From contig NZ_CP110136.1 of assembly GCF_025979705.1 (NCBI RefSeq), forward strand, positions 372,001 to 436,000: a stretch of 64,000 nt of DNA, written 5' to 3'. The notes beneath the pieces are model-generated. The model saw nothing but the letters and a program-made list of their open reading frames with translations. It was not told where the DNA came from and did not search any database. The stretch is from Hymenobacter sp. YIM 151858-1. GTDB taxonomy: Bacteria > Bacteroidota > Bacteroidia > Cytophagales > Hymenobacteraceae. This document shows positions 1 through 64,000 of this stretch, piece after piece (the stretch's first letter is position 1; each line of letters opens with the position of its first letter). The translations under genes were made by a program, and so were the position numbers.

Positions 1-839
1 TCAGAGAGCAAAAACGCGGTGGCCTCGCCGGTAACTACCGTAAGCTTGCCTTGCTGCAGCTGGGCGCGCAGGCGGTAGAAATTCTGCTGCTGGTAGCAGG
101 GCGGCAGAATGGCCTCGGGCAGGTTTTCGGGCCCGAGAAAGAAGAACCGGAAAAAGAAGTTGTCGCGCAGCAGCTCCGTGGACACGTGCCGCACCAAGCG
201 CCGGTAAAACGCCTGCCCACCCGATTCGGGCGCGTAGCGGAACAGCTTCGTATCGCGGCCGCGGCTAAGGTTGGCGTCGTCGAAGTAGCTGATAAACTGA
301 TCCTCGAACGCGGTGCCGTGCAGCTCATCCATAAACCAGCGCCGCTGCTCGGCCAGTCTGTCGAAGGCCGCTAGCTGGCGCACCTTGGCTTGCAGCTCGG
401 GGCTGAGGGTAGGCAGAAAACCTAGCAGGTAGCTTTCGAGCCGACCAGCCGGCAAAATACCCGCCGCGTGGCTCTCGAAAAACGGTGCCCAGTAGGCGCG
501 CAGCTCCTCGGGCAAGGTAGGCTCGAGGGCGTGCCAGGTAGGCAGCACGGCGGCGGGGCCATCGAGGCCGAGCAAGGCGCGCAGCACCTGCGGCTCGTGG
601 TGCAAAATGAGGTACTGCTTAAAGCGCAGCAGGTGGTTTTGCACCGGGTTCAGGTCGATGGCCGTTACGCTGCGCGGTTCCTGCAGCAGTGCGTTGAGGG
701 CATTGCACCCAGCCGAGCTGATGACCAGCACGTCGTCGGTGGCCTGCAATTGCAGCGCTTGGCACAGGGTGGTGCTGCTTTCCCACACCAGCGAGTAGCG
801 GATGCGGTCGAGGGCTACGTTATAGAATTCGGAGTGCAT
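1..839 (-). CDS. DUF3419 / BtaA-like aminocarboxypropyl transferase, 3' end beyond the window
   Basis: About 279 codons are present and the C-terminus lies past the window start. The N-terminal part, with YSLVWESS near residue 16, VLVISSAGCNALNALL near 37-52 and VTAIDLNPVQNHLL near 58-71, matches the SAM-binding fold of DUF3419 proteins. That family includes BtaA, which moves the 3-amino-3-carboxypropyl group of SAM onto diacylglycerol in betaine-lipid synthesis. The DLNP motif is the expected nucleotide-binding acidic loop. The ATG at 839 lies 6 bases after the stop of the upstream AMP-forming ligase gene, so the two are almost certainly co-transcribed. Family membership is seen with good confidence; the substrate is unknown, and no BtaB-like methyltransferase is visible here. 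Confidence 0.75.
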   Translation of the reverse strand, partial: MHSEFYNVALDRIRYSLVWESSTTLCQALQLQATDDVLVISSAGCNALNALLQEPRSVTAIDLNPVQNHLLRFKQYLILHHEPQVLRALLGLDGPAAVLPTWHALEPTLPEELRAYWAPFFESHAAGILPAGRLESYLLGFLPTLSPELQAKVRQLAAFDRLAEQRRWFMDELHGTAFEDQFISYFDDANLSRGRDTKLFRYAPESGGQAFYRRLVRHVSTELLRDNFFFRFFFLGPENLPEAILPPCYQQQNFYRLRAQLQQGKLTVVTGEATAFLLS

Positions 840-845
840 CAGGTG

Positions 846-2282
846 TTAGCGGAGCTGGTCGTAGAGAATCTTGGACAGGTGACGGCGGTCTACAGGCAGA
901 TGCCGCCGGGGCAGTACGCGGTTGCAAAGGCCCGCCGGAAAATGTTGAGCCAGCACCGCCCGCACAGCCGCTTCGGAGGCCGTGCCTTGGTAGTAGATGT
1001 CGAAGCCGGTAGCGGTGGCGCGGGCTGCGGCGCGCTCAACGCCTACTAGCATTTGCAGCACGTGCTCGATCTGGTAGTGCTGCACGCCTAGGTGAATGGC
1101 CTCGTTGCCTTGGCGGCCGGTAAGCCACAGCCGGTTTTGCTCGTCGAAGTAGCCGAAGTCGCCGGTGTGCAGCCACGCGCCCGGCTCGGCAGCCACGTGC
1201 GCGCCTTGCACGCACACTTCGCCTACCTGGTAGTGGCTGCCGTTGGGCAGCACCACCGCACCTAGGGGCTGCAGGCGGCAGTTGAGGCCAGCTTGCACGG
1301 GGCCCACGCAGTAGCCGCCGCGCGGGTTGGTGGCAGTGGCGGCCGCCCGTACGGCAATGGGTTCGGCCTCGGAAGAACCGTAAATCATGTACACCTCGGC
1401 ATCGGCAAAACAAGTGCGCAGGCGCTGCAGCAAGCTCTCGGGCACCGGCGAGCCACCCACACCTAGGGCCCGCACGTGCGGCAGGGGAGTGGGGTGCTGC
1501 TCGAGGTAGCCGCACAGCGCCGCGAAGTAGAACACGTTGCCCGTAAGGGTTTCGACCTGTGTGGCCAGCAGCTGCCGCACCACGCGCGCGGGTTCGAGGT
1601 CGGCTAGCTGGCCCCAGGGCACGTCGGGCAGCACGCTCACGGCACCCACCGATAGGTTATGCAGCAAGATGTTCGGGAACAGCGGGAAGTCGCGCTGACC
1701 TTGCCACGGCGGAAACGCCTGCTTCAGCACCTGGTGCTGGGCTGTGAGCACCGCGTGGCTGCGCCGAATAGCCTTGGCCTGCCCCGTAGAGCCCGAGCTG
1801 TGCGACACCAGCGCTGGCTGCGTGGGCGGCACGGCTTGCGGCGGCAGCAGTTCGGCGGTGCCTAGGTGCTTGGGTGCCCCGAGCAGGCGCAGACCTAGGC
1901 CGCGCGCCAGCCAGCCATACCGCCGCGCCCCTTTGCTCGGCACTAGCGCAGCGCCAACGCCGTTATGGCGCAGCAGCTTCAGCAGCCCTGTGGCCGATGC
2001 GCCGGCAGGCGGCAGCACCGGCACGGCACCCAGACTCATAATGGCGAGCAAGCCGCAAATCAGCTCGGCGCCTACGGGCAATGCCAGCAGCACCGGTTGG
2101 CCGCCTTGCACGCCCTGGCCGCGCAGCAAGTGCTGGTAGGCGGCAATGCGCAGGCCTAGGTCGCGGCCGGTGTAGGAGGTGCTATGGCCTGCCCTAGCCC
2201 CGCCCGGCCACACCAGCAGCACCTGCTCGGCCTGGTGCTGCAGCGTATGGTGAATGTGGTGGTAGAAGTTGGGCAAAGGCAT
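846..2282 (-). CDS. AMP-dependent synthetase/ligase (ANL superfamily)
   Basis: A 478-residue adenylate-forming enzyme. Visible core motifs are the P-loop SHSSGSTGQAKA near 160-171, YGSSEAEP near 302-309, the LHTGDFG box near 371-377, TGRQGN near 388 and a C-terminal SKILYDQ with the likely catalytic lysine. The domain is compact for the superfamily (often 500-550 residues). I chose the ATG at 2282 (protein starts MPLPNF) because the 36 codons upstream in frame look non-coding. It precedes a DUF3419/BtaA-like gene by 6 bases, which suggests a two-step pathway in which an acid is activated and an aminocarboxypropyl group is transferred. The acid substrate cannot be read from the sequence. Confidence 0.82.
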   Translation of the reverse strand: MPLPNFYHHIHHTLQHQAEQVLLVWPGGARAGHSTSYTGRDLGLRIAAYQHLLRGQGVQGGQPVLLALPVGAELICGLLAIMSLGAVPVLPPAGASATGLLKLLRHNGVGAALVPSKGARRYGWLARGLGLRLLGAPKHLGTAELLPPQAVPPTQPALVSHSSGSTGQAKAIRRSHAVLTAQHQVLKQAFPPWQGQRDFPLFPNILLHNLSVGAVSVLPDVPWGQLADLEPARVVRQLLATQVETLTGNVFYFAALCGYLEQHPTPLPHVRALGVGGSPVPESLLQRLRTCFADAEVYMIYGSSEAEPIAVRAAATATNPRGGYCVGPVQAGLNCRLQPLGAVVLPNGSHYQVGEVCVQGAHVAAEPGAWLHTGDFGYFDEQNRLWLTGRQGNEAIHLGVQHYQIEHVLQMLVGVERAAARATATGFDIYYQGTASEAAVRAVLAQHFPAGLCNRVLPRRHLPVDRRHLSKILYDQLR

Positions 2283-2516
2283 GGCAGTTGAGGCGGCAAA
2301 TCCGATGACCAAAGCTGTGAAATTAGTAGCACACCACAGCGTCGAATAACGGCCCGTATCTGACTTTTCAGAACGCTTTGATAAGAACACAAAACTGGCT
2401 TTACATCGAATCTGAAGCAGATATTGAGGTGTAAAATCAGATTTTTAGGTGTTATAAACCGCTATGCCGTTGCGCACCTCCTGGGGTATGTGCCCCAGGC
2501 TCGCCTAACTTGCTGC

Positions 2517-2906
2517 ATGCTTCAGCTCGCGCACATACATCACGTTGCTATTATCTGCTCCGACTACGAGGCTTCCAAGCGCTTTTACACCGAAGTGCTG
2601 GGCCTGCAGGTGGTGCGCGAAGTGTACCGCGCCGAGCGCGAGTCGCACAAGCTCGATTTGGCCTTGGGCGAGCAGTATATCATCGAGCTGTTTTCCTTCC
2701 CGGCACCGATGCCTCGCGTATCGCAACCTGAAGCAGCTGGGCTGCGCCACTTGGCGTTTGCTGTACCCCACCTCGATGCTGCCCTCGCCGAGCTCGACCG
2801 GTTGCAAATAGCCCACGAACCGGTCCGCACCGACGAGTACACCGGCAAGCGTTTCTCTTTTTTCTTCGACCCCGATGGGCTGCCGCTCGAGCTATACGAA
2901 GCGTGA
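2517..2906 (+). CDS. YaeR-type VOC family protein (glyoxalase-like)
   Basis: A 129-residue single-domain vicinal oxygen chelate protein. The N-terminal HHVAIICSDYEASKRFY, the central QYIIELFSFPAP, GLRHLAFAV and the C-terminal FFFDPDGLPLELYE align well with the E. coli YaeR (GloA2) subfamily. Metal ligands expected for the fold are the first His (HHVA), the Glu of IELFSF, the His of LRHLAF and the last Glu of PLELYE, all present. The ATG at 2517 was chosen because the preceding 31 in-frame codons have no homology to the family. It is transcribed away from the ligase operon, with 234 bases between the two starts. YaeR proteins are structurally known but their substrate is not settled. Confidence 0.85.
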   Translation: MLQLAHIHHVAIICSDYEASKRFYTEVLGLQVVREVYRAERESHKLDLALGEQYIIELFSFPAPMPRVSQPEAAGLRHLAFAVPHLDAALAELDRLQIAHEPVRTDEYTGKRFSFFFDPDGLPLELYEA

Positions 2907-2942
2907 GTACGGGCCTGAGTTATCTGTGTGATTGTATGCGTT

Positions 2943-4007
2943 ATGATGCACCGCTTATCTAAAAAACTACTGCTGATTGGCGCCCTGCTAGTAAGCTGGT
3001 TCGCTGAGCTTGCTCAGGGACAAACCCCGCCCAAAACGCCCGCCGATTTTGGCTACCGCCACCTGCGCACCACCTTCGGGCGCGACAGCGTAGACGTGCT
3101 CGTGATGTCGAAGCCGGGCGAGGAGCAGCAGCGCAAACCCTTGCTGCTGGTGGTGCAGGGTTCCTTGCCCCGGCCGCTGATTGTGCCGCACGCCAAAGGC
3201 GCGTACAATGGGTTTGGCTTCACACCCAAGTTGTATACCGATGCCTACCACCTGGTTATCATCGGCAAGCCGGGCATACCGGTGCTAGCCGAGCAAACCG
3301 AGCTGCAGCGCAACCTGAGCTATTTCGAGCCCCAAACGCAGGCGCCGCCCGCTGCCTACTGCCAGCGCAACTACCTCGATTATTACGTGGCCCGCAACAA
3401 TGCCGTGCTCAAGTACCTGATTAAGCTGCCTTGGGTTGATAGCCGCCGCGTGGTGGTAGCCGGGCACTCCGAGGGCAGCAACGTAGTGGCCAAAATGGCT
3501 GCTACCAGCCGCCACCTCACGCACGTGGTATACCTCAGCGGCAACCCCCTAGGTCGGATGTCGACGATGGTGAACCAGCAGCGCAACGCCGACCCCGAGG
3601 CCAGCGCCGATGAGGCCTTCCGCAACTGGCAGCAGATCGTGGACGAGCCCGACAAAGTAACCTGCGGCCCCGGCGACTCACCCAAAACCACTTACTCGTT
3701 TTCGGTGCCGCCCATGCAATACCTGCGCAAAACCCGCGTGCCCGTGCTGGTGGTGTACGGCACCCGCGACGCTGGCGCGCCCTTCTGCGATTACCTGCGG
3801 CTGGAGATGATCCGGGAGCAGAACACGCGGGTGTCGTTCAAGGAATACCCCGGCCTAGAGCACAACTTTTTCGGCTTCAAGGATGGCAAAGTTGATTATG
3901 AGAACCAGTACCACTGGGACGACGTGGCGCAGGATTTTCTCAGTTGGGTGGAGGGCAAGCCGATGAACGCGATGAAGCCCGAAGCCAACGATAGTGTAAC
4001 GCCCTAG
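2943..4007 (+). CDS. Secreted alpha/beta hydrolase
   Basis: A 354-residue protein with an N-terminal signal peptide (hydrophobic stretch LLLIGALLVSWFAELAQG) and an alpha/beta hydrolase fold. The nucleophile elbow VVVAGHSEGSNVV places Ser at about residue 176; the acid is likely Asp at about 276 in VYGTRDAGAPF and the base His at about 307 in GLEHNFFG. Two adjacent ATGs (2943 and 2946) are possible starts; a third at 2928 is less likely. Three Cys residues could form disulfides in the periplasm. The TAG stop lies inside a CCTAGGT motif. Serine peptidase or esterase activity is expected; the substrate is unknown. Confidence 0.75.
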   Translation: MMHRLSKKLLLIGALLVSWFAELAQGQTPPKTPADFGYRHLRTTFGRDSVDVLVMSKPGEEQQRKPLLLVVQGSLPRPLIVPHAKGAYNGFGFTPKLYTDAYHLVIIGKPGIPVLAEQTELQRNLSYFEPQTQAPPAAYCQRNYLDYYVARNNAVLKYLIKLPWVDSRRVVVAGHSEGSNVVAKMAATSRHLTHVVYLSGNPLGRMSTMVNQQRNADPEASADEAFRNWQQIVDEPDKVTCGPGDSPKTTYSFSVPPMQYLRKTRVPVLVVYGTRDAGAPFCDYLRLEMIREQNTRVSFKEYPGLEHNFFGFKDGKVDYENQYHWDDVAQDFLSWVEGKPMNAMKPEANDSVTP

Positions 4008-4200
4008 GTCGGCGGCGCGCAGATGCACAACAAGAGCTAGCTTCAGTTGCACCGCCAAGCTTTGGTTAGCCAGCTTGTACCCTGGCGCACTGGCTGTACT
4101 TTGCTTTGCTAAACGGTAAGGGCTACCTTGGAGCAGCGACTTGTGTAGTTCGAGCTATCTATTGCCACTGGCTGCAGCAGCCCCATTTTTTATACCAAGT

Positions 4201-5130
4201 ATGAGTATCAAACACCTGCTTTCGGGCCTAACCCTGGTTATGCTCGTTTGCTTCAGCGCCACGGCGCAGTCGCTGCCCGAGCGCACTGCTAGCGCCGCTT
4301 GCAATTGCCTGGGTACCATTGCCAATGCCGATACTCTGCAGCAGCGTCTGAAACGCTGTTTGCCCGAAGGCATGGTTACGGCCATGGCAAACGGCTCGGC
4401 CAAGGATCGGGAAACCATGAATACCGTAGAAGGCATTCAGGGCAACATCAAACAGGCCGCTCAGCTGCTACCGAGTGTGTGCCCCGAGGTGAAGCGTGTG
4501 CTTGACGCTCAACCCAAACCCCTGCAAGCCGCTGCCGCCGAGCCCAACGCAAAGGAGGCCCAATACTACCGCTTATCGGCCTCCGAAACCGCCAACAAGT
4601 ACTACGACGAAGGCAACAACCTGCTGAAGCAGCAGAACTATAAAGCGGCTCTGAAACAATTCGAGAAAGCAGCCGAGGCCGATAAGCAGTTCGTATATGC
4701 CCTCGACCACATTGCCATTTGCCACCGGCAACTCGGCAACCTCGACAAAGCCCTGGAGGCGTACAGCAAATCGTTGGCCGTGTACCCCGAGGGCAATTTG
4801 GCCCTACTGAACACAGCAGTGGTGTACTCGCTCAAGAAAGATTGGGCCAACTCGCTGAAATATTACGAGCTGCTCCGGCAATACCACCCCAACGACCCCG
4901 AGGGGTATTTTGGGGTAGGCCGCATGGCCATGCTACAGGAAAACTTTGAAGTGGCGCTCGACAACCTCTTTAAGGCGCACCAGCTTTACGTGGATGCCAA
5001 CTCGCCCTACCGCGAAGACAGCAGCAAGCTGGTGGGCGCGCTCTACGGGCATATGAAAGCCAATGGCCAGCTCGATTTGTTTATGCGCAAAGCCAAGCAA
5101 TACGGCATCGAAATCAACGTGCAGCCCTAG
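4201..5130 (+). CDS. Exported TPR-repeat protein
   Basis: A 309-residue protein with a clear signal peptide (KHLLSGLTLVMLVCFSATAQ). After a short Cys-containing N-terminal region (CNCL, CLPEG, VCPEV) come about four tetratricopeptide repeats from residue 130 onward, for example NKYYDEGNNLLKQQNYKAAL, AICHRQLGNLDKALEAY and AVVYSLKKDWANSLKYY. It is probably a periplasmic scaffold or adaptor. The ATG at 4201 is preferred over an upstream in-frame start at 4141 because it begins the signal peptide. It converges with the M28 peptidase gene across a strong shared terminator. No partner can be assigned. Confidence 0.75.
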   Translation: MSIKHLLSGLTLVMLVCFSATAQSLPERTASAACNCLGTIANADTLQQRLKRCLPEGMVTAMANGSAKDRETMNTVEGIQGNIKQAAQLLPSVCPEVKRVLDAQPKPLQAAAAEPNAKEAQYYRLSASETANKYYDEGNNLLKQQNYKAALKQFEKAAEADKQFVYALDHIAICHRQLGNLDKALEAYSKSLAVYPEGNLALLNTAVVYSLKKDWANSLKYYELLRQYHPNDPEGYFGVGRMAMLQENFEVALDNLFKAHQLYVDANSPYREDSSKLVGALYGHMKANGQLDLFMRKAKQYGIEINVQP

Positions 5131-5151
5131 GTGCTCAGCCGTTCGAAACAA

Positions 5152-5184
5152 CAAAGGGCCACACCGTTGCGGTGTGGCCCTTTG
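5152..5184. terminator. Bidirectional terminator hairpin
   Basis: A 15-bp perfect stem (5152-5166 with 5170-5184) and a TTG loop, starting CAAAGGGCC. It lies between the convergent TPR and M28 peptidase genes and would serve both strands. Confidence 0.85.
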
Positions 5185-5210
5185 CGTTGGATAGCTGATA
5201 AAATGGTTGC

Positions 5211-6863
5211 TTACAGCGACTTGCCGCCGAAACGACCGCCGAAAAAGTCGCCCTTTTTCCAGGTGGGGCGCTGCGGCTCGTTGGCCACCTGGTAGCCGAT
5301 AAGGAAGTTCAGCTGCACGTACTTTTTGCCAGCTTCAAAGTCGAACAGGCCGTTGATGTCGTCCTGCGGTTTGTGGTAGGTTTCGGCGCGCCACTTCTGC
5401 ACCAGCTGGCTGAGGTTGTTTTTGCCATCGGTGGTGCGGTTGCCGTACTTGATGTGCAAGGCCGGGATGCCCTGCGTTACGAAGCTGTACTGATCGGAGC
5501 GGATGAAGCGGTTTTGCTCGGGCTCGGGGTCGGCTTCCACCGTCAGCCCTAGGTAAGCGGCGGCCCGGTCAACCGGCTCGGAGAGCGAGGAGTGCTGGGC
5601 ACCCAGGGGCACTACCGACAGCAGCGGGGCAATGATGGTGGGCATATCGGTGTTCACGTCGGCCACAATTTTGGCCTTGGGCACCGTGGGGTTCGAGGCA
5701 AAGTAGGCCGAGCCGAGCAGGCCCAGCTCTTCGGCGGTTTGCAGCACCAGCAAAATGCTGCGCTTGGGCTTTTGCTTGAGGCGCGAGTAGGTGCGGGCAA
5801 TTTCGAGCACCGAGGCCACGCCCGAGGCATTGTCGTGGGCCCCGTTGTAGATGGAGTCGCCTTTTACGGGCGTGCTGATGCCGATGTGGTCGAGGTGGGC
5901 CGAGTGCACCACGTATTCGTCGCGCAGCACCTTGTCGGAGCCCGTAATCTGGCCCACCACGTTGTAGGAGTCAAAATCCTGATACGTGGAGCCGAAGCTG
6001 AGCTTGGCGGTGCTGTTGAAGGCCGTGGGGGCTGGCTTGCCCGCACGCAAGGCCGAAAAAGCACGGCTGGTATCAGACGAAGCTGCCACAAACAAGCGCT
6101 GCAGCGTGGCGGCGTTGATGTTGCCGAGCACTTGCACGCCGGTAGCGTAGCTGCGCGAGGCGGCCACTTTGCCGTTGCTGCCCAGTACGCTGTAAGCCCC
6201 GCGGCGCAGGTTGGGCAGGGTGCCTTTGGGGTTGGTTGAGGCCACAATTACGCCCACGGCGCCGTGCTGCACGGCGTTTTGCATAATCATGGTGAGGTCT
6301 TGGCTGGCGGCCGATACCGTGGAGGGAAACGCGGCCGGCGCGCCGCGCACGATTACCGCAATCTTGCCTTTGGCATCGAGGCCGGCGTAGTCGTCGTAGC
6401 CCAGCTCGGGCGCCGAAATGCCGTAGCCCGCAAACACCAGGGGCGCCTCCAGCTGCACGCCGGGCAACTCGGGGTTGGGGTAGAATACGTAATCCTGACC
6501 GGCCGCTAGCGGCGCCGCCGCGGCCGGGCCGGCGCTAAGCGCAAAGCTGCTTTCGGGCTTCAGAAAAGCGCGGCGCAGGCGCACCCGCTGCACAAACGAG
6601 CCGTTTTCGCCGGCCGGCTTCACGCCGTACGATTTCAGCTGCTTGGTAACGTAGTCGACGGCCATTTGGTAGCCCTCGGTGCCGGGCTGGCGGCCTTTCA
6701 GCTTGTCGTCGGCGAGGTATTGGATGTGGGCCTTGATGTCGTCGGGCCGAACCTGCCCCACAGCCGCGGCCACTTTTTTATCGATGGTGAGAGACTGAGC
6801 CGCAGCGGGCCCCGCAAGGGTAAGCAGGCTGCCCACAACGAGCAGCGGACGGAAAAAGGCCAT
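5211..6863 (-). CDS. Secreted M28 family zinc aminopeptidase with PA domain
   Basis: A 550-residue exported metallopeptidase. The signal peptide is FFRPLLVVGSLLTLAGPAAAQ. A protease-associated (PA) insert covers about residues 130-260 (GYGISAPELGYDDYAG, GKIAVIVRG). The M28 di-zinc site is intact: His323 in SAHLDH, Asp344 in GAHDNASG, Glu378-379 in TAEELGLLG, Asp406 in NTDM and His497 in TYHKPQDD. The start at 6863 gives the signal peptide; the in-frame extension upstream lacks homology. A Bacteroidetes-type -7 box lies 26 bases upstream. It likely trims peptides in the periplasm or outside the cell. Confidence 0.9.
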   Translation of the reverse strand: MAFFRPLLVVGSLLTLAGPAAAQSLTIDKKVAAAVGQVRPDDIKAHIQYLADDKLKGRQPGTEGYQMAVDYVTKQLKSYGVKPAGENGSFVQRVRLRRAFLKPESSFALSAGPAAAAPLAAGQDYVFYPNPELPGVQLEAPLVFAGYGISAPELGYDDYAGLDAKGKIAVIVRGAPAAFPSTVSAASQDLTMIMQNAVQHGAVGVIVASTNPKGTLPNLRRGAYSVLGSNGKVAASRSYATGVQVLGNINAATLQRLFVAASSDTSRAFSALRAGKPAPTAFNSTAKLSFGSTYQDFDSYNVVGQITGSDKVLRDEYVVHSAHLDHIGISTPVKGDSIYNGAHDNASGVASVLEIARTYSRLKQKPKRSILLVLQTAEELGLLGSAYFASNPTVPKAKIVADVNTDMPTIIAPLLSVVPLGAQHSSLSEPVDRAAAYLGLTVEADPEPEQNRFIRSDQYSFVTQGIPALHIKYGNRTTDGKNNLSQLVQKWRAETYHKPQDDINGLFDFEAGKKYVQLNFLIGYQVANEPQRPTWKKGDFFGGRFGGKSL

Positions 6864-6888
6864 TGGGAAAGCAAAGGTGTATGAATGC

Positions 6889-6896
6889 CAAAGGTA
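6889..6896 (-). promoter_or_regulatory. Candidate -7 box (TACCTTTG) for the M28 peptidase gene
   Basis: On the minus strand the octamer TACCTTTG matches the Bacteroidetes -7 consensus TAnnTTTG and ends 25 bases before the ATG at 6863. The -33 element is not clear. Confidence 0.5.
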
Positions 6897-6996
6897 CTGG
6901 CTACGGCAGCTAAGGTTGCACGCAGGCGGGCCGGGGCTGCACTTTTTGGCGGTTGGGCGGCGCCGGGGCCCTGGGTGCCGCACCCCGCAAAAGCAA

Positions 6997-7028
6997 GCAG
7001 CAGCCACGGGTACACCCGGGGCTGCTGC
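6997..7028 (-). terminator. Terminator-like hairpin after the zinc-ribbon gene
   Basis: A 9-bp perfect stem (6997-7005 with 7020-7028) with an inner CGGG/CCCG extension lies between the zinc-ribbon membrane protein gene and the M28 gene. On the minus strand it is followed by a mildly T-rich stretch. Moderate support only. Confidence 0.45.
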
Positions 7029-7063
7029 AAGTAAGGCGCTGCCGCAAGGGCAGGCCCGGTCGA

Positions 7064-7681
7064 CTACTCGGCTGCGGGGCGGGCTACTTCCACCAGCTTG
7101 TCCTGCTGGTGCATAATCTGCAGGTCGTACTGCGTCAGGTCGAAAGACTCGGCGTCGTAGTTCGCGGGCTTATCGAGGCCTGCCACTTCGCTTTGGCGGT
7201 TGGTTTGGTAGCTGTTCTGCTGCAGGCGCAGGCTGTTGCCGTTTACCTGCACCACTTTCAGCAGGGTATAAAAGCCTGGCTCGTCGGTTTTCACGTGGTA
7301 CCGGTCGCCCACGCGGGGGTGCTCCAGCAGCTGCTGGTCGTTGCGGTGCTGGGCGTAATCCGATGCAAACGAACCCACGATGATAAGCGCCAGCAAGGCC
7401 AGGCCGGCGAAGTGCCACTTGGGCACGCGGGCGCGCTCTTTGGCGGCCTCGAACTGCGGGCGCAACTGAGGCGGCAGCTCGTTGGCGCGCAGCACCTGCT
7501 GGCAGTGCACGCATTGGGTGCCGCCCGTTTTGCCGAACGGGAACAACGGTACCCAGTACACGTGGGCATAGCGGCCGAGCACGCTCAGGCGCAGCGCATC
7601 GGGCGTGCCGCAGCTGTGGCACGCGGTGTCGGGCACCGGCTCGGTAAGTAAATGAGAAGAATTGCTACCGTAAAAAATCAT
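7064..7681 (-). CDS. Zinc-ribbon membrane protein of unknown function
   Basis: A 205-residue protein. Two CxxC pairs, CHSCG near residue 21 and CVHCQ near 57, form a likely zinc ribbon. One transmembrane helix follows (FAGLALLALIIVGSFAS, about 91-107), and the C-terminal half is hydrophilic and rich in Gln and Asp. The layout (N-terminal cytoplasmic ribbon, one helix, outer C-terminal domain) is common among Bacteroidota proteins of unknown function. The ATG at 7681 begins a coherent protein. The neighbours give no functional hint. Confidence 0.7.
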   Translation of the reverse strand: MIFYGSNSSHLLTEPVPDTACHSCGTPDALRLSVLGRYAHVYWVPLFPFGKTGGTQCVHCQQVLRANELPPQLRPQFEAAKERARVPKWHFAGLALLALIIVGSFASDYAQHRNDQQLLEHPRVGDRYHVKTDEPGFYTLLKVVQVNGNSLRLQQNSYQTNRQSEVAGLDKPANYDAESFDLTQYDLQIMHQQDKLVEVARPAAE

Positions 7682-8000
7682 CGCATAGTGCGGCTGTTGG
7701 GGTACTGAAATCGATTGCAGGTATTAAATCTAGGTTAAAAACAGCAATAGTCGAATATATGTTAATCGAATTGTAGGCTTTGCGGCAAACAGCGGGCCCT
7801 GGAGCCGGCAGCTCTTACTCGTGCGCAAAGCCTAGGTCAAGAAGCCTAGGTTTGCACCCGTGCCAGCCCAGCCCGAACCAACGCGTAGCCGGGCCCGCGG
7901 TTGGCCCGCCGCGCCCCACGGCCCGGCTCTTAAGTAGGCGGGGCCGGCCCACCACCTAGGTGAGCCGGCCCCGCGGAGCTTTTGTGGTTGAATAAGCCGG
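7682..8000. other. Intergenic region with CCTAGG copies and a terminator, no gene seen
   Basis: This spacer holds three CCTAGG copies and no plausible reading frame. The stretch next to 7682 is A+T-richer (TAAATCTAGGTTAAAAACAG) and probably carries the promoter of the zinc-ribbon gene. The right part holds the terminator at 7938-7974. Confidence 0.6.
7938..7974 (-). terminator. GC-rich terminator hairpin with CCTAGG in the loop
   Basis: An 11-bp perfect stem (7938-7948 with 7964-7974). The loop contains ACCTAGGT. It follows the CZB-like gene, which ends at 8001 on the minus strand. No long T tract follows. Confidence 0.6.
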
Positions 8001-8357
8001 TTAGGTGGCGCGGCTGCTGCGCTCCAAGGCTTGCAGCAGCTGCTCAATGCGCTCGGAGTGCCGGTCAATCTGGCTCAGGCCTTCGCGCGCTTCCTCAATT
8101 TGCCCGCGCTTGTACTGGGCTACCAAGGCCTGGCCGGCGTCGAGCATGCGCTGAAGCACCCGCTCGATTTCGGTTACCTCGGGAGCCTGGTACCTGGGTT
8201 TTACTACCGACTCCAGCCACTGGCCGAGCGGGTTCTGGCGGATGTCGAATAGGAACGCGTCGGCTTCGCGCACGCCGTAGAGCACGGAGCGCAGCCGCGA
8301 TTTAAAGAGCACCTGCTTGATCCTGGCTTGCTGAAAGTCCAGGGCGGAAAGATCCAT
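8001..8357 (-). CDS. CZB-like small protein, zinc ligands not conserved
   Basis: A 118-residue, apparently all-helical soluble protein. The segment NPLGQWLES near residue 42 resembles the CxLGKWL core of chemoreceptor zinc-binding (CZB) domains, and the spacing from the N-terminal helix to this motif also fits. The expected Cys is Asn here, the expected N-terminal His is not seen, and only one C-terminal His (IDRHSERI, about 98) remains. It therefore looks like a degenerate CZB relative; this is inference from motif shape. It begins 34 bases after the stop of a PAS-only protein, and PAS-CZB fusions are common, so the pair may be one split sensory module. Confidence 0.6.
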   Translation of the reverse strand: MDLSALDFQQARIKQVLFKSRLRSVLYGVREADAFLFDIRQNPLGQWLESVVKPRYQAPEVTEIERVLQRMLDAGQALVAQYKRGQIEEAREGLSQIDRHSERIEQLLQALERSSRAT

Positions 8358-8391
8358 ACGGAACGGGGTAGGGCGTAGGAGCAGGGGGAGT

Positions 8392-9693
8392 TTAAGCCGG
8401 GTTGGTGGAGTTGCCTTCCAGCACCTTTCGGGCCTTTACCAAATCGGTAACATCGAAGGCAAACACCGAAATGCCGGCTTTGGCATCGGCCTCGTGGTAT
8501 AGCTGGTAAGTGAAGTTCAGGTACGACATGGTGAGCTGGCCGCTGCCGTCGCGGTCGAGCATGATTTGCACCTCGTTGCCGATATAGGTTTCGCCGGTTT
8601 TGTACACGTTATCGAGCAGGGCCACAAAGCCTTGCTCCACTACCTCGGGCAGGGCCTCGGCCACGGTGCGGCCCAGTAGCTGGCGGTGCGGAAACAGCTG
8701 CTGGTACTTGGGGTTCACGAAATCGTAGCGGTGCTCGGGCCCGCGCAAAATGCAGATGAGCGCCGGTGCCTGCATAAACAGGTTGTGGAAGGTTTCGCGC
8801 TGGGTGCGCATCAGCTGGTAGCTCTGGTAGGCCTGGTCCGACAGCACGGCCTGCTCCTCGTTGGCGCGCAGCAGCTCCTCCACCATCTGCTTCTGGTCGG
8901 TGATGTCGATGCTGCCGCCCACGCGCAGCACGATGTTGCCCGCGGCATCGAGGCGCGGCACGGTGCGCATCAGCATCCAGCGGTACTCGCCGTCGTGGCG
9001 GCGCAGGCGGTACTCGTGCTGGTATTCTTCGGTGGAGTAGCGCACCCGCTCCCAGTCGTCGGCGAGGCGCTGCTGGTCGTCGGGATGAATGGCGCCAACC
9101 CACTCGCCGGCCACCAGCTGCTCGTGCGTGAGGCCGGTAAACTGCATCCAGCGCTGGTTAAAATAATCGGCGCGGCCATCGGGCCTGGAGCTGCTCACCA
9201 GCACCGGCACGGCCCCGAGCACAAAGTGCGCGTACTCCTGGGCTTCGGTCAGGGCTTTTTGCATTTCCTCGGCGCGCTGGGCGGCCAGGTACTGCTCGGT
9301 AATGTTTTGGGTGCGCTGCAAAATGTACTGCAGCTTGCCCTCGGCGTCGAGAATGGGATAGTGCGTGGCCTGCCAGTACATTTCCTCGAAGCCGCCGCCT
9401 TTTTCGGCGGGCACCGCCAGGTCGTAGCGGATAACGGGCATGGTGTGCGGCTGCAGGTGCTGGCGCACGTGCTCGTGCGAGCGTTCAATCTCGTCGCCCT
9501 GGTTCCGGTCGACCACCGGGTAGGCCTCGAAAAGGTTGCGGTTTATCACCTCCTCGCGCGGCTTCAGCGAAGCGGCCACGTGGGCATCGGTATTGTCGAG
9601 AATGGTGCCGTTGGGGGTCATCAGCAACAGCGCATCGGGCAGCGCATGAAAAAGCTGTTGGTAATCGACGGAGGTGGGTAACGCGGCGGCCAT
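8392..9693 (-). CDS. Three-PAS sensory protein without output domain
   Basis: A 433-residue cytoplasmic protein made of three PAS domains in a row: about 8-130 (ALLLMTPNGTILDNT, ending with ILQRTQNITEQ), about 145-275 (a PAS_3-type domain with FNQRWMQFTGLTHEQL, GAIHPDDQQR and GSIDITDQKQ) and about 300-425 (ETFHNLFMQAPALICI, FAFDVTDLVKA). No histidine kinase, GGDEF or methyl-accepting domain follows. The ATG at 9693 begins the first PAS; the 52 codons upstream look like untranslated sequence. A TACTTTCG -7-like box lies at 9769-9776. The downstream CZB-like gene is probably co-transcribed and could be the partner. Confidence 0.8.
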   Translation of the reverse strand: MAAALPTSVDYQQLFHALPDALLLMTPNGTILDNTDAHVAASLKPREEVINRNLFEAYPVVDRNQGDEIERSHEHVRQHLQPHTMPVIRYDLAVPAEKGGGFEEMYWQATHYPILDAEGKLQYILQRTQNITEQYLAAQRAEEMQKALTEAQEYAHFVLGAVPVLVSSSRPDGRADYFNQRWMQFTGLTHEQLVAGEWVGAIHPDDQQRLADDWERVRYSTEEYQHEYRLRRHDGEYRWMLMRTVPRLDAAGNIVLRVGGSIDITDQKQMVEELLRANEEQAVLSDQAYQSYQLMRTQRETFHNLFMQAPALICILRGPEHRYDFVNPKYQQLFPHRQLLGRTVAEALPEVVEQGFVALLDNVYKTGETYIGNEVQIMLDRDGSGQLTMSYLNFTYQLYHEADAKAGISVFAFDVTDLVKARKVLEGNSTNPA

Positions 9694-9866
9694 AAAAGCA
9701 GAAACGGAATCGATAAGGTGCGGCTTGCAGCCGGCATAAACCGGCCACACAGCTCCTAAGCTGCAGCCCGAAAGTACAACGAAAAGTGGCAACCTCCTCC
9801 GTAGCGCTGCACGGCGAAGGTTGCCAGTAGGATTGCGGGGCTCTGCCACCTAGGGCAGGCGTTGGG

Positions 9867-10352
9867 CTAGCGCAGGCGCAGGTCGTCGTCGACGCGACGC
9901 TCCACGATGCGGCTGCGCTGCGGCCCTAGGTGTTGGGCGCGCTGCTGGCCGGGCAGCAGGTGGTCGGGGTCGGGCACGGGCGAGCCGCCCTCGCCAATGG
10001 CGCGGTGCTGAATGCCCATTTCGTGCACGTTGGCGGCGCCGGCGTGGTCGAGCAGGTCGCGGGCGCGCTCGGCTTCGGCCAGGGTGTGGGTGTGCACCGT
10101 AACGACCGAGCCACGGCGGGCCGCGTTGGCGTAGGTGTGGGTGTCGGAATCGGGGTGGCCGCTGAACACTGCCCGGAAAAAGCGGTGGAAGGCGTCGTTC
10201 TCGCCAAACTCGCCCGTGGGGTTTTCGGTCGTAACGGTAGAGCTCTGCGAAATGTCAACGTCGGCTTCCGCAAACCCATTTTGCGTCAGTTGGTCGGCCG
10301 CGCGTTGGGCGGCATCGGCGTTCGGAAAAACGCCAATCACGGTTTGTGCCAT
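9867..10352 (-). CDS. YflT/YsnF-type stress protein with a truncated DUF2382 stub
   Basis: A 161-residue protein. The N-terminal domain (MAQTVIGVFPNADAAQRAAD to about residue 113) is paralogous to the protein encoded at 16452-17366, sharing the start MAQTVIG, the RRG-x-VTVH motif and LLDHAGA-like ends of the general stress protein 17M fold. Near the C-terminus, RSRIVERRVDDDLRLR matches the first residues of DUF2382 in that paralog, and then a TAG stop follows. The codons after the stop do not continue the domain, so the domain was lost rather than merely frameshifted. Role: probably stress-related; mechanism unknown. Confidence 0.75.
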   Translation of the reverse strand: MAQTVIGVFPNADAAQRAADQLTQNGFAEADVDISQSSTVTTENPTGEFGENDAFHRFFRAVFSGHPDSDTHTYANAARRGSVVTVHTHTLAEAERARDLLDHAGAANVHEMGIQHRAIGEGGSPVPDPDHLLPGQQRAQHLGPQRSRIVERRVDDDLRLR

Positions 10353-10487
10353 GGTTGTGGACGGGGTTTTGGTGAGAGGAAGAAGTGCGGATGCGCGGCG
10401 CGAAGGCGCCGCTGGCTTGTGTTACGGACGAGCGCCCCGCCGGTTTACGGAAAATATAGTGCCCAGCCGATTTCCGTGCTACACGGC

Positions 10488-11336
10488 CTAGGTGGTTTTG
10501 TACAGATACCAGCCGCCACCCAGGGGCTTAATCACGATGATGTGCGCCGGGTTCATGGCGGGTACCGCGGCGGGGTTGGGCTGGTAGAGCAAGCCCACGG
10601 TATCGTTGGTTACGCCCCCGATCAGGAACTCGAGGCACGCGCCGCAAGCGGTGGTGCGGCGCGTAAGGCGCCGGATGTAGAGCTGCTGCAGGCGGTCTTT
10701 AATGGCCGGGTCGGTGTTGGCTTGCTGCTCGGCCTGGGGGGTGGGCTGGGCCAGGTAGCCGCGCGCTTCCACGGTGCGCACCACTTCCTCAAAGCCTGCG
10801 CGGTTGCGGTTGAAATGCTCGATGATCCGGGCATCGGCGCCGATCCACAGCTTCAGGTTTTCCACCGTAAAGGCGTGGTCGGCGTCGGGGTGGCTTTGGT
10901 TGTAGCGGCTTACCTCGGCGTCGGGCATGCCCTGCATCAGCTGCAGCATTTGCTTGCCCAGGGAAGTGCCCGATAAGCCGCGCACGGCCTGCAGCTTCCA
11001 GTCGTCGGCTTCTTTTACAAAGTGCAGGTAAAAGTCGGCGGTGCTGGCGGTATCGCGCAGCTCCACGGCCACTACGGCCGAAGCGTTATCTTGCTGCAGC
11101 AACTGGCACTTGCGCTCCAGGTTGGCGGGAATTTGCTGCCCCAGGGTTTGCGCTTTGGCCTGTTGGGCCACTTCGCAGCACAGGTAGCTCTTCATGCGCG
11201 GCCACTGGCCTTTGGCCACAAAGCGGCGGGCAATTTCGAGCGGCTGCACGGGCGCCCAGGCCTGCGCCGCCGGGGCTCCGCCAAGCAGCGCGGCCGCCAG
11301 CCAATACATTGCCCATACCCGTTTTTTCCAGTTCAT
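10488..11336 (-). CDS. Exported protein of unknown function
   Basis: A 282-residue protein with a signal peptide (WAMYWLAAALLGGAPAAQA). The first half (EIARRFVAKGQWPRMKSY, ASAVVAVELRDTAS, FYLHFVKEADDWKLQAVRG) has the pattern of a small alpha+beta NTF2/lumazine-like fold often seen in secreted Bacteroidota proteins. CxxC occurs near the C-terminal end (TACGACLEFLIGG). A duplicated strand motif ends in GGGWYLYKTT. I do not recognise a named family. It is a single-gene unit; the small Lys-rich gene at 11440 runs divergently from it. Confidence 0.65.
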   Translation of the reverse strand: MNWKKRVWAMYWLAAALLGGAPAAQAWAPVQPLEIARRFVAKGQWPRMKSYLCCEVAQQAKAQTLGQQIPANLERKCQLLQQDNASAVVAVELRDTASTADFYLHFVKEADDWKLQAVRGLSGTSLGKQMLQLMQGMPDAEVSRYNQSHPDADHAFTVENLKLWIGADARIIEHFNRNRAGFEEVVRTVEARGYLAQPTPQAEQQANTDPAIKDRLQQLYIRRLTRRTTACGACLEFLIGGVTNDTVGLLYQPNPAAVPAMNPAHIIVIKPLGGGWYLYKTT

Positions 11337-11439
11337 GCTTAGTAGCTAAAGTTGCCTGGGGCCGCCCGCGGGGCACAACACGCCCCCGATTCCCTGCGTT
11401 ACGAACACCAAACCTACCCACATAAAATCCCTTCCAGCC

Positions 11440-11556
11440 ATGGCCAAGTCGCAAAACGCCCGCAAAGAGAAGAAAAAGGAGCCTGCCAAAACCGACAAGG
11501 AAAAGAAGGCCGCCAAAGAAGAAAAGAAGCGCCAGCGCGACCGAAGCAGCGAGTAA
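11440..11556 (+). CDS. Small lysine-rich protein (38 residues)
   Basis: A short frame encoding MAKSQNARKEKKKEPAKTDK and then a run of Lys, Glu and Arg, ending RDRSSE. About half of the residues are charged. The opening MAKSQ followed by K/E/R repeats closely resembles the N-terminal extension or small partner of cold-shock proteins in Bacteroidota; no cold-shock domain follows here. The start is clear, the stop TAA is at 11554-11556, and a terminator follows within 70 bases, which supports a real short transcript. A nucleic-acid-binding role is an inference from composition. Confidence 0.6.
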   Translation: MAKSQNARKEKKKEPAKTDKEKKAAKEEKKRQRDRSSE

Positions 11557-11590
11557 GTTGCTGATATTTTACGGATTAACCCACTCGGTC

Positions 11591-11625
11591 AAACCGGCTG
11601 CCGCCTACTTGGTGGCAGCCGGTTT
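11591..11625. terminator. Shared terminator overlapping the CDF-like gene end
   Basis: A 12-bp perfect stem (AAACCGGCTGCC at 11591-11602 with 11614-11625) lies between the small Lys-rich gene and the convergent transporter gene. The right arm codes for the last residues of the transporter, so the stop codon sits in the loop. Confidence 0.75.
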
Positions 11626-12420
11626 GGCTAATTGCAGAATGCGCACGGCGCCGCGCAGCACCAGCGCAAACACCACGGCGCCAATAAGCAGATCGGGGAG
11701 GTTGGAGTTGAACACGCGCACCAGCACCGCGCCCGCCATTACGCCCAGGTTGATGAGCACGTCGTTGGAGGTGAAGATGATGCTGGCCTGCATGTGGGCC
11801 TCGCCGCGCGTGCGGCTTTGCTGCAGCAAGTACAGGCAAGCCGCGTTGGCCAGCAGCGCCAGGGCCGATACCCCCAGCATCAGCCGAAAATCGGGGGTGG
11901 TTTCGTAGCCCCCAAAGCGCCGCAGCACCTCTGCCATGCCCAGGCCGGCCAGCACCAGCTGAAAATAGCCACTGGCCCGCGCAACGCTGCGCTTGCGCAG
12001 GGCACTGCTGCCCACGGCCCACAAGCTAAGCCCGTACACCAGGGCATCGGCCAGCATATCGAGGCTATCGGCCAGCAGGCCCATCGAGTTGGCCACGTAG
12101 CCCGCCAGCACCTCCAGCAAAAAGAACGCACCGTTGATGAGCAGCACCGCCCACAGCAGGCGGGCTTCGGGGTTGCCTTGCGGCGCGGGCAACGGGGCCT
12201 CGGGCGCGGTTGCCGAGTGCACCACCGACGATTGCAGGTGCAACGCGTTCAGCTGCTGCGTAATGCGCGGCAACTCGCCTAGGTGGTACACCGTGAGGCG
12301 GCGCTGGGGCAAGTCGAAAGCGAGGCCGTGCACGGCGGGGTCTTCCTGCAGCTGCATGCGCACCAGGGTTTCCTCGGCGGCGCAATCCATGTGCGCAATA
12401 TGAAAGACCGTTTTGTCCAT
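11605..12420 (-). CDS. Cation diffusion facilitator-like transporter with N-terminal HMA-like domain
   Basis: A 271-residue inner-membrane protein. Residues 1-70 form a ferredoxin-like HMA domain (VFHIAHMDCAAEE, with only one Cys where CxxC is usual). The membrane part has about six helices; helix II (NSMGLLADSLDMLADALVYG) has the Asp-x-x-x-Asp spacing of CDF transporters, and helix V (SNDVLINLGVMAG) carries the second Asp with an Asn. This fits a CDF-like metal-ion/proton antiporter with an unusual metal-sensing N-terminus and no C-terminal cytoplasmic domain. The metal cannot be predicted reliably. The start at 12420 begins MDKTVF. Confidence 0.75.
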   Translation of the reverse strand: MDKTVFHIAHMDCAAEETLVRMQLQEDPAVHGLAFDLPQRRLTVYHLGELPRITQQLNALHLQSSVVHSATAPEAPLPAPQGNPEARLLWAVLLINGAFFLLEVLAGYVANSMGLLADSLDMLADALVYGLSLWAVGSSALRKRSVARASGYFQLVLAGLGMAEVLRRFGGYETTPDFRLMLGVSALALLANAACLYLLQQSRTRGEAHMQASIIFTSNDVLINLGVMAGAVLVRVFNSNLPDLLIGAVVFALVLRGAVRILQLAKPAATK

Positions 12421-12698
12421 GAGCAGAAACCGGTAGCTGGGCACTCCGGAAGCTCTACGTATCCTGGTGGGCAGGCAGCCGTACTGCAACCGCCCGGCCG
12501 GTAGTTGGTGGGCGCTATTCCGTTGTCCCGATTCGGGCCGCTATGCGCCCTGTTCCCCACGATACCCCTCTGGCTTAGCTGCGCGAGGGGTTTTCGGTTA
12601 TCCTGAACCGTTGCCGCCGCTACCGCACCGGTATTCTTCGGCAGCCAAATACGGCTGCGCTTCGCGCATCGGGCTGCTGCCTACGGGCCCTGGGTCAC

Positions 12699-13934
12699 TC
12701 AGAAATTCAGCTGGGCCTGCAGGCGCAGCAAGCCGCCTCGCTGGCGGTTGCCCTGGGTTTGCAGGTCCTCGAAGCGCCGCGCCGACAACGTGTACATCGT
12801 TACCAGCTCGAAGTTCTTGAGCGGCTGCCACTCCAGGCCCAGCTCCAGCTCGCGCACGGCGTAGCTGCGGGCGTCGCGCTCGTGCTTTTTGCCGCCCTGG
12901 TAGTACTGCCCGCGCACAAAGGGATAAAACTGCTGCTGGCCCACGCGGGCGCGGTAGCTGAGCGTGGCGTAGCCGCCGTGCAGGCGCCGGGTTTCGATGC
13001 TGTCGGTGCTGGCGTTGAACTCGGGGCCGCGCCCTAGGTTGTACTCGGCCTGAATGCCAAAGGGCTGCGGATACAGCACGAAGGTGGCGGCGGCCCGCTG
13101 ATCGGGGTAAGTGAGGTCGGGGCGAACTTTCACGCGCGCCGAAAGCTGGTCTTTGGCCAGGGTGTACCGGCCGGTGTAGCCCTGCAGGCCGGGTTCAATA
13201 ATTTGGTTGCCCACCTGAAAGGGGTAGCTCACACGGGCTACCAGGTGCTGGCCGTTGTTCAGCTCGGAGCGGTTGGCCGCTTGCCCGTTGAACACGCCAA
13301 ACCCCACCACGCCGTAGTCGCCCGAGCCTTTCAGCCCCTCGCTCACCAAGGTGGCCAGGCGCTTCCGGATGCTGGCCGGCGCCCAGTACACAAACGCACC
13401 CAGGTCGCGCTCGTTGGCCAAGGCGCTGTTCAGGGCATCGTTGCGGTCGAGGGGCAGGCGCTGCTGGCTCGATTGCATGTTCTCGAAGCCGTAGGGCACT
13501 TTGCTTTGGCCCAGGCGCAGGCGCCAGGTGCTGGTGGCGTTCAGGCCCAGGTCGAAGTAGGCATCGCGCACCTGCGCAAATTGCCCCGTGTTGCTGCCGC
13601 CGGGCGTGCTGGCAAAATCGGGCTGCAGGTAAAAGTACACGCGGGGGTGCAGCTGCCCGTACACAATCAGCCGGATGCGCCGAAACGAAAACCCGCCGTT
13701 TTCGCCCCACGATTTGTCGCACTGCTCGCATTGCAGCTGGGGGTTGGTTTCGAGCAGGCGGTTGTAGCGCACCTGCATGTAGCCCCTGATGGATACGGCC
13801 TCGAACCACTCTTTCTTGCGCGCCTCGGGCTGGCTTTGGGCCGGCCGGGCAGCCGGGGCCTGCCGCGCCGTATCGGCCTGCTGACCTAGGGCCGGCAAGG
13901 CCAGCAAGAGCATCGCACTTAACAGATATTTCAT
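12699..13934 (-). CDS. Phosphate-selective porin O/P family outer-membrane protein
   Basis: A 411-residue beta-barrel protein. The signal peptide is KYLLSAMLLLALPALGQ. After a short Ala/Pro/Gln linker the barrel begins near EWFEAVSIRGYMQVRYNRL; later strands show FSFRRIRLIVYGQLHPRVYF and the typical alternating pattern. The chain ends in RLQAQLNF with the C-terminal Phe needed for outer-membrane assembly. CEQCDKSWGENG is a Cys-pair loop near residue 70. The family includes OprP/OprO, but most Bacteroidota members are general anion or nutrient porins. The ATG at 13934 starts the signal peptide. Confidence 0.8.
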   Translation of the reverse strand: MKYLLSAMLLLALPALGQQADTARQAPAARPAQSQPEARKKEWFEAVSIRGYMQVRYNRLLETNPQLQCEQCDKSWGENGGFSFRRIRLIVYGQLHPRVYFYLQPDFASTPGGSNTGQFAQVRDAYFDLGLNATSTWRLRLGQSKVPYGFENMQSSQQRLPLDRNDALNSALANERDLGAFVYWAPASIRKRLATLVSEGLKGSGDYGVVGFGVFNGQAANRSELNNGQHLVARVSYPFQVGNQIIEPGLQGYTGRYTLAKDQLSARVKVRPDLTYPDQRAAATFVLYPQPFGIQAEYNLGRGPEFNASTDSIETRRLHGGYATLSYRARVGQQQFYPFVRGQYYQGGKKHERDARSYAVRELELGLEWQPLKNFELVTMYTLSARRFEDLQTQGNRQRGGLLRLQAQLNF

Positions 13935-14282
13935 GCAAAAACAACCTTGGGGCAAAGTGAGGCATTTACTGTTACCCCCAGGTCAAGGGCTTGTTAAGCC
14001 TGTGTTACGATGCGGCTTGGCAACCGCGGCGGTTGTGGTTTGCCACGAAGGATTTGGCTTGCGCCGACACGCAAGCCGGCAAGCACGGCGCAGCAAAACC
14101 TCCGCGTTTTCAGGTAGGTAGCTGATAGTTGGTTTATGGGTTGATATACAATGGGTTATTGATATAAAGCAAGGCATGCGAAGTACCCGGCTCAAGCAAA
14201 AAAATCGGCCGAGCTGTTACCTCAGCGAAAAATCTGCGTAGGTATATGACATAACCGATAATGAAATTAACTTTTCATACTT
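13935..14282. other. Divergent intergenic region, no gene seen
   Basis: About 350 bases between the divergent porin and Ser-rich protein genes. The left part is GC-rich; the right 180 bases turn A+T-rich (TTGATATACAATGGGTTATT) and probably hold the promoter of the gene at 14283. No reading frame looks real. Confidence 0.55.
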
Positions 14283-14858
14283 ATGGCAACCTCCAACGAC
14301 CACAACCGCCACGACGCGCGTCACCTTGAATTTGAACCCAACCGCCAGGGCCGCAGCAGCCAGGGCAACGATGATAACTCTTCGGCCTCGTCGTCGAGCA
14401 GCTACTACGGCAGCAAGCACGGCGTGCAGGCTACCGGCCAGAGCAGCAGCCAGCGCGAGCAATCGTCGGGCAGCAACTGGATTTCGCGCGGCAACAACCG
14501 CACGTGGGTAGGCGCCTCGCTGGGCGTACTAGCCGCCGGCGCCTTCGTAGCCCTCACCCGCGACAAATGGTCGTCGTGGGGCAGCAGCCTCAGCAGCCTG
14601 GCCGATAAATCGGGCCTCACGGGCAGCCGTTCGGACCAAGGTCAGCAAGACGGCGAGCAGAGCGGCAACAACCAGCGCCGCGGTTCGCAGCCGAGCTCGG
14701 CTAGCGCCAAAAGCAGCGGCTCGCAAAAGTCGGCTTCGGGCCAAAAAGGCAGCCAGGCCGATGCCTCGCTGAACCGCGAAGCCGCCAGCGGCATCAAGTC
14801 GAGCCCTTCGTCGAGCAAATCCTTCACCGACGAAGGCGCCACCGGCAACAACGACTAA
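14283..14858 (+). CDS. Low-complexity Ser/Gly/Gln-rich single-pass membrane protein
   Basis: A 191-residue protein dominated by Ser, Gly, Gln, Asn and Lys. One hydrophobic segment, TWVGASLGVLAAGAFVAL (about 74-91), could span the membrane; the parts on each side are predicted to be disordered (runs of Ser, SSKSF, QKGSQ). This composition is typical of desiccation- or stress-linked proteins in Cytophagales, but no family is recognised. The neighbouring YsnF-type stress genes make a stress role plausible. A strong terminator follows at 14941. Confidence 0.65.
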   Translation: MATSNDHNRHDARHLEFEPNRQGRSSQGNDDNSSASSSSSYYGSKHGVQATGQSSSQREQSSGSNWISRGNNRTWVGASLGVLAAGAFVALTRDKWSSWGSSLSSLADKSGLTGSRSDQGQQDGEQSGNNQRRGSQPSSASAKSSGSQKSASGQKGSQADASLNREAASGIKSSPSSSKSFTDEGATGNND

Positions 14859-14940
14859 CAACCCGGCGGCCGGGCGTGCTTAGCACCCCGGCAACCTAGG
14901 GTCCTTGCCCCGCCAATCGGCAAAGCAAGGCTACACAAGA

Positions 14941-14984
14941 AAGCGCTGCGGCACCGGGTTTCCGGCGTCGCAGCGCTTCTGTTT
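14941..14984. terminator. Terminator between convergent genes
   Basis: A 10-bp perfect outer stem (AAGCGCTGCG at 14941-14950 with 14969-14978), extended inward by CCGG pairing and followed on the plus strand by CTGTTTT. It serves the Ser-rich gene and possibly the convergent membrane protein gene. Confidence 0.8.
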
Positions 14985-15003
14985 TAAGCAGTGTCGAACG
15001 AGG

Positions 15004-15483
15004 CTATATCCGGGCGCTGTCGGCGTTCGATAGGGCTTCGGCTACCGAGTGCTCTACCATGCCCTCGCCGCCGGCGCGCGTGTTGCTCAGGGCGTTTACA
15101 ATCAGCGGAACTACGCCGAAAGCCAGCGGCAGCAAGCGGTATTTGAGCGGAATGTTTTTGGTGAGCAGGCTTACGGCCGTGTATATCGGCAGGCCTACCA
15201 GGCCGGTGCTCACGTGCGTGCGAAAACTCAGCAGCGGCACCACCGCCGGCGGAAAATTGGTAACGGTGGCGTTGGGGCCTTCGAGCAGGGCGTTGGCCAG
15301 CAGCAGCTTAGCGGCGGGGCGGTTGCGCGGCCACAGCCAGTACGCCAAACCCAGCATGGCCGGAAAAGCTGCCAAATCGAACAACGCGTGGGCTTGCGGC
15401 GACACCACCTTGGGCAGGCGCTGCGTAAGGCGTTCGAGTACGTCGGAGGGGTTGAGGCGTGCGGAAGAAGTTTCGGGGAGCAT
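15004..15483 (-). CDS. Small multi-pass membrane protein, unknown function
   Basis: A 159-residue protein. Residues 30-130 hold about four hydrophobic helices (FDLAAFPAMLGLAYWLW, FPPAVVPLLSF, VGLPIYTAVSLL, YRLLPLAFGVVPLIVNAL). The N-terminal 25 residues are polar (NPSDVLERLTQRLPKVVSPQ). No family is recognised with confidence. It lies beside envelope and stress genes and is transcribed toward the terminator at 14941. The ATG at 15483 is the first start in the frame. Confidence 0.6.
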   Translation of the reverse strand: MLPETSSARLNPSDVLERLTQRLPKVVSPQAHALFDLAAFPAMLGLAYWLWPRNRPAAKLLLANALLEGPNATVTNFPPAVVPLLSFRTHVSTGLVGLPIYTAVSLLTKNIPLKYRLLPLAFGVVPLIVNALSNTRAGGEGMVEHSVAEALSNADSARI

Positions 15484-15554
15484 AGGAGATTGGGTTGAGG
15501 GAAGGAGAAACTGGCGCCGCTATTCCTAGGCGCTACCAGCCGGGGCGCTGCCGG

Positions 15555-16238
15555 TTAGGGCACCTGCGTGGAGGCCGGGTTGCTGATGCGGAAGCCCACG
15601 CCGAGCAGCCCGTGCGCCGCCACGTTGGTTACGTTGGCGTGGCCGTTTTCGATGGGCACCCGCACGTAGGCCGCCGTGGCCCGCGCTTCGGCCTGCACAA
15701 ACCACCTGGGGGCAAAGGCGTAGCGTTTGGCCACGCCCACCTCCAGCACCGGCCCCGATAAAAAGTAACCCGTGCCCAGCAGCCCGCCGCGCTCCGGAAA
15801 AGTCTTGTTGCGCACCGTCGACTCGGGGTGGGTGATGACGGCCCCCGCGCCCGCCGCCCACGCAAAGCCGTGCCGCTGCCACAGGCGCGTGAGCGTAATC
15901 AGGTTGAAGCCATCGGTGATGGAAAAGCGCTGCACCTCGGGCGGGCGGTTGCGCAGAATGATTTTGTGGTGCGTGAGGCGCAGCGCCCAGCCCTGGCTGC
16001 CGCGCCAGGTGGCCAGGCGCGCATCGTAGTACACGGGCGGCCGAAACGGCTCGGTGCGGTAGCGGGCCTGCAGCCTAAGCACAGGGGCCTCGCGCTGATG
16101 AATGCGCAACGGCGTGGGCACATTGAGGGCCGCGCCGCCCGAAAGGGCAGCTTCCCAGGTGCGGTGCTGGGCCTGCCCTAGGTGCGCTACAGCTATGCCG
16201 GCCAGCAGGCCCAGCCAGGGGTAAACTGCGCGGCTCAT
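15555..16238 (-). CDS. Outer-membrane beta-barrel-like protein
   Basis: A 227-residue protein with a signal peptide (AVYPWLGLLAGIAVAHLGQA). The rest has alternating hydrophobic strands separated by Arg/Pro loops (VYYDARLATWRGSQGWALRL, TGYFLSGPVLEVGVAKRYAF, AHGLLGVGFRISN), consistent with an 8-stranded barrel. The pattern RLTHHKIIL resembles barrels related to PagP/PagL-like lipid A enzymes, but no catalytic residues can be assigned. It may instead be a structural envelope protein. Confidence 0.6.
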   Translation of the reverse strand: MSRAVYPWLGLLAGIAVAHLGQAQHRTWEAALSGGAALNVPTPLRIHQREAPVLRLQARYRTEPFRPPVYYDARLATWRGSQGWALRLTHHKIILRNRPPEVQRFSITDGFNLITLTRLWQRHGFAWAAGAGAVITHPESTVRNKTFPERGGLLGTGYFLSGPVLEVGVAKRYAFAPRWFVQAEARATAAYVRVPIENGHANVTNVAAHGLLGVGFRISNPASTQVP

Positions 16239-16383
16239 AAGCGGGGTTGCTCTTGTGCTTGGGTGGCAAAAACCGTGGCCTGCAGCCCGGTGCCATTGGG
16301 CTAAACGTGCCCGGCGCCGTGCGGTTAAAGCCGAGGTGCCCTAGGTGCGGGCGGGCGCAACCACCTAGGGCAGGCCACAACAA

Positions 16384-16415
16384 GAAGCGGCAGCCGGAAA
16401 ACCAGCTGCCGCTTC
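16384..16415 (-). terminator. Terminator after the YsnF-type gene
   Basis: An 11-bp perfect stem (GAAGCGGCAGC at 16384-16394 with 16405-16415). It lies 36 bases beyond the stop of the DUF2382 gene on the minus strand. Confidence 0.75.
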
Positions 16416-16451
16416 GGGGTAGGCTAAAAGCAATTGCTAGTCAGCAGTAGG

Positions 16452-17366
16452 CTAGAGGCCGCTGCCGCGGTTCAGGTCGTCCTGGTCGGAGGAGGCGCGG
16501 CGCTGGCGCATGGGGTCGTCGGAGTTCAGGCGCTCCACATCCACGTCGGTGCGGCGCACCGTGTCGCGGATGGTTTCGTCGCGCTCCTCTACCTCTTTGC
16601 CCAGGCGCACTTCTTCCACCACGCGGGCTTCCTTGTTTACCACGGGCACTTCGGCGCGCTCGGTAATTTCGATTTCGCCCTCTCTGAAGTTCTGAATATC
16701 GGCTTCCGAAGCGGGGCGGTTTACGGGGTTGCGCTCAATCCAGGCGTGCTCCTGGCGCAGGCGCAGGTGCTCCTCCACGGGGCGCTCCACAATGCGGCTG
16801 CGCAGGCGCATGGCGCCGGTTTCTACCTCGCGCTTGCCCACTTGCAGGTTTTCTTCGATGATCGGAATCGACTGATCCGTTACGTCGGCGCCGCGGCCCA
16901 CCATGTCGCGGCTGCTCGTGCCGCTGGCGGTGGCGTCGGTGCCGGCCGTCAGGTTCTGCTGCTGGCCCATGCTCTGCTGGCTCATGCTTTGGGCGCCCAT
17001 GCCTGTCCAGCCGCTGCGGTACTGCTGGGCGCGCTCGTCCACATCAACGGCGCCGCAACGGTCGAGCACCTCGGCGGCCCGTTGGGCTTCCATCTGATCG
17101 GAGGCGTGCACGGTTACCATCGCGCCGCGGCGGGCCACTTCGGAGTAGCGCGATACTTCGTCGTCGCTGGTAAACAGCGAGCGGAAAAACCCGCTGATGC
17201 TGTCGTCGTTGGTGGTGCTGCTGGTAGTGCTGGCGCTGGTGGTGCCCGTGGTGTTCTGGGCCGAAATATCTATATGGTCGCGCGTAACGCCCATGCTTTC
17301 GAGTTGTTGCGCGGCTTGTCGGGCTTGGTTGGCATCGTCGAACATGCCAATTACGGTTTGTGCCAT
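16452..17366 (-). CDS. YsnF/AvaK-type stress protein with DUF2382 domain
   Basis: A 304-residue protein. The N-terminal domain (MAQTVIGMFDDANQARQAAQ to about 130) is the general stress protein 17M/YflT fold. A Gln/Ser/Met-rich linker follows (about 130-170), then a DUF2382 domain (about 172-285) with SIPIIEENLQVGKREVE, RSRIVERPVEEHLRLR and EARVVEEVRLGKEVEERDE. The family is common in desiccation- and radiation-tolerant bacteria. The gene starts 51 bases downstream of another DUF2382 gene, so they likely form an operon. A paralog at 9867 lost most of the DUF2382 part. Molecular function unknown. Confidence 0.85.
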   Translation of the reverse strand: MAQTVIGMFDDANQARQAAQQLESMGVTRDHIDISAQNTTGTTSASTTSSTTNDDSISGFFRSLFTSDDEVSRYSEVARRGAMVTVHASDQMEAQRAAEVLDRCGAVDVDERAQQYRSGWTGMGAQSMSQQSMGQQQNLTAGTDATASGTSSRDMVGRGADVTDQSIPIIEENLQVGKREVETGAMRLRSRIVERPVEEHLRLRQEHAWIERNPVNRPASEADIQNFREGEIEITERAEVPVVNKEARVVEEVRLGKEVEERDETIRDTVRRTDVDVERLNSDDPMRQRRASSDQDDLNRGSGL

Positions 17367-17417
17367 GGTACTGGGATTAGGGTTATTGGTTGGGTTGGGT
17401 AAAAAGGCGGACCAGGT

Positions 17418-17867
17418 TTAGCCCGCGGGTTGGTTAGGATCATTCGTCACCCGCTCCACGATAATCTCTTCTTTGCGGAGCGTAACAGGTTGCGTGGTTT
17501 CGGCTTGCACCTGGCGTTTGGTAATGCGCACTTCTTCTACAAACAGAATGCGCTTTTCAACCACCAACACCTCGCGCAGCACCGGCATAATGGTGGTGTC
17601 GCCCTCGTAGCGCACGGCGGGCGGGGCCACATCCACGTATTGATTGACGGGCACCCGCTCCACCTCAATTTCTTCGCGCACGGTGGGTGCCGTTACTTCC
17701 TGGTGCTCCTCGTGTACTTGCTTGGTTACGCGAATGCGGCCGGTTTCTACCACGCCGCGCTGCACCTGCAGCTGCTCCTCAATCACCGGAATCACCACCG
17801 GCTGCCCGGGCTGCACAAGGGGCTGGTTCGAGGCGTTGGGTGGGGTGGGGTTTTGGGGCGGTTGCAT
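17418..17867 (-). CDS. Stand-alone DUF2382 stress protein
   Basis: A 149-residue protein. After a Pro/Gln/Asn-rich N-terminus (MQPPQNPTPPNASNQP) the DUF2382 domain starts with VVIPVIEEQLQVQRGVVETG and continues with repeated Val/Glu/Arg strand motifs (EEIEVERVPVNQYVD, VVEKRILFVEEVRITKRQV, LRKEEIIVERV). The alternating EV/VE pattern suggests an extended beta-rich domain. The start at 17867 was chosen because it precedes the Pro-rich linker; a start at 17915 is also possible. Likely first gene of a two-gene stress operon. Confidence 0.8.
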   Translation of the reverse strand: MQPPQNPTPPNASNQPLVQPGQPVVIPVIEEQLQVQRGVVETGRIRVTKQVHEEHQEVTAPTVREEIEVERVPVNQYVDVAPPAVRYEGDTTIMPVLREVLVVEKRILFVEEVRITKRQVQAETTQPVTLRKEEIIVERVTNDPNQPAG

Positions 17868-18252
17868 AGGAATGTAGGGTTTGGGCCGGCCGGTGCCGGA
17901 ATCGGATAAAGCCAACTTCGAGGAATGTAGGATGGGCTTACGGGGCTCAATTGCTATTGTTATTGTTCAGATAGCCAGATTAAGTACAATAAATGGTTGG
18001 GCTAGGCGCAAGCTCGGCGGGCCGAAGCGCAACCATAAAGCGCTGCTGCATTGGGGCTTGCAGCGGCCGTATTGTTGGGCTAACCAACAAGCTCCAGGCC
18101 TGATTGTGGCGGGCAAATTCTTGGGTTTCGGTAATGCATTTCGTCCTGGTGAGCTACGGTTCATCGGGCTCATGCTACACTTCGGTAGCAACAAGTGGCA
18201 AGGGGGCAGGCCGGGCGGCCACTTTTGGCTGGTCAATCAGCCGCTACCCCCC
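17868..18252. other. Divergent intergenic region before the TonB receptor gene
   Basis: Nearly 390 bases between divergent genes. The frame of the receptor stays open here, but its codons do not look coding and lack a signal peptide, so I treat it as leader sequence. An A+T-rich patch (17950-17995, TTGCTATTGTTATTG) is the best promoter location. Confidence 0.5.
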
Positions 18253-20475
18253 ATGAAACGTTTGCTACCCCTCGTACTGCTGCTCCTGCTGGCCGCCCTA
18301 GGTCGGGTGTCGGCCCAAACCGCCACCGCCCTTAGCGGCACCGTGCGCGATGCGCAGGGCCAGCCGCTGCCCGGCGCCAACGTGTTCCTGAAAACCACCT
18401 TCGACGGCGCCACCGCCGATTCGCTGGGGCGGTTCCGCTTCAGCACGCAGCAAACCGGCACGCTGCCCCTGGTGGTTACGCTGATGGGCTACGAGGTGCA
18501 GGAGCGGCTCGTGGTGCTCGATGGCGTGGCCAAGCGTTTTGCCGTTGTGCTGAAGCCCGTGCGCAACCAACTCGGCGATGTTACCATCACGGCCGGCGCC
18601 TTTGAGGCCAGCGACGAAAAACGCAGCACCGTACTCACCACCCGCGACGTGCAAACCACCGCCGGCGCCCTGGCCGACATCAACGGCGCGCTGAACACCC
18701 TCCCTGGCACCAGCAGGGTAGGCGAGGAGGGCAAGCTGTTTGTGCGCGGCGGGGCGGCCGGCGAAACCAAGCAGTACCTCGACGGCCTGCCCTTGCAAAG
18801 CCCCTACAACGCCAGCGTGGCCGGGGTGCCGGCGCGGGGCCGCTTTTCGCCCAACCTGTTCAAGGGCACGGTGTTTAGCACGGGCGGCTACTCGGCCGAG
18901 TTCGGGCAGGCGCTGTCGGCGGTGGTGGGGCTGAAATCGTACGACCTGGCCGACGAAACCCAAACGGGCGTGTCGTTGCTGTCGGTGGGCCTGGGCTTGT
19001 CTCACCAGCAGCGCTTCGAGCGCAGCTCAGTGGCCGCTACCCTGGATTACACCAACCTGCAGCCTTACTACGGCCTGGTGCCGCAGGAGTGGGGCTGGCT
19101 GAAAGCGCCGCAGTCCCTAGGTGGCTCGGTGGCCCTGCGCCAGCGCACCGGCGACATGGGCATGCTGAAAGTGTACGGAGCCTTTACGCGCTCGGAGTTT
19201 GGCCTGCGCCAGCCCGACCCCGACTTTGCCGGCGGCCGCCCCATTGGCCTGCAAAACCAAAACCACTACCTCAACGCCACTTTCCGGAGCCCCTTGCGCC
19301 GCGGCTGGAGCGTGCAAACCGGCGTGGCCGGCACCCGCGACGCGCAAACCGTGCGCCCCGACGTGCAGTACCTCCACGATCTGGAGCAATCGGTGGTGGG
19401 CCGCGTGGTGCTCACCAACGATTCGGCCGGCACCTACTGGAACCTTAAGCTCGGGGCCGAGGGCCTGGGCCAGCGCTACCAGCAGCAGTATCAGGCCTCC
19501 GGCGAAGCACCGCTGCAGCGCCTCGGGTTTGAGGAAGCACGGGTGGCGGCCTTTGCCGAATCGGACATTGCCTTCAGCAACAACCTGGTGGCCCGCGCCG
19601 GCGGCCGGGCCGAGTACTCCAAAGTGCTGGGCCGCTGGAACGCTGCGCCGCGCCTAGCGTTGGCTTACCAGCTGAGCGAAGGCGAGCAGCTTTCGGGGGC
19701 GTGGGGCTACTTCTACCAAACGCCCGCCAACGACCTGATGCGCATTGGGCAGTACGCCGCTAACCTGCGCTTCGAGCGGGCGGCGCACTACCTGGTTACG
19801 TATCAGCGCATCAAAAACAACCGCACTTTTCGCGGCGAAGCTTATTACAAAGACTACGCGCACCTGACGCGCTACGCAGCCCCGGCCCTAGGTACCAATG
19901 TGCCGCTGCCTTTTGTGCCGGCCGCCTACCAGAGCACCGGCAAGGGCTACGCCCGCGGTGTGGATGTGTTCTGGCGCGACCGGAAATCGGTGAAGGGCCT
20001 CGACTACTGGGTGAGCTACGGCCTGCTGGATACGCGCCGCCAGCAGCGCGCCGACCCGCAACTGGCCGTGCCCACGTTTGCCTCGCGCCACAATTTCTCG
20101 GTGGTTGGCAAATATTGGTTCAACAAGCTGCACACGCTGGTGGGCGCCACTTACAGCTACGCCTCGCCCAGGCCTTACTACAACCCCAACCTGCCCGGCT
20201 ACAACCAAGCCCGCACGCCCAGCTACCAGGATTTAAGCCTGAACCTGAGCTACGTTACCTCGATCGGGAAAAACCTGACCATCGTGCACCTGGCCTGCTC
20301 CAACGTGCTCGGCCGCGACAACGTGTTCGGCTACCGCTACGCCAACACGCCCGATGCCACGGGCACCTACCAAGGCGTGGCCGTTACGCCCTCGGCCCCG
20401 CGCATGTTTTTCGCCGGCTTGCTGATTTCCATCAATAAAAAGCGCCCGGCCGATACCAACACCGCGCCGGAGTAG
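18253..20475 (+). CDS. TonB-dependent receptor with carboxypeptidase-regulatory-like domain
   Basis: A 740-residue outer-membrane receptor. The signal peptide (KRLLPLVLLLLLAALGRVSA) leads into a CarboxypepD_reg-like domain (about 25-110: LSGTVRDAQGQPLPGANVF, LPLVVTLMGYEVQERLVV), a plug (about 118-230: INGALNTLPGTSRVGEEGK, FVRGGAAGETKQYLDGLPL, FSTGGYSAEFGQALSAVV) and a barrel of about 500 residues. It is shorter than SusC-type receptors and has no SusD partner, so it resembles receptors for siderophores, metals or peptides. The ATG at 18253 begins the signal peptide. The gene at 20667 may be its functional companion. Confidence 0.88.
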   Translation: MKRLLPLVLLLLLAALGRVSAQTATALSGTVRDAQGQPLPGANVFLKTTFDGATADSLGRFRFSTQQTGTLPLVVTLMGYEVQERLVVLDGVAKRFAVVLKPVRNQLGDVTITAGAFEASDEKRSTVLTTRDVQTTAGALADINGALNTLPGTSRVGEEGKLFVRGGAAGETKQYLDGLPLQSPYNASVAGVPARGRFSPNLFKGTVFSTGGYSAEFGQALSAVVGLKSYDLADETQTGVSLLSVGLGLSHQQRFERSSVAATLDYTNLQPYYGLVPQEWGWLKAPQSLGGSVALRQRTGDMGMLKVYGAFTRSEFGLRQPDPDFAGGRPIGLQNQNHYLNATFRSPLRRGWSVQTGVAGTRDAQTVRPDVQYLHDLEQSVVGRVVLTNDSAGTYWNLKLGAEGLGQRYQQQYQASGEAPLQRLGFEEARVAAFAESDIAFSNNLVARAGGRAEYSKVLGRWNAAPRLALAYQLSEGEQLSGAWGYFYQTPANDLMRIGQYAANLRFERAAHYLVTYQRIKNNRTFRGEAYYKDYAHLTRYAAPALGTNVPLPFVPAAYQSTGKGYARGVDVFWRDRKSVKGLDYWVSYGLLDTRRQQRADPQLAVPTFASRHNFSVVGKYWFNKLHTLVGATYSYASPRPYYNPNLPGYNQARTPSYQDLSLNLSYVTSIGKNLTIVHLACSNVLGRDNVFGYRYANTPDATGTYQGVAVTPSAPRMFFAGLLISINKKRPADTNTAPE

Positions 20476-20666
20476 CGCGGTGTAGCGCGCTACACGCCCC
20501 CAATCGCCCACGAGTCGGTACCCGCTACCCACACTTCAGCCGGCTTATCCGACACTTCGGCGACACAAAATTTCGGGCGGTCCTAGGTCGCCGCACCTTT
20601 GAATCACCAGACAGGCACGACGCCAACAACCAACCAATTATCAACCCCTTAACCCAACGCACTGCC

Positions 20667-21362
20667 ATGAAAACCTCGCTGCTTATCCTCGCCCTTGCTG
20701 CCGCTTCGTTCAACGCTTCGGCCCAACAAAAGACGGCTCCGGTCGCCACTGCCCAGGCCGCGCCGGCCGGCTACTCCGATATGCTGGCTGCCACCGTGCG
20801 CCAAGTGACAAGCACCGGCGACCCGGCCCAGCTCAAGGAAATCGGCGGTAAGCTGGAGCGCGCCGCCGCCGTGGCCCCCGCCGACTGGCTGCCGCGCTAC
20901 TACCAGGCCTACGCGCTGATGCTGACCACCTTTGTGAGCAAAGAAGAAGGCGACGTGAAAGACAAGTACCTCGACCAGGCCGAAGCCGCCCTGGCCAAAG
21001 CCCGCAAGCTGCGCGGCGACGAATCGGAGCTGCTGGTGCTGCAGGCCTACATCTACCAGGCGCGCCTGGGTATTTCGCCCATGATTCGCTCGATGAAATA
21101 CTCGCAGCTGGTAAGCGAAACCATAGAGCAAGCCAAAAAGCTAAACCCGGCCAACCCGCGCGCCTATTTGGTGCTGGCCAACAACGTGTACTACACGCCC
21201 AAAATGTTCGGGGGCGGCGCCGAGGCTGCCAAGCCGCTCTACGAAGAAGCCAAAGCCCGTTTCGCCGCCTTCAAACCTGCCTCCGAGGTAGCGCCCAACT
21301 GGGGCGAGCGGCAGGTGCTCGGCCGCCTGAAGCAATACGAGCAAGCCACCGCCGCCAAGTAG
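20667..21362 (+). CDS. Exported TPR-like protein
   Basis: A 231-residue protein with a signal peptide (KTSLLILALAAASFNASAQ). The rest is helical with degenerate TPR units (LKEIGGKLERAAAVAPADWL, YLDQAEAALAKARKLRGDE, SETIEQAKKLNPANPRAYLV, AAKPLYEEAKARFAAFKP). Proteins of this shape often sit next to TonB receptors in Bacteroidota; the receptor gene ends 191 bases upstream. It is probably periplasmic. The 20476-20666 gap contains a short palindrome (20479-20494) and the likely promoter of this gene, so it may have its own transcript. Confidence 0.75.
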   Translation: MKTSLLILALAAASFNASAQQKTAPVATAQAAPAGYSDMLAATVRQVTSTGDPAQLKEIGGKLERAAAVAPADWLPRYYQAYALMLTTFVSKEEGDVKDKYLDQAEAALAKARKLRGDESELLVLQAYIYQARLGISPMIRSMKYSQLVSETIEQAKKLNPANPRAYLVLANNVYYTPKMFGGGAEAAKPLYEEAKARFAAFKPASEVAPNWGERQVLGRLKQYEQATAAK

Positions 21363-21370
21363 TAGCCACC

Positions 21371-21715
21371 GTTCCCCAAGCTGTCATTGCGAGCCAAGCG
21401 AAGCAATCGGTCCTGAGCCGGGTACGACCCTTCAGCCAGCACTAAGCGAAGTGCACCTAGGGCGGGGCCGAACGATGTAGCGCGGACTTTGGCTACGCCG
21501 ACCTACGGTTGTAGTCCGCGTCCAGGGATAGTAAAATCAATCGTTGCCCTAGGTCCACAATTAGACATTACTATCCGGGGACGCGGACTACAAAGTCCGC
21601 GCTACATCGTTCGGCCCCGCCCTAGGTGCACTTCGCTTAGTGCTGGCTGAAGGGTTGTGCCCTGCCCGGGACCGATTGCTTCGTCCTTCGTCCTCGCAAT
21701 GACAGCTTGGGGAAC
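21371..21715. repeat. Long composite inverted repeat of REP type
   Basis: A 345-bp near-palindrome fills the gap between the TPR-like and LytS-type genes. The left arm runs 21371-21533 and the right arm 21568-21715, with one extra block in the left arm and a few mismatches. The outer ends (GTTCCCCAAGCTGTCATTGC) pair with 21696-21715. The inner part contains GTAGCGCGGACTTT and GATAGTAA, shared with 35218-35446. Two CCTAGG copies sit at symmetric positions in the arms and a third near the centre. Confidence 0.85.
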
Positions 21716-21786
21716 AGCTCTACCCACCTAGGGCAATGCCGCCACGGCGTGCTACCTTGCTGCGGGCTCCCATTTACCTTACTGCC

Positions 21787-22941
21787 ATGTCTACGCTGTT
21801 TCCGCCTACGCCGGACGAACATGAAGCGCTGTATGCCCACAACGCCCAAATGCCGCCCGTTCGGTTTTGGCAGCGCTACTCGCGCCGGCGTTGGTTGCGG
21901 CTGGGCCTCACCATCCTGGCACTCACCTTCAGCATCGGCACCTTTGCCTGCACCGAGTGCTGGGGCGACGCCCGCAAAATGACGGTGAACTACGCCATGA
22001 CGTTTGTGTACTCGCTGGGCCTGTGGGTTACCAACGGGTACGCCGTCGACTGGCTCGATCGGTACGCCAACTGGCGGCGCGAGCCGGTTAAGCGCCTGGT
22101 GCTTACGCTGCTTACCTCGCTGGGCGGCTCGCTGGTGGTGATTGCGGCCATCAACTTCTGGTTTTTGGTGATCTACCGGGGCTACGATGCCTCGGTGATG
22201 CTGCAACCGGGCGTAATGGCCCGCGTGGTGTTTCCGCTGCTGGTAACCACCATCATTTCGCTGGTGCTGCACAGTCGCTCGTTCCTGATGAGCTGGCGCG
22301 AAGCCCTGATCCGCAACGAGCGGCTGCAAAAGGAAATGGCGCAGGCCGAAGCCGAAACCCTGCGCCAGCAGCTCGATCCGCACTTCATGTTCAACGCCCT
22401 GAACGCGCTGACCTCGCTGGTGGAGGAGGAGCCCAAGCTGGCCGTGCGCTTTATCCGGCAGCTTTCGCAGGTGTACCGCTACGTGCTCGACGCCCGCGGC
22501 CGCGACGTGGTGCCCCTGCGCGACGAGCTGGCCTTTGCCCAGTCGTACCTGTTTCTGCAGCGCATCCGCTACGGCGAGGCCCTGCAGGCCGAGCTGCCCG
22601 ACCCCGAGAGCGTATCGGCGCACGCCGTGGTGCCGCCCCTCAGCCTGCAGCTGCTCATCGAAAACGCCCTGAAACACAACGTGGCCACCGCGGGCCAGCC
22701 CCTGCACCTGCGCATCGAGCTCGACGGAGCTGGCCAGCACCTGCGCGTCGTCAACAACCTGCGCCCGCGCCGCCTCGCGCCGGGCGAGTCGATGGGCATT
22801 GGCCTGCCCAACCTGCAGGGCCGCTACCGCCACCTTACCAAAAAGCAAGTACAGGTGCAGCGCACCGCCACCGAGTTTGCCGTAACCCTGCCCGTGCTGG
22901 CGCTCGAAGACAGCGCGATAGTTAGCGAGGTAGCGAGTTAA
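21787..22941 (+). CDS. LytS/YehU-type sensor histidine kinase
   Basis: A 384-residue inner-membrane kinase with about four transmembrane helices (about 38-56, 68-86, 105-130, 147-165), a short coiled linker, a His_kinase domain with LDPHFMFNALNAL (phospho-accepting His199), and an ATPase domain with LQLLIENALKHN and MGIGLPNLQGRY. There is no large periplasmic sensor, so the signal is probably sensed in the membrane. The ATG at 21787 matches the start of the N-terminal tail. Its last codons run into a short repeat. The LytTR regulator gene follows after 147 bases and is the expected partner. Confidence 0.9.
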   Translation: MSTLFPPTPDEHEALYAHNAQMPPVRFWQRYSRRRWLRLGLTILALTFSIGTFACTECWGDARKMTVNYAMTFVYSLGLWVTNGYAVDWLDRYANWRREPVKRLVLTLLTSLGGSLVVIAAINFWFLVIYRGYDASVMLQPGVMARVVFPLLVTTIISLVLHSRSFLMSWREALIRNERLQKEMAQAEAETLRQQLDPHFMFNALNALTSLVEEEPKLAVRFIRQLSQVYRYVLDARGRDVVPLRDELAFAQSYLFLQRIRYGEALQAELPDPESVSAHAVVPPLSLQLLIENALKHNVATAGQPLHLRIELDGAGQHLRVVNNLRPRRLAPGESMGIGLPNLQGRYRHLTKKQVQVQRTATEFAVTLPVLALEDSAIVSEVAS

Positions 22942-23087
22942 GGAGTGAATGAGTTGGTGAGTTTACGAGTTCAAACTGACGAGCTAACCCTGTTCCTCCG
23001 ACCTCCCGCAAGTGCTGACTTCAGCCCTCAACAACCCCTCAACCCACAAACTCATAAACTCGCAAACTCAACAACTCCTAAACTCCC
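22936..23087. repeat. Inverted repeat of short GAGTT-type units between kinase and regulator
   Basis: Tandem imperfect units with the core GAGTT/GAGTTT run from the kinase stop (22936-22972) and reappear in reverse complement as AACTC units at 23046-23087, just before the ATG of the regulator gene. The middle part (about 22973-23045) is unrelated. An RNA covering it could fold into a long imperfect hairpin. Confidence 0.75.
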
Positions 23088-23088
23088 C

Positions 23089-23883
23089 ATGACTGCCTTT
23101 ATCATCGAAGACGAGCCGCTGGCTGCCAAGCGCCTCACCGATTTGCTGCGCCGCCAACAGCCGCCCGTGCAGGTGCTGGCCACGGCCGACTCGGTGGAGG
23201 CCGCCGTGGCCCTGCTCGAAACCGCCGCCGCGCCGCCCGACGTGCTCTTCCTTGATATTCATCTGGCCGATGGGCTCAGCTTCGAGCTGTTTGAGCGCGT
23301 GGAGGTGCGCTGCCCGGTCATCTTCACCACCGCCTACGACCAGTACGCCCTGCGCGCTTTCAAGGTCAACAGCGTCGATTACCTGCTCAAGCCTATTGAT
23401 GAGGAGGAGCTGCAGGCGGCCCTGCACAAGCTGCGCCAGCTGCGGGCCTCGGCCCCGGCCACCGGCCCCGGCGGCGCCCTAGGTCTCGACCCCGCGGTGC
23501 TGGCCCAGGTGCTGCAGCAGTTGCAGCCGCAGCAACAGCAATACAAAAAGCAGTTTGTGGTGAAAGTGGGCGAGCATCTGAAGGTGATTCCCGTGGAGCA
23601 GGTCAGCTACTTTTTCAGCCTCGAAAAAGCCACCTTCGTGCAAACGCGCGAAAACCGCCGCTTCGTGCTCGATCAGACCTTGGAGCAACTCGAAAAAATG
23701 CTCGACCCGCAGCAGTTTTTCCGCCTCAACCGGGCCTACCTGGTGCACCACGCCGCCATTCAGGACATCATCCACTACACCAACTCGCGCCTGAAAACCA
23801 CCTTGGCACCGGCCTCGCCCGAGGGCGACGTGCTCGTGAGCCGCGAGCGGGTGCCGGCTTTCCGGGCCTGGCTTGATCGGTAA
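23089..23883 (+). CDS. LytTR-family response regulator
   Basis: A 264-residue regulator. The receiver domain (1-120) has acidic residues IIEDEP, phospho-acceptor Asp56 in FLDIHLAD, and the Lys of VDYLLKPID. The C-terminal LytTR DNA-binding domain (about 165-262) shows FVVKVGEHLKVIPVEQVSYF, QTLEQLEKMLDPQQFFRLNR and LKTTLAP, and ends with VLVSRERVPAFRAWLDR. The start at 23089 fits the receiver exactly; longer in-frame starts pass through the repeat. It pairs with the kinase upstream and precedes a PAP2-like gene by 9 bases. Confidence 0.9.
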   Translation: MTAFIIEDEPLAAKRLTDLLRRQQPPVQVLATADSVEAAVALLETAAAPPDVLFLDIHLADGLSFELFERVEVRCPVIFTTAYDQYALRAFKVNSVDYLLKPIDEEELQAALHKLRQLRASAPATGPGGALGLDPAVLAQVLQQLQPQQQQYKKQFVVKVGEHLKVIPVEQVSYFFSLEKATFVQTRENRRFVLDQTLEQLEKMLDPQQFFRLNRAYLVHHAAIQDIIHYTNSRLKTTLAPASPEGDVLVSRERVPAFRAWLDR

Positions 23884-23892
23884 CGCGCCGCT

Positions 23893-24510
23893 ATGTGCCC
23901 GGCCACCCAAAACCCGCCCACGCGCCGCTACAACCCCAGGTTGGTGCGGGTAGCTTATTGGGTTTCTGCCCTGGGTAATCCGCTGTTTACGGCCTTGGTG
24001 TTCGTGGGCGTGCTGGCGTTTCGGCTACTCGAGGTGCGTGTTGCGGCTGGGGTGGTGGCGGGCCTGCTGCTCGGGGTGGCCGCGCCCATGTCCATCTGGA
24101 ACTACCGGCAGGTAAGAAGCGGCGCTTACACCGATTTCGACGTATCGGTGCGCGAACACCGGGCCTCGTTTTACCCTAGGTTAATCGCGCTGCTGGGCTT
24201 GGCAACGGCGCTTGTGTGGGCTACGCAACCGGCGGCTCCGCTGCGTGCGGGTATGTTGGCTGCCCTGGGTTTGCTGGTGGCTTGTTACGCCATCAACTTT
24301 CGGCTGAAAGTGTCGCTGCACGCCGCGCTGTCGTTTTTTATGGCGGGCTGCGTGTTGGGCATGAATCAGGCGTGGGGCCTAGGTGCCCTGCTGGTGGCTA
24401 GCCTGGTGGCAGCCTCGCGCCTCGTGCTGCAGCGGCACTCGTTAGCCGAGTTGGTTGTGGGTACTTTGGTGGGAAGTGGAGTGGCCTTGCTATCAGTGAT
24501 GCAGGCGTGA
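23893..24510 (+). CDS. PAP2-superfamily-like membrane protein
   Basis: A 205-residue protein with about six membrane helices. Features that recall phosphatidic-acid-phosphatase 2 proteins are TDFDVSVREHR (about 76-86), HAALSFFMAGC (about 143) and SRLVLQRHSLAELVVG (about 175-190, the SRxxxxxHxxxD-like C-terminal motif with Glu instead of Asp). The classical SGH motif appears as LHAAL, so activity is uncertain. It starts 9 bases after the LytTR regulator stop and is probably co-transcribed with it. Alternative: a non-catalytic relative. Confidence 0.65.
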   Translation: MCPATQNPPTRRYNPRLVRVAYWVSALGNPLFTALVFVGVLAFRLLEVRVAAGVVAGLLLGVAAPMSIWNYRQVRSGAYTDFDVSVREHRASFYPRLIALLGLATALVWATQPAAPLRAGMLAALGLLVACYAINFRLKVSLHAALSFFMAGCVLGMNQAWGLGALLVASLVAASRLVLQRHSLAELVVGTLVGSGVALLSVMQA

Positions 24511-24784
24511 CGAATAACGGTTGATGAATAAGGTAATGCTAATAATATTTCACAAAAACCGAATCGAGCGGGAGAACTGTTGGGGTATTAACATAAAATC
24601 ACTTATTGCACTAGCTGATACAGCTGATTCATAAGCTTAGCTCAACCTGATTATTCCCCAATCTGAGTTTTGTTGTTCTGGGATGCCTTTACCCGCCCCA
24701 CTATTAGGGCTGAATCCTGCTGTTCACCGAAAGAAACATTAGATTTATTCGCCTCGTGTGGAATTCCGCTTTTGACCGTCGAGT
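24511..24784. other. A+T-richer spacer, no gene seen
   Basis: The base composition changes sharply after the PAP2-like gene (for example AATAATATTTCACAAAAACC). No frame of useful length looks coding. It is the left part of an A+T-richer block that extends to about 25750. Confidence 0.55.
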
Positions 24785-25264
24785 ATGTCTTTCCTTCTAG
24801 TACACTTCGTGTGGCCACTGCTGTTCACTGTGTGGAGCCTATTTGCTTGTCTTGGTCTAAGTAACCTCTCCGTCGTGACTTATAGCGGGCACACTGATGA
24901 CACCGTTGGACCGGTAGTGGGTCTCACAGTACGGGCTACCTGTGATTCTTTGCACCTACACCTAAAGAACAACTCCAACGCCTACGCCTACTTCCAACTA
25001 GAGCTCGAGGGATACGAAAGAGCAGCAAGTCAGGGGGAACCAAGTTGGGTCTTACTTGATACTGACATCCTGGCCCCCAATAATCAAGTGGGCGTCATTC
25101 GCCGGCTAGCTCCGCAGGAAGCCGTTACTTTTCACCGATCCACCCGAGAGGTTCTGGGGTGGTGCAACAGCCGTGGGAGCGGCAAATATCGAGTAGTGTT
25201 GCATGCGGGTAAATCGCTGCGTATCAAAGCGATGCAGTATTCCATTTCTTTTTCATGTTCTTAG
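24785..25264 (+). CDS. Hypothetical exported protein in an A+T-richer island
   Basis: A 159-residue frame. The N-terminus (MSFLLVHFVWPLLFTVWSLF) is hydrophobic and could be a signal peptide or anchor; the rest looks like a beta-sandwich (VVGLTVRATCDSLHLHLKNN, YFQLELEGYE, KYRVVLHAGKSL). Three Cys are present after the signal. Codon use is less GC-biased than in nearby genes. No family is recognised. The coherent amphipathic pattern supports a real gene, but confidence is moderate; it may be recently acquired. Confidence 0.5.
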   Translation: MSFLLVHFVWPLLFTVWSLFACLGLSNLSVVTYSGHTDDTVGPVVGLTVRATCDSLHLHLKNNSNAYAYFQLELEGYERAASQGEPSWVLLDTDILAPNNQVGVIRRLAPQEAVTFHRSTREVLGWCNSRGSGKYRVVLHAGKSLRIKAMQYSISFSCS

Positions 25265-25772
25265 GCTCAAAAGAACACAAGGGGGAAGTTCATACTCCAT
25301 AAGAAGACCTATTTCCCCCGTTCTATTCGTTCACTTGGAAGGGGAAATTAGCAGAGGATGCCCCCCTTGCAGCCTATTCCACCGCCCGGCTGTGTTGCTT
25401 GGCCTGTTCACATATTCTAAAAAGGGTAACCCCTTTCACGGCTAGTTGTGAGCCAATAAGTGTGCTTGAAACCCAATCGAATCTGCTGAAAATTGTCAGC
25501 TAGTAAGTAGGTTTCCTTTGTTTGCAATTAGACAGAACTGTGGGCTATCAGCTGTAAGAAGGTAGCTCCCATCGCGGAAAAGTTGCTTAACGTAATGGTA
25601 GTTATTCACCTGATATTAGTTATGTTCTATTAGGATTGGTTTATATTGAATTGTAATTCCACGATGTGCGTTAGGTGCCGCGTCTCTGAGGATTAACCGC
25701 CTACACAGAGCCAGCACCAACCCACCTAGGCAGCCAAGCGTACCGACAGCTACCACCAAGCTATTGCCGCCC
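25265..25772. other. Long A+T-richer non-coding stretch
   Basis: About 500 bases without a convincing frame, RNA gene or repeat. Composition is clearly less GC-rich than the rest of the window until about 25740, where the usual style returns. It probably holds decayed or foreign sequence plus the promoter for the GAF gene. Confidence 0.5.
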
Positions 25773-26306
25773 ATGCCTGCTCCCGAAACCGCCGAACTCC
25801 AGCAAACCCTAGGTAAAGCCACCGAGCCCGAAGCTGCGCTCAACGAGGCCCTCGCCCAAATTGGCCACTACCTGCGCGCCGACCGCTGCTTCTTGTACGT
25901 GCGCAACCCGGAGCAGGGGCGGGGCCGCATCGCCTTGGTGTGGCGCCTCGATGATGCCGTGCCCGACCCGCGCCACCCCTGGCAAGACGACACCGGCGAG
26001 CTGCCCGAGCAAGACCCCTTGTTTCGGGCCGCGCTGGCCGCCCAGCCCTCGGTGTTTGTCGACGACGTGGAAGCCGCCGGCCCCGAGGTGCTCAACCGCG
26101 AGTTCGAGCGAAAAACGTTTGGGCACCGGGCCTTGGTGCACGCGCATATCGTAGACGACGCCCACCAGCTGTGGGGCATTTTGCAGCCCTGCGTGTTCGG
26201 GCACCCGCGGCACTGGACGCCCGCCGAGCGCGCGTACCTGGAGGCGGCGCTGCCCCTGCTGCTGCCCGTGGTGCAGGCCTACATGCAGGGGCGCAGCACG
26301 GAGTAG
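25773..26306 (+). CDS. GAF-domain protein
   Basis: A 177-residue protein that is a single GAF domain. Typical parts are EAALNEALAQIGHYLRADRC, the FLYVR strand, RALVHAHIVDDAHQLWGIL and ERAYLEAALPLLLPVVQAYM. No output domain is fused. The ATG at 25773 was preferred over a TTG three codons upstream. Stand-alone GAF proteins usually act as ligand or redox sensors for a partner protein, but no partner is adjacent. It converges with the CatA-like gene. Confidence 0.75.
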   Translation: MPAPETAELQQTLGKATEPEAALNEALAQIGHYLRADRCFLYVRNPEQGRGRIALVWRLDDAVPDPRHPWQDDTGELPEQDPLFRAALAAQPSVFVDDVEAAGPEVLNREFERKTFGHRALVHAHIVDDAHQLWGILQPCVFGHPRHWTPAERAYLEAALPLLLPVVQAYMQGRSTE

Positions 26307-26327
26307 CCGCGCCCTAGGTGCCGCGGG

Positions 26328-26972
26328 TTACTGGCCGGGTTGGGTGCCGTTCAGCTCGTGCTGCAGGGCCTCGAAAAACAGGCCCACGTGGTAGCCATCG
26401 GCCAGGCCATGGTGCACGTTCACGGCCACGGGCATCAGCAGCTGCTCGCCCACCGGGCGGTAGCGGCCCACCGACAGCTTCGGAATGCTGTCGGGGTGGG
26501 AGTAGGCGCGGGCATGGGTGAGCCCCGTGAACGACAGCCACGGAATAGCCGAAAAGTGTACCACATCGAGGCGGGCGGCATTGGGGCTGAGGCGCAGGCC
26601 GGTGCTCTGCTGCACGGCCTCCATTTCGGCGGCCAGCCCCAGGCCAAACTCGGTAAGGTCGGGGGCGTAGGGCACGAAGGAGAAAGCGAAGGTGGTATCG
26701 GGGCGGGTGAGCGTGGCCGATACGTGCACCGCGTCGTAGCAGTACACTTGCCCGTCTTCGATGCGGTAGCGGAAGGCCTCCACCTGATTGACGGCGCGCA
26801 GCACCGCGTGCAGGTACACCTGAAAAAACGAAACCCCTAGGGCCTTGGCGCGCTCGTAGGCCTGGCTAACCTCCACCTCGGCCACAATACCAAAAAACGG
26901 CTCCTCGAAGGCCGAAAAGAAGGCAAAATGCTCGCGGCGGTTCCAGGTGGCTAGGTCGATGGGCTGCTTCAT
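26328..26972 (-). CDS. CatA-like O-acetyltransferase (chloramphenicol acetyltransferase family)
   Basis: A 214-residue protein, the usual length for type A chloramphenicol acetyltransferases. The catalytic motif HHGLADGYHVGLFF near the C-terminus holds His188 and the structural Asp192. Also present are the N-terminal WNRREHFAFF and VSFFQVYLHAVLRAVNQV. Family members acetylate chloramphenicol or unrelated hydroxyl substrates; environmental copies often have unknown targets, so resistance is not assumed. The ATG at 26972 is 17 bases from the -7 box of the divergent HAD gene, so the two share a compact promoter region. Confidence 0.82.
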   Translation of the reverse strand: MKQPIDLATWNRREHFAFFSAFEEPFFGIVAEVEVSQAYERAKALGVSFFQVYLHAVLRAVNQVEAFRYRIEDGQVYCYDAVHVSATLTRPDTTFAFSFVPYAPDLTEFGLGLAAEMEAVQQSTGLRLSPNAARLDVVHFSAIPWLSFTGLTHARAYSHPDSIPKLSVGRYRPVGEQLLMPVAVNVHHGLADGYHVGLFFEALQHELNGTQPGQ

Positions 26973-26988
26973 GGGGGCGCAAGTTCGG

Positions 26989-26996
26989 TAACTTTG
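26989..26996 (+). promoter_or_regulatory. Candidate -7 box (TAACTTTG) for the HAD gene
   Basis: TAACTTTG matches TAnnTTTG and ends 30 bases before the ATG at 27027. It lies in the short divergent space shared with the CatA-like gene. Confidence 0.5.
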
Positions 26997-27026
26997 CCCG
27001 GCATCCGTACGCTTGCTCCTGCCCCC

Positions 27027-27740
27027 ATGCCCGTTCCCAAGCTCGTGGCCTTCGACGCCGACGACACCCTGTGGCCCAACCAGCCGCACTACGATTTGGC
27101 CGAAGCCCAACTCTACCAGCTGCTTACCCACTACGCCGACGCCGATACGCTGGGTCAGCACTTCTACCAGGTGCAGCGCCGCAACCTGCCGCTGCTGGGT
27201 TACGGGGCCAAATCGTTTATGCTGGGCATGATTGAGACGGTTATCGAGCTGACCGAGGGCCGCGTGTCGGGCCACGAGATTCAGCAGATACTCGACCACG
27301 GCAAGCGCCTGCTCAGCTTCCCCATCGAGCTGCTGCCGCACGTGCCCGAGGTGCTAACCACCCTGAAGGAGCGCGAAATACCGCTGATGCTGCTCACCAA
27401 AGGCGACCTGTTCGACTAGGAAAGCAAGCTGGCCCGCTCCGGCCTGGGCGAGTACTTCGACCACCTCGAAATCGTGAGCGAGAAAAACGAGGACACCTAC
27501 CGCCGCATTCTGGCGCGCTACCAGCTGCTGCCCGAGGAGTTCCTGATGATCGGCAACTCCCTGAAATCGGACGTGCTGCCCGTGGCCCGCCTAGGTGCCC
27601 AAGCGGTGTACGTGCCCTACCACACCACCTGGGTAATGGAGCGCGTACCCGCCGAAGAATTGGAAGGCGTGGCATTTCACCAGATCAGTTCACTGGCCGA
27701 AGTACCCGATTACCTGACGGAACTGGAGCTACAAGGGTAG
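27027..27740 (+). pseudogene. HAD-superfamily hydrolase gene interrupted by an in-frame TAG
   Basis: The frame is open from 27027 to 27740 except for one TAG at 27417-27419. Upstream are the HAD motifs FDADDTLWPNQ and LLTKGD; downstream in the same frame are SEKNEDTYRRIL (with the motif III Lys) and FLMIGNSLKSDVLPVARLG (motif IV). The sequence reads GDLFD-stop-ESKLARSGLG, so a single C-to-T change of CAG (Gln) explains the stop. The full protein would be about 237 residues. The truncated product lacks motifs III and IV and should be inactive. Possible causes are a true nonsense mutation, a sequencing error, or readthrough. Confidence 0.8.
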
Positions 27741-27800
27741 ATGACTCCTGGGTTTACAACCAAGGTGCCATCAGAACACCAGCTCTGCTGTTGGTAATTG

Positions 27801-27903
27801 TGTCATCCTGAGCACAGCGAAGGACCTTACCACGTGAGAACGACCTAGGGACAGGTAGTTGCTATCGAGCGTGGTAAGGTCCTTCGCTTTGCTCAGGATG
27901 ACA
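27801..27903. repeat. Inverted repeat with TGTCATCCTGAGC ends
   Basis: Two 34-bp arms (27801-27834 and 27870-27903, one mismatch) with ends TGTCATCCTGAGC and a CCTAGGG in the spacer. It lies between the broken HAD gene and the convergent LytTR gene. The same end sequence recurs at 48804-48986. Confidence 0.8.
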
Positions 27904-27950
27904 GTTTGTAACTGTTAGCCAAAGCTGGCAGGAGTAGACGTTATCTACTA

Positions 27951-28724
27951 TTACCCCTCCAGCCAGCTCTTCACCGCCGCGGCCTTTTCGCGGCTTACAA
28001 TCACCTCATCCGTAGGAGCGGGCTGCAAATCAAGCTTTAGCTTGCCGTTGAACCACGGATGCAGCCGCTGCACGGCCGATAGCTGGGCGATAAACTGGCG
28101 GTTGAGGCGGAAGAACAGCTTCGCATCAAGCAACTGCTCGAGCTGCTCCAGGGTGTAATCGACGAGGTAGCGCTGCCCTGGGTGCGTAACCAGCGTAACG
28201 GTTTCGTGGCGGCTCTGGAACCAGGCAATGTCGGTGGCCTGAATGGGGAGCAGCTGCTCGCTTTGCCTCACCAAAAACCGCGTTTTGGGTTGCGCAGGCG
28301 AAGCGGCCGTGTTGGCGTTGAGCAGGCTTTGCAGGCGCTGCGCCACCTCCGAGGCCGCCAAAGCGGGGCTGTGCCACTGCCGCAGCTTTTGCAGCGCGGT
28401 TTGCAGCTCGGCCAATTTAATGGGCTTCAGCAGGTAATCAACGCTGTGCGTTTTAAAGGCTTGCAGGGCGTACTGATCGTAGGCCGTGGTGAAGATAACG
28501 GGCGTGGTAACCACCAGCTGATCAAACACATCGAGGCTGATGCCGTCGGCCAAGTGAATATCGGCCAGGATGAGGTGCGGCTCGGGGTGGGTGCGCAGCC
28601 ACTCCACGGCCCCGGCTACGGTGTCGCAGTGGGCAACTACCTGCGCATCGGGGGCGGCTTGGGCCAGCAGGCGCTGCAGCCGCTCGGCCGCCGGGTATTC
28701 GTCTTCGAGCAGGAGAACGTTCAT
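27951..28724 (-). CDS. LytTR-family response regulator
   Basis: A 257-residue regulator. The receiver domain has LLEDEYPAAERL, phospho-acceptor Asp55 in ADIHLADG, and VDYLLKPIK. The LytTR domain (about 155-255) includes RFLVRQSEQLLPIQATDIAWF, TLEQLEQLLDAKLFFRLNRQ and VIVSREKAAAVKSWLEG at the end. The layout parallels the regulator at 23089-23883, so the two pairs are paralogs. The start is unambiguous (MNVLLLEDE). The cognate kinase gene lies upstream across a 146-base spacer that holds an inverted repeat. Confidence 0.9.
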   Translation of the reverse strand: MNVLLLEDEYPAAERLQRLLAQAAPDAQVVAHCDTVAGAVEWLRTHPEPHLILADIHLADGISLDVFDQLVVTTPVIFTTAYDQYALQAFKTHSVDYLLKPIKLAELQTALQKLRQWHSPALAASEVAQRLQSLLNANTAASPAQPKTRFLVRQSEQLLPIQATDIAWFQSRHETVTLVTHPGQRYLVDYTLEQLEQLLDAKLFFRLNRQFIAQLSAVQRLHPWFNGKLKLDLQPAPTDEVIVSREKAAAVKSWLEG

Positions 28725-28734
28725 CCTTCGTTGG

Positions 28735-28868
28735 AATTCTGAATTATGAATGCTGAATTATGAATTCGTGTATTCGGAAAAAGCGGGGCATAAACTCGTC
28801 TCACCAAGCTTGCCTCGGGGCGTAGCGGCTACTTCCAATTCATAATTCAGCATTCATAATTCAGAATT
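28735..28868. repeat. Perfect 32-bp-arm inverted repeat between kinase and regulator
   Basis: The arms 28735-28766 and 28837-28868 are perfect reverse complements. Each arm is made of near-repeats of GAATTATGAAT, much more A+T-rich than the surroundings. The spacer is 70 bases. It fills almost the whole gap between the kinase stop and the regulator start. Confidence 0.9.
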
Positions 28869-28870
28869 AA

Positions 28871-29881
28871 CTAAACAAGCGGTAGCCGTACGCTGAAGGT
28901 AGCTGCCTCGTCGAGGACCTCCACGGGGCGCTGCGGGGTCAGCAGGGCGTACCGCTCGCGGATGTTGCGCAGGCCCGTGCCGGTGCTGGGCCCCAGGCTG
29001 GTGGTGCGGGCGCGGCGGGCGTTTTGCACCGTCAGCCAGCCTTCGGGGGTGGCCGTTACGTGCACGTGCAGCGCGTGCTGGCGCGAGGCCTCGTTGTGCT
29101 TCAGGGCGTTTTCGATGAGCAATTGCACGCTCAGGGGCGCTACCTGGTGCTCGAGCAGCTCGGCGGGTACATCGAGGCTGACTTGCAGGTTGTCGCGCAG
29201 GCGGGCTTTTTGCAGCGCTACGTAGGCCTCCACAAAGGCCAGCTCTTCGTGCAGGGGCACCAGGCTCCGCTCGCGGCTCAGCAATACGTAGCGGTACACA
29301 TCGGCGAGGCGCTCCACGAAGTCCTGCGCAGGCTCGTTTTCGGGCTCGATGAGGGCCGATAGGGTGTTGAGCGAGTTGAACAGAAAGTGCGGATCGAGCT
29401 GCTGCTGCAGGGCCTCGAGCTGAGCGCGCTGGTTGGCGCTTTGCAGCTGCTCGGCGCGGCGCACGTTTTGCTCCCACTGCAGAAAAAAGTGCCGGCTCTC
29501 GTAGCCCAGCTGCACCACCGTGGTGGGTATCAGATCGAAGATGATTTGCCGCACGATAAACCCCGGCGCCAAGCTAAAGTACTGCGGCATGAGCAGGTGC
29601 ATGAGCGCCACTAAGCCAATGGTGGCCAGGCTGGTGTAGAGCAAGCTGCCCACGGCCAGCCACCAGAGGCGCCGGGCGGTTTGGTGCACCTGCGGAAAGC
29701 GCTGAAACAGCACATCCCAAAGGGCGCGGTTGCCCAGCCACAGCACCGCCGTGAAGAGCAGCGACACCGCCCAGTTGACGAAGAACGCCGGCCACGAGTG
29801 CAGCTGACCAGCGTTGCCAAGCAGCACGATGAGGAGGCTAAGCAGCGGTATACCGATCAGGCTAATGCGACGGTCGTTCAT
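28871..29881 (-). CDS. LytS/YehU-type sensor histidine kinase
   Basis: A 336-residue inner-membrane kinase with about four transmembrane helices (about 8-24, 32-50, 72-97, 105-125), a short coiled linker, the His_kinase motif LDPHFLFNSLNTL (His165) and an ATPase domain with VQLLIENALKHNEA and TGTGLRNIRERY. It is paralogous to the kinase at 21787 but slightly shorter at the N-terminus. The ATG at 29881 begins MNDRRIS; a longer start at 29926 is less likely. The stop is close to the repeat that precedes the LytTR gene. Confidence 0.9.
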   Translation of the reverse strand: MNDRRISLIGIPLLSLLIVLLGNAGQLHSWPAFFVNWAVSLLFTAVLWLGNRALWDVLFQRFPQVHQTARRLWWLAVGSLLYTSLATIGLVALMHLLMPQYFSLAPGFIVRQIIFDLIPTTVVQLGYESRHFFLQWEQNVRRAEQLQSANQRAQLEALQQQLDPHFLFNSLNTLSALIEPENEPAQDFVERLADVYRYVLLSRERSLVPLHEELAFVEAYVALQKARLRDNLQVSLDVPAELLEHQVAPLSVQLLIENALKHNEASRQHALHVHVTATPEGWLTVQNARRARTTSLGPSTGTGLRNIRERYALLTPQRPVEVLDEAATFSVRLPLV

Positions 29882-29926
29882 GGCGAAGTGCTGATGGCCC
29901 CTGGGCAACGCCGTGAAGATAGCCAC

Positions 29927-30787
29927 CTAGGGCAGCGAAACGAGCGGCAGGCCCTGCACGGCGTGCCAGTACAGCCAGGCCACTGCCCCGGTATACAGCG
30001 CGGCAAACAGCACCACGCCCAAGGCCTGGGCGCCGGGGCGCAGCTGGGGCAGGTAGCGCGTAATCAGCCAGCCCACCAGCGGAATGGCTTGCAAGGCGTG
30101 CAAACCCAGGAAATGCGCGGCGCGCAAATCCCCGTGGCGGGTGCTCCAGCCCAGCAGGGGCAGGCCCGCGCCGCCATCGGCGGCGCCCACGGTGTGCGCC
30201 ATGCGCGCCGACATGCTGCCGCCCACCGCGCTGCCCACCAGAAACAAAATCAGCCCCAGGCGCATGCCCCAAACCCACGCCGAGGAGCCGTGCGGCCGGT
30301 GCCGGAACATCAGCCAAATGGCCCACACAATGGCAACGGTGTTGATGAGGATAAACACCCCCATCAGCTGAAACACGATGGCATCGAACCAGGAGCTGAT
30401 GTTGAAGTGCGAGGTGGTGCCGCGGGCCGCCTGCAGGTACACGCAGCTGATTTCGATGGCCAGCGCCACGCCCACCAAGCGCCCGATGCGGCGCGCACTG
30501 CGTTGCACCTGGGCGGGCAAATCGGCCAGCAGCCACGCCAACGACCACAGGTACACCACCCCGGCTATGCTGAACTTAATGGGCTTAACCCACACGTTGA
30601 GGCCCGTTATGGTACGCTCATCCAAAGGCCACAGCACCAGGGCTGCCGCCAGCAGCGCCACGTGCAGCCAGCCTGCCCAAGCCAACGCCGGCTGGCACCC
30701 GTGGATGATGCGCAACCAGGTGGGGCGCTTAAGCAGCGCGGCCGGGGCGGCTTGGAAATTGATTGCGGGGGCAAGGGCAGTTTTCAT
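29927..30787 (-). CDS. Seven-helix membrane protein of unknown function
   Basis: A 286-residue integral membrane protein with about seven helices (for example WLHVALLAAALVLWPL, FQLMGVFILINTVAIVWAIW, LGVVLFAALYTGAVAWLYW). A conserved-looking loop, HTVGAADGGAGLPLLGWS followed by HGDLRAAHFLGLHALQ (about 199-235), is rich in His, Asp and Gly and may bind a metal or cofactor. No named family is recognised. The stop TAG lies in a CCTAGGG motif. The ABA4-like gene lies 36 bases upstream on the same strand, so they probably form an operon. Confidence 0.7.
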   Translation of the reverse strand: MKTALAPAINFQAAPAALLKRPTWLRIIHGCQPALAWAGWLHVALLAAALVLWPLDERTITGLNVWVKPIKFSIAGVVYLWSLAWLLADLPAQVQRSARRIGRLVGVALAIEISCVYLQAARGTTSHFNISSWFDAIVFQLMGVFILINTVAIVWAIWLMFRHRPHGSSAWVWGMRLGLILFLVGSAVGGSMSARMAHTVGAADGGAGLPLLGWSTRHGDLRAAHFLGLHALQAIPLVGWLITRYLPQLRPGAQALGVVLFAALYTGAVAWLYWHAVQGLPLVSLP

Positions 30788-30823
30788 GGCTCAGAAGGGC
30801 AGGTTAATTGGATAGTGGTTGGG

Positions 30824-31279
30824 TTAGGCAAGCGTAGTGGCGGCAACCTCGGCGGCCGGGGCGGGGCGCAGCAGGCGCAACCCGGCGTAGAGCAGCAAGC
30901 CCAGCGGGCCAACCAGGAAGGTGAACAGCAGGGCCGGAATCAGGAGCACGTGCGGCAGGCCGCGGCGCTCGGCATCGCGCACTTCCCAAATGCCCACGCA
31001 CAAATCAAAGCACAGGTAATGCGCCCAGCCGGCGGTTAGGGCCCACGGGTCGCGGAACAGGGCGGCTACTTCGGCCAATGAGCCGAAGCCGCCTTCGCCG
31101 CCGTGCGGCCCTAGGTAGTGCACCACCAGCAAGCTGCCATAAGCCGCGGCATAGAGCAGGGGCCAGGCGCCGCTGCGCACCAGGCGACGCGTAACCACCC
31201 AGCGCGGGGCCACGGCCAGCAGCAGCCAGGCCGGCAATATCAGCGTGTTGGCGATGGTAAAGGCGAGTTCGGGCGTCAT
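30824..31279 (-). CDS. ABA4-like (DUF4281) membrane protein
   Basis: A 151-residue protein with about four helices. Features matching the ABA4 family are FTIANTLILPAWLLLAVAP at the N-terminus, LTAGWAHYLCFDLCVGIWE (about 85-103) and LFTFLVGPLGLLLYAGLRL near the C-terminus. Plant ABA4 is needed for neoxanthin synthesis, and bacterial relatives often occur in carotenoid producers. Hymenobacter-like bacteria are pink to red, so a link to carotenoids is plausible but not shown. A TACTTTCG -7-like box lies 31 bases upstream. Confidence 0.78.
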   Translation of the reverse strand: MTPELAFTIANTLILPAWLLLAVAPRWVVTRRLVRSGAWPLLYAAAYGSLLVVHYLGPHGGEGGFGSLAEVAALFRDPWALTAGWAHYLCFDLCVGIWEVRDAERRGLPHVLLIPALLFTFLVGPLGLLLYAGLRLLRPAPAAEVAATTLA

Positions 31280-31309
31280 GGTAGCGGGGCGGCGGTGTAG
31301 TGTACAGTT

Positions 31310-31317
31310 CGAAAGTA
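31310..31317 (-). promoter_or_regulatory. Candidate -7 box (TACTTTCG) for the ABA4-like operon
   Basis: One mismatch to TAnnTTTG, 30 bases before the ATG at 31279. Similar TACTTTCG boxes lie at 9769-9776 (minus) and 46225-46232 (plus). Confidence 0.4.
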
Positions 31318-31480
31318 CTGCCGCACGCGGCCGCGGGGTAGCGCAACCGGGGCGAAACGAACCGCCCGCCGGGTGAACCGTAGCAAGCCGCCGGGCGAAC
31401 CGGTGGGCTAATAATTGGCCCGGCCAGGGTTATTTACCTGGTTTGGCCGGTGCTACCGACACCTAAGCTGCCCACGCCCG

Positions 31481-31488
31481 TACTTTTG
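31481..31488 (+). promoter_or_regulatory. Candidate -7 box (TACTTTTG) right before a GTG start
   Basis: TACTTTTG fits TAnnTTTG exactly and ends only 4 bases before the GTG at 31493. If used, the transcript would start at or near the GTG and be leaderless. Confidence 0.4.
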
Positions 31489-31492
31489 ACCT

Positions 31493-32203
31493 GTGAACCT
31501 GCTCGTCCGCTACTCGTTGCTCGGAGGCTTGCTGGCCATTGGCTGGCCCGCGGCTGCGCGCTCGTTTTCTGCTAGCCCCAACATCCTAGGTGCAGCCGAT
31601 AGCAGCCGCGTGCGGCAGGCACACCGGCGGGTGGTGTTTCAGTTCGATCAGCGGTTTTCGCTGCTGCAAAACGAGTTGGTGGGCATCAACGGCGTAAAGC
31701 TGGGCGTGGAGTGGCGCGGCCGCCTGCGCACCGGCGTGGGCGTGTATTTTTTAGGCAGTGCCTTGCCCACCAATGCGCCCGCACCTTTTCCGCTGCCCGC
31801 CGGCACCGAAAACACCGTGCGCTTTCGCTACGCCGTGCTTTACGGCGAGTACGTGCTCATCGGCACGCCGCGCTGGGAGCTGAGTGTGCCCGTGCAGGCC
31901 GGGCTGGGCCGCTACTACGTGCGCTACGAGCAGCCCGATGGCAGCGTGTTTCGCACGCCGCGCCAGCACATCTGGCTCGTCGAGCCGACCCTAGGTGGGC
32001 ACATGCGCGTGTTTCGGTGGGTAGGCGTGGGCGCCGGCGCCGGTTACCGCCAGGCCCTGCTCACCAACGAAAAGCTCGAAAACGACATCAGCGGCGCCAT
32101 TTTCTACGGCCGCGTGAAGCTGTTTTTGGGCGACCTGTACAAAATCGTGCGGGGCCGCCAGCGCTTGTTCTCGCAGCAAGGGCTGAGGAGGAGTGACAGG
32201 TGA
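31493..32203 (+). CDS. Outer-membrane beta-barrel-like exported protein
   Basis: A 236-residue protein. The N-terminus (NLLVRYSLLGGLLAIGWPAAAR) is a signal peptide. The body alternates hydrophobic strands and polar turns (RRVVFQFDQRFSLLQNELV, TGVGVYFLGSALPTN, YAVLYGEYVLIGTP, HMRVFRWVGVGAGAGYRQAL), as in small 8-stranded barrels. The start is GTG at 31493; no ATG is available before the signal peptide. The last codons (RRSDR) and the stop fall inside a GTGACAG repeat. Function unknown. Confidence 0.65.
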   Translation: MNLLVRYSLLGGLLAIGWPAAARSFSASPNILGAADSSRVRQAHRRVVFQFDQRFSLLQNELVGINGVKLGVEWRGRLRTGVGVYFLGSALPTNAPAPFPLPAGTENTVRFRYAVLYGEYVLIGTPRWELSVPVQAGLGRYYVRYEQPDGSVFRTPRQHIWLVEPTLGGHMRVFRWVGVGAGAGYRQALLTNEKLENDISGAIFYGRVKLFLGDLYKIVRGRQRLFSQQGLRRSDR

Positions 32204-32384
32204 TGAGGTGACAGGTGACAGGTGACAGGTGACAGGTGACAAGGAACGGGTAAAACAAACGGCCGGGGCCGGACGCTACCAGCGTCCGGCCCCGGCCGTT
32301 TGCGATAATGCGAGGGTTGGGCTGGCTTAGCGGCCGACCTGTCACCTGTCACCTGTCACGTGTTACTTGTTACCTCATCACCTA
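32193..32384. repeat. Heptamer (GTGACAG) repeats in inverted orientation around a terminator
   Basis: About six GTGACAG-type units at 32193-32240 face complementary CTGTCAC-type units at 32337-32382. A 22-bp perfect hairpin lies between them. The left block carries the stop of the barrel gene and the right block ends next to the stop of the convergent gene. Confidence 0.85.
32256..32302. terminator. Very strong bidirectional terminator
   Basis: A 22-bp perfect stem (32256-32277 with 32281-32302) with an ACC loop, GC-rich with CAAAC/GTTTG ends, between convergent genes. Confidence 0.88.
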
Positions 32385-32385
32385 A

Positions 32386-32781
32386 TTACTGTTTCGTAAC
32401 GGTTACGCCGGTTGAGGTGCGCGAGCGGCGCATCATAAAGCGCATGGTTGCGCCGGTGGCGCCTTTGCCGTCGAGGTTGTCGGTTTGCAGCAGCTCCCAG
32501 CCCAACGAGCCCATGTAGTTAAGCGCCGTAACGTAGGTGCTGAATACCTGGAGCTTGCCCACCTCTACCTTCGAGAGCGAACCGCCGCCCAGCTTCTCCA
32601 CGCCGTAGCCGAAGTCGGAGAAAATGTCGCCGTTGTTGCGCACCGTCAGCTCGCAGTACTCGTAGCGGGGCGCATCGGGCGCTGCCGCCGTGGGGGCCGC
32701 GGGTTTGGTTTGGGCGCTGGCTACCGACGGGGCAACGGCGCAGGCAGCAAGCAAAAACGAAGCAGCGAAGAGCTTTTTCAT
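32386..32781 (-). CDS. Exported DUF4177-like small protein
   Basis: A 131-residue protein with a signal peptide (KKLFAASFLLAACAVAPSVASA). After an Ala/Pro linker, a compact domain starts at about 39 with RYEYCELTVRNNGDIF and ends with ALNYMGSLGWELLQTDNLDG. The YEY...LN.LG..GWEL pattern is that of DUF4177 proteins, whose function is unknown. It ends next to the GTGACAG repeats. Single-gene unit. Confidence 0.7.
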   Translation of the reverse strand: MKKLFAASFLLAACAVAPSVASAQTKPAAPTAAAPDAPRYEYCELTVRNNGDIFSDFGYGVEKLGGGSLSKVEVGKLQVFSTYVTALNYMGSLGWELLQTDNLDGKGATGATMRFMMRRSRTSTGVTVTKQ

Positions 32782-32815
32782 AAGCAGTTAGGGTATTCGA
32801 GGGTACTAAGAAAGC

Positions 32816-32854
32816 GAAAATGCCGGCTGCTTGGGTCAGGCAGCCGGCATTTTC
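32816..32854 (-). terminator. Terminator after the M49 peptidase gene
   Basis: A 15-bp perfect stem (32816-32830 with 32840-32854) with a 9-base loop. On the minus strand it lies about 80 bases beyond the stop of the gene ending at 32936. Confidence 0.8.
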
Positions 32855-32935
32855 AGTACTGAAAGGGCAGGAATATGGTTGAGCTTAGACGAAAGATACT
32901 TTTTCGTCGTTGGCTTGGTCCAATCCTCGCCTAGG

Positions 32936-35110
32936 TCAGTTCGCGTTCGGCAAGAAGGAGTACTTGCGGCCGTACTCCAGCATCTGCTGGGCAAAGTCGC
33001 TGGGGTACTCCAGCTTCACGTCCACCACTTTGCCGTCGCGCTCCACCGGCACCAGGCGCGGCTGAATAAAGCCCGCGTACGGCGCGATGTTCAGCTTTTG
33101 GTAGCGCTGCAACACTTCTTTGTGCAGGGCAGGGTCCACCTTCACGCCGTAAGTCTCGATGAGGGTTTTGGCGCCGTTGTAGTCGCCTTCGCTTGTAATG
33201 CGCTGGGTTTCGCGCAGCAGCTGGCCGAAGAGGTTGCGCAGCTTGTCGTAATCGTTGATGCGGAAGTAGGTTTTGCCGTCCTTCTGCACCTTCTCAATCA
33301 CCTTGTCCTTCTGGCCCTTTTCGTAGGCCCACTTGGCCACCATCTGGCGGTTGCGCATGTGCGCCTCCTCCACGGTTTCACCTAGGGTCAGGCGCGAAAG
33401 CTGCGTCATCAGGCCGTTGCGGATGTAGCTGTCGTACTCGGCTTTGCCCACCTCCAGGTTGGGCACCACGCCCAGCTGAATCAGCTTGGGGTCCATGAGG
33501 TAGTACAGGGCAACCAGGTCGGCGCGGCCTTCCTCAATGGCCGAGGCGTAGCTTTTCAGGGTCTCTTTGGTAGTGCCCACGCCGGGGTTCAGCTGGCCCG
33601 ATGCGTGGCCGATTACCTCGTGCATATCGGTGTGCAGCTTGCCCGCGAGCGAGCCGTACTGCCGGGCGCGCTGCTTTTCCTCGTCGGAGTAAGCAAACTC
33701 ATCGAGCATACCGCCGGCCGAAGCCTGGTCGTAGGCCTCCACGATGTTGCCGAGCTGCACCGACTTTGAGCCGTGCTCCTTGCGAATCCAGGTAGCGTTG
33801 GGCAGGTTGATGCCGATGGGCGTAGCCGGAGCCGCGTCGCCCGACTCCACCACGGTGGTAATCACCTTGGCCGTGATGCCCACCACGTTTTTCTTTTTGT
33901 GCTCGGGCTTGATGGGCGAGTTGTTCTCGAACCACTGCGCCTGGTCGCCGATGGCTTTGATGCGCTTGGTGGCCTCCAAATCCTTAAACGATACCACCGA
34001 CTCGTACGAGGCGCGGTAGCCCAGCGGGTCGCCGTACACCTCGATAAAGCCGTTTACCACATCCACGCGCGACTTGGTATCGTGCACCCACGCAATGTTG
34101 TAGTCGTCCCACACCTTCAGGTCGCCCGAGCTGTAGTACTTCACCAGCTTCTGCAGGGCCAGCTTTTGCTCGGGCGTTTCGGCTACGTCGGCCGCTTTGC
34201 CAAGCCAGTACACAATCTGCGTAATGGCCGGGCTGTAGAGGCCGCCCACTTTCCAGGGCTGCTCCACAATCTTGCCCGATTTGTCCTTTACCAGCCGCGA
34301 GTTGAGGCCGTAGGAAATGGGGCGCGGGTCTTTTTTGTTGATCTTCCTGGCGTAGTAATCCTCTACCTCTTTCTGCGTCAGGTTTTGGTAGAAGTTGTTG
34401 GCCGAGGTTTTCACCAAATCCTGCCCGGCCTCCTGGTTTACGCGCTTGGCATCGAGGGTGGGGTCGAAGATAACGGGCGTGATGGCGGCCAGAAACTCAT
34501 CGACCGACTCGCCCGGCAGCAGCGGCAGCGCCTTGCTATCGACGCCGCGCACCAGCTCGCCGAAGTACTCGCGCGTGCACTCGGGCACAAACTTGCGGGT
34601 GCTGTAGTGGTGGTGCACGCCGTTGCTGAACCACACGCGCTTGGCGTACACGTTAAACTTCTGGGCCTGATCGACTTGCTGCGTGTTGGAGGAGCTGGCC
34701 ATGCGCTGCTGGTTGGCCTCCCACAGCGCCTCGAGGGTGCGGCGCACGCGCAGGTTGTGGCGGTAGTTCTGGTCGTAGATGATGTCGCGGCCGGCCAAAG
34801 CGGCTTCGTACAGGTAGTACAGCAGCTCTTTCTGCTGGGGCTCGAGCTGCTCGAAGCCCGGCACCTGGTAGCGCAGCACGCGCAAATCGGCAAACTGCTC
34901 GGTAACAACTTTAAACGACTGCTCGGCCGCGGGCGTAGCCACGGGGGCAGCAGGCGTGGCTGCGGCCGCCACATCGGCGCCCAGGCCATTTACGGCATTG
35001 GCGGTGGCCGAAACAGCCGCGTCGGTGGTTGGTTGGGTGGTGGCAGCCGCGCAACCTGCCAAGCCAAGGCTCAGCAGCCACGCAGCGTGGCGGGAAAGGG
35101 TGTTTTTCAT
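32936..35110 (-). CDS. M49 family (dipeptidyl-peptidase III-type) lipoprotein
   Basis: A 724-residue metallopeptidase. The N-terminus is a lipoprotein signal with lipobox LAGC (Cys20), followed by an Ala/Thr/Val-rich linker. The zinc motif HEVIGH (about 497-502) has the M49 HExxxH spacing, and the second motif is EEGRAD (about 526-531), equivalent to EECRAE of DPP III. Other family pieces are YYSSGDLKVWDDYNIAWV and LPNATWIRKEHGSKSV. It should remove dipeptides from peptide N-termini, probably at the outer-membrane periplasmic face. The ATG at 35110 starts the lipoprotein signal. Confidence 0.9.
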   Translation of the reverse strand: MKNTLSRHAAWLLSLGLAGCAAATTQPTTDAAVSATANAVNGLGADVAAAATPAAPVATPAAEQSFKVVTEQFADLRVLRYQVPGFEQLEPQQKELLYYLYEAALAGRDIIYDQNYRHNLRVRRTLEALWEANQQRMASSSNTQQVDQAQKFNVYAKRVWFSNGVHHHYSTRKFVPECTREYFGELVRGVDSKALPLLPGESVDEFLAAITPVIFDPTLDAKRVNQEAGQDLVKTSANNFYQNLTQKEVEDYYARKINKKDPRPISYGLNSRLVKDKSGKIVEQPWKVGGLYSPAITQIVYWLGKAADVAETPEQKLALQKLVKYYSSGDLKVWDDYNIAWVHDTKSRVDVVNGFIEVYGDPLGYRASYESVVSFKDLEATKRIKAIGDQAQWFENNSPIKPEHKKKNVVGITAKVITTVVESGDAAPATPIGINLPNATWIRKEHGSKSVQLGNIVEAYDQASAGGMLDEFAYSDEEKQRARQYGSLAGKLHTDMHEVIGHASGQLNPGVGTTKETLKSYASAIEEGRADLVALYYLMDPKLIQLGVVPNLEVGKAEYDSYIRNGLMTQLSRLTLGETVEEAHMRNRQMVAKWAYEKGQKDKVIEKVQKDGKTYFRINDYDKLRNLFGQLLRETQRITSEGDYNGAKTLIETYGVKVDPALHKEVLQRYQKLNIAPYAGFIQPRLVPVERDGKVVDVKLEYPSDFAQQMLEYGRKYSFLPNAN

Positions 35111-35217
35111 GGGTAAGTGAGAAAGGGCAAGCAAAAGCCGGCGCAAAGCAACGCATTCAGCTTGCCAAATCACAATGCAAATACAACGCCGCAATGGCCT
35201 GGCGCGTCAGCAGCGCG

Positions 35218-35446
35218 GTGTAGCGCGGACTTTGCAGTCCGCGTCCCCGGATAGTAAAATCAATCGTAGCGCGGTACCGCGGTGTAGCGCGGGCTGAAGT
35301 CCACGTTGGCGTGAACGAAATCGTTGATGCGAAACCGCGAGAGTCTATCGTTCTGACACACGCGGGCTAAAGCTCACGCTGCATTTCCCTAGGTTAGAAA
35401 CAGAAATTACTATCCGGGGACGCGGACTGCAAAGTCCGCGCTACAC
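35218..35446. repeat. Inverted repeat with perfect 40-bp arms (REP type)
   Basis: The arms 35218-35257 and 35407-35446 are exact reverse complements. Each contains GTAGCGCGGACTTTGCAGTC and GGATAGTAA, as in the 21371-21715 element. The spacer holds a second imperfect pair (GTAGCGCGGGCTGAAG near 35283 and CACGCGGGCTAAAGC near 35358) and one CCTAGG. It ends directly before the stop of menE. Confidence 0.9.
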
Positions 35447-35450
35447 GCAG

Positions 35451-36569
35451 CTACAACCCTAGCTGCTGCAAGGTGCTGCGCCGATCGAGCTTGCCGCTGG
35501 CGGTTTGCGCAAACGCGGGCACGTAGTGCACGGCGCGCGGCACCTCGTAGCGGCCGAGGCGCTGGCGCAGCGTATCAGCCACTTCAGCCCATTGTGCTTC
35601 GGCCAGCGGCTGGCCCTCGATGATGGCCGTTACCTGCTGACCTAGGCGCTCATCGGGCAGGCCCGTAACGAAGGCGCGGCGGCCCAGGTGGTTTAGTTCA
35701 GCCAGGGTTATTTCGAGCACTTGCTCCACTTTTTCGGCGGGCACTTTTACGCCGCCCGAGTTGATGACGAAATCGGCGCGGCCGAGCCACTCAAACAAGT
35801 GGTGGTCGTTTTCGGCAAAGCGCACGAGGTCGTTGGTTTGCACCAACTCCTGGTTGGTTACGTCGCCCCGAATGGCGAGGCAGCGGCGCTCGTCCTGCTC
35901 CACGTGCAGGCCGGGCAGCACGCGGTAGTAGGCCGAGGCATCGGGGCCGTTGAGGCGGCGCAGGGCAATGTGCGAGCAGGTTTCCGTCATGCCGTAGGTG
36001 TGGTAAACGGGCACCTGCAGCGTACCGGCCAGCTGCGTCAGGGCGGCATCAACGGCCGCGCCGCCAATCAGGATGGCCTTCATTTGCTCCAGGCGCGGAG
36101 CGTGGCCGTGCTCCAGCACCGTGCGCAATTGCAAGGGCACAAACGAGGCAAAATCGAACTCGGCATCGGGCGGGAGCAGGGCAAACGGGTCGGCCACGGG
36201 CTCGGTGATGGTGAGGTGCAAGCCGTGCTCCAGGGCCCGAATCAGCATCATCAGCCCGCCGATAAACTCGCAGTTGAGGCATACCAGCATGCGGTGGCCG
36301 AGGCCCAGCCCTAGGTGGCTCATGGTGCGCGCGGCGCTGGCAACCAGCTGGCTGCGGCGCAGCACAATGGGTTGGGGCGTGCCCGTGGAGCCCGAGGTGG
36401 TCAGCACAAACTCCTGGGCCCCGTTGAGCCACTGGCGGCAGTAGTCGAGCACGCGCGCTTCGTAGCCGTTGATTTCGCCGCCGGCGTGGGCGGGGTACTC
36501 CTGCACTTCGGCGTAAGGGTAGCGGCGGCCATTGAGCAGCAGCGAATCGGGGAGGGTGGTAGCGGGCAT
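35451..36569 (-). CDS. menE: o-Succinylbenzoate-CoA ligase (MenE)
   Basis: A 372-residue ANL-superfamily ligase, short as MenE enzymes in Bacteroidota are. Motifs: LTTSGSTGTPQPIVL near 55-70 (P-loop), YHTYGMTETCSHIALRR near 190-206, and the C-terminal TASGKLDRRS with the catalytic Lys. The combination with menB, menD, menF and menI within 10 kb supports the assignment. It makes o-succinylbenzoyl-CoA in menaquinone synthesis. The start at 36569 (MPATTL) was chosen because upstream codons look non-coding. The 3' end abuts a REP-type palindrome. Confidence 0.85.
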   Translation of the reverse strand: MPATTLPDSLLLNGRRYPYAEVQEYPAHAGGEINGYEARVLDYCRQWLNGAQEFVLTTSGSTGTPQPIVLRRSQLVASAARTMSHLGLGLGHRMLVCLNCEFIGGLMMLIRALEHGLHLTITEPVADPFALLPPDAEFDFASFVPLQLRTVLEHGHAPRLEQMKAILIGGAAVDAALTQLAGTLQVPVYHTYGMTETCSHIALRRLNGPDASAYYRVLPGLHVEQDERRCLAIRGDVTNQELVQTNDLVRFAENDHHLFEWLGRADFVINSGGVKVPAEKVEQVLEITLAELNHLGRRAFVTGLPDERLGQQVTAIIEGQPLAEAQWAEVADTLRQRLGRYEVPRAVHYVPAFAQTASGKLDRRSTLQQLGL

Positions 36570-36669
36570 GCAGCGTTGGGGTACGGGGCGAAAAAACAAA
36601 AGCCGATAGCTGATACCGGCAACGCAAAAGAAAGGATGCGCTGCCAATGCCGCGGGCAGGCCGCGGCAC

Positions 36670-37098
36670 CTAGGAAATCAGCCACTGCTGGTAGCCGCGG
36701 GCAGTAGGCCAGTTGAGGGCCAGCAAGCCGGCAAACATTACCCCGTAGTACAGCAAATCGAAAAACTGCCCGCTCGACTGGTACAGCAGCAGCGGCGGCA
36801 GGGCCAGCAGGCCCAGCAAACTGTTGCGCAAAATCAGGCGGCTCCGGAACACGCGGTGGTTTTCGTGGCTGGGGCGGCGCAGGTTGGGCCGCAGGTACCG
36901 CGACATGGTGTAGAGGCTGCTGCCCACCATCAGCACCAGCAAAGCCGCCAGAATAACGTACGGGCCCAGCGAAGGTGCCGGGCCCAGCGCCCCGCTGGCC
37001 ATGCCGCCCCCGGCCCACATTACCAGGGCCCCCATCAGCAAGGCTTGCAGCAGGTACTGCACTACATGAATCAGTTGCGTCAGGCGGATGGGCTGCAT
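36670..37098 (-). CDS. Small membrane protein upstream of menE
   Basis: A 142-residue protein with four hydrophobic helices (VVQYLLQALLMGALVMWAGG, YVILAALLVLMVGSSLY, RNSLLGLLALPPLLLY, FFDLLYYGVMFAGLLALNW). No family is recognised. It ends 100 bases upstream of menE on the same strand and could be co-transcribed. Two starts are possible, at 37116 and 37098; the second is used because it begins MQPIRL. The TAG stop lies in a CCTAGG motif. Confidence 0.6.
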   Translation of the reverse strand: MQPIRLTQLIHVVQYLLQALLMGALVMWAGGGMASGALGPAPSLGPYVILAALLVLMVGSSLYTMSRYLRPNLRRPSHENHRVFRSRLILRNSLLGLLALPPLLLYQSSGQFFDLLYYGVMFAGLLALNWPTARGYQQWLIS

Positions 37099-37219
37099 GA
37101 ATACGGCGGTGGACAACTCCTATCCAGCTCTTACGCAGGCCGCTGCGGTAAGGTCGTGGTGCCCGGGCACTGGTTTGGCCCGCCCCAAAAACCGGGCTGC
37201 GGGGCCAGGGCAAATACGG

Positions 37220-38077
37220 CTACTCCGGCGTCGGGTAAAAATCGGCTACCGAGGAGGTCGTCAGGAGGTAATCGAGCGGAAAGCGGCGCTGAAACACCGC
37301 GGGCGGCTTGCTGCCGGCTGGCACCAGCATCAGCCCCGATTTGCCGGCCAGTTGCAGCGGCCCGCCGGGCGCCGGCGTGGGCCGTTGGTCGAAGGCTACT
37401 TCGTAAAAATGAAGGTAACGCTGCACAAAGCGCCGGTAGGCCCGCTGCCGGCCGGGCGCCGCCGCGCCGCCGGCCTGTATAAAGCTCACGGGCTGGTTTT
37501 GCACCCAGGCCGCCTGCAACTCCACGGCGCTGAGCGGCACCTGGTGCAGCGTGGGCATCAGGTCGAACTGAGCATCGAGCAGGGCCCATTTGCGGTGTTC
37601 GGGCAGCCATACCTCCGTGAGCACGTGGCCGGCGCCGGCGCGGCGGGTTTCGGCATCCCGGGTTTTCAGGGCCAGCACCCGGGCCTTAAAGCCCAGGGCC
37701 AGCAGCGCATCGGTGGTAACTTTGGCGTACTCCACGCACCGGAAGTTTTTGCCCGCTTTGGCCTCGCGGATGATGGTAAGGGCATCGGGCGCGGAGGGCT
37801 CGTTGCGGCCGCTGTGCCGCCAAAGCCCGTGCACCCATTGGCTTACGAGCAGGGCTTGGTCGCGGCGCTGGGGGGCGCGGGCGGTAAGCTGCTGCAGGCC
37901 GTTTTCGCGGCGCAGCCGCCGCAGGTACGCATCCTGCGCCGTATCGGGGTAAGCAAAGCGGATGGCCGGGTTGGCCGTTTGGCTGCCGTACGCGAGCGGC
38001 TTGCTTTGCGCCCGGCCGGCCTGCGGCGCGAGCCACAGCGCCGCTGCCATGATGCCTGATACCAACGTTTTGCGCAT
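37220..38077 (-). CDS. Exported transglutaminase-like protein
   Basis: A 285-residue protein with a signal peptide (KTLVSGIMAAALWLAPQAGRA). A transglutaminase-like (papain-fold) core shows the triad: Cys114 in NFRCVEYAKVTTDALLALGF, His151 in GAGHVLTEVWL and Asp168 in KWALLDAQFDL. Such proteins act as cysteine peptidases or amidases or cross-linkers on the cell surface or in the periplasm. The natural substrate is unknown. Start at 38077 by signal peptide. Confidence 0.82.
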   Translation of the reverse strand: MRKTLVSGIMAAALWLAPQAGRAQSKPLAYGSQTANPAIRFAYPDTAQDAYLRRLRRENGLQQLTARAPQRRDQALLVSQWVHGLWRHSGRNEPSAPDALTIIREAKAGKNFRCVEYAKVTTDALLALGFKARVLALKTRDAETRRAGAGHVLTEVWLPEHRKWALLDAQFDLMPTLHQVPLSAVELQAAWVQNQPVSFIQAGGAAAPGRQRAYRRFVQRYLHFYEVAFDQRPTPAPGGPLQLAGKSGLMLVPAGSKPPAVFQRRFPLDYLLTTSSVADFYPTPE

Positions 38078-38147
38078 AGGGCATTGCGAAAAGAGTGGTT
38101 CGAATCATGCGTGGCGGGGCAAGCCGCCGGCCGCCGGCGCGCGGCCC

Positions 38148-39113
38148 CTACGAGTGCTGCACAATGGCGAAGTACAGCGGCATACCTAGGGTAATGTTGA
38201 TGGGGAACGTGACGCCCAGCGCCATCGGAATGTACAGGCCGGGGTCGGCTTTGGGGGCGGCCAGGCGCATGGCGGCGGGCACGGCAATGTACGAGGCGCT
38301 GGCGGCCAGAATGGCGAAGATGAAGCGGTTGCCCACGCTATCGGTAACCAAGTGGCTGGCGCTGGCTACCAGGCAGCCGTTGAGCACCGGAATCAGGATA
38401 GCAAACACCGTTACGAAGCGGCCGTAGCGCGTGAAAGCGGAAAACCGGCGCGCCGTTACCATGCCCATTTCGAGCAGGAAAATGGCCAGAAAGCCCTTGA
38501 AAATGTCGGTAGTGAAGGGCTTGATGCCGTCGGCCTGCTTGGTGTCGGCAATGAGGCCGATGAGCAGGCTGCCCAGCACCATCAGCACGCTGCCGTTGGT
38601 GAAGGAGTGCTGAATGATGGAGCGCAGGTTGGACTGCGCGTTGTCGGCAGGAGCTTCGTTGCGCATCATCAGCACCACGCCCACGATAATGGCCGGCGAC
38701 TCCATCAGGGCCATTACGGCTACCATGTGCCCCCCGAAGTTGAGCTGCTGCGCCTCCAGAAACGACACCGCCGACACAAACGTAACCGCGCTAACCGAGC
38801 CGTAGGCCGCCGCAATGGCGCCCGCGTCGCTGGTGCTCAGGCGCCGCTTCAGAATGAAAAACGTGTAGAGCGGAATCAGTGAGGCGATAAGCAAACCGAA
38901 CAGCAGCGAATACAGGATTTCGCTGCTGAAGGGGCTGTGTGCCAGCTCTTGCCCGCCCTTAAACCCAATGGAGAACAGCAGGTACAGCGAGATGAACTTG
39001 CTGGTGGTGGGCGGAATCTCCAAGTCGCTCTTGACGGCGGTGGCCACAATGCCCAGGGCAAAAAACAGCAGCGTGGGGTTGGTAAGGTTGGAGATGAGTA
39101 GCTGTGAATCCAT
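38148..39113 (-). CDS. sbtA: SbtA-type sodium-dependent bicarbonate transporter
   Basis: A 321-residue inner-membrane protein with about ten helices. Family signatures are NLTNPTLLFFALGIVATAVK at the N-terminus, KFISLYLLFSIGFKGGQELA, AIAAAYGSVSAVTFVSAVSF and YIAVPAAMRLAAPKADPGLY, typical of SbtA/DUF897. It is expected to import bicarbonate with sodium, feeding carboxylases in a non-photosynthetic host. No SbtB-like PII protein is next to it. The ATG at 39113 begins MDSQLL. The upstream 39114-39431 gap contains a terminator for the next gene. Confidence 0.85.
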   Translation of the reverse strand: MDSQLLISNLTNPTLLFFALGIVATAVKSDLEIPPTTSKFISLYLLFSIGFKGGQELAHSPFSSEILYSLLFGLLIASLIPLYTFFILKRRLSTSDAGAIAAAYGSVSAVTFVSAVSFLEAQQLNFGGHMVAVMALMESPAIIVGVVLMMRNEAPADNAQSNLRSIIQHSFTNGSVLMVLGSLLIGLIADTKQADGIKPFTTDIFKGFLAIFLLEMGMVTARRFSAFTRYGRFVTVFAILIPVLNGCLVASASHLVTDSVGNRFIFAILAASASYIAVPAAMRLAAPKADPGLYIPMALGVTFPINITLGMPLYFAIVQHS

Positions 39114-39388
39114 GCAAGTGTGGGGCGAATGATGCCCAGGGCCCTAGGTGTTGCCGGCGGCAGCACCTGCAACGGGTGGCACTTTGCCACTGAGGCCTTG
39201 GGCGACCTAGGCGTGAAAGCGGGCGCAAGTAAGTGAATAATAGTAAAACTATCATTGGTGATTACAAAGCTTCTTGTTGCCGAGGCCGATGCCGCCGTGC
39301 CGCTATACCAAAGAGCAATAGCAGAAGCACAGCGGCGTGGGCGTGGCGGTTGTGGCAGCCGTGGGCTTGCTCCCGCGAGGCCACAAAA

Positions 39389-39413
39389 AAGCCCGCACCT
39401 AGGGCGCGGGCTT
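39389..39413 (-). terminator. Classical terminator of the methyltransferase gene
   Basis: An 8-bp stem (39389-39396 with 39406-39413) followed on the minus strand by a T6 tract. The loop carries CCTAGG (ACCTAGGGC on the plus strand). The rest of 39114-39431 shows no gene. Confidence 0.8.
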
Positions 39414-39431
39414 GCTGAAGCAGCAACCTGA

Positions 39432-40286
39432 CTATGCCTGGGGCTTTTGGCCGCACACAATGCGGGCCCCAAAATCGATGGCCGCGTGGTGGTCGGGGTA
39501 TTTCTGCGCTACCAGCTCAAACACCTCCCGCCTGATTTTCTCGCGGGTGCTGCCATCGGCTTTGCTCATGGCGGCCACTACCGGCGCGGCCACCTCGTTC
39601 ATAAACAGCCAGTAGTTGTCGGGGCTGCCGGCCCGCAGCTTGCCGGTTACTTCTTTTTCGACGATGCTTACCAGCCCGGCCTGCCCCAGGATATCGGCCA
39701 GCATACCCGGCGTGCCGCACCGGAACATGCCCGGTGCGCCGGGCGGCGGGGCCGGCAGCTGCAGGTTTTTGTTGATGGTGCCCATAATCATCGTTACCCA
39801 GGGGTTTTGCTCGGGCGTACCCCACACAGCCGCCGCCAGGCGCCCGCCAGGCTTCAGCACCCGCTGCATTTCCTGCGCGGCCAGCTGCATATCGGGGAAA
39901 AACATGAAGCCCATGCGGCAGCTAACGGCATCAAAGGTGTTGTCGGCGAAGGGCAGCTCGCACACGTCGCACGCTACGGTTTCGTAATTGCGGATGCCGC
40001 GCCTAGCGGCGTTGTCGCGGGCTACTTCCAGCATGCCTTCGGCCAGGTCGGTAATCACCACGTGGCCGTCTTTCACAATCCTGGCAATGGAAAGGCCCGG
40101 CTCGCCAGTGCCAGCGGCAATATCCAGCACCACATCGGTGCTGCGGAGTTGCAAGGCACGGATGATTTCGTCGCCCATGGGCCTGAGCCAATCCATGGTA
40201 AAATCATCCCACTTGCGCCACCCCGGCGAAAACCTGTTCCAGGTTTCCTTTTGCTGTTCTCTGATTTGTTCCAGTTGAGCTTCCAT
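39432..40286 (-). CDS. Class I SAM-dependent methyltransferase (UbiE/MenG-like)
   Basis: A 284-residue Rossmann methyltransferase. Motif I is VVLDIAAGTGEPGLSIA (about 51-67), the acidic loop HVVITDLAEGML follows, then CDVCELPFADNTFDAVSCRM and LKPGGRLAAAVWG. The closest style is the UbiE/MenG or phytanoyl-type family. Its place beside men genes makes a menaquinone-methyltransferase role possible, but the C-terminal half (CGTPGMLADILGQAGLV) differs from typical MenG. An alternative start at 40316 adds ten residues; 40286 (MEAQLEQ) is preferred. Confidence 0.78.
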   Translation of the reverse strand: MEAQLEQIREQQKETWNRFSPGWRKWDDFTMDWLRPMGDEIIRALQLRSTDVVLDIAAGTGEPGLSIARIVKDGHVVITDLAEGMLEVARDNAARRGIRNYETVACDVCELPFADNTFDAVSCRMGFMFFPDMQLAAQEMQRVLKPGGRLAAAVWGTPEQNPWVTMIMGTINKNLQLPAPPPGAPGMFRCGTPGMLADILGQAGLVSIVEKEVTGKLRAGSPDNYWLFMNEVAAPVVAAMSKADGSTREKIRREVFELVAQKYPDHHAAIDFGARIVCGQKPQA

Positions 40287-40459
40287 GGCGTTCGGTTGCT
40301 GAGATACAACATACATAGGCCCAATGAGGCAGGTGTAATATCTTCATCAGAAACGCCCGGTGCAATCACATAAACTAGTGATAATGAGAGGGTGCTGAAA
40401 CGTTTGCCTAGGTTGCGGGGCTACACAGGCCCCTTGCCCCGGCAGTGTAGCCGCCCGGT

Positions 40460-40792
40460 TTAATGGCCGGTGCCTGCCGAGTCGGGTAGCAGCCGAAACG
40501 AGGTGGCCACAAAACGGTTCTTAACCACCCTTCCGCTCACCTCGGCGCGCCGGATGCTGTTGCAGAACCCGTCGTTGGCATGGGCGTCGCCGTGCGAGTC
40601 GATGGAGGTGCCCTCTACGAAATACGCTTTGCCGCCAATGCGCACGGCCAGGTCGCAGCCCTTGCCGGGCAGCCCCAGGCGGCACTGCCCGCACGAGGCT
40701 TCCACCACCTGCTTGGCCGGTGCCGGCGTGGTTTGAGCCTGGGCCGGAGCGGCAAGCCCAGCTAACAACGGAAGAAATGCCAACAGCTTCAT
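40460..40792 (-). CDS. Small exported Cys-rich protein (DUF6370-like)
   Basis: A 110-residue protein with a signal peptide (KLLAFLPLLAGLAAPAQA). The mature part starts EASCGQCRLGLPGKGCDLAV, then RIGGKAYFVEGTSIDSHGDA and DGFCNSIRRAEVSG. Four Cys (CGQC, GC, FC) and an Asp-His pair are conserved-looking and may bind metal or form disulfides. I recognise the pattern from a Bacteroidota family listed as DUF6370; the function is unknown. It lies beyond the menB terminator as a separate unit. Confidence 0.72.
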   Translation of the reverse strand: MKLLAFLPLLAGLAAPAQAQTTPAPAKQVVEASCGQCRLGLPGKGCDLAVRIGGKAYFVEGTSIDSHGDAHANDGFCNSIRRAEVSGRVVKNRFVATSFRLLPDSAGTGH

Positions 40793-40839
40793 GGGAGGAG
40801 GAGAAATATGCCGAAGAACAAAGTACGTGTGTAAAGCAA

Positions 40840-40874
40840 AAACGGCCCGCACAACCGGGTTGTGCGGGCCGTTT
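40840..40874 (-). terminator. Strong terminator after menB
   Basis: A 16-bp perfect stem (40840-40855 with 40859-40874) with a CGG loop, 25 bases beyond the menB stop, flanked by TTT on the minus strand. Confidence 0.88.
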
Positions 40875-40899
40875 GCGGGGCCTAGGTGGCGCGTAAAGC

Positions 40900-41724
40900 T
40901 TAGGGGAACTTGGGGTACTTCGAGAAGTCGGGCTTGCGCTTCTCCATGAAGGCGTTTTTGCCCTCTTTGGCCTCTTCGGAGAGGTAGTACAGTAGCGTGG
41001 CGTTGCCGGCCAGCTCCTGAATACCAGCCTGCCCATCGAGCTCGGCGTTGAACGACGATTTGAGCATGCGCAGCGCCAGCGGGCTTTTCTCGAGCATCTT
41101 GAAGCACCATTCGAGGGTGGTGCTTTCGAGCTGCTCCAGCGGTACCACTTTGTTTACGAGGCCCATGTCGAGGGCTTCCTGGGCGTTGTACTGGTCGCAG
41201 AGGTACCAGATTTCGCGGGCCTTCTTCTGGCCCACGATGCGCGCCAGGTACGAAGCACCAAAGCCACCGTCGAACGAGCCTACTTTGGGGCCGGTTTGGC
41301 CGAAGCGGGCGTTTTCGGCGGCAATGCTCAGGTCGCACACCACGTGCAGCACGTGGCCGCCGCCAATGGCCCACCCGGCCACCATGGCCACCACCGGCTT
41401 GGGGATGGAGCGGATTTGCTTTTGCAGGTCGAGCACGTTGAGGCGCGGCACGGTGTCTTCGCCCACGTAGCCGCCGTGGCCGCGCACGCTCTGGTCGCCG
41501 CCCGAGCAGAAGGCCTGGCCGCCTTCGCCCGTCAGGATGATGACACCGATATCGGTGCGGTTGCGGCAAATGTCCATTGCCTCAATCATTTCCTGCACCG
41601 TGAGCGGGGTGAAGGCGTTGTGCACCTGCGGGCGGTTGATGGAAATTTTGGCAATGCCTTCGTAGTAGCTGAACAGGATTTCCTTGAATTCCTTGATCGG
41701 CGTCCAGGTAACTTGCTGGGACAT
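40900..41724 (-). CDS. menB: 1,4-Dihydroxy-2-naphthoyl-CoA synthase (MenB)
   Basis: A 274-residue crotonase-fold enzyme. Hallmarks: [20 protein letters not shown], the active-site loop [18 protein letters not shown] (about 71-88), [40 protein letters not shown] and the C-terminal [19 protein letters not shown] typical of MenB. It closes the second ring of menaquinone from o-succinylbenzoyl-CoA. The start at 41724 (MSQQV) gives the usual length. menD ends 122 bases upstream; the spacer can fold into an imperfect hairpin (about 41765-41810), which may be an attenuator. Confidence 0.93.
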
Positions 41725-41846
41725 AAAGAGTGAATTGAACTCAGCGCCCTCTGCGCAACCTGCCGGGTCTTCTGCAGGCCGAAAATCGTGGGTACGATTG
41801 CGGCCCGCAGAAGACGCAGGGGTTTTCGCAGAAGACGCCGAGGGTT

Positions 41847-43685
41847 TCAAGAGGAAAAAGAAGTGCGCACGGCGGCGCGGTATTGTTCGAAGAAAGCCGC
41901 GTTGGTGGCCGAATCGGTGGTGATTTCGAGCACGGCGGCGTTGCCTTTTTGGGTGGGCGCAAAGAAAACCGGCAGCGCCTTATCTAGTTCGGCAAAGGTG
42001 CGGGCGGTGTGGTAACCCAGGCCGAAGTCGCGGGCCGTGTTTTCGGCCGTTAGCTGCTGGCGCGTCTCAAAAAACTCCTCCAGCTCGGGCTGCTGACGCG
42101 GCCCATCAATCAGCCGGAAAATGCCGCCCGCGTGGTTGTTGATGAGAATAATTTTGAGGTTGGGCGTGGGGTAGTTGTGCCAGAACGCGTTGCGGTCGTA
42201 GAAGAACGCCACGTCGCCGGTGAGCAACACCACCGGGCGCTCGGGCTCGGCCAAGGCGGCGCCCACGGCCGTTGAGTTGCAGCCATCGATACCGCTGGTG
42301 CCGCGGTTGGCAAACACCTCGATGGCGCGGCCCGCCGGCACACCCAGGATGTTGGCGTAGCGCACGGCCATGCTGTTGGCCAGGTGCAGCGCGGCGCGGT
42401 CGGGCACGTGCTGCAGCGCCCGGTAAATGGCCGTAAACTCGTTGAAGGGCTGCTGCGGCTGTTGCATGAACTCCTTCAGGAAATCGGTAGCCCAGCCGTT
42501 GGCGCGCTGCCACGGCGTGGTAAACGCATCCTTAGGGGCAGCGGCTTCGTCGCGGGCCGAGCCGGGGCCTTGCCAGCTGAGGCGGGCCGGTTTGCTGCCA
42601 GTTGCAACAGCGAAATCGGCTTCGGCGGCCTTGGGCTGATCGGCCAGCAGCGCCTCGAAAAAGGCGGCCGGCTCCATGCGGATAGTGCGCGTGAGCGAGC
42701 GGAACGTATCGGCCACGGCGCCGGCCGGCTGCACGTGCCAGTGCTGCTGCGGGGCATAGTCGCGCAGGTAGTTTTTAAGGGCCTTCGAGATGAGCGACTG
42801 GCCGAAGGTGATGAGCAGCTCGGGGCGCAACGCTTCCTTAAGCCCCTGCTCCGGCACGGCCATAAACACGTCCTGCCGACCTAGGGGCGCGGTGCGCACG
42901 TCGTAGTCGGGGCCCACGGGCAGGTGCACGTTGGCAATCAGGTCGCCCACCACGGGTATTTGGTACGCGGCACCTAGGCGGCGCAGCGCCAGCAGCAGCG
43001 GCTCATCGGCGGAGTGTTGGCCGGCCACGATGAGCACGCGCCTGGTTTGGCGCAGCTGCGTGCGCAGTACCTCCAGCTCGCCAGCGGGCAGCTGCGGAGC
43101 GCCGGCCACCTCGCGGCTGATTTTTACGGCCTCGTACTTGATTTCCTCGCCCGCCGCGGGGTAAAAAGGCTCGCGCAACGGCACATTCACCTGCACCGGG
43201 CCCTGCGGAAACTCCTGCGCAATGTTGATGGCTTCGTTTACCAAACGCGCGGCGTGCCATTGCGCGTCGCGGTGCGCAAAGTCGGCGGGCAGCTCGAAAG
43301 CGGCCTTGGCGTGGCGCCCGTACAGGTTGGTCTGCCGAATGGTTTGGCCGTCGAGCTGATCAATCCACTCCGGCGGGCGGTCGGCCGTGAACACCACCAG
43401 CGGCACCCGCTGAAAGTACGCCTCGGCCACAGCCGGCGCATAGTTCAGGCCCGCCGTACCCGAGGTGCATACCAGCGCCACCGGCCTGCCCTGCGCCTGT
43501 GCCAGCCCCAGGCCGATGAAAGCGGCAGCGCGCTCATCGGGCACTACACGCACGCGCAGCTCGGGGTGGCGGGCAAAGGCAATGGTAAGCGGCGCCGAGC
43601 GCGAGCCGGGCGACAACACCACATCGGTGATGCCGTGCTGGGCACAGATCTCGGCGATGTTGTGGATGGGCTGGAGCGTTGACAT
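41847..43685 (-). CDS. menD: SEPHCHC synthase (MenD)
   Basis: A 612-residue thiamine-diphosphate enzyme. The N-terminal domain has [20 protein letters not shown] and [15 protein letters not shown] with the catalytic Glu; the substrate site has [19 protein letters not shown]. The C-terminal ThDP-binding region reads [20 protein letters not shown] and [18 protein letters not shown], then [14 protein letters not shown]. It condenses isochorismate with 2-oxoglutarate. The ATG at 43685 lies only 6 bases from a TACCTTTG box, so the transcript may be leaderless. Upstream lies a REP pair and the RAYT gene that separate it from menF. Confidence 0.93.
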
Positions 43686-43691
43686 GGACCG

Positions 43692-43699
43692 CAAAGGTA
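43692..43699 (-). promoter_or_regulatory. Candidate -7 box (TACCTTTG) immediately before menD
   Basis: An exact match to TAnnTTTG on the minus strand, ending 6 bases before the ATG at 43685. It suggests that menD has its own promoter downstream of the RAYT insertion and a very short or absent leader. Confidence 0.5.
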
Positions 43700-43710
43700 G
43701 TGGCTAAACC

Positions 43711-43815
43711 GTGGCGCGGAGTGGTACTCCGCGTGGCGCTGCCGACGCCAATAAAGGACCGCGCAGCACCGGATGGCGGCTGTTGGCCGCCCGCGGAGTG
43801 CCACTCCGCGCCACA
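43711..43815. repeat. REP pair, copy 1 (RAYT-associated)
   Basis: Two 23-bp units (43711-43733 and 43793-43815) face each other. Each unit is itself a small hairpin with the core GCGGAGTGGTACTCCGC or a variant. The same layout occurs at 44407-44525 on the other side of the RAYT gene. Confidence 0.88.
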
Positions 43816-43820
43816 GTTAT

Positions 43821-44393
43821 TCACCATTCAGGATTCAGATAAGAAAAGGGCCATTGTTGCCAATCGGCAACCAAGCCCGCTTTTACTGGATTATGGAGAA
43901 TGTAGCTGATTACGCGCTGCATTTCCTCGCCGCCTCGTCGTACGACATGGTCGTAACTTTCGTCTTGCCAGAAGGGACCGGAGCGCGCGAGCAAGGCATT
44001 GCAGCGCCGGGCGGTACGGGCTTTCAGGCTTTGTAAAGTGTGCACGAAACCAACTGTTTCATTGGCAATAGTAGCCACGAAGTGCACGTGATTCGGCATG
44101 ACGCAGTAGGCCCAAAGCGTGTAGTCTTTTGGGTGCCGAAAGTGCAGGGCCTCGCCAACTACATTGGCTATTTGGGGTAGGCGAAGCCAATCAGGCCCCA
44201 CAGCGGGGGCTTTGCTGTCGAGCCATGTATCTGTTTGTCCGTACGTGGGTTGCTGTCCCGTCTTGCTTTGTGCTGAGCGCCATTGTTCTAGCGCTGCCAC
44301 TGGCACGGAGCCTGCGAGTCGGAAGGTAACAAACACGGTTTCGTTGGGCGGGAGGATATGCGGTAGGTTGCGACGATAATGCGTTAAGGACAC
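43821..44393 (-). CDS. REP-associated tyrosine transposase (RAYT, Y1_Tnp family)
   Basis: A 190-residue IS200-like HUH enzyme. Key residues: AYCVMPNHVHFVATI with the His-x-His pair at 102-104, and FWQDESYDHVVRRGGEEMQR with the likely catalytic Tyr147; the C-terminal YILHNPVKAGLV is typical of RAYTs. The start is taken as GTG at 44393 because upstream codons belong to the flanking REP repeat and no ATG is present. It is bracketed by two REP-pair copies (43711-43815, 44407-44525), the standard layout of a RAYT unit, and sits between menF and menD. The gene looks intact. Confidence 0.88.
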   Translation of the reverse strand: MSLTHYRRNLPHILPPNETVFVTFRLAGSVPVAALEQWRSAQSKTGQQPTYGQTDTWLDSKAPAVGPDWLRLPQIANVVGEALHFRHPKDYTLWAYCVMPNHVHFVATIANETVGFVHTLQSLKARTARRCNALLARSGPFWQDESYDHVVRRGGEEMQRVISYILHNPVKAGLVADWQQWPFSYLNPEW

Positions 44394-44406
44394 AAAGCGG
44401 TAGTTA

Positions 44407-44525
44407 GTGGCGCGGAGTGGTACTCCGCGTGGCGCCCGAAGCGCCAATAAAATGCTTGGGATAAATGAACAGCGCGTGCCCGGATGGCGGCCCCGGGCCG
44501 CCCGCGGAGTACCACTCCGCGCCAC
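44407..44525. repeat. REP pair, copy 2 (RAYT-associated)
   Basis: Units 44407-44429 and 44503-44525, each with the hairpin core GCGGAGTGGTACTCCGC or a variant, are arranged as in copy 1. The spacer differs partly from copy 1 but shares GGATGGCGG and CCAATAAA. It ends 12 bases before the menF stop. Confidence 0.88.
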
Positions 44526-44536
44526 AGCTCTGGCTG

Positions 44537-45742
44537 CTAATCCAGCACCGAGCCCACCGTGCGCAGCTTCAGCTCGGTTTCCTGCCACTCGCGGCTTGGG
44601 TCTGATTCAGCGGTAAGCCCCGTGCCGGCATAAAGAATGGCTTCGGTGGGGCGCAGCTGCATGCAGCGCAAATTCACGAACAGGCGCGAGATGCCTGGCG
44701 TGGGCAGGTTTACCGGACCTAGGAAACCGCTGTAGTAAGTGCGGTCGTAGCCCTCGTGGCGCTGCAAAAAGCCGAGCGCGGCTTCGCGGGGCATGCCGCC
44801 CACGGCCGAGGTGGGGTGCAGCAGGCGCAGCATATCGGTACCCAGCGTCGGGAAACGGTTGCGCTTCAGGTCGACGCGGAAATCGGTGCGCAGGTGCAGC
44901 AAGTTGCCGGCGGCTACGGTGCGCGGGCCGGTTTCGTCGTAGTCGCGCAGGCGCAGCTGCTTAAAGCAGTTCACGATGTAGCGCGCCACCAAGGCTTGCT
45001 CCTCGATGTCTTTCTGGCGCCACACGGCCGTTTGGGCGGTCATCTCCTCCGTGATGGGCTGCGTACCCGCCAGCGCCATGGTGCGGAACTCCGAGCCATC
45101 AATTTCCACCAGGATTTCGGGCGTGGCTCCCAACCAAGTGCCCGCTTGCGGCGCACTCACCAGCGACACAAATGCCCGAGGGTGCTGGCGGCAGAGCGCA
45201 TCGAAAGCACCTAGGGCATCGAAACCAGCAGGCAGCGGCCGGCGCGCCGCCCGGCTCGATACCACCTTCACTACCTCGCCTGCCCGAATAGTTGCCACGC
45301 CGCGCGCTACCAAGGCTTCGTAGGTTTCGCGGTCGGCGGTGTTGGGCACCGGCTGCGGGCTTACGTGCCAAGGTAGTTCTTCGGGCGCGGTGGTGTCGTG
45401 CAGCACGCGTTGCACAGCAGCGGCTGCTTCGGCTGGCAGGGCGTGCGAAAGGCTTAATTGCTGGCCGGCCGAGAGGTCGAGCACGGCATCGGCAGGCAGC
45501 AGCATGGCCTCGGCGGTGTCGCTGTCCTGGAAAGGGTAGAAGGCAAAACCAGCCTGCGCTGTGGGCTCAAGCGAAGGCGGCAAACCCGATAAGTGCAAAG
45601 GCCGCAAACTCAGCAGCAACACCGGGGCAGCGGCATTGGGCAGGCGCCACAAGGCCACTGAGCCGTCGTGCCGCAGGGCCAGGGCGGCCAGCCGGCGTAC
45701 GGTAGCGTGCGCGGCCGTTTCGGCTACTGCGGGGCTGCTCAC
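44537..45742 (-). CDS. menF: Isochorismate synthase (MenF/EntC type)
   Basis: A 401-residue chorismate-utilising enzyme. Features are EVVKVVSSRAARRPL, the substrate strand TWLGATPEILVEIDG, ALAGTQPITEEM, the long helix with QKDIEEQALVARYIV, LHPTSAVGGMPREAALGFL and LRCMQLRPTEAILYAGTGLT, with the metal-binding Glu near ESDPSREWQETELK. It converts chorismate to isochorismate, the first menaquinone step. The start is GTG at 45742 and overlaps the stop of the thioesterase gene by 3 bases (GTGA), so translation is likely coupled. Its downstream side is occupied by the RAYT unit. Confidence 0.9.
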   Translation of the reverse strand: MSSPAVAETAAHATVRRLAALALRHDGSVALWRLPNAAAPVLLLSLRPLHLSGLPPSLEPTAQAGFAFYPFQDSDTAEAMLLPADAVLDLSAGQQLSLSHALPAEAAAAVQRVLHDTTAPEELPWHVSPQPVPNTADRETYEALVARGVATIRAGEVVKVVSSRAARRPLPAGFDALGAFDALCRQHPRAFVSLVSAPQAGTWLGATPEILVEIDGSEFRTMALAGTQPITEEMTAQTAVWRQKDIEEQALVARYIVNCFKQLRLRDYDETGPRTVAAGNLLHLRTDFRVDLKRNRFPTLGTDMLRLLHPTSAVGGMPREAALGFLQRHEGYDRTYYSGFLGPVNLPTPGISRLFVNLRCMQLRPTEAILYAGTGLTAESDPSREWQETELKLRTVGSVLD

Positions 45743-46185
45743 GATTGCGCGCTTTTACCAGCCGGAATGTCAATCACAGCCATGGTGATGCGGCTGATGC
45801 ACACCAAGGCGTCGGTTTCTTCGTGCCGAATCTTTATTTCCCACACCTGCGTGGAGCGGCCCACGTGGATGGCTTCGGCGCGGCCCACCACGTAGCCCGA
45901 GCGCACGCCCTTCAGGTGATTGGCGTTGATTTCCAACCCCACGCAAGCCTGGCGCGTACGGTCTACTTGCAGCACTGCGCCAATGCTACCTAGGGTTTCG
46001 GCCAGGGCTACCGAGGCACCGCCGTGCAGCAGGCCCATGGGCTGATGCGTGCGGTGGTCAACGGGCATCCGGCCTTCAATCATTCGCTCGCCCACCGCCG
46101 TGAGCTCAATGCCCAGGGTTTCGCCCATGGTGTTGCGGCACCACGCGTTGAGTTCGGCAAGGGTAGGGAAGGAGGCAGGCAGCAT
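45739..46185 (-). CDS. menI: Hotdog-fold thioesterase, likely DHNA-CoA thioesterase (MenI)
   Basis: A 148-residue PaaI/YdiI-type hotdog protein. The catalytic region reads QPMGLLHGGASVALAETLGS with HGG at 54-56 and the likely catalytic Glu63; the rest (VGLEINANHLKGVRSGYVVG, STQVWEIKIRHEETDALVC) fits the fold. Overlap with the isochorismate synthase gene and the nearby menB, menD and menE strongly suggest cleavage of 1,4-dihydroxy-2-naphthoyl-CoA. Other acyl-CoA substrates cannot be excluded. Start at 46185 (MLPASF). Confidence 0.85.
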   Translation of the reverse strand: MLPASFPTLAELNAWCRNTMGETLGIELTAVGERMIEGRMPVDHRTHQPMGLLHGGASVALAETLGSIGAVLQVDRTRQACVGLEINANHLKGVRSGYVVGRAEAIHVGRSTQVWEIKIRHEETDALVCISRITMAVIDIPAGKSAQS

Positions 46186-46224
46186 CGCGTATCAGCAAAA
46201 AACGGTTGGCGGCCCGCAAAGCAC

Positions 46225-46232
46225 TACTTTCG
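46225..46232 (+). promoter_or_regulatory. Candidate -7 box (TACTTTCG) for the phosphatase gene
   Basis: One mismatch to TAnnTTTG, 35 bases before the GTG at 46268, in the divergent space shared with menI. Confidence 0.4.
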
Positions 46233-46267
46233 GGCCCTTATTCAGCAAAACTACGCCCCGAAACCGC

Positions 46268-46882
46268 GTGGTCAAGAAAATCTACCTCATTCGCCACGGC
46301 CAGACGTACTTCAACGTGCGCGGCATTGTACAGGGCAGCGGCGTCGATGCGCCCCTCAACGAGCAGGGTTTTGCGCAAGCCGCGCAATTCCACAGCGCCT
46401 ATCACGACGTGCCCTTCGATCGGGTGCACATCTCCACGCTGATGCGCACCCGCCAATCGGTGCAGCCTTTCCTTGATGCCGGCTTGCCCTTCGAGCAGCA
46501 CCGTGCCCTCGACGAAATCAGCTGGGGTCACCGCGAAGGCACGCGCATCACGCCCGAAGAAGACATCGAGTACCACGGCATCCTGCGCGCCTGGCAGCGC
46601 GGCGAAACCCACCTGGCCTTTGCCGGCGGCGAAAGCCCCGAGCAGGTAGCCGCCCGCCAGCGGCCGTTTATTGAAGAAGTGCTGCGCGGCCGCCCCCACG
46701 AGGAAACCATTCTGGTGTGCATGCACGGCCGCGCCATGCGCGTGCTGTTGTGCCAGCTGCTCAATTACCCGCTCAGCGCCATGGACCTTTTCGACCACCG
46801 CAACCTGTGCCTGTACCGCGTGCATTATACCGGCTCCATGTTCACGGTGCGTTCGTATATGGATACCCAGCATTTGGGCTGA
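46268..46882 (+). CDS. Histidine phosphatase (phosphoglycerate mutase-like)
   Basis: A 204-residue branch-1 histidine phosphatase. The N-terminal IYLIRHGQTYFNV holds the phospho-accepting His of RHG; LDEISWGHREG supplies the acid, and ILVCMHGRAMRVLLCQLLNY the second His. No long insertion is present, so it is closer to CobC/PhoE-like phosphatases than to cofactor-dependent mutases. The GTG at 46268 is the best start; upstream frame codons overlap the divergent menI promoter. The substrate is unknown; it precedes pdhC by 81 bases. Confidence 0.85.
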   Translation: MVKKIYLIRHGQTYFNVRGIVQGSGVDAPLNEQGFAQAAQFHSAYHDVPFDRVHISTLMRTRQSVQPFLDAGLPFEQHRALDEISWGHREGTRITPEEDIEYHGILRAWQRGETHLAFAGGESPEQVAARQRPFIEEVLRGRPHEETILVCMHGRAMRVLLCQLLNYPLSAMDLFDHRNLCLYRVHYTGSMFTVRSYMDTQHLG

Positions 46883-46963
46883 TAACGATTGCATAACTTC
46901 TGGTTTGTGCCCGCGAGAAATACGGTCTATTTTTGGCGGCTTGAACCCAACTGACGACTTGAA

Positions 46964-48787
46964 ATGGCCGAAATCATAAAAATGCCCAAGATGAGCGACA
47001 CGATGACCGAAGGGGTCATTGCGGCGTGGCTCAAAAAGGTGGGCGACAAGGTAAAGTCTGGTGATATCCTGGCTGAGGTAGAAACCGATAAGGCTACCAT
47101 GGAGCTCGAGAATTACGAAGACGGTACCTTGCTCTATATCGGTCCGAAAGAGAAAGAAGCCGTGCCGGTTGATGGCGTATTGGCCATTGTAGGCAAAGAA
47201 GGCGAAGATATTTCCGGCTTGCTGAGCCAAATCGGCGGCAACGGCGGCGCGGCCTCGCAGCCTGCCCCGGCACCCGCACCGGCTCCGGCCGCTGCGCCCG
47301 CACCAGCCCCCGCAACGCAGGCCGCTGCGCCGGCCCCGGCCGCCGCTACCGCCACTGCCAAGCCCGCTGCCGGCAACGGCAAAAAGGCCACGGTGGTGCG
47401 CATGCCCAAAATGAGCGACACCATGACCGAGGGCGTAATTGCCTCGTGGCTCAAAAAGGTGGGCGACAAAGTAAAATCAGGCGACATTCTGGCCGAAGTG
47501 GAAACCGACAAGGCCACCATGGAGCTGGAAAACTACGAAGACGGCACCCTGCTGTACATCGGCCCGAAGGACGGCGAGTCGGTACCCGTTGACGGCGTGC
47601 TGGCCATTATCGGCGAAGAAGGAGCCGACGTTGACGCCCTCCTAGGTGGCGGCTCGGGCGGCAGCCAGCCGCAGGGCGGCTTTACGCCCACCGCCGCCGG
47701 CGAAGGCGAGCAGGCCGACGCCAAAGCCAACTCGGAGCTGGAAGACGCCAAAACCGACCGCGACATTCAGGCCCGTGCCGAGGCTACCGGTCAGTCGTCG
47801 GGTGGCGTGGCGGTGCCGGCTGGCTCGCAAGGCCAGGCCGCTTCGCAAGGCGCACCCCAGGGCGGCCGCGTGTTCGTGTCGCCGCTGGCGAAGCGCATTG
47901 CCCAGGAGAAAGGCATCGACCTGAGCACCGTGAAGGGCTCGGGCGAAAACGGCCGTATCGTGTCGCGCGACCTGGAGAACGTGCAGCCCGGCGCCCAGCC
48001 CCAGGCAGCTCCGGCTCCGCAAGCTGCCCCCGCTGCAGCACCGGCACCTGCCGCCCAAGCTGCACCGGCCGCTGCGCCTGCCCCGGCTGCTCCTGCTGCC
48101 GCCGAAGGCACCTACACCGAAACGCCGGTGACGCAGATGCGCAAGGTGATTGCGCGCCGCCTGGCCGAAAGCAAGTTCTCGGCGCCGCACTTCTACCTCA
48201 CGATGGAAATTTCGATGGACAAAGCCATCGAAGCCCGTCAGCGCCTCAACGAATTGTCGCCGGTGAAGCTGTCGTTCAACGACATGGTTATCAAAGCCTC
48301 GGCCGTGGCTCTGAAGCAACACCCCACCATCAACTCCTCGTGGCTCGGCGACAAGATTCGCCAGAACAAGGTGTACAACATTGGTGTGGCCGTTGCCGTG
48401 GACGAAGGCCTGCTGGTGCCCGTAATCCGCAACGCCGATCAGAAAGGCCTGTCGCAGATTGCCGCTGAGGTGAAAGACCTCGCCGGCAAGGCCAAGAACA
48501 AAAAGCTGCAGCCCTCGGAGTGGGAAGGCAATACCTTCACCATTTCGAACCTGGGGATGTTCGGCATCGAGGAGTTCACGGCCATTATCAACCCGCCCGA
48601 TGCGTGCATCCTGGCGGTGGGCGGCATCAAGCAAACGCCCGTGGTAAAGGATGGCCAAATCGTGGTGGGCAACATCATGAAAGTAACCCTCTCGTGCGAC
48701 CACCGCGTGGTAGACGGTGCCAGCGGCGCTGCCTTCCTGCAAACGCTGAAAAGCCTGCTGGAAGACCCCATGCGCATGCTCATCTGA
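46964..48787 (+). CDS. pdhC: Pyruvate dehydrogenase E2, dihydrolipoyl acetyltransferase
   Basis: A 607-residue multidomain subunit: two lipoyl domains with the lipoylated Lys in VETDKATMELENY (Lys43 and Lys182), separated by an Ala/Pro linker (95-135), a peripheral subunit-binding domain (about 305-340, VFVSPLAKRIAQEKGIDLST), another Ala/Pro linker, and the catalytic domain (about 385-607) with NVQP-type entry, DEGLLVPVIRNADQKGLSQI and DHRVVDGASGAAFL near 579. The two lipoyl domains are almost identical, which suggests a recent duplication or conversion. E1 and E3 are not nearby; the alternative, 2-oxoglutarate dehydrogenase E2, usually has one lipoyl domain. Confidence 0.92.
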   Translation: MAEIIKMPKMSDTMTEGVIAAWLKKVGDKVKSGDILAEVETDKATMELENYEDGTLLYIGPKEKEAVPVDGVLAIVGKEGEDISGLLSQIGGNGGAASQPAPAPAPAPAAAPAPAPATQAAAPAPAAATATAKPAAGNGKKATVVRMPKMSDTMTEGVIASWLKKVGDKVKSGDILAEVETDKATMELENYEDGTLLYIGPKDGESVPVDGVLAIIGEEGADVDALLGGGSGGSQPQGGFTPTAAGEGEQADAKANSELEDAKTDRDIQARAEATGQSSGGVAVPAGSQGQAASQGAPQGGRVFVSPLAKRIAQEKGIDLSTVKGSGENGRIVSRDLENVQPGAQPQAAPAPQAAPAAAPAPAAQAAPAAAPAPAAPAAAEGTYTETPVTQMRKVIARRLAESKFSAPHFYLTMEISMDKAIEARQRLNELSPVKLSFNDMVIKASAVALKQHPTINSSWLGDKIRQNKVYNIGVAVAVDEGLLVPVIRNADQKGLSQIAAEVKDLAGKAKNKKLQPSEWEGNTFTISNLGMFGIEEFTAIINPPDACILAVGGIKQTPVVKDGQIVVGNIMKVTLSCDHRVVDGASGAAFLQTLKSLLEDPMRMLI

Positions 48788-48803
48788 GGAAATAACGCTC
48801 ACT

Positions 48804-48986
48804 TGTCATCCTGAGCCCAGCGAAGGACCTTATCACGTAAGGTCGTCATGCTGAGCTTGCCGAAGCATCTCTACGGATAGTAATCTACTATCTAACGAAG
48901 CGGTAGAGATGCTTCGGCAAGCTCAGCATGACGTTCTGAATGGTTGTTCAGACGTGAGAAGGTCCTTCGCAGTGCTCAGGATGACA
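48804..48986. repeat. Nested inverted repeat with TGTCATCCTGAGC outer ends
   Basis: The outer arms (from TGTCATCCTGAGC at 48804 and its complement ending at 48986) resemble the element at 27801-27903. Inside lies a second pair, 48844-48874 and 48903-48933, 31 bp and perfect, with a GCTGAGCTTGCCGAAG core. The two elements look like one repeat inserted into another. Confidence 0.88.
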
Positions 48987-49001
48987 GTTTTTAACTGACT
49001 T

Positions 49002-49547
49002 ATGACCCGCATAAGATCAACTACCGTTCTGGGCATTCGGCACAACGGCGAAATTGCCGTAGGGGCTGATGGCCAGGCTACCATGGATAAGCACGTAGCC
49101 AAAAACAACGTGCGCAAAATCAGGCAGCTGCACGGCGGCAAAGTCGTGACGGGTTTTGCCGGCTCCACGGCCGATGCCTTTACGCTGCTGGAGCGCTTCG
49201 AGGAAAAGCTAGGTCAGTTTGGTGCCAACCTCAAGCGGGCAGCCATCGAGCTGGCCAAAGACTGGCGCAAAGACCAATACCTGCGCAAGCTGGAAGCCAT
49301 GATGGTAGTGGCCGACAAGGACGAGCTGCTGATTGTAGCCGGCACCGGCGACGTGCTCGAGCCCGACTCCGATGTAGCCGCCATTGGCTCGGGCGCCATG
49401 TTTGCCCAGGCCGCCGCCCTAGCCCTCAAAAAGCACGCGCCGCACCTCACGGCCCGCCAGATGGTAGAAGAAGCCCTGCACATTGCGGCCGACATCTGCA
49501 TCTACACCAATCACAATATCATCATCGAAGAACCGGCCCGCGGGTAG
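49002..49547 (+). CDS. hslV: ATP-dependent protease peptidase subunit HslV
   Basis: A 181-residue proteasome-like peptidase. After a six-residue propeptide the catalytic Thr is Thr7 in STTVLGIRHNG; other signatures are GADGQATMDKHVAKNNVRKI, VVTGFAGSTADAFTLLERFE and AIGSGAMFAQAAALAL. The C-terminal ICIYTNHNIIIEE is typical. HslV forms a double hexamer that needs the HslU ATPase, which is not adjacent here. The gene follows the nested repeat by 15 bases, so its promoter may lie in or before the repeat. Confidence 0.94.
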   Translation: MTRIRSTTVLGIRHNGEIAVGADGQATMDKHVAKNNVRKIRQLHGGKVVTGFAGSTADAFTLLERFEEKLGQFGANLKRAAIELAKDWRKDQYLRKLEAMMVVADKDELLIVAGTGDVLEPDSDVAAIGSGAMFAQAAALALKKHAPHLTARQMVEEALHIAADICIYTNHNIIIEEPARG

Positions 49548-49660
49548 TCCTTACTGCTGCAAAAACTTTAGCCCGGCCATTGAACTACACCCAGGGGGGT
49601 AGCGTTAGGGGCCGGTGCTTCGGTTGAACTGCCGGAGGCACCCCGTACAACACACGCAAA

Positions 49661-50632
49661 ATGAACGTAACCAACTTCCTCAAGCACCACTACCGCCACT
49701 TCAACGCTGCTGCCCTGATCGACGCAGCCGAAGGCTACAACAAGCACCTCGCCGAGGGTGGCAAGATGATGATTACCCTGGCCGGCGCCATGAGCACCGC
49801 CGAAATGGGCATTCAGCTGGCCGAACTGATTCGCCAGGATAAAGTGCATATCATCAGCTGCACGGGTGCCAACCTCGAGGAGGATATCTTCAACCTGGTA
49901 GCGCACGACTTTTACGAGCGCGTGCCGAACTACCGCGACCTCACGCCGGCCGACGAGCAAGCCCTGCTCGAGCGCCACATGAACCGCGTAACCGATACCT
50001 GCATTCCCGAGGAGGAAGCCATGCGCCGCCTCGAGCACTCGGTGCTGAAGTTCTGGGAACAGGCCGACAAGGCTGGGGAGCGTTACTTCCCGCACGAGTT
50101 CTTCTACCAAATCCTGAAGTCGGGCGAGCTGGAGCAGTACTACCAGATCGACCCCAAAGACTCGTGGATGCTGGCCGCGGCCGAGAAGAACCTGCCGATC
50201 ATCTGCCCGGGCTGGGAAGACTCGACCCTCGGCAACATCTTCGCCGGTCACGTAATCTCGGGCGACATCAAGAACGTGCACACCGTGCGCACCGGCATCG
50301 AGTACATGATGTACCTGGCCGAGTGGTACACCAAAAACGCGCAAGAGGAAAGCACTGTGGGCTTCTTCCAGATCGGCGGCGGCATTGCCGGCGACTTCCC
50401 GATTTGCGTGGTGCCGATGCTACACCAGGATTTGCAGCGCACGGGTGTGCCGCTGTGGGGCTACTTCGCCCAAATCTCCGACTCCACCACCTCGTACGGT
50501 TCGTACTCGGGTGCCGTGCCGAACGAGAAAATCACTTGGGGCAAGCTGGGCCAGGACACCCCGAAGTTCATCATCGAATCGGATGCTACGATTGTGGCGC
50601 CGCTGATTTTTGCGATGGTACTGGGCCAGTAA
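49661..50632 (+). CDS. Deoxyhypusine synthase family protein
   Basis: A 323-residue NAD-dependent enzyme of the deoxyhypusine/homospermidine synthase family. Seen are MMITLAGAMSTAEMGIQLAE, HIISCTGANLEEDIFNLVAH, the long helical insert, ICPGWEDSTLGNIFAGHVIS, FFQIGGGIAGDFPICVVPML and KITWGKLGQDT with Lys295, equivalent to the Lys that forms the enzyme-imine intermediate in eukaryotic deoxyhypusine synthase (WGK motif). Bacteria have no eIF5A, so bacterial copies likely act on polyamines or a different protein. It has its own terminator and starts 114 bases after hslV. Confidence 0.9.
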   Translation: MNVTNFLKHHYRHFNAAALIDAAEGYNKHLAEGGKMMITLAGAMSTAEMGIQLAELIRQDKVHIISCTGANLEEDIFNLVAHDFYERVPNYRDLTPADEQALLERHMNRVTDTCIPEEEAMRRLEHSVLKFWEQADKAGERYFPHEFFYQILKSGELEQYYQIDPKDSWMLAAAEKNLPIICPGWEDSTLGNIFAGHVISGDIKNVHTVRTGIEYMMYLAEWYTKNAQEESTVGFFQIGGGIAGDFPICVVPMLHQDLQRTGVPLWGYFAQISDSTTSYGSYSGAVPNEKITWGKLGQDTPKFIIESDATIVAPLIFAMVLGQ

Positions 50633-50651
50633 TTGGCTTAGTTAGCAATAC

Positions 50652-50690
50652 AAAGCCCGCTGCGGATGCTTCCGCAGCGGGCTTTTTTGT
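50652..50690 (+). terminator. Terminator after the deoxyhypusine-synthase-family gene
   Basis: A 15-bp perfect stem (50652-50666 with 50671-50685) with a TGCT loop, followed by TTTTTTGT on the plus strand. Confidence 0.92.
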
Positions 50691-50829
50691 GGTGCAAACG
50701 GTATGATTAGAGCGTGGTGGCGGACGCACTTCGCAGAGGCAGCTTGGGAGGCAAATAAACAGTTGCGGAGTGCTCTTTTGACTTGAACCAGCCGCGTTGG
50801 CCTAACCGCCTCGTTTCAACTTTCTGAAC

Positions 50830-51747
50830 TCACCTGATCGGAGCCGCTTGCCCTGGATGTTGCCCGGAAGCCATCTTCTGCTGAAAGTCCTTAAGCAGGG
50901 AGGGGTCTTGGCGGATGAGCGAAAAAATGATGGCCGCATACACCAGTATAATGCTGATAAACAGGATGATCGTTTGCAGCACCACGGTGCCGATGCCGCG
51001 CACCCATTTATTTTTTAGGGGCATGCGGGCCGGTTCGAGCAACTGGCGGTACACCCACGCGGAGTAAGCCATGTGGGGTAGCATGCCCAGCATAATAAAT
51101 TGCTGCAAAGCCGGGAAATACGGCGTCAGCAGCATCATCGGGAGCATCACCACGGAGGATATGATGGTAGTGGTGCCCGAAATGAACGCCTGAGCCAGCA
51201 GCATTTCGGCAAAATTGAACCGCGTTGGGCGCAACAGCCACATAGCCAGCAGCGCATTGGCAGGCAGGAGCACGACGTAGATCAGGGTAGGGTACTTGGA
51301 GTACAGTTGCAGGTAGCGCTCCATCGTCAGCTGCAACAGCCGCGGCATATCGGCCTGCTGGCTGGCGGTCATGGGGTTCATGCCTACCGCCGAGAGCAGC
51401 AACATGCTCACGGCCGTAACCAGGAGCAGGTAGGATATGGGCCGGAAGTGCTGAGCCCGCCGGCCGGCCATGTACTCGTGCAAGGTGGCGCCGGGCCGCG
51501 TCAGCAGCTGCCGTAAGGTGTAGCCAATGCCCTTGTCGACGTGCCAGATGGAGTGCGGCAAATCGTGGAACAACAGGAAGCGCAGCGTAAAGCGGTGCGT
51601 GTGGTGCGCATCTTGTCCGCAATGGGCGCAATACTGATCGGTAAGCGTGGTGCCGCAGTTGAGGCAGGCCGCGGCGTGGGGCGGCGCTTCGTCGGGGCCG
51701 ACGGCTGCCAGGCTTGGGGCAGGCGCTAAGTTAGCGGTGGTGTTCAT
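50830..51747 (-). CDS. DUF3667 zinc-ribbon membrane protein
   Basis: A 305-residue protein. The N-terminus (about 28-46) is a zinc ribbon with CLNCG and CAHCG, followed by FLLFHDLPHSIWHVDKGIGY and TLRQLLTRPGATLHEYMAGR, the DUF3667 core. Several transmembrane helices follow (PISYLLLVTAVSMLLL, LIYVVLLPANALLAMWLL, IIFSLI). The family is widespread in Bacteroidota; the function is unknown. Start at 51747 (MNTTANL). Confidence 0.85.
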   Translation of the reverse strand: MNTTANLAPAPSLAAVGPDEAPPHAAACLNCGTTLTDQYCAHCGQDAHHTHRFTLRFLLFHDLPHSIWHVDKGIGYTLRQLLTRPGATLHEYMAGRRAQHFRPISYLLLVTAVSMLLLSAVGMNPMTASQQADMPRLLQLTMERYLQLYSKYPTLIYVVLLPANALLAMWLLRPTRFNFAEMLLAQAFISGTTTIISSVVMLPMMLLTPYFPALQQFIMLGMLPHMAYSAWVYRQLLEPARMPLKNKWVRGIGTVVLQTIILFISIILVYAAIIFSLIRQDPSLLKDFQQKMASGQHPGQAAPIR

Positions 51748-51869
51748 GGCAGTTGGTGTGGTGCTTAAGCCTGAATAATAGCAAATTACCCGACACTTGA
51801 AAGCTCGCCCGAACGCCGGCCTAGGTGGTACGTAAGCAAAGCATCGTCACCACCATCCGAAGGAGCTAT

Positions 51870-52628
51870 ATGAAAACATCTATCCGATGCTTGCAGGCCG
51901 TTGCGGCCGCTTTGCCCTTGCTGCTCAGTGCCTGCGGCGACCAAAACACCAAGTCGCCGGTGCAGGCGCCGGGCGCCGAGAAATCGGTGAAAACCAAAGT
52001 GCTGGAGGCCGGCGCCGACGTGCTGCAGGGCAAAGCCCCGCTGCGCCAGCTGGATATGTACCTCGACGGCTTTCACTTTTACAGCGGCCGCATGAACGAG
52101 CAGATGGAGGCGCACCACTTCTGCCAGAAGCTAAACGAAGACGTGACGCAGTGCGTGATTTACGACGGCAACGAAGCCGGCGCCAAAATCATGGGCATCG
52201 AGTACATTATTTCGGGGCGCTTGTTCGAGAGGCTGCCGGCCGAGGAAAAGAAACTGTGGCACAGCCACAGCTACGAGGTGAAATCGGGCACGCTGGTGGC
52301 GCCGGGCATACCCGAAGTAGCCGAGCACGAGCTGATGGAGCAGATTGTGAGCACCTACGGCAAAACCCTGCACACCTGGCATACCGATAAAGACAAGGAA
52401 CTGCCCTACGGCGGCCCGCAGCTGATGATGGGCTTTACCCAGGACGGCCAGGCCGACACCGCCATGATTGCCCGCCGCGACCAGCGCCTAGGTGTGTCGA
52501 GCAAGGAGAACCGCAGGCGGCGCGCCGACATTGTGGCCCCGCCCGTGCTGCCCGGCGCCAACGCCTGGGAGAAAGGCGAGGTGCGCCAGTTCAGCATCAG
52601 CAACCAAGCCGGCAGCCACAGCCACTAA
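51870..52628 (+). CDS. DUF1264 (OBAP-like) lipoprotein
   Basis: A 252-residue protein with a lipoprotein signal (LPLLLSACGDQ, Cys22). The mature part carries the DUF1264 domain, related to plant oil-body-associated proteins: LDMYLDGFHFYSG, EAHHFCQKLNEDVTQCVIYD, LIGYE-like IMGIEYIISGRLFERLP, LWHSHSYEVKSGTLVAPGIP and KTLHTWHTDKDKELPYGGPQ. Conserved His residues suggest a metal or small-molecule site. This is one of the few genes here with a clear Shine-Dalgarno-like AGGAG (6 bases before the ATG), which decides the start at 51870. Confidence 0.85.
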   Translation: MKTSIRCLQAVAAALPLLLSACGDQNTKSPVQAPGAEKSVKTKVLEAGADVLQGKAPLRQLDMYLDGFHFYSGRMNEQMEAHHFCQKLNEDVTQCVIYDGNEAGAKIMGIEYIISGRLFERLPAEEKKLWHSHSYEVKSGTLVAPGIPEVAEHELMEQIVSTYGKTLHTWHTDKDKELPYGGPQLMMGFTQDGQADTAMIARRDQRLGVSSKENRRRRADIVAPPVLPGANAWEKGEVRQFSISNQAGSHSH

Positions 52629-52642
52629 CCGAACGACAAACT

Positions 52643-52690
52643 CCCCTCCTCAGCTGAGGAGGGGACGCGGCGGTTTACCGCCGCTGGGGT
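52643..52690 (+). terminator. Palindromic terminator with a second hairpin
   Basis: A 22-bp perfect palindrome (52643-52664, CCCCTCCTCAG and its complement), then a second stem near 52669-52687 (GCGGCGG with CCGCCGC). The block resembles a dispersed intergenic repeat and lies after the DUF1264 stop. Confidence 0.7.
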
Positions 52691-52841
52691 GGTTGACAAT
52701 CGTTGCTGACGCCCGCGCCATCCGCCTGCCAGGCCTGCCACCCGCCCCACCTGCTTAAACCACCTAGGGCCCCGAAGCACAAGCGCCTGCCCCAGTAGCT
52801 GGAGCAGGCGCGTGGTGTTGAAGCTGACCTAGGGCCGGAAC

Positions 52842-53321
52842 CTAGAAGCGGAACAGCGGGCGGGCCGGGTTCCAGATGCCCCACGGAATCATGAGCAGCA
52901 CCAGCAGCAAGGCGATGCCGAAGTAAATGGCGGCGCGGCGGTGCTTGGTCACGTCGTCGGCGGGCTTTTTGGAAAGCGAGCGGCCGATTTGGGCAAACAC
53001 CACGGCCAAAATCATGGTGGTAATGTGCTCCACGCCCCAGAAGCGGGCGGCGGGGTCTTTCATTACGGCGCCCATGCCACCGGCGGCTTCCATGCCTTTT
53101 ACGCCGAAGGGGCTGAGGGCAAAGTACAGAATCAGGCCGAGCAGCAGCTGCAGGTGCATCGAGCCCACAAACGAGGCGCCCATGCCGTTGTCGGCACCGG
53201 TGTAGGGCTTGCGGCCCAGCCAACCCGAAAGGGCACGGAACAGCGCAATCAGACCAAAAATCAGCACTAGCCAGCGCGACCAGGAGTGCAGCAGCAGTAC
53301 AATGGAGTAGGCGGACGTCAT
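52842..53321 (-). CDS. Four-helix membrane protein of unknown function
   Basis: A 159-residue protein with four hydrophobic helices (SIVLLLHSWSRWLVLIFGLI, MHLQLLLGLILYFALSPFG, GVEHITTMILAVVFAQIGRS, AIYFGIALLLVLLMIPWG). His residues occur near the start of three helices (LHSW, SMHLQ, VEHITT), an arrangement that could bind heme or a metal, as in small cytochrome b-like proteins; this is inference. A TACCTTTA box lies upstream at 53344-53351 (minus). No operon partners. Confidence 0.65.
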   Translation of the reverse strand: MTSAYSIVLLLHSWSRWLVLIFGLIALFRALSGWLGRKPYTGADNGMGASFVGSMHLQLLLGLILYFALSPFGVKGMEAAGGMGAVMKDPAARFWGVEHITTMILAVVFAQIGRSLSKKPADDVTKHRRAAIYFGIALLLVLLMIPWGIWNPARPLFRF

Positions 53322-53436
53322 AGGTAGCAGGTTGGTGAGGCGGTAAAGGTAAGGAGTACTTGGTATTGCGTATTGGGTATAGAGACAAGAGAAAAAGTGC
53401 GTAGTGGCGCAACCCGGGCCCTAGGTCGGCCATACG

Positions 53437-53576
53437 CAGCTAACAGCTAACAGCTAACAGCTAACAGCTAACAGCTAACAGCTAACAGCTAACAGCTAAC
53501 AGCTAACAGCTAACAGCTAACAGCTAACAGCTAACAGCTAACAGCTAACAGCTAACAGCTAACAGCTAACAGCTAA
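53437..53576. repeat. Twenty perfect tandem copies of the heptamer CAGCTAA
   Basis: 140 bases, exactly 20 units with no mismatch, immediately at the end of the 2H phosphoesterase gene. The last unit supplies the CTA that is the TAG stop codon on the minus strand. The unit length is not a multiple of three. Confidence 0.95.
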
Positions 53577-54109
53577 CCTTCCAGCGGATACACTTCCTCG
53601 GGAATAAACTGCTCGCCTTCTTGCCGCAAAATGGCCAGGTTGCTGATGCGCAGCTTCAGGTTGTAGGTTTGCTCGTTGAGGTACTGCAGCACGGGGCCCA
53701 GCAGCTCGGGGGTAGTATCGTGCAGGGCCAGCGAAATGTGCGGCAGCCACAGCTCGGGCGTGCTGAATTTGTCGGTGCGCTGGCAGAGCGGGGCAGTGGC
53801 GGCCAGCAGGCGGGTGTGCAGGCGGTTGAGCTCCTCGGAGCGCAGCACCGGGATGTAGATAACCGGATTGGGCCCCGGAAATAGCCCCAGGCCCGTGGTA
53901 AAAGCTTCGAAGGGCGGGGTGGTGGCGGCTACGTCTTCGAGCACCCGCTTTAAGGACTCGTGCTGGCTTACGCCGGCCAGCAGGTAGGTAATGTGCGGGT
54001 CGGGGGTGTCCTGCACGTCGTCGAGGCCGAACTCATCTTCCAGGCTCTGAATGATGCCGTTGATCAGGGACGCGTTCTGCGGATTGAGCAGGGAAGTAAT
54101 TGCTAGCAT
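53573..54109 (-). CDS. 2'-5' RNA ligase / 2H phosphoesterase family protein
   Basis: A 178-residue protein with the two tandem HxT/S motifs of the 2H superfamily: PHITYLL (His39, Thr41) and PHISLAL (His124, Ser126). Length and layout match the bacterial ThpR-like/2'-5' RNA ligase-like group, which hydrolyses cyclic phosphates in RNA or nucleotides. The stop codon comes from the first unit (minus strand) of the (CAGCTAA)20 repeat. It starts 9 bases after the DinB-like stop and is probably co-transcribed with it. Confidence 0.85.
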   Translation of the reverse strand: MLAITSLLNPQNASLINGIIQSLEDEFGLDDVQDTPDPHITYLLAGVSQHESLKRVLEDVAATTPPFEAFTTGLGLFPGPNPVIYIPVLRSEELNRLHTRLLAATAPLCQRTDKFSTPELWLPHISLALHDTTPELLGPVLQYLNEQTYNLKLRISNLAILRQEGEQFIPEEVYPLEG

Positions 54110-54118
54110 ATGCCGGGC

Positions 54119-54709
54119 TTAAACTGCCGATTGGCCCCGAAGGTTAAGGCCGGGATTGGCTTGCCGGCGCATGGCGGCGTTGAATTGCTCGCTTTGCCCG
54201 CGCGGAATACTGAGGGTTTGCCACGCTTCGCCCCGTATTTGCTTAGCCAATTGCACCAGCTGCCCGGTGTGGTAGGCGTAGTGGGTTGCTTGCCGCTGCA
54301 GCGCACCCAGGGCCGTGTAGGGCTCCTGCCTGATGTACACCGTGCGCAGCCAATCGGCGGGGTGCTGCTCCAGGTGCTCGAGCACGGCCCACAAAACCGG
54401 CCATGCCTGCTGCCACTGCTGTTGTAGCTCGGCCACGGCCGCGGGCGAGGTTGGCTCCTCGAATTCCTGGTCGCGGTGGCGGTCGGGTTTTTCGCCGTCG
54501 GAGGTCCAGAAGTCGGTAAAGCGCGAGCGAAGGTTGCCCACCAGGTGCTGTACCAGCACGGCCGCGCTGTTGGCCTCGGGGCCGGGGCGCCACAGCCATT
54601 GCTCGGGCGTAAGCTGTGCCAGGGCCTTATCGGCAAGTGCCTGGTATTGCTGAAAGCTATGGCGCACGGCTGCCAGCAAGCCGGCCGCCAGCGCATCGGG
54701 GGCTGACAT
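54119..54709 (-). CDS. DinB/DUF1572-like protein
   Basis: A 196-residue four-helix-bundle protein. The conserved metal-binding pattern is visible as LVQHLVGNLRSRFTDF (His about 56) and THYAYHTGQLVQLAKQI (two His about 145-148). Family members include thiol-dependent transferases and stress-related proteins; the reaction here is unknown. The start at 54709 (MSAPDAL) matches the fold; upstream codons are not conserved-looking. First gene of a likely pair with the 2H phosphoesterase. Confidence 0.8.
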   Translation of the reverse strand: MSAPDALAAGLLAAVRHSFQQYQALADKALAQLTPEQWLWRPGPEANSAAVLVQHLVGNLRSRFTDFWTSDGEKPDRHRDQEFEEPTSPAAVAELQQQWQQAWPVLWAVLEHLEQHPADWLRTVYIRQEPYTALGALQRQATHYAYHTGQLVQLAKQIRGEAWQTLSIPRGQSEQFNAAMRRQANPGLNLRGQSAV

Positions 54710-54825
54710 AAGCAGTTGCAATTGGGTAGGAAATGCGGGCGCTAAGGTATACGCCTGGTTGGCATTGCGCCCCAACATCGGCCGCGGCAGCGGGTTTTTC
54801 GTTTACGCACTGCCCGACCGCCCCA

Positions 54826-57024
54826 ATGCCCATGCCCGATACCCCCGCAACCCCGCACGCCGAAGTTGCTGCCCGCGCCCGGCCGCGCCGGCCAAGGCGT
54901 TGGCTTTGGTGGGTAGGCGGCGCGGTACTACTGCTGGTTGGGCTGGTGGCTGTAGGTTTAACCATGCTCGACCCCTGGCTGCGCCGCACGCTGCAGGAGC
55001 AGGTAGCCCGCAAAACCCACGGGCAGTACGAGCTGCGCATTGGGGCCCTGCGCACCAGCTTGCGCCAAGGCTCGCTCACGCTGCGCAACGTGTGGGTGCG
55101 GCCTGCTGGTTGGCCCAAGCACAAGCAGCCGGCCAGCCAGCCCGCCCCGTGGCTGCTGCTTACCGTCGACTATGTGCGCGTGGGTGGTGTGAGCCTGGGT
55201 GCGTTGCTGAAGGGCGAGCTGGTGGCTGTAGATACAGTGTTGATCGAAACCGTGCGGGCGCGCGTGCTCGGTACACCCGCCAAGCCCGGCGGCAACCAGT
55301 CCTTGCACGAGCAGCTGCCTAAGCGCATACCGGGTATCCGCATCGGGCATTTTGCGTTGCGCGATGTGCGCGTGGCTTCGGGCCAGCGGGGGCAAGAGCG
55401 CACCCAACTGCGGCAAGGCAACCTCGTGGCGCAGGATATCCTCATCAGCCGCGGCGGTGCTTCCGACTCAACCCGCCTTGGGTACGCTTCAGCTTTCGAG
55501 ATGAATGCCATTAGGCTCGAGGCGCAGGTGCCCGGCCACCACGTGCGCCTAGGTGCGGCGCGCTTTAGCAGCCGTAGCCGGCAGCTCCAACTCGATTCGT
55601 TGCGCGTGGTGCCTGTGGCCGATAAGCAGGCCAAGCCAGGCAGCACAAAGGCCGATTTGTGGTTGCCCCAGGTGCGGCTAAGCGGCCTGCAGCCCAAATT
55701 GCTGCCGCGCCGCGTGCTGCAGGCCGATTCGCTGCGCGTGGTGGCTATGCGCCTGCACGTGGCCGCGCCGGCAACGCCGCCCCCGCCGCTGCATAAAATG
55801 CTGGCGCCTTACCTGCAGCGCGTGCAGGTGCAGCACGTGCACCTAGGGCAGGGCCAGCTGCGCGTAACGCGCGTTTCCATGCTGCCCGAAGTGCGCGACC
55901 TGAACATTGTGGGCACCAACATCCGCATCGACTCCCTAGCCGCCCAGGATGCCCGACGGGTGCTGTACGCCCGCAACTGGCAAGTACGCACCGGCCCCGC
56001 ACAGCTCCGCCTCGATGGCCCTTATTACCGCATGCGCACCGAGCACCTAGGGCTGAGTACCCGCGGGCAGCAGCTGCGCATTACGGGCCTCTTGGTTCAG
56101 CCCACCATGGGCCCCGAAGCTTTGGCCCGCAGCAAAGGGCACCAGGCCTCGCACGTTACGTTTCGGCTACCGGAGCTGCGCGTAACCGGGCTCGACTTTG
56201 GGGCGCTGGAACGGCGCAAGGCCGTGCTGATGCAGGAAATCGAGCTGTGCAACCCGCGCATGCACATCATCAGCAACTCCAAACACCCCATTAACCCCAA
56301 CCCCTCGGTGGTAACGCCCGAAAACGTGGGCAAGCTGCCGTTTCGGCTCGATGTGCGCACGCTGCGCGTGCGCAACTTCGATATGCGCTTCACCTTCACG
56401 GGCAAGCGGGCCTTGCGGCCGGGGCATTTTACCATTACGCGCCTCAACGGGGTGGGCACCAACATCAGCAACAACCCCAAGCGCATGCGTGCGGGCCACC
56501 CCGCCATGCTGCAGGCCACGGCCTACCTAGGGGGGCGGTGCCGCATGCAGGCCAAAGCCTGGGTGCCCTTGCTCGATGCCAACGGCACGCACCGCTTAGA
56601 GGGCACTTTCGGCCCCACGCCCTTCGCGCTGCTCAACCCCGTAACCGAGCCCACCCGCTTTGCCCGGTTCGAGCGGGGGCAGCTGCACGGGCTGCGGGCC
56701 ACGCTGCTGGTAAACCGCCGCGAGGTAACCGGCGCCATGTGGGCCCGCTACTCCAACCTGAAAGTGGATTTGCTGAGCCGCCGCGGGGGCGGGGCCGATC
56801 GGCAGAAGCTGCTGACCAAAGTGGTATCGAAGGTGAGCAACGTGCTGGTGGTGCGCGACGACAACCCGCGCAGCAAAGGCAGGCCGCTGGAGCCCGGCAA
56901 AATTCGCTCCGACCGCAACCTGCACTACGGCGTGTTTTCGGTGTGGCTGCAGGGCATGAACAGCGGCCTGCTCAACAGCGTAGGCGTGCCCAGCAAAATG
57001 GCCGAAGAAATCAGCGAGCTGTAG
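54826..57024 (+). CDS. Large AsmA/DUF748-like envelope protein
   Basis: A 732-residue protein. Residues 20-50 contain a basic patch and one transmembrane helix (LWWVGGAVLLLVGLVAVGLT), as in AsmA-like and DUF748 proteins. The following region (about 55-720) consists of long repeated beta-strands (ELRIGALRTSLRQGSLTLRN, VTFRLPELRVTGLDFGALER, FRLDVRTLRVRNFDMRFTF), consistent with a periplasmic groove that could carry lipids between membranes. That role is inferred from fold. ATGs at 54826 and 54832 are both possible. Three CCTAGG copies lie inside the gene. It is a single gene with no clear operon. Confidence 0.72.
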   Translation: MPMPDTPATPHAEVAARARPRRPRRWLWWVGGAVLLLVGLVAVGLTMLDPWLRRTLQEQVARKTHGQYELRIGALRTSLRQGSLTLRNVWVRPAGWPKHKQPASQPAPWLLLTVDYVRVGGVSLGALLKGELVAVDTVLIETVRARVLGTPAKPGGNQSLHEQLPKRIPGIRIGHFALRDVRVASGQRGQERTQLRQGNLVAQDILISRGGASDSTRLGYASAFEMNAIRLEAQVPGHHVRLGAARFSSRSRQLQLDSLRVVPVADKQAKPGSTKADLWLPQVRLSGLQPKLLPRRVLQADSLRVVAMRLHVAAPATPPPPLHKMLAPYLQRVQVQHVHLGQGQLRVTRVSMLPEVRDLNIVGTNIRIDSLAAQDARRVLYARNWQVRTGPAQLRLDGPYYRMRTEHLGLSTRGQQLRITGLLVQPTMGPEALARSKGHQASHVTFRLPELRVTGLDFGALERRKAVLMQEIELCNPRMHIISNSKHPINPNPSVVTPENVGKLPFRLDVRTLRVRNFDMRFTFTGKRALRPGHFTITRLNGVGTNISNNPKRMRAGHPAMLQATAYLGGRCRMQAKAWVPLLDANGTHRLEGTFGPTPFALLNPVTEPTRFARFERGQLHGLRATLLVNRREVTGAMWARYSNLKVDLLSRRGGGADRQKLLTKVVSKVSNVLVVRDDNPRSKGRPLEPGKIRSDRNLHYGVFSVWLQGMNSGLLNSVGVPSKMAEEISEL

Positions 57025-57083
57025 CGCCTAGGTGCCCGGCCGTTCTGAGGGGCAGTAGCACCTGGGGCGTAGGTATAAAAAAG

Positions 57084-57113
57084 AACGGCCCGGAACACGC
57101 GTTCCGGGCCGTT
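57084..57113 (-). terminator. Terminator after the T9SS subtilase gene
   Basis: A 13-bp perfect stem (57084-57096 with 57101-57113) with a T-rich tract (CTTTTTTATA) on the minus strand, 23 bases beyond the stop at 57136. Confidence 0.88.
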
Positions 57114-57135
57114 GCAGTATGCGAAGCAATGGTGC

Positions 57136-59892
57136 TTAGCGCGTCAGGATAAGGCGTCCGCTCTGGGTTTTGGCGCCGGTCGAGAGCTTGTAGAGGTAGG
57201 TGCCAGCAGGCAGCTTGGCGCCATCGAAGGTGTGCTGATGGAAGCCAGCGCTTTGTTGGGCATTCACTACGGTTTCAACCTTGCGGCCCATCACATCATA
57301 CACCTCCAGGCGTACGGGGGCGGCCTCGGCCAGCTGGTAGGTGAATACCGTGCGCTGCGCGAAGGGGTTGGGCGCGGCGTACACCGGCGCATCAATGGCC
57401 GGAGCGGTTTCAGTGGCCGTGCGAGCAGCAGTTGCCGAGGCGGTGCTGGCGGCAGCGTCAACCGGGGCAGAGGTCCACTGATCGTGGGTGCGCGTTACGA
57501 TTACGGCAAAGTCGGCCCGCTTTACCTTTTGCTGCGGCTTAAAGGTGGCGTGCAGCGTGGGCTGCAAATCGTAGGGGCCTTGCATTACGCTGTAGTAAGC
57601 GTTGATGATGTTCATATCCAGAGCCACTTGCACGTAGCCTTCGAGGCCGGCCGGAATTTGCGCCGCATCATCAATAGCAATACGTTGGCCGTTTACCTCC
57701 ACCGTTACGGGGCCGGTGGCTTGCTGGGCTTTGTTTTGCAGCCCCAGGCTTTGCACCAGCGAGTAAGCCAGGCTAGCCCGCGTAACAACTGCGTTCGGAG
57801 CAAACACACCGGGCGAAACCGGCTGCATCACGCCGTTTTGCACGTGGTACCGGTCGCGGAGCGCCGCGCCGCGGGCCGTTACCGACTCGGCCAGCAGCGC
57901 CTGCACGCCCGTTACGTCGCCGAAGGAGTTGGCGCCGCTCACCGGCAGGTACTGGCGCACGGCCTGGCCCATCAGCAGATAGTCGGCCAGCTGAATGCGG
58001 CTCAGGTCTTGGTCGGGCTTAAAGCCGTTGCTGAGGCCATCCATCAGGCGTTTGCTGACGGCCAACTGAATCGAGGTTTCGGCCGGGTGGCCAGCGGCGT
58101 CGCCTAGGCCCGTGGCACCTAGGGCTTTGTTCAGGGCGATGGTACCCGAAACGGTTTCGGGCAGCGCGGCGCCTTGCAGGCCATCGAGGCGCACCGTCCA
58201 GGTGCCGGCTTCGGGGCTGGCTACGGCCACCGCGCGGCCGGGGCTGGTGGCAAACAGCACCGAAATGCCCGAGGCGTAGCGCTTACCGCTCGGCGAAAGC
58301 AGCACCAGGTTTACGGGGTTGCCGGTTTCGCCCAGCAGGCCGGTTACTTTGCAGCTAACCTCCAGCGACGACGTGCCGGCCGGTACCGCAAACGTTTGGC
58401 TGTTGGTGGCGGTGGTAGCCGGGTTGAAGTTGATGGTAAAGGGCGCGCTCGAAACGGCCGAGTTCACGCTGCTGTTGAAGGCGCGCTTGGCATTTACCGT
58501 GGGGCCGTAGCCAGCAGCCCGGAAGGCGCGGTCGACGGCGGCGTAGGCGTTGGCCATGCCGTGGCCAATTTCCCACGACTCGCGGTTGGGCAGGTTGGTA
58601 GCGGTTTGCTCCAGAATGCTTTTAACCTCGGCCGGCGTCAGGTTGGGGTTGGCGTCCAGCATCAGGGCCACGATACCGGCCACGTGCGGCGCCGCCATGG
58701 AGGTGCCCGTAAGGTGCGTGTAGAAGGGCACGTGGGCCGGCTCCAGGTTTTCAACGTCCTGCTGGGTGCTCAGCACCCCAACCGGCGACACGGCGCGCGT
58801 CGAGACGATATCGGTGCCGGGGGCCGTTACGGTCGGCTCATCGCGCCACGGCAGGGTTTGGCCGTCAATGGTTACCGTGCCGCTTACGCCCTTACGGCCG
58901 CGCGACGACGAGGGCGCCAGCACGCCCGCTTTATCGGAGTTGGCCACCGTAATTACCCACGGCGCCTTTTTGTAGTTGCCGGTAATGGTGCCCGAGCCCG
59001 CGCCCGAGTTGCCGGCCGAAAACACCACCACAATGTTGCGGTCGACGCAGCGCTTGGTGGCAATGGTGATGGGGTCGGCAGGGTTCGGCTCGGTGGCAAT
59101 GTCGGAGGTAGTGCCGAAGGAGTTGGTGATAACCCGGATGTTGTACTGGAACTGGTTTACCAGCGCGTAATCGAAGGCGCCCACCACATCCAGAATAAAC
59201 AAGCCCGCGCCGGTGCCGTAGCCGATGAGGTCGGCGCCGGGGGCCACGCCGGCGTGCTTGCCGTTGGAGGCCGCGCCCGTGGCGCCTACAATGCCGGCTA
59301 CGTGCGTGCCGTGGCCACCGGTTTGGTCGGTGTTCGGGATGTTCTCCAGGTACGTAATCGGCAGCAGCGCATTCTGAGCCTTCAGGTTGGTGGTGCCCAG
59401 TACGTTCTGCTTCAGATTTTTACCTAGGGTGTGGTCGGGGTGCGTGCCGTCGATGCCCGAGTCGTTTACTACCACCCCAATGCCCTTGCCCGACACCGGC
59501 AACCCGCCGTTGCGCTGGGTAAACAAGGGCTCGAGGCGGGCGCGCTGGGCACCCGTAAGGGCGGTGGCGCCGTCGTTGTCGCGCACCAGCGAGCGGTTCA
59601 GGTAAATCGACACCACGTTGGGGTCTTGGGCGAGGCGGTCAATCTGGGCGCTGGTGGCCAGCACGCCCGCTACCGGCAGGGCGCGCATAGTTACGCCCTG
59701 CACAATGCCCAGCTGCTGCAGTGCCAGCTTGTTGGCCAGGGTAGGGGCCGAGTTGCCCTTAAACGTTACCACCACCTGATGCAGATCGAGCGGGTTGGTG
59801 AGCAGGGGTTGCAGGTGCGAGTCGAGGTAAGCTTGTGCGAAAGTCCCGGTGCTGCCCATCCAGAGCAACACACCGAGTAAAGTTCTTTTCAT
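57136..59892 (-). CDS. S8 subtilase with SLH-like domains and T9SS sorting signal
   Basis: A 918-residue secreted serine peptidase. Signal peptide TLLGVLLWMGSTGTFAQA; inhibitor-like propeptide to about 105; catalytic domain with Asp144 (VVNDSGIDGTH), His194 (GGHGTHVAG), oxyanion Asn295 (SAGNSG) and Ser398 (GTSMAAPHVAG). A P/Homo B-like beta domain (about 485-600) follows, then three S-layer-homology-like repeats (about 640-840: ISRIQLADYLLM-like helices, FGDVTGVQALLA, RASLAYSLVQSLGL). The C-terminus (about 845-918, RLEVYDVMGRKV, LPAGTYLYKL) is a type A T9SS sorting domain. Probably displayed on the cell surface. Confidence 0.9.
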   Translation of the reverse strand: MKRTLLGVLLWMGSTGTFAQAYLDSHLQPLLTNPLDLHQVVVTFKGNSAPTLANKLALQQLGIVQGVTMRALPVAGVLATSAQIDRLAQDPNVVSIYLNRSLVRDNDGATALTGAQRARLEPLFTQRNGGLPVSGKGIGVVVNDSGIDGTHPDHTLGKNLKQNVLGTTNLKAQNALLPITYLENIPNTDQTGGHGTHVAGIVGATGAASNGKHAGVAPGADLIGYGTGAGLFILDVVGAFDYALVNQFQYNIRVITNSFGTTSDIATEPNPADPITIATKRCVDRNIVVVFSAGNSGAGSGTITGNYKKAPWVITVANSDKAGVLAPSSSRGRKGVSGTVTIDGQTLPWRDEPTVTAPGTDIVSTRAVSPVGVLSTQQDVENLEPAHVPFYTHLTGTSMAAPHVAGIVALMLDANPNLTPAEVKSILEQTATNLPNRESWEIGHGMANAYAAVDRAFRAAGYGPTVNAKRAFNSSVNSAVSSAPFTINFNPATTATNSQTFAVPAGTSSLEVSCKVTGLLGETGNPVNLVLLSPSGKRYASGISVLFATSPGRAVAVASPEAGTWTVRLDGLQGAALPETVSGTIALNKALGATGLGDAAGHPAETSIQLAVSKRLMDGLSNGFKPDQDLSRIQLADYLLMGQAVRQYLPVSGANSFGDVTGVQALLAESVTARGAALRDRYHVQNGVMQPVSPGVFAPNAVVTRASLAYSLVQSLGLQNKAQQATGPVTVEVNGQRIAIDDAAQIPAGLEGYVQVALDMNIINAYYSVMQGPYDLQPTLHATFKPQQKVKRADFAVIVTRTHDQWTSAPVDAAASTASATAARTATETAPAIDAPVYAAPNPFAQRTVFTYQLAEAAPVRLEVYDVMGRKVETVVNAQQSAGFHQHTFDGAKLPAGTYLYKLSTGAKTQSGRLILTR

Positions 59893-60474
59893 AGGGAACA
59901 GTAGGGGGTTGGTTGTGAGCGGATGTACGCACCCTACTGCGGCGGCGGTTTTCACCTCAACCGTAAATTTTTTAACAAAATCGCAGAATCAGTGTTTATA
60001 CGTTGGAGGTATGGTAATAATACTTGCGTTTATTATTAATAATGTTAAAATACGCTTTTGGATTCAGCTTGGAATAGCAAAGGGCTCAATTCAGATAGTC
60101 ATGCTATTACGGCAAAGCAATATTGGCTTAAAGCAAGCCCTGCCGCAAGGCTACCCGTTGGTTGCAACCGGCTGCGGCAAGCCCTGTCGTGTTGCTGCAG
60201 CCGCCGAAAAAAAATTGACCTAGGGTTGCCGTGCCTTGCCCGAGAGCAGGCCAAAGGGCTGCTGGTGCGAAACCGGAAAGTGCACCAAAAACCAACCGGG
60301 TTTCGTTTACTACGAATACCGGGCGCTGCCCGGCAGCGCAATGCCAAGGCCAATGTCGGGGTTGTTGCGTAAGTTTCGAAAGCAGTTACCGAACCGAAGC
60401 AAGCGGACCTACCCCCAAAGGCGCCCAGGTTTCCCTTCCAGACCTGTATTCACGCACTTTTACCGTTTGCCGCC
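59893..60474. other. Long divergent intergenic region, no gene seen
   Basis: About 580 bases between the divergent subtilase and desaturase genes. The part at 59950-60120 is strongly A+T-rich (TTTATTATTAATAATG) and probably holds promoter elements. The frames here lack coding character. One CCTAGG lies at 60220. Confidence 0.6.
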
Positions 60475-61236
60475 ATGATTATCTGGGTCGCCTTTTTCGC
60501 GCATTGGTACCTGTCGCTGTTTGCGCAGTCGTTTTTTCAGCACCGCTACGCGGCGCACCGCATGTTTAGCATGCACCCGCTGTGGGAGCGGTTTTTCTTC
60601 GTTTTCACGTTCCTCACGCAGGGCTCGAGTTTTATGTCGCCGCGGGGTTATGCGCTGCTGCACCGCATGCACCACGCCTACTCCGATACCGACAAAGACC
60701 CCCACTCGCCGCACAACTCCACCAATGCTTTCAGCATGATGTGGAAAACCCGCACCGCCTACCAGGAGGTGCTGAAGGACGAGCACCCCAACGCGCACCG
60801 GTTTGCGGGCGGCGACTACCCCGTGTGGCAGGCGCTCGAGGAGTTCGGCAACAAGTGGTACACCCGCGTGGGCTGGGGCGCGGTTTATGTGCTGTTTTAC
60901 GTGGCGTTTGCCACGGCCTGGTGGCAGTATTTGCTGCTGCCCATTCACTTCGCCATGGGGGCCGTGCACGGCGCCATCGTTAACTGGGGCGGCCACAAGT
61001 ACGGCTACCAGAACTTCGACAACCACGACAAGTCGCGCAACTCCCTGTTCTTCGACTTCCTGACCGGCGGCGAGCTGTTCCAAAACAACCACCACAAGCT
61101 GCCGTTGCGCGTCAATTTCGGCGTGAAATGGTGGGAGCTTGACCCCACGTACCCCGTCATCTGGACCTTGGATAAGCTGCACATCGTGCGGATTAAGCGC
61201 AAAGCGGGCCAAGACAGCGTTCCGCTGGCGGCCTAG
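60475..61236 (+). CDS. Membrane-bound fatty acid desaturase (acyl-CoA desaturase-like)
   Basis: A 253-residue integral membrane di-iron enzyme. Histidine boxes: HRYAAH (23-28), HRMHH (63-67), and NNHHK near 206, plus an extra HKYGYQNFDNHDKSRNS. Four hydrophobic segments fit the topology of delta-9-type desaturases. It probably introduces a double bond into membrane acyl chains, useful at low temperature. It is shorter than delta-9 enzymes with cytochrome b5 domains. The start at 60475 is the first ATG and matches the membrane start. Confidence 0.87.
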   Translation: MIIWVAFFAHWYLSLFAQSFFQHRYAAHRMFSMHPLWERFFFVFTFLTQGSSFMSPRGYALLHRMHHAYSDTDKDPHSPHNSTNAFSMMWKTRTAYQEVLKDEHPNAHRFAGGDYPVWQALEEFGNKWYTRVGWGAVYVLFYVAFATAWWQYLLLPIHFAMGAVHGAIVNWGGHKYGYQNFDNHDKSRNSLFFDFLTGGELFQNNHHKLPLRVNFGVKWWELDPTYPVIWTLDKLHIVRIKRKAGQDSVPLAA

Positions 61237-61257
61237 GTGCTGCCAGATGCAATGTGC

Positions 61258-61293
61258 GCGGCCGGCGGCTACCCCTAGGTGGCAGCCGGCCGC
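61258..61293. terminator. Terminator between convergent desaturase and kinase genes
   Basis: A 9-bp GC-rich perfect stem (61258-61266 with 61285-61293); the loop contains CCTAGGT. The T-rich tract TGTGTTT follows on the plus strand. Confidence 0.75.
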
Positions 61294-61307
61294 TGTGTTT
61301 CAGGGGG

Positions 61308-62411
61308 CTAGTCGTTATCGGACAGCGGGGCCGAGGCAGGTAGCTCGATGCAAAAAGAGGAGCCCTTGTTTTCTTCGCTCCGGAAGGTGATGCGGCCCTC
61401 GTGCAGCCCCACAATGGTTTTGATAACCGACATACCCAGGCCGGTGGTTTTTTCGCCGCGCAGGCCCGGCCGGCGCGCTTTCGTAAACTTATCGAAGAGC
61501 AGGGGCTGCAGGTTTTCGGGTATGCCAATGCCGTCGTCGGATACGCTGACGCGCACATGGGTACCCGCGGGCTCTACTTTAACGGTGATGTGGCCGCCGT
61601 CGTGGGTGAACTTGATGGAGTTGGAAATCAGGTTGTTGAGCACCTGCTCGAACTTGTTTTTATCGCAGCTGACGTAGATAGGGTCGGAGGGCGCGATGAA
61701 ATGGAAATGCTTGTCGAGCTTCTGGGCCGAGCGTTGGTATTCCTCCACCACGGTGTTCACCCAGGCCACCATATCAACCCGCTCGCGCTTCAGCACCACG
61801 CTGGCCGATTCCATAAACTCCTGATCCACGAAGTCGCGGATCAGATCGACGCTGTCCTTGCAGGTTTCGTGCAGCAGCCGAATCAGCTCGTTCAAAGTAG
61901 CATCCTGGTACACGGCCGATTGCTGGGCAATGTGCTCGGCCAGCTGTTGGGCCACTACCAACGGGCCCGCCAAATCGTGCGACAGGATTTCGAGCGTGGC
62001 GTTCTTCTTGGCGTTGTACTTGTGCGCATTATCCATGTACTGCTTCGTGCGGGTAATGTCCTGCGCCGAGCCGCTGATGTACGCGCGGTTATCGGGGCCC
62101 AGCACGCGCACGGCCGTAAGGCAGAGCCACTGCCGGCGGCCATCCGGGTGTTTCAGGCGCAGCTCCAGGTCTTCTATCAGTTGGCCGTTGGGGGCTTGCG
62201 CCAGCTTATCGGCCAGAAACTCCAGGTCGTCGGGGTGCATGCGGGCTTTCAGCTCCGGCAGCTCCTCGTTCACCAGCTCGGGGCTGCCGCCAAACACGCG
62301 CGCGTAGGCCGGGCTGACGTAGGTCAGGCGGCGCGCATGCAAATCATAAGCGTAGTAAACCACTTGGCCGTGCTCGGCAAGAGGGGCAAATAGCAGCGAA
62401 AAATCAATCAT
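61308..62411 (-). CDS. PAS-domain sensor histidine kinase
   Basis: A 367-residue soluble kinase. A PAS domain (about 10-125, VYYAYDLHARRLTYVSPAYA, GSAQDITRTKQY) precedes the HisKA domain with LEILSHDLAGPLVV (His145) and the HATPase domain with FEQVLNNLISNSIKFTHDGG, VSDDGIGIPENLQPLLFDKF, TTGLGMSVIKTIVGLH and GSSFCIELP. There is no transmembrane segment, so it senses an internal signal. No response regulator is adjacent; it is an orphan kinase. Start at 62411. Confidence 0.92.
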   Translation of the reverse strand: MIDFSLLFAPLAEHGQVVYYAYDLHARRLTYVSPAYARVFGGSPELVNEELPELKARMHPDDLEFLADKLAQAPNGQLIEDLELRLKHPDGRRQWLCLTAVRVLGPDNRAYISGSAQDITRTKQYMDNAHKYNAKKNATLEILSHDLAGPLVVAQQLAEHIAQQSAVYQDATLNELIRLLHETCKDSVDLIRDFVDQEFMESASVVLKRERVDMVAWVNTVVEEYQRSAQKLDKHFHFIAPSDPIYVSCDKNKFEQVLNNLISNSIKFTHDGGHITVKVEPAGTHVRVSVSDDGIGIPENLQPLLFDKFTKARRPGLRGEKTTGLGMSVIKTIVGLHEGRITFRSEENKGSSFCIELPASAPLSDND

Positions 62412-62740
62412 GGGATTAGGCTACAAGAATGGTGAGTGTACCATATTCCTGCTGGTATTGTTGTATTTGCTGCAGGCTTGGGAGGCTAAAAAGGCAGACA
62501 GCACGGCCGCAGCCGTGTAAAATGGCGTGGCCGCACCAAAATGACGCAACGGCGGTAAGTAGTTCCGGCCTGCCAAAATCAGCAATTATCGGAGGGGCAA
62601 ACCCGTATAAATCGTGGACCTAGGGCCCGATGAATGCCGTTTAAGGCAGTGTTGGTTGGCCGGGCGGCGGGGTATTCCGTAAGAGGGCCCGGCTACAACG
62701 CTACTTGTATCATCTTTCATCTTGGGCATTTTCTGCCGTT
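62412..62740. other. Divergent intergenic region with a short hairpin
   Basis: About 330 bases between the kinase gene and a small hypothetical gene. A short hairpin (CACGGCCGCAGCCGTG) lies near 62502-62517, and one CCTAGG near 62620. No gene seen. Confidence 0.5.
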
Positions 62741-63040
62741 ATGCAACCTGCATCAGCTATTCAGCTACACCTCGTACCGGCGGGGCGTCGGCTCGATTTC
62801 AACGTCAGCCCGGGCAACTACGCTTACGTTTACCGCCGCTGCCGCAACCAGGAGTGGCAATGCGTGGCCCACAACGCCTGCAGCCCCTACCTCGATAAGG
62901 CCCCGATTGAACCCAGCGCCGCGCCCGAGTACATGGTGCACTACCGCAACGCCGACGGCACCGTTACGGCTGCCACCGACGTGGTGCGCGCCGACCCGGC
63001 CGGTATGCCACGCACCACCAGCTGGATTAACCTCGCCTAG
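62741..63040 (+). CDS. Small hypothetical protein
   Basis: A 99-residue protein of unknown function. It has no signal peptide; sequence blocks such as DFNVSPGNYAYVYRRCRNQE, WQCVAHNACSPYLDKAPIEP and YMVHYRNADGTVTAATDVVR suggest a compact beta-rich fold with three Cys. The ATG at 62741 is preferred over an upstream start at 62705. The TAG stop is part of CCTAGG, and a strong terminator follows, which supports a real gene. Confidence 0.6.
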   Translation: MQPASAIQLHLVPAGRRLDFNVSPGNYAYVYRRCRNQEWQCVAHNACSPYLDKAPIEPSAAPEYMVHYRNADGTVTAATDVVRADPAGMPRTTSWINLA

Positions 63041-63090
63041 GTAGCCCGGGGCTGCATTGGCCCTTGGGCTTTGTTACCACGTATCCAGCC

Positions 63091-63129
63091 AACGCGAAAG
63101 GGGCAAGCCGAGCTTGCCCCTTTCGCGTT
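63091..63129. terminator. Terminator overlapping the stop of the convergent small gene
   Basis: A 17-bp perfect stem (63091-63107 with 63113-63129) with a CCGAG loop. The right arm includes the TAA of the minus-strand gene at 63128. Confidence 0.85.
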
Positions 63130-63400
63130 AATGGTAAAACAGCTTTTCTTCCTTCGTGATGTTCCAGTAGTACAGCATTTTGCCTTGCTCATCGGAGTAG
63201 CGCGGATCGGTGATGGTGCCCCAGTTCATGATGGAGCAGTTGGCCTCGAGGTGCACCGTTTTTTCCTTTGATTGGGCGATGGTGCGCAGGGCCTCTACCT
63301 CGCAGTTGTTTTCGAGCAGGTTGGAGCGGTCGTGGGCGGAGTAAAACCACGTGAGGCCCACCAGCAACGCGAGGTACCCGTACCGCCATGCGCCCCGCAA
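63128..63400 (-). CDS. Small single-pass membrane or exported protein
   Basis: A 90-residue frame with one hydrophobic segment (YGYLALLVGLTWFYS, about 7-21), then a polar domain with two Cys and WGTITDPRYSDEQGKMLYYW. The only start that includes the helix is TTG at 63400; an in-frame stop lies shortly upstream. No family is recognised. Because the start is non-standard and the protein small, confidence is moderate. Confidence 0.5.
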   Translation of the reverse strand: MRGAWRYGYLALLVGLTWFYSAHDRSNLLENNCEVEALRTIAQSKEKTVHLEANCSIMNWGTITDPRYSDEQGKMLYYWNITKEEKLFYH

Positions 63401-63692
63401 ATGGTAAATTTATGCATGCACCCGATACGCCATGTGTCGACTGGGTATTGGAGTTGGCCATAGATGGGCACCTTTGGAAGAGCACATTGATGCAGCAACG
63501 TGCAGATTTGACAGAGTAAGGGTATCGGCGGCAAATATCCAACAATGCCCGAGGATAGCTGTGCTGCCCGCTGCGAATCTGCCGCAATACGGCAATGGCC
63601 CGGCCGCTTGGGGTGCCCCCGAATGCCACAGCCCCCTAGGTCGGCTTGCTGACCTAGGGGGCTGTGGGTGTTATCGGGCTGATAAGAGCCGC
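63401..63692. other. Intergenic region with a terminator, no gene seen
   Basis: About 290 bases between the small membrane gene and the next subtilase. It holds the strong terminator at 63626-63667 and no coding frame with support. Confidence 0.55.
63626..63667 (-). terminator. Long terminator with CCTAGGT in both stem arms
   Basis: A 17-bp perfect stem (63626-63642 with 63651-63667). Each arm carries the CCTAGGT motif. It follows the subtilase gene ending at 63693 on the minus strand. Confidence 0.85.
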
Positions 63693-64000
63693 TTACTGCA
63701 CCGGCGAAACGGCCCGCAGGGCATTCAGGCGGCCGTAGCCGTAATACGGGTCGCGGCCGGGCTTGCCCAGGTCGTCGGCCGAGGCGCGCAGGGCGGCTTC
63801 TACCTGCGCCGGCGCCAGCTGGCCGCCGTGCTGCCCAATAATCAGGGCGGCTACGCCCGCCGCGTGGGGCGCCGCCATGCTCGTGCCCGCCGACCAGGTG
63901 TAGCCGCCGGCGCGGTTCGTGCTCAGCACCATGTCGAAAGCCCACACGTTCGAGCGGAAGCCCCGGAAGTTCACCAGCTCGTTGGTGGGGTAGGAGTAGT
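63693..64000 (-). CDS. S8 subtilase, C-terminal end only (start beyond the window)
   Basis: About 102 codons of the C-terminal part of a second subtilase. The catalytic Ser lies in YTWSAGTSMAAPHAAGVAAL, followed by a helix of the S8 fold (APAQVEAALRASADDLGKPG) and the end motif YYGYGRLNALRAVSPVQ. The frame continues upstream out of the window, so the true start is unseen. It ends right after the catalytic domain, without the SLH-like or T9SS parts of the subtilase at 57136. Confidence 0.85.
   Translation of the reverse strand, partial: YSYPTNELVNFRGFRSNVWAFDMVLSTNRAGGYTWSAGTSMAAPHAAGVAALIIGQHGGQLAPAQVEAALRASADDLGKPGRDPYYGYGRLNALRAVSPVQ

Follow-up and report, generated by a model that had tools for sequence, protein, structure and literature searches.

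The hexamer CCTAGG recurs throughout this 64,000-nucleotide stretch of DNA (hereafter the window), and some copies overlap stop codons. To understand why a bacterium would carry so many copies of one short word, we asked what the over-used unit is, how it is distributed here and in related genomes, and which process could make it accumulate.

The over-used unit is a directional octamer

The earlier note had put the number of copies at about 80; we counted 83 CCTAGG in the window, where dinucleotide shuffles give 13.97 ± 3.22 and a third-order Markov model predicts 13.9. Under a second-order model CCTAGG is the top over-used hexamer of the window. A fourth-order model predicts 64 copies, a high expectation that arises because the 5-mers within CCTAGG are themselves raised by CCTAGG. 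Across the whole genome (4.62 Mb) there are 5,325 copies, about one per kb, versus 75 of the reversed word.

Although the over-use is real, the palindrome had been misread as the signal. T had been said to flank most copies on one side, and it does so on exactly one side in 79 of 83 (either strand read), on both sides in 1 and on neither in 3. The observed-to-expected ratio (O/E) is 42.7 for CCCTAGGT (about 43-fold; 604 kb), 10.2 for TCCTAGGT, 9.5 for GCCTAGGT and 2.7 for ACCTAGGT; CCTAGG flanked by C or G at each end stands at 0.4–1.3. The enriched signal is the directional 8-mer CCCTAGGT, with 3,106 copies genome-wide, and the palindrome CCTAGG by itself is not enriched. The consensus is strong: O/E is 15.2 for CCTAGGT, and the 18 words that differ by one base inside CCTAGG reach 0.33–1.50. 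Replacing the last T gives 2.6–10.5, mostly because these words also count sites that are read from the opposite strand. Relative to genomes low in the word, CTTAGGT is up 8.4-fold and TCTAGGT 3.1-fold, as expected of decayed copies.

The directional sites of the window ([CGT]CCTAGGT; n = 79 in 1..64000), which as a set carry a weak RGSRSC element at +30..+35 on the T side, are as follows (coordinates, strand, site):

1086..1093, +, GCCTAGGT
1260..1267, -, CCCTAGGT
1461..1468, -, CCCTAGGT
1860..1867, +, GCCTAGGT
1893..1900, -, GCCTAGGT
2154..2161, +, GCCTAGGT
3547..3554, +, CCCTAGGT; strong second element AGCAGC at 3577-3582
4002..4009, +, CCCTAGGT; contains TAG stop of ORF 2928-4007
5125..5132, +, CCCTAGGT; contains TAG stop of ORF 4141-5130
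5547..5554, +, CCCTAGGT
7830..7837, +, GCCTAGGT
7844..7851, +, GCCTAGGT
9848..9855, -, CCCTAGGT
9924..9931, +, CCCTAGGT
10486..10493, +, GCCTAGGT
12277..12284, +, GCCTAGGT
13032..13039, +, CCCTAGGT
13884..13891, -, CCCTAGGT
14894..14901, -, CCCTAGGT
16176..16183, +, CCCTAGGT
16339..16346, +, CCCTAGGT
16363..16370, -, CCCTAGGT
18296..18303, +, CCCTAGGT
19115..19122, +, CCCTAGGT
19886..19893, +, CCCTAGGT
20581..20588, +, TCCTAGGT
21455..21462, -, CCCTAGGT
21547..21554, +, CCCTAGGT
21620..21627, +, CCCTAGGT
21726..21733, -, CCCTAGGT
23477..23484, +, CCCTAGGT
24174..24181, +, CCCTAGGT
24377..24384, +, GCCTAGGT
25724..25731, -, GCCTAGGT
25807..25814, +, CCCTAGGT
26312..26319, +, CCCTAGGT
27589..27596, +, GCCTAGGT
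27843..27850, -, CCCTAGGT
29925..29932, -, CCCTAGGT
31109..31116, +, CCCTAGGT
31584..31591, +, TCCTAGGT
31989..31996, +, CCCTAGGT
32929..32936, +, GCCTAGGT
33380..33387, -, CCCTAGGT
35387..35394, +, CCCTAGGT
35640..35647, -, GCCTAGGT
36309..36316, +, CCCTAGGT
36668..36675, -, TCCTAGGT; contains TAG stop of ORF 36670-37116 (minus strand)
38184..38191, -, CCCTAGGT
39142..39149, +, CCCTAGGT
39205..39212, -, GCCTAGGT
39397..39404, -, CCCTAGGT; within a small stem; window's strongest second element, 39369-39374
40406..40413, +, GCCTAGGT
40880..40887, +, GCCTAGGT
42879..42886, -, CCCTAGGT
42972..42979, -, GCCTAGGT
44717..44724, -, TCCTAGGT
45209..45216, -, CCCTAGGT
45988..45995, -, CCCTAGGT
47640..47647, +, TCCTAGGT
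51819..51826, +, GCCTAGGT
52486..52493, +, GCCTAGGT
52762..52769, -, CCCTAGGT
52827..52834, -, CCCTAGGT
53419..53426, +, CCCTAGGT
55547..55554, +, GCCTAGGT
55841..55848, -, CCCTAGGT
56045..56052, -, CCCTAGGT
56525..56532, -, CCCTAGGT
57026..57033, +, GCCTAGGT
58117..58124, -, CCCTAGGT
59422..59429, -, CCCTAGGT
60218..60225, -, CCCTAGGT
61231..61238, +, GCCTAGGT; contains TAG stop of ORF 60475-61236
61273..61280, +, CCCTAGGT
62618..62625, -, CCCTAGGT
63035..63042, +, GCCTAGGT
63634..63641, +, CCCTAGGT; left half of a hairpin-forming inverted pair
63652..63659, -, CCCTAGGT; right half of the inverted pair 63634-63659

Distribution and coding context

CCCTAGGT has no strand bias (1551 copies forward, 1555 reverse), and the word is spread along the chromosome: in 27 of 28 samples its density is 7.5–16 per 10 kb. 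Spacing is slightly more even than random, a weak effect: 113 adjacent pairs lie less than 200 bp apart versus 139 expected, and 29 less than 60 bp apart versus 45 expected, these last being 19 in opposite and 10 in the same orientation, which is no clear excess of inverted pairs. The empty region described at 47.7-51.8 kb exists (47.6-51.8 kb) but is ordinary for this spacing (P about 0.29).

On our home-made gene calls, site density is 1.96 per kb in non-coding DNA (stop-overlapping copies included) versus 0.92 in coding DNA; for control hexamers the corresponding values are 47.5 and 62.4. Nearly all intragenic copies had been said to encode Leu-Gly with a Leu codon otherwise rare, and both statements hold: 377 of 404 intragenic CCTAGG (604 kb) are read C-CTA-GG (Leu-Gly), the other 27 encoding Pro-Arg, and CTA is used 5.9 times per thousand codons in the window (motif included) versus 63.6 for CTG. 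Within genes, word copies are positioned no differently from Leu-Gly pairs, and a bias of copies towards gene ends is absent (KS test versus uniform, P 0.064; the last tenth is the poorest).

The suggested association with stop codons exists, but it is modest: 45 of 176 TAG stops (25.6%) lie inside CCTAGG, versus 562 of 3,742 non-coding TAGs (15.0%). The individual stops named at 4005, 5128, 36670 and 61234 do fall within the word; the one at 63038 does not, as the ORF there stops four bases later, at 63042-63044. Two of the three hairpins proposed to contain the word fold better than shuffled sequences (63634-63659, z -7.3; 7954, z -4.3), but the third, at 39399, is not clearly better (z -1.2).

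A weak second element lies downstream

A weak second element, RGSRSC, is found 23-28 bases downstream of the word, on the T side only. Specifically, it occupies exactly +30..+35 (0 being the base preceding CCTAGG), with a KL of 0.063-0.111 versus noise of 0.003 (675 sites); it is also present in 298 non-coding sites taken alone and recurs in held-out sites. A matrix derived from sites beyond the window gave the window sites a mean score of 0.68 at the element; other offsets, in the held-out analysis, scored mostly -0.2 to -0.75. In the reverse direction of the sites the element is absent (-0.02 ± 0.04). The sister species, G412, also has it, and only there and in the window species (G000) is it clear; G214 and G307 show weak scattered rises, and it is not clear in G259, G338 and G344.

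The word is patchy among relatives and occurs in dialects

Within the genus (Solirubrum-like, Bacteroidota), three species are saturated with the word (G000, G412 and G413) and five have almost none. A tree built from one gene for 28 chosen genomes of the family shows five changes of state, and the enriched clades sampled have different words, all with CTAG; the dialects of G259 (ACCTAGGT) and G214 (CCCTAGGG) are largely palindromic, and G344 is enriched for a word other than that of the window species. The earlier note had taken absence of the bias from close relatives to speak against it. The bias is indeed absent from five congeners, but it recurs in two congeners and four other clades; patchiness is therefore a property of the phenomenon, not a refutation.

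None of 85 aligned site-genome pairs from the five low congeners keeps the word. Their counterparts differ from it by 1-6 bases, with several substitution types, in ungapped alignments, which points to an origin of the sites by several substitutions, that is, by point mutation rather than insertion; gapped sites were left out and uncounted, making this weaker than the gap test of PMC1626085. Between high genomes CCTAGGT is conserved at 69-71% versus 42-45% for generic 8-mers, a moderate edge in a comparison that is not strict, as the words differ in length. The mobile-looking DNA that was sampled has few copies: plasmid-like contigs, sampled twice over 15 kb, hold 1 and 0 sites, and there are 0 in 32.5 kb of chromosome that include an integrase.

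Candidate machinery

A methyltransferase or uptake system recognising the word had been suggested as something to look for. ComEC is present, in open frames, in 17 of 17 genomes; genomes low in the word have it equally, and thus it does not explain the patchiness. A search for the type II/IV secretion ATPase (PF00437), positive in 14 of 14 control genomes, found it in 0 of the 17, so the motor on which known DUS/USS machines depend is missing. No receptor gene was found; the distribution of DUF5689, one candidate domain known from Riemerella, does not follow that of the trait, and we found no report of competence in this organism in the literature. The DNA methyltransferase search covered PF01555, PF00145 and PF02384. 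None of the three is common to G000, G412 and G413: G412 has only PF02384, and G413 only PF01555.

Comparison with known systems

The USS and DUS features that we used for comparison are those in the relevant parts of PMC1626085 and PMC12616744. The word resembles the Pasteurellaceae USS described there in its density of about one copy per kb, strand symmetry, slightly even spacing, preference for non-coding DNA, strong consensus, point-mutation origin, directional core with weaker downstream element(s), and clade-specific variants around a common inner core. In contrast to USS, its core is CTAG rather than GCGG, a single GC-rich element lies 23-28 bases past the core where USS have two that are AT-rich, and the type II/IV pilus ATPase was not found. 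The gene-end bias, in the part of PMC2346458 consulted reported for Pasteurellaceae only, is absent here. Neisseriaceae DUS likewise have clade dialects with a common inner core and thousands of copies (in part of PMC3630211) and an atypical distribution in integrative elements (in part of PMC7371117). However, DUS are unbroken, no longer than about 13 bases, and have no distant element; their receptor is the pilin ComP (PMC12616744, in part), whose pilus motor was not detected here. The likeness to DNA uptake sequences drawn earlier thus extends to most genome-statistical features tested, but not to gene-end bias or to the pilus motor of Neisseria and Pasteurellaceae.

The parallel with HIP1 fits poorly. 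Density and patchy word replacement between genomes do recall HIP1 and the alternate HIPs of cyanobacteria, but HIP1 is palindromic and associated with orphan methyltransferases, whereas the word here is directional and bipartite, and the species sharing it have none of the three methyltransferase families searched in common. Riemerella anatipestifer is a member of the Bacteroidota that undergoes natural transformation with ComEC and proteins unlike pilus machinery (PMC8459023, in part); ComEC is shared, but its DUF5689 receptor candidate has no word-tracking counterpart here. The main text of that paper has no mention of 'uptake sequence'.

A proposed uptake tag and its alternatives

By analogy, we think that the word is probably a self-recognition tag of the DUS/USS kind, read by a putative non-pilus receptor; it agrees with DUS/USS in how densely and at what spacing its copies lie, in its strand symmetry, in its dialects and in its bipartite layout. 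The species would then be competent, and a surface or envelope receptor would bind double-stranded DNA carrying CCCTAGGT, tolerating G or T as first base, and would touch the DNA again two to three helical turns further downstream. Word-bearing DNA would be favoured for import via ComEC, and recombination would then replace resident alleles. A mutation that creates the word would therefore cause its allele to be copied into the population more often, and we propose that the word consequently builds up where coding constraint permits (intergenic DNA, Leu-Gly codon pairs, TAG stops), saturating near one word per 0.8 kb. Biased uptake would be the driving force, and clades whose receptor prefers other CTAG flanks would build other dialects.

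It is unlikely that the word is instead HIP-like, with an orphan DNA methyltransferase modifying it and methylation-directed repair making and keeping copies, as Elhai proposed for cyanobacterial HIP1. The part of PMC4390886 consulted describes similar copy densities (about 500-2,500 per Mb) and similar word-for-word replacement between genomes, the G259 and G214 dialects are palindromic, at least one DNA methyltransferase occurs in every enriched g1 genome, and PF02384 is present in 8 of 10 high genomes. A word-specific enzyme may belong to any family, and therefore family counts alone do not exclude this model. Nevertheless, the palindrome is enriched in the window species only with T on exactly one side, the second element is one-sided, the plasmid-like contigs sampled from the same cell are without the word (1 and 0 sites), no family searched is shared by G000, G412 and G413, G344 is without all three, and PF02384 is also in 7 of 7 low genomes scanned. 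Equally improbable is molecular drive through a different path of biased gene transfer, for instance export: a gene transfer agent or phage-derived packaging enzyme would recognise the word and cut near the second element, and neighbouring alleles would be exported more. A directional word with a weak element at a constant distance of 23-28 bp suits an enzyme that binds one place and acts at another, and the chromosomal density, scarcity in sampled mobile-looking DNA and undetected pilus ATPase (PF00437, 17 genomes) fit as well, but known drives of such form, in the literature consulted, work on the uptake side.

We also doubt an internal DNA-binding function selected directly, such as a Chi-like recombination hotspot or a signal for chromosome organisation or segregation. 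This would suit a short directional word found chromosome-wide, but replication-strand bias is small (362 of 676 sites, 53.6%, on the presumed leading strand, with halves set by position only), and five of eight congeners dispense with the word. Neither Chi nor KOPS is known to have a further element at 23-28 bp. Finally, a mutation process or translational preference that makes CCTAGG would match the Leu-Gly pairs, but is already contradicted by the non-coding data, where density is about twice that in coding DNA and the second element keeps its fixed distance; given also the several substitution types per site and the nearly word-free plasmid-like contigs, we consider it highly improbable.

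It is quite possible, although we hold this less firmly, that the word represents a third lineage of self-DNA tags, one that evolved independently in Bacteroidota with a putative non-pilus receptor, and that would have arisen or been re-tuned several times in one family while the CTAG core stayed constant. If this is true, pairs of close species of which one has the tag and the other lacks it would allow its gain to be followed site by site.

A directional word underlies the excess of CCTAGG

The claim of the earlier note that CCTAGG is over-used was borne out: the window holds 83 copies, against 14 in dinucleotide shuffles and a Markov-3 expectation of 13.9, and the whole genome of the window species (G000; 4,621,779 bases) holds 5,325, against 75 of a reversed control word. 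The excess is thus real, but the signal is a directional, bipartite and clade-specific word and not the palindrome itself. In 604 kb of G000 (the window and 27 further stretches of 20 kb each), 676 of the 729 copies of CCTAGG are preceded by A or followed by T, but not both; 14 have both and 39 neither. Against a second-order Markov model of the same sequence, CCCTAGGT is enriched 42.7-fold, TCCTAGGT 10.2-fold, GCCTAGGT 9.5-fold and ACCTAGGT 2.7-fold; CCTAGG flanked by C or G reaches only 0.4-1.3-fold, which, set against the 42.7-fold of CCCTAGGT, rules out the palindrome as the signal. Because the enrichment hinges on a one-sided A/T flank, the unit is a directional 8-mer; CCCTAGGT occurs 1,551 times on the forward and 1,555 times on the reverse strand of the whole genome.

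When 201 sites were aligned in orientation, an isolated rise in information six bases wide emerged downstream, on the T side. With 400 kb more sequence added (675 sites), this second element reads RGSRSC at +30 to +35, counting the base before CCTAGG as 0, with 0.063-0.111 bits at each position and noise of 0.003. Between -60 and +67, apart from the core and the bases next to it, every other position stays at or below 0.03 bits. Restricting the profile to the 477 CCCTAGGT sites brings up slight increases, of 0.02-0.04 bits, at a few further positions. Built from half of the sites, a matrix gave +0.47 for the remaining half at offset 30, most other offsets lying between -0.2 and -0.75, and a matrix trained outside the window gave a mean of 0.68 over 79 window sites. 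The element is also seen in genes of either reading direction, and because it stands in 298 non-coding sites alone, a coding artefact is ruled out as its source. It recurs at 229 sites of the sister genome G412, and scoring with the G412 matrix, which is not fully independent since the two genomes have orthologous sites in common, found no second element when sites were read in the opposite orientation (-0.02 ± 0.04, n = 765). By the first base of the core, the G412-matrix score was 0.78 ± 0.06 for C, 0.95 ± 0.08 for G and 1.05 ± 0.15 for T; the element is somewhat stronger at weaker cores, the trend amounting to some two standard errors. Its conservation between genomes enriched in CCTAGG (high genomes) was 0.887, against 0.865 for the flanks, a difference too small to use. 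One sampled locus (L159) overlaps another (L005) by 5 kb; the overlap was left in for the 477-site profile, the dialect words and the 79-site window scoring, and trimmed in the G412-matrix scoring and the conservation comparison.

The window also contains other repeats, as follows:

53437-53577: perfect CAGCTAA tandem array of 20 copies with zero mismatches, which looks phase-variable or recently expanded
about 35212-35446: repeat of about 230 bp, possibly an inverted-repeat element; among the matches listed, many copies in G412 in both orientations and some in G413
about 27801-27905: repeat of about 100 bp; among the matches listed, further copies in G411 to G415, high and low
32193-32241 and 32337-32375: short tandem arrays with 7-base units, GTGACAG and ACCTGTC; apart from rotation, each unit is the reverse complement of the other

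Some words are strongly avoided in the window (GGATCC, 0 against 5.9 expected; TCGCGA, 0 against 20.1; GCGATC, 0 against 24.7), and the number of GGATCC copies per genome varies within the family from 0 to 645.

Patchy distribution and dialects

In a survey of CCTAGG counts in 204 genomes of the family, nine exceed 5,000 (G000, G412, G413, G214, G259, G265, G307, G321 and G338), four have 1,209-2,331 (G344, G271, G350 and G269) and the remaining 191 have 54-888. The genus of the window species is itself divided, with three of its eight genomes high and five at 123-249. The window species belongs to the Bacteroidota, and a single relative came up in the named genome collection, Solirubrum puertoriconensis MC1A (Cytophagales; 90% identity, 763 residues matched). 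In a sample of 241 genomes across the order, some of them from the family, the maximum outside the family is 1,349; the highest counts there belong to two genomes of one genus (f9/g39), G043 (1,349) and G150 (1,138). On a tree of one gene (PDH E2) from 28 genomes of our choosing, 13 of them high (more than 1,000 copies) and 15 low, there are five changes between the high and low states, the minimum forced by its well-supported branches.

Dialects of the word in enriched genomes
G000, G412 and G413: SCCTAGGT
G307: CCTAGG then G or T
G214: CCCTAGGG
G259 and G338: ACCTAGGT and ACCTAGCT
G344: CTAGGCCA[CG]T

All dialect words of the sampled genomes (G350 and G271 lie outside the sample) have CTAG in common, the word of G269 being based on 7.5 kb and that of G321 on 40 kb. 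CTAG itself has a density of 1.8-5.9 per kb in the sampled enriched genomes; G274 has 1.5, and G234 and three low genomes of the window species' genus have 0.5-0.6. Second over-used words occur in G214 (AAGCATCTCT/AGAGATGCTT, 30 copies in 180 kb; loci L024-L025 and L066-L072) and in the G338 loci (GAAGCATCTC, 11 copies in 200 kb), each perhaps a dispersed hairpin repeat.

CCTAGGT is retained at 100 of 144, 31 of 44 and 35 of 49 sites in comparisons between high genomes; in alignments to five low congeners the word was kept in 0 of 85 site-genome pairs, against 23-31% for 8-mers of the same composition. The low-genome counterparts (for example GCTGGGC, CCTGGGC, CCCAGGT and CCGAGGT) differ at one to six positions by several types of substitution.

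Placement in genes and along the chromosome

By our own gene predictions, made from codon usage, CCTAGG has a density of 0.92 per kb in 439 kb of predicted genes versus 1.96 elsewhere; for composition-matched hexamers the ratio is reversed. Leu-Gly coding, as the earlier note had proposed, predominates within genes (C-CTA-GG in 377 of 404 intragenic copies), because the other two frames yield Pro-Arg (27 copies) or a stop, and such copies make up 29% of all 1,317 Leu-Gly pairs. Low genomes keep Leu-Gly in 59% of 82 site-genome pairs for these copies and in 69% of 244 for control pairs, a weak difference. The proposed link with stop codons held as a modest excess, with 45 of 176 TAG stops lying within CCTAGG against 562 of 3,742 non-coding TAGs. 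One direction is favoured in reading frames (222 versus 155, P 0.0007), and no gene-end bias of the copies was seen in the reading frames of G000. Of the suggested tie to terminator hairpins only single good examples stood; inverted pairs show no clear excess, and a terminator role is rejected.

Of 28 samples along the chromosome, 27 share an even density of 7.5-16 per 10 kb. The exception lies near 3.0 Mb, where 32.5 kb after 3,002,490 and up to 3,035,000 hold no directional sites; this stretch encodes an integrase of phage type, a protein of the Schlafen AlbA type and a cytosine methyltransferase (at 3,021,030). The emptiness of the window at 47.6-51.8 kb, to which the earlier note had drawn attention, is not significant. 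Sites are also scarce at the start of three contigs that are plasmid-like, judging by size only: the initial 15 kb of C2 (158 kb) and of C3 (101 kb), both from G000, hold one and none, and the initial 20 kb of a 42-kb G412 contig holds none.

Origin of the word and likeness to uptake sequences

What could fill a genome with such a word? Neither a mutational nor a codon process accounts for the preference for non-coding DNA, the several types of substitution or the second element. The two strands are nearly equal (53.6% of 676 sites on the presumed leading strand, summed by hand), which, together with the patchy distribution, weakens a Chi-like role. A methyltransferase-and-repair process of the kind described for the cyanobacterial palindrome HIP1 (in passages of PMC4390886) fits poorly with the word's direction and second element, and would need an enzyme for the word in G000, G412 and G413. 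The earlier note had suggested looking for a methyltransferase; a 17-genome scan of PF01555, PF00145 and PF02384 showed none of these families to be common to the three genomes: PF01555 is absent from G412, PF00145 from G412 and G413, and PF02384 from G413. Across the ten high genomes scanned these families are missing from six, eight and two, respectively, and the high genome G344 has none of them. We regard this explanation as weakened and not more, because PF02086 and PF07669 were outside the scan. The reading left is that biased gene transfer would drive genomes towards the word.

This reading recalls the DNA uptake sequences (DUS) of Neisseriaceae and the uptake signal sequences (USS) of Pasteurellaceae. 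Passages of PMC1626085 describe these as occurring about once per kb without orientation bias, slightly regularly spaced, with some inverted close pairs, a non-coding preference, an unusually strong consensus and a mutational origin, and USS as carrying flanking motifs on the 3′ side of the core at intervals of about one helical turn; a section of PMC12616744 adds dialects with constant inner cores. The word shares the other features given in these passages, except that the number and letters of the flanking motifs in the window species are unlike those of USS; among its pairs less than 60 bp apart, 19 are oppositely oriented and 10 alike. The site-free 32.5-kb stretch is in line with the atypical DUS distributions of integrative elements reported in part of PMC7371117. 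The word's orientation preference in reading frames agrees with that described in a portion of PMC2346458; the gene-end bias noted there for Pasteurellaceae is absent here.

The pilus ATPase family PF00437 was matched in 0 of 17 genomes and in 14 of 14 control genomes, and ComEC is present in all 17, high and low alike. Another member of the Bacteroidota, Riemerella, transforms by means of ComEC and proteins of its own type, including a DUF5689 protein and a carboxypeptidase-regulatory-like outer-membrane protein (part of PMC8459023). DUF5689 (PF18942) was rejected as a Riemerella-type receptor since its distribution does not track the word: strong matches occur in five of seven enriched genomes scanned from another genus (g2), and the genome search gave no match in G214, G344 or G000. 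In G307 its gene shares an operon with those for SusC, SusD, a phosphoesterase and a glycerophosphodiesterase; in G321 and G338 it adjoins a SusD gene, and G259 has ORFs of the same sizes as this locus. A weak match in G412 sits between the MutS2 and MurB genes; ORFs of matching size occur there in G000 and, partly, in the low genome G415, so this locus fails to separate high from low genomes. Of ten proteins scanned around comEC in the window species, the nine besides ComEC gave nothing competence-like.

On balance, we lean slightly towards a word that works like DUS and USS, uptake itself being a prediction. Because both the tag's putative reader and the competence of the window species are inferred, we do not file the word as a member of either class.

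A passage of PMC1626085 gives uptake sequences as known, as of 2006, solely in Pasteurellaceae and Neisseriaceae; among the matches listed in the open-access literature, we found no uptake sequence from Bacteroidota, no report of the word in these bacteria and nothing relevant on CCTAGG over-representation or Hymenobacter words. Should the tag act through uptake, a type IV pilus would not be required for sequence-specific self-recognition, and the word would offer an entry point to the outer-membrane step of transformation in Bacteroidota. The word would also flag laterally acquired DNA in these genomes. Finally, with saturated species and almost empty ones in the same genus, it becomes possible to test the old question of whether biased uptake or selection spreads such words.
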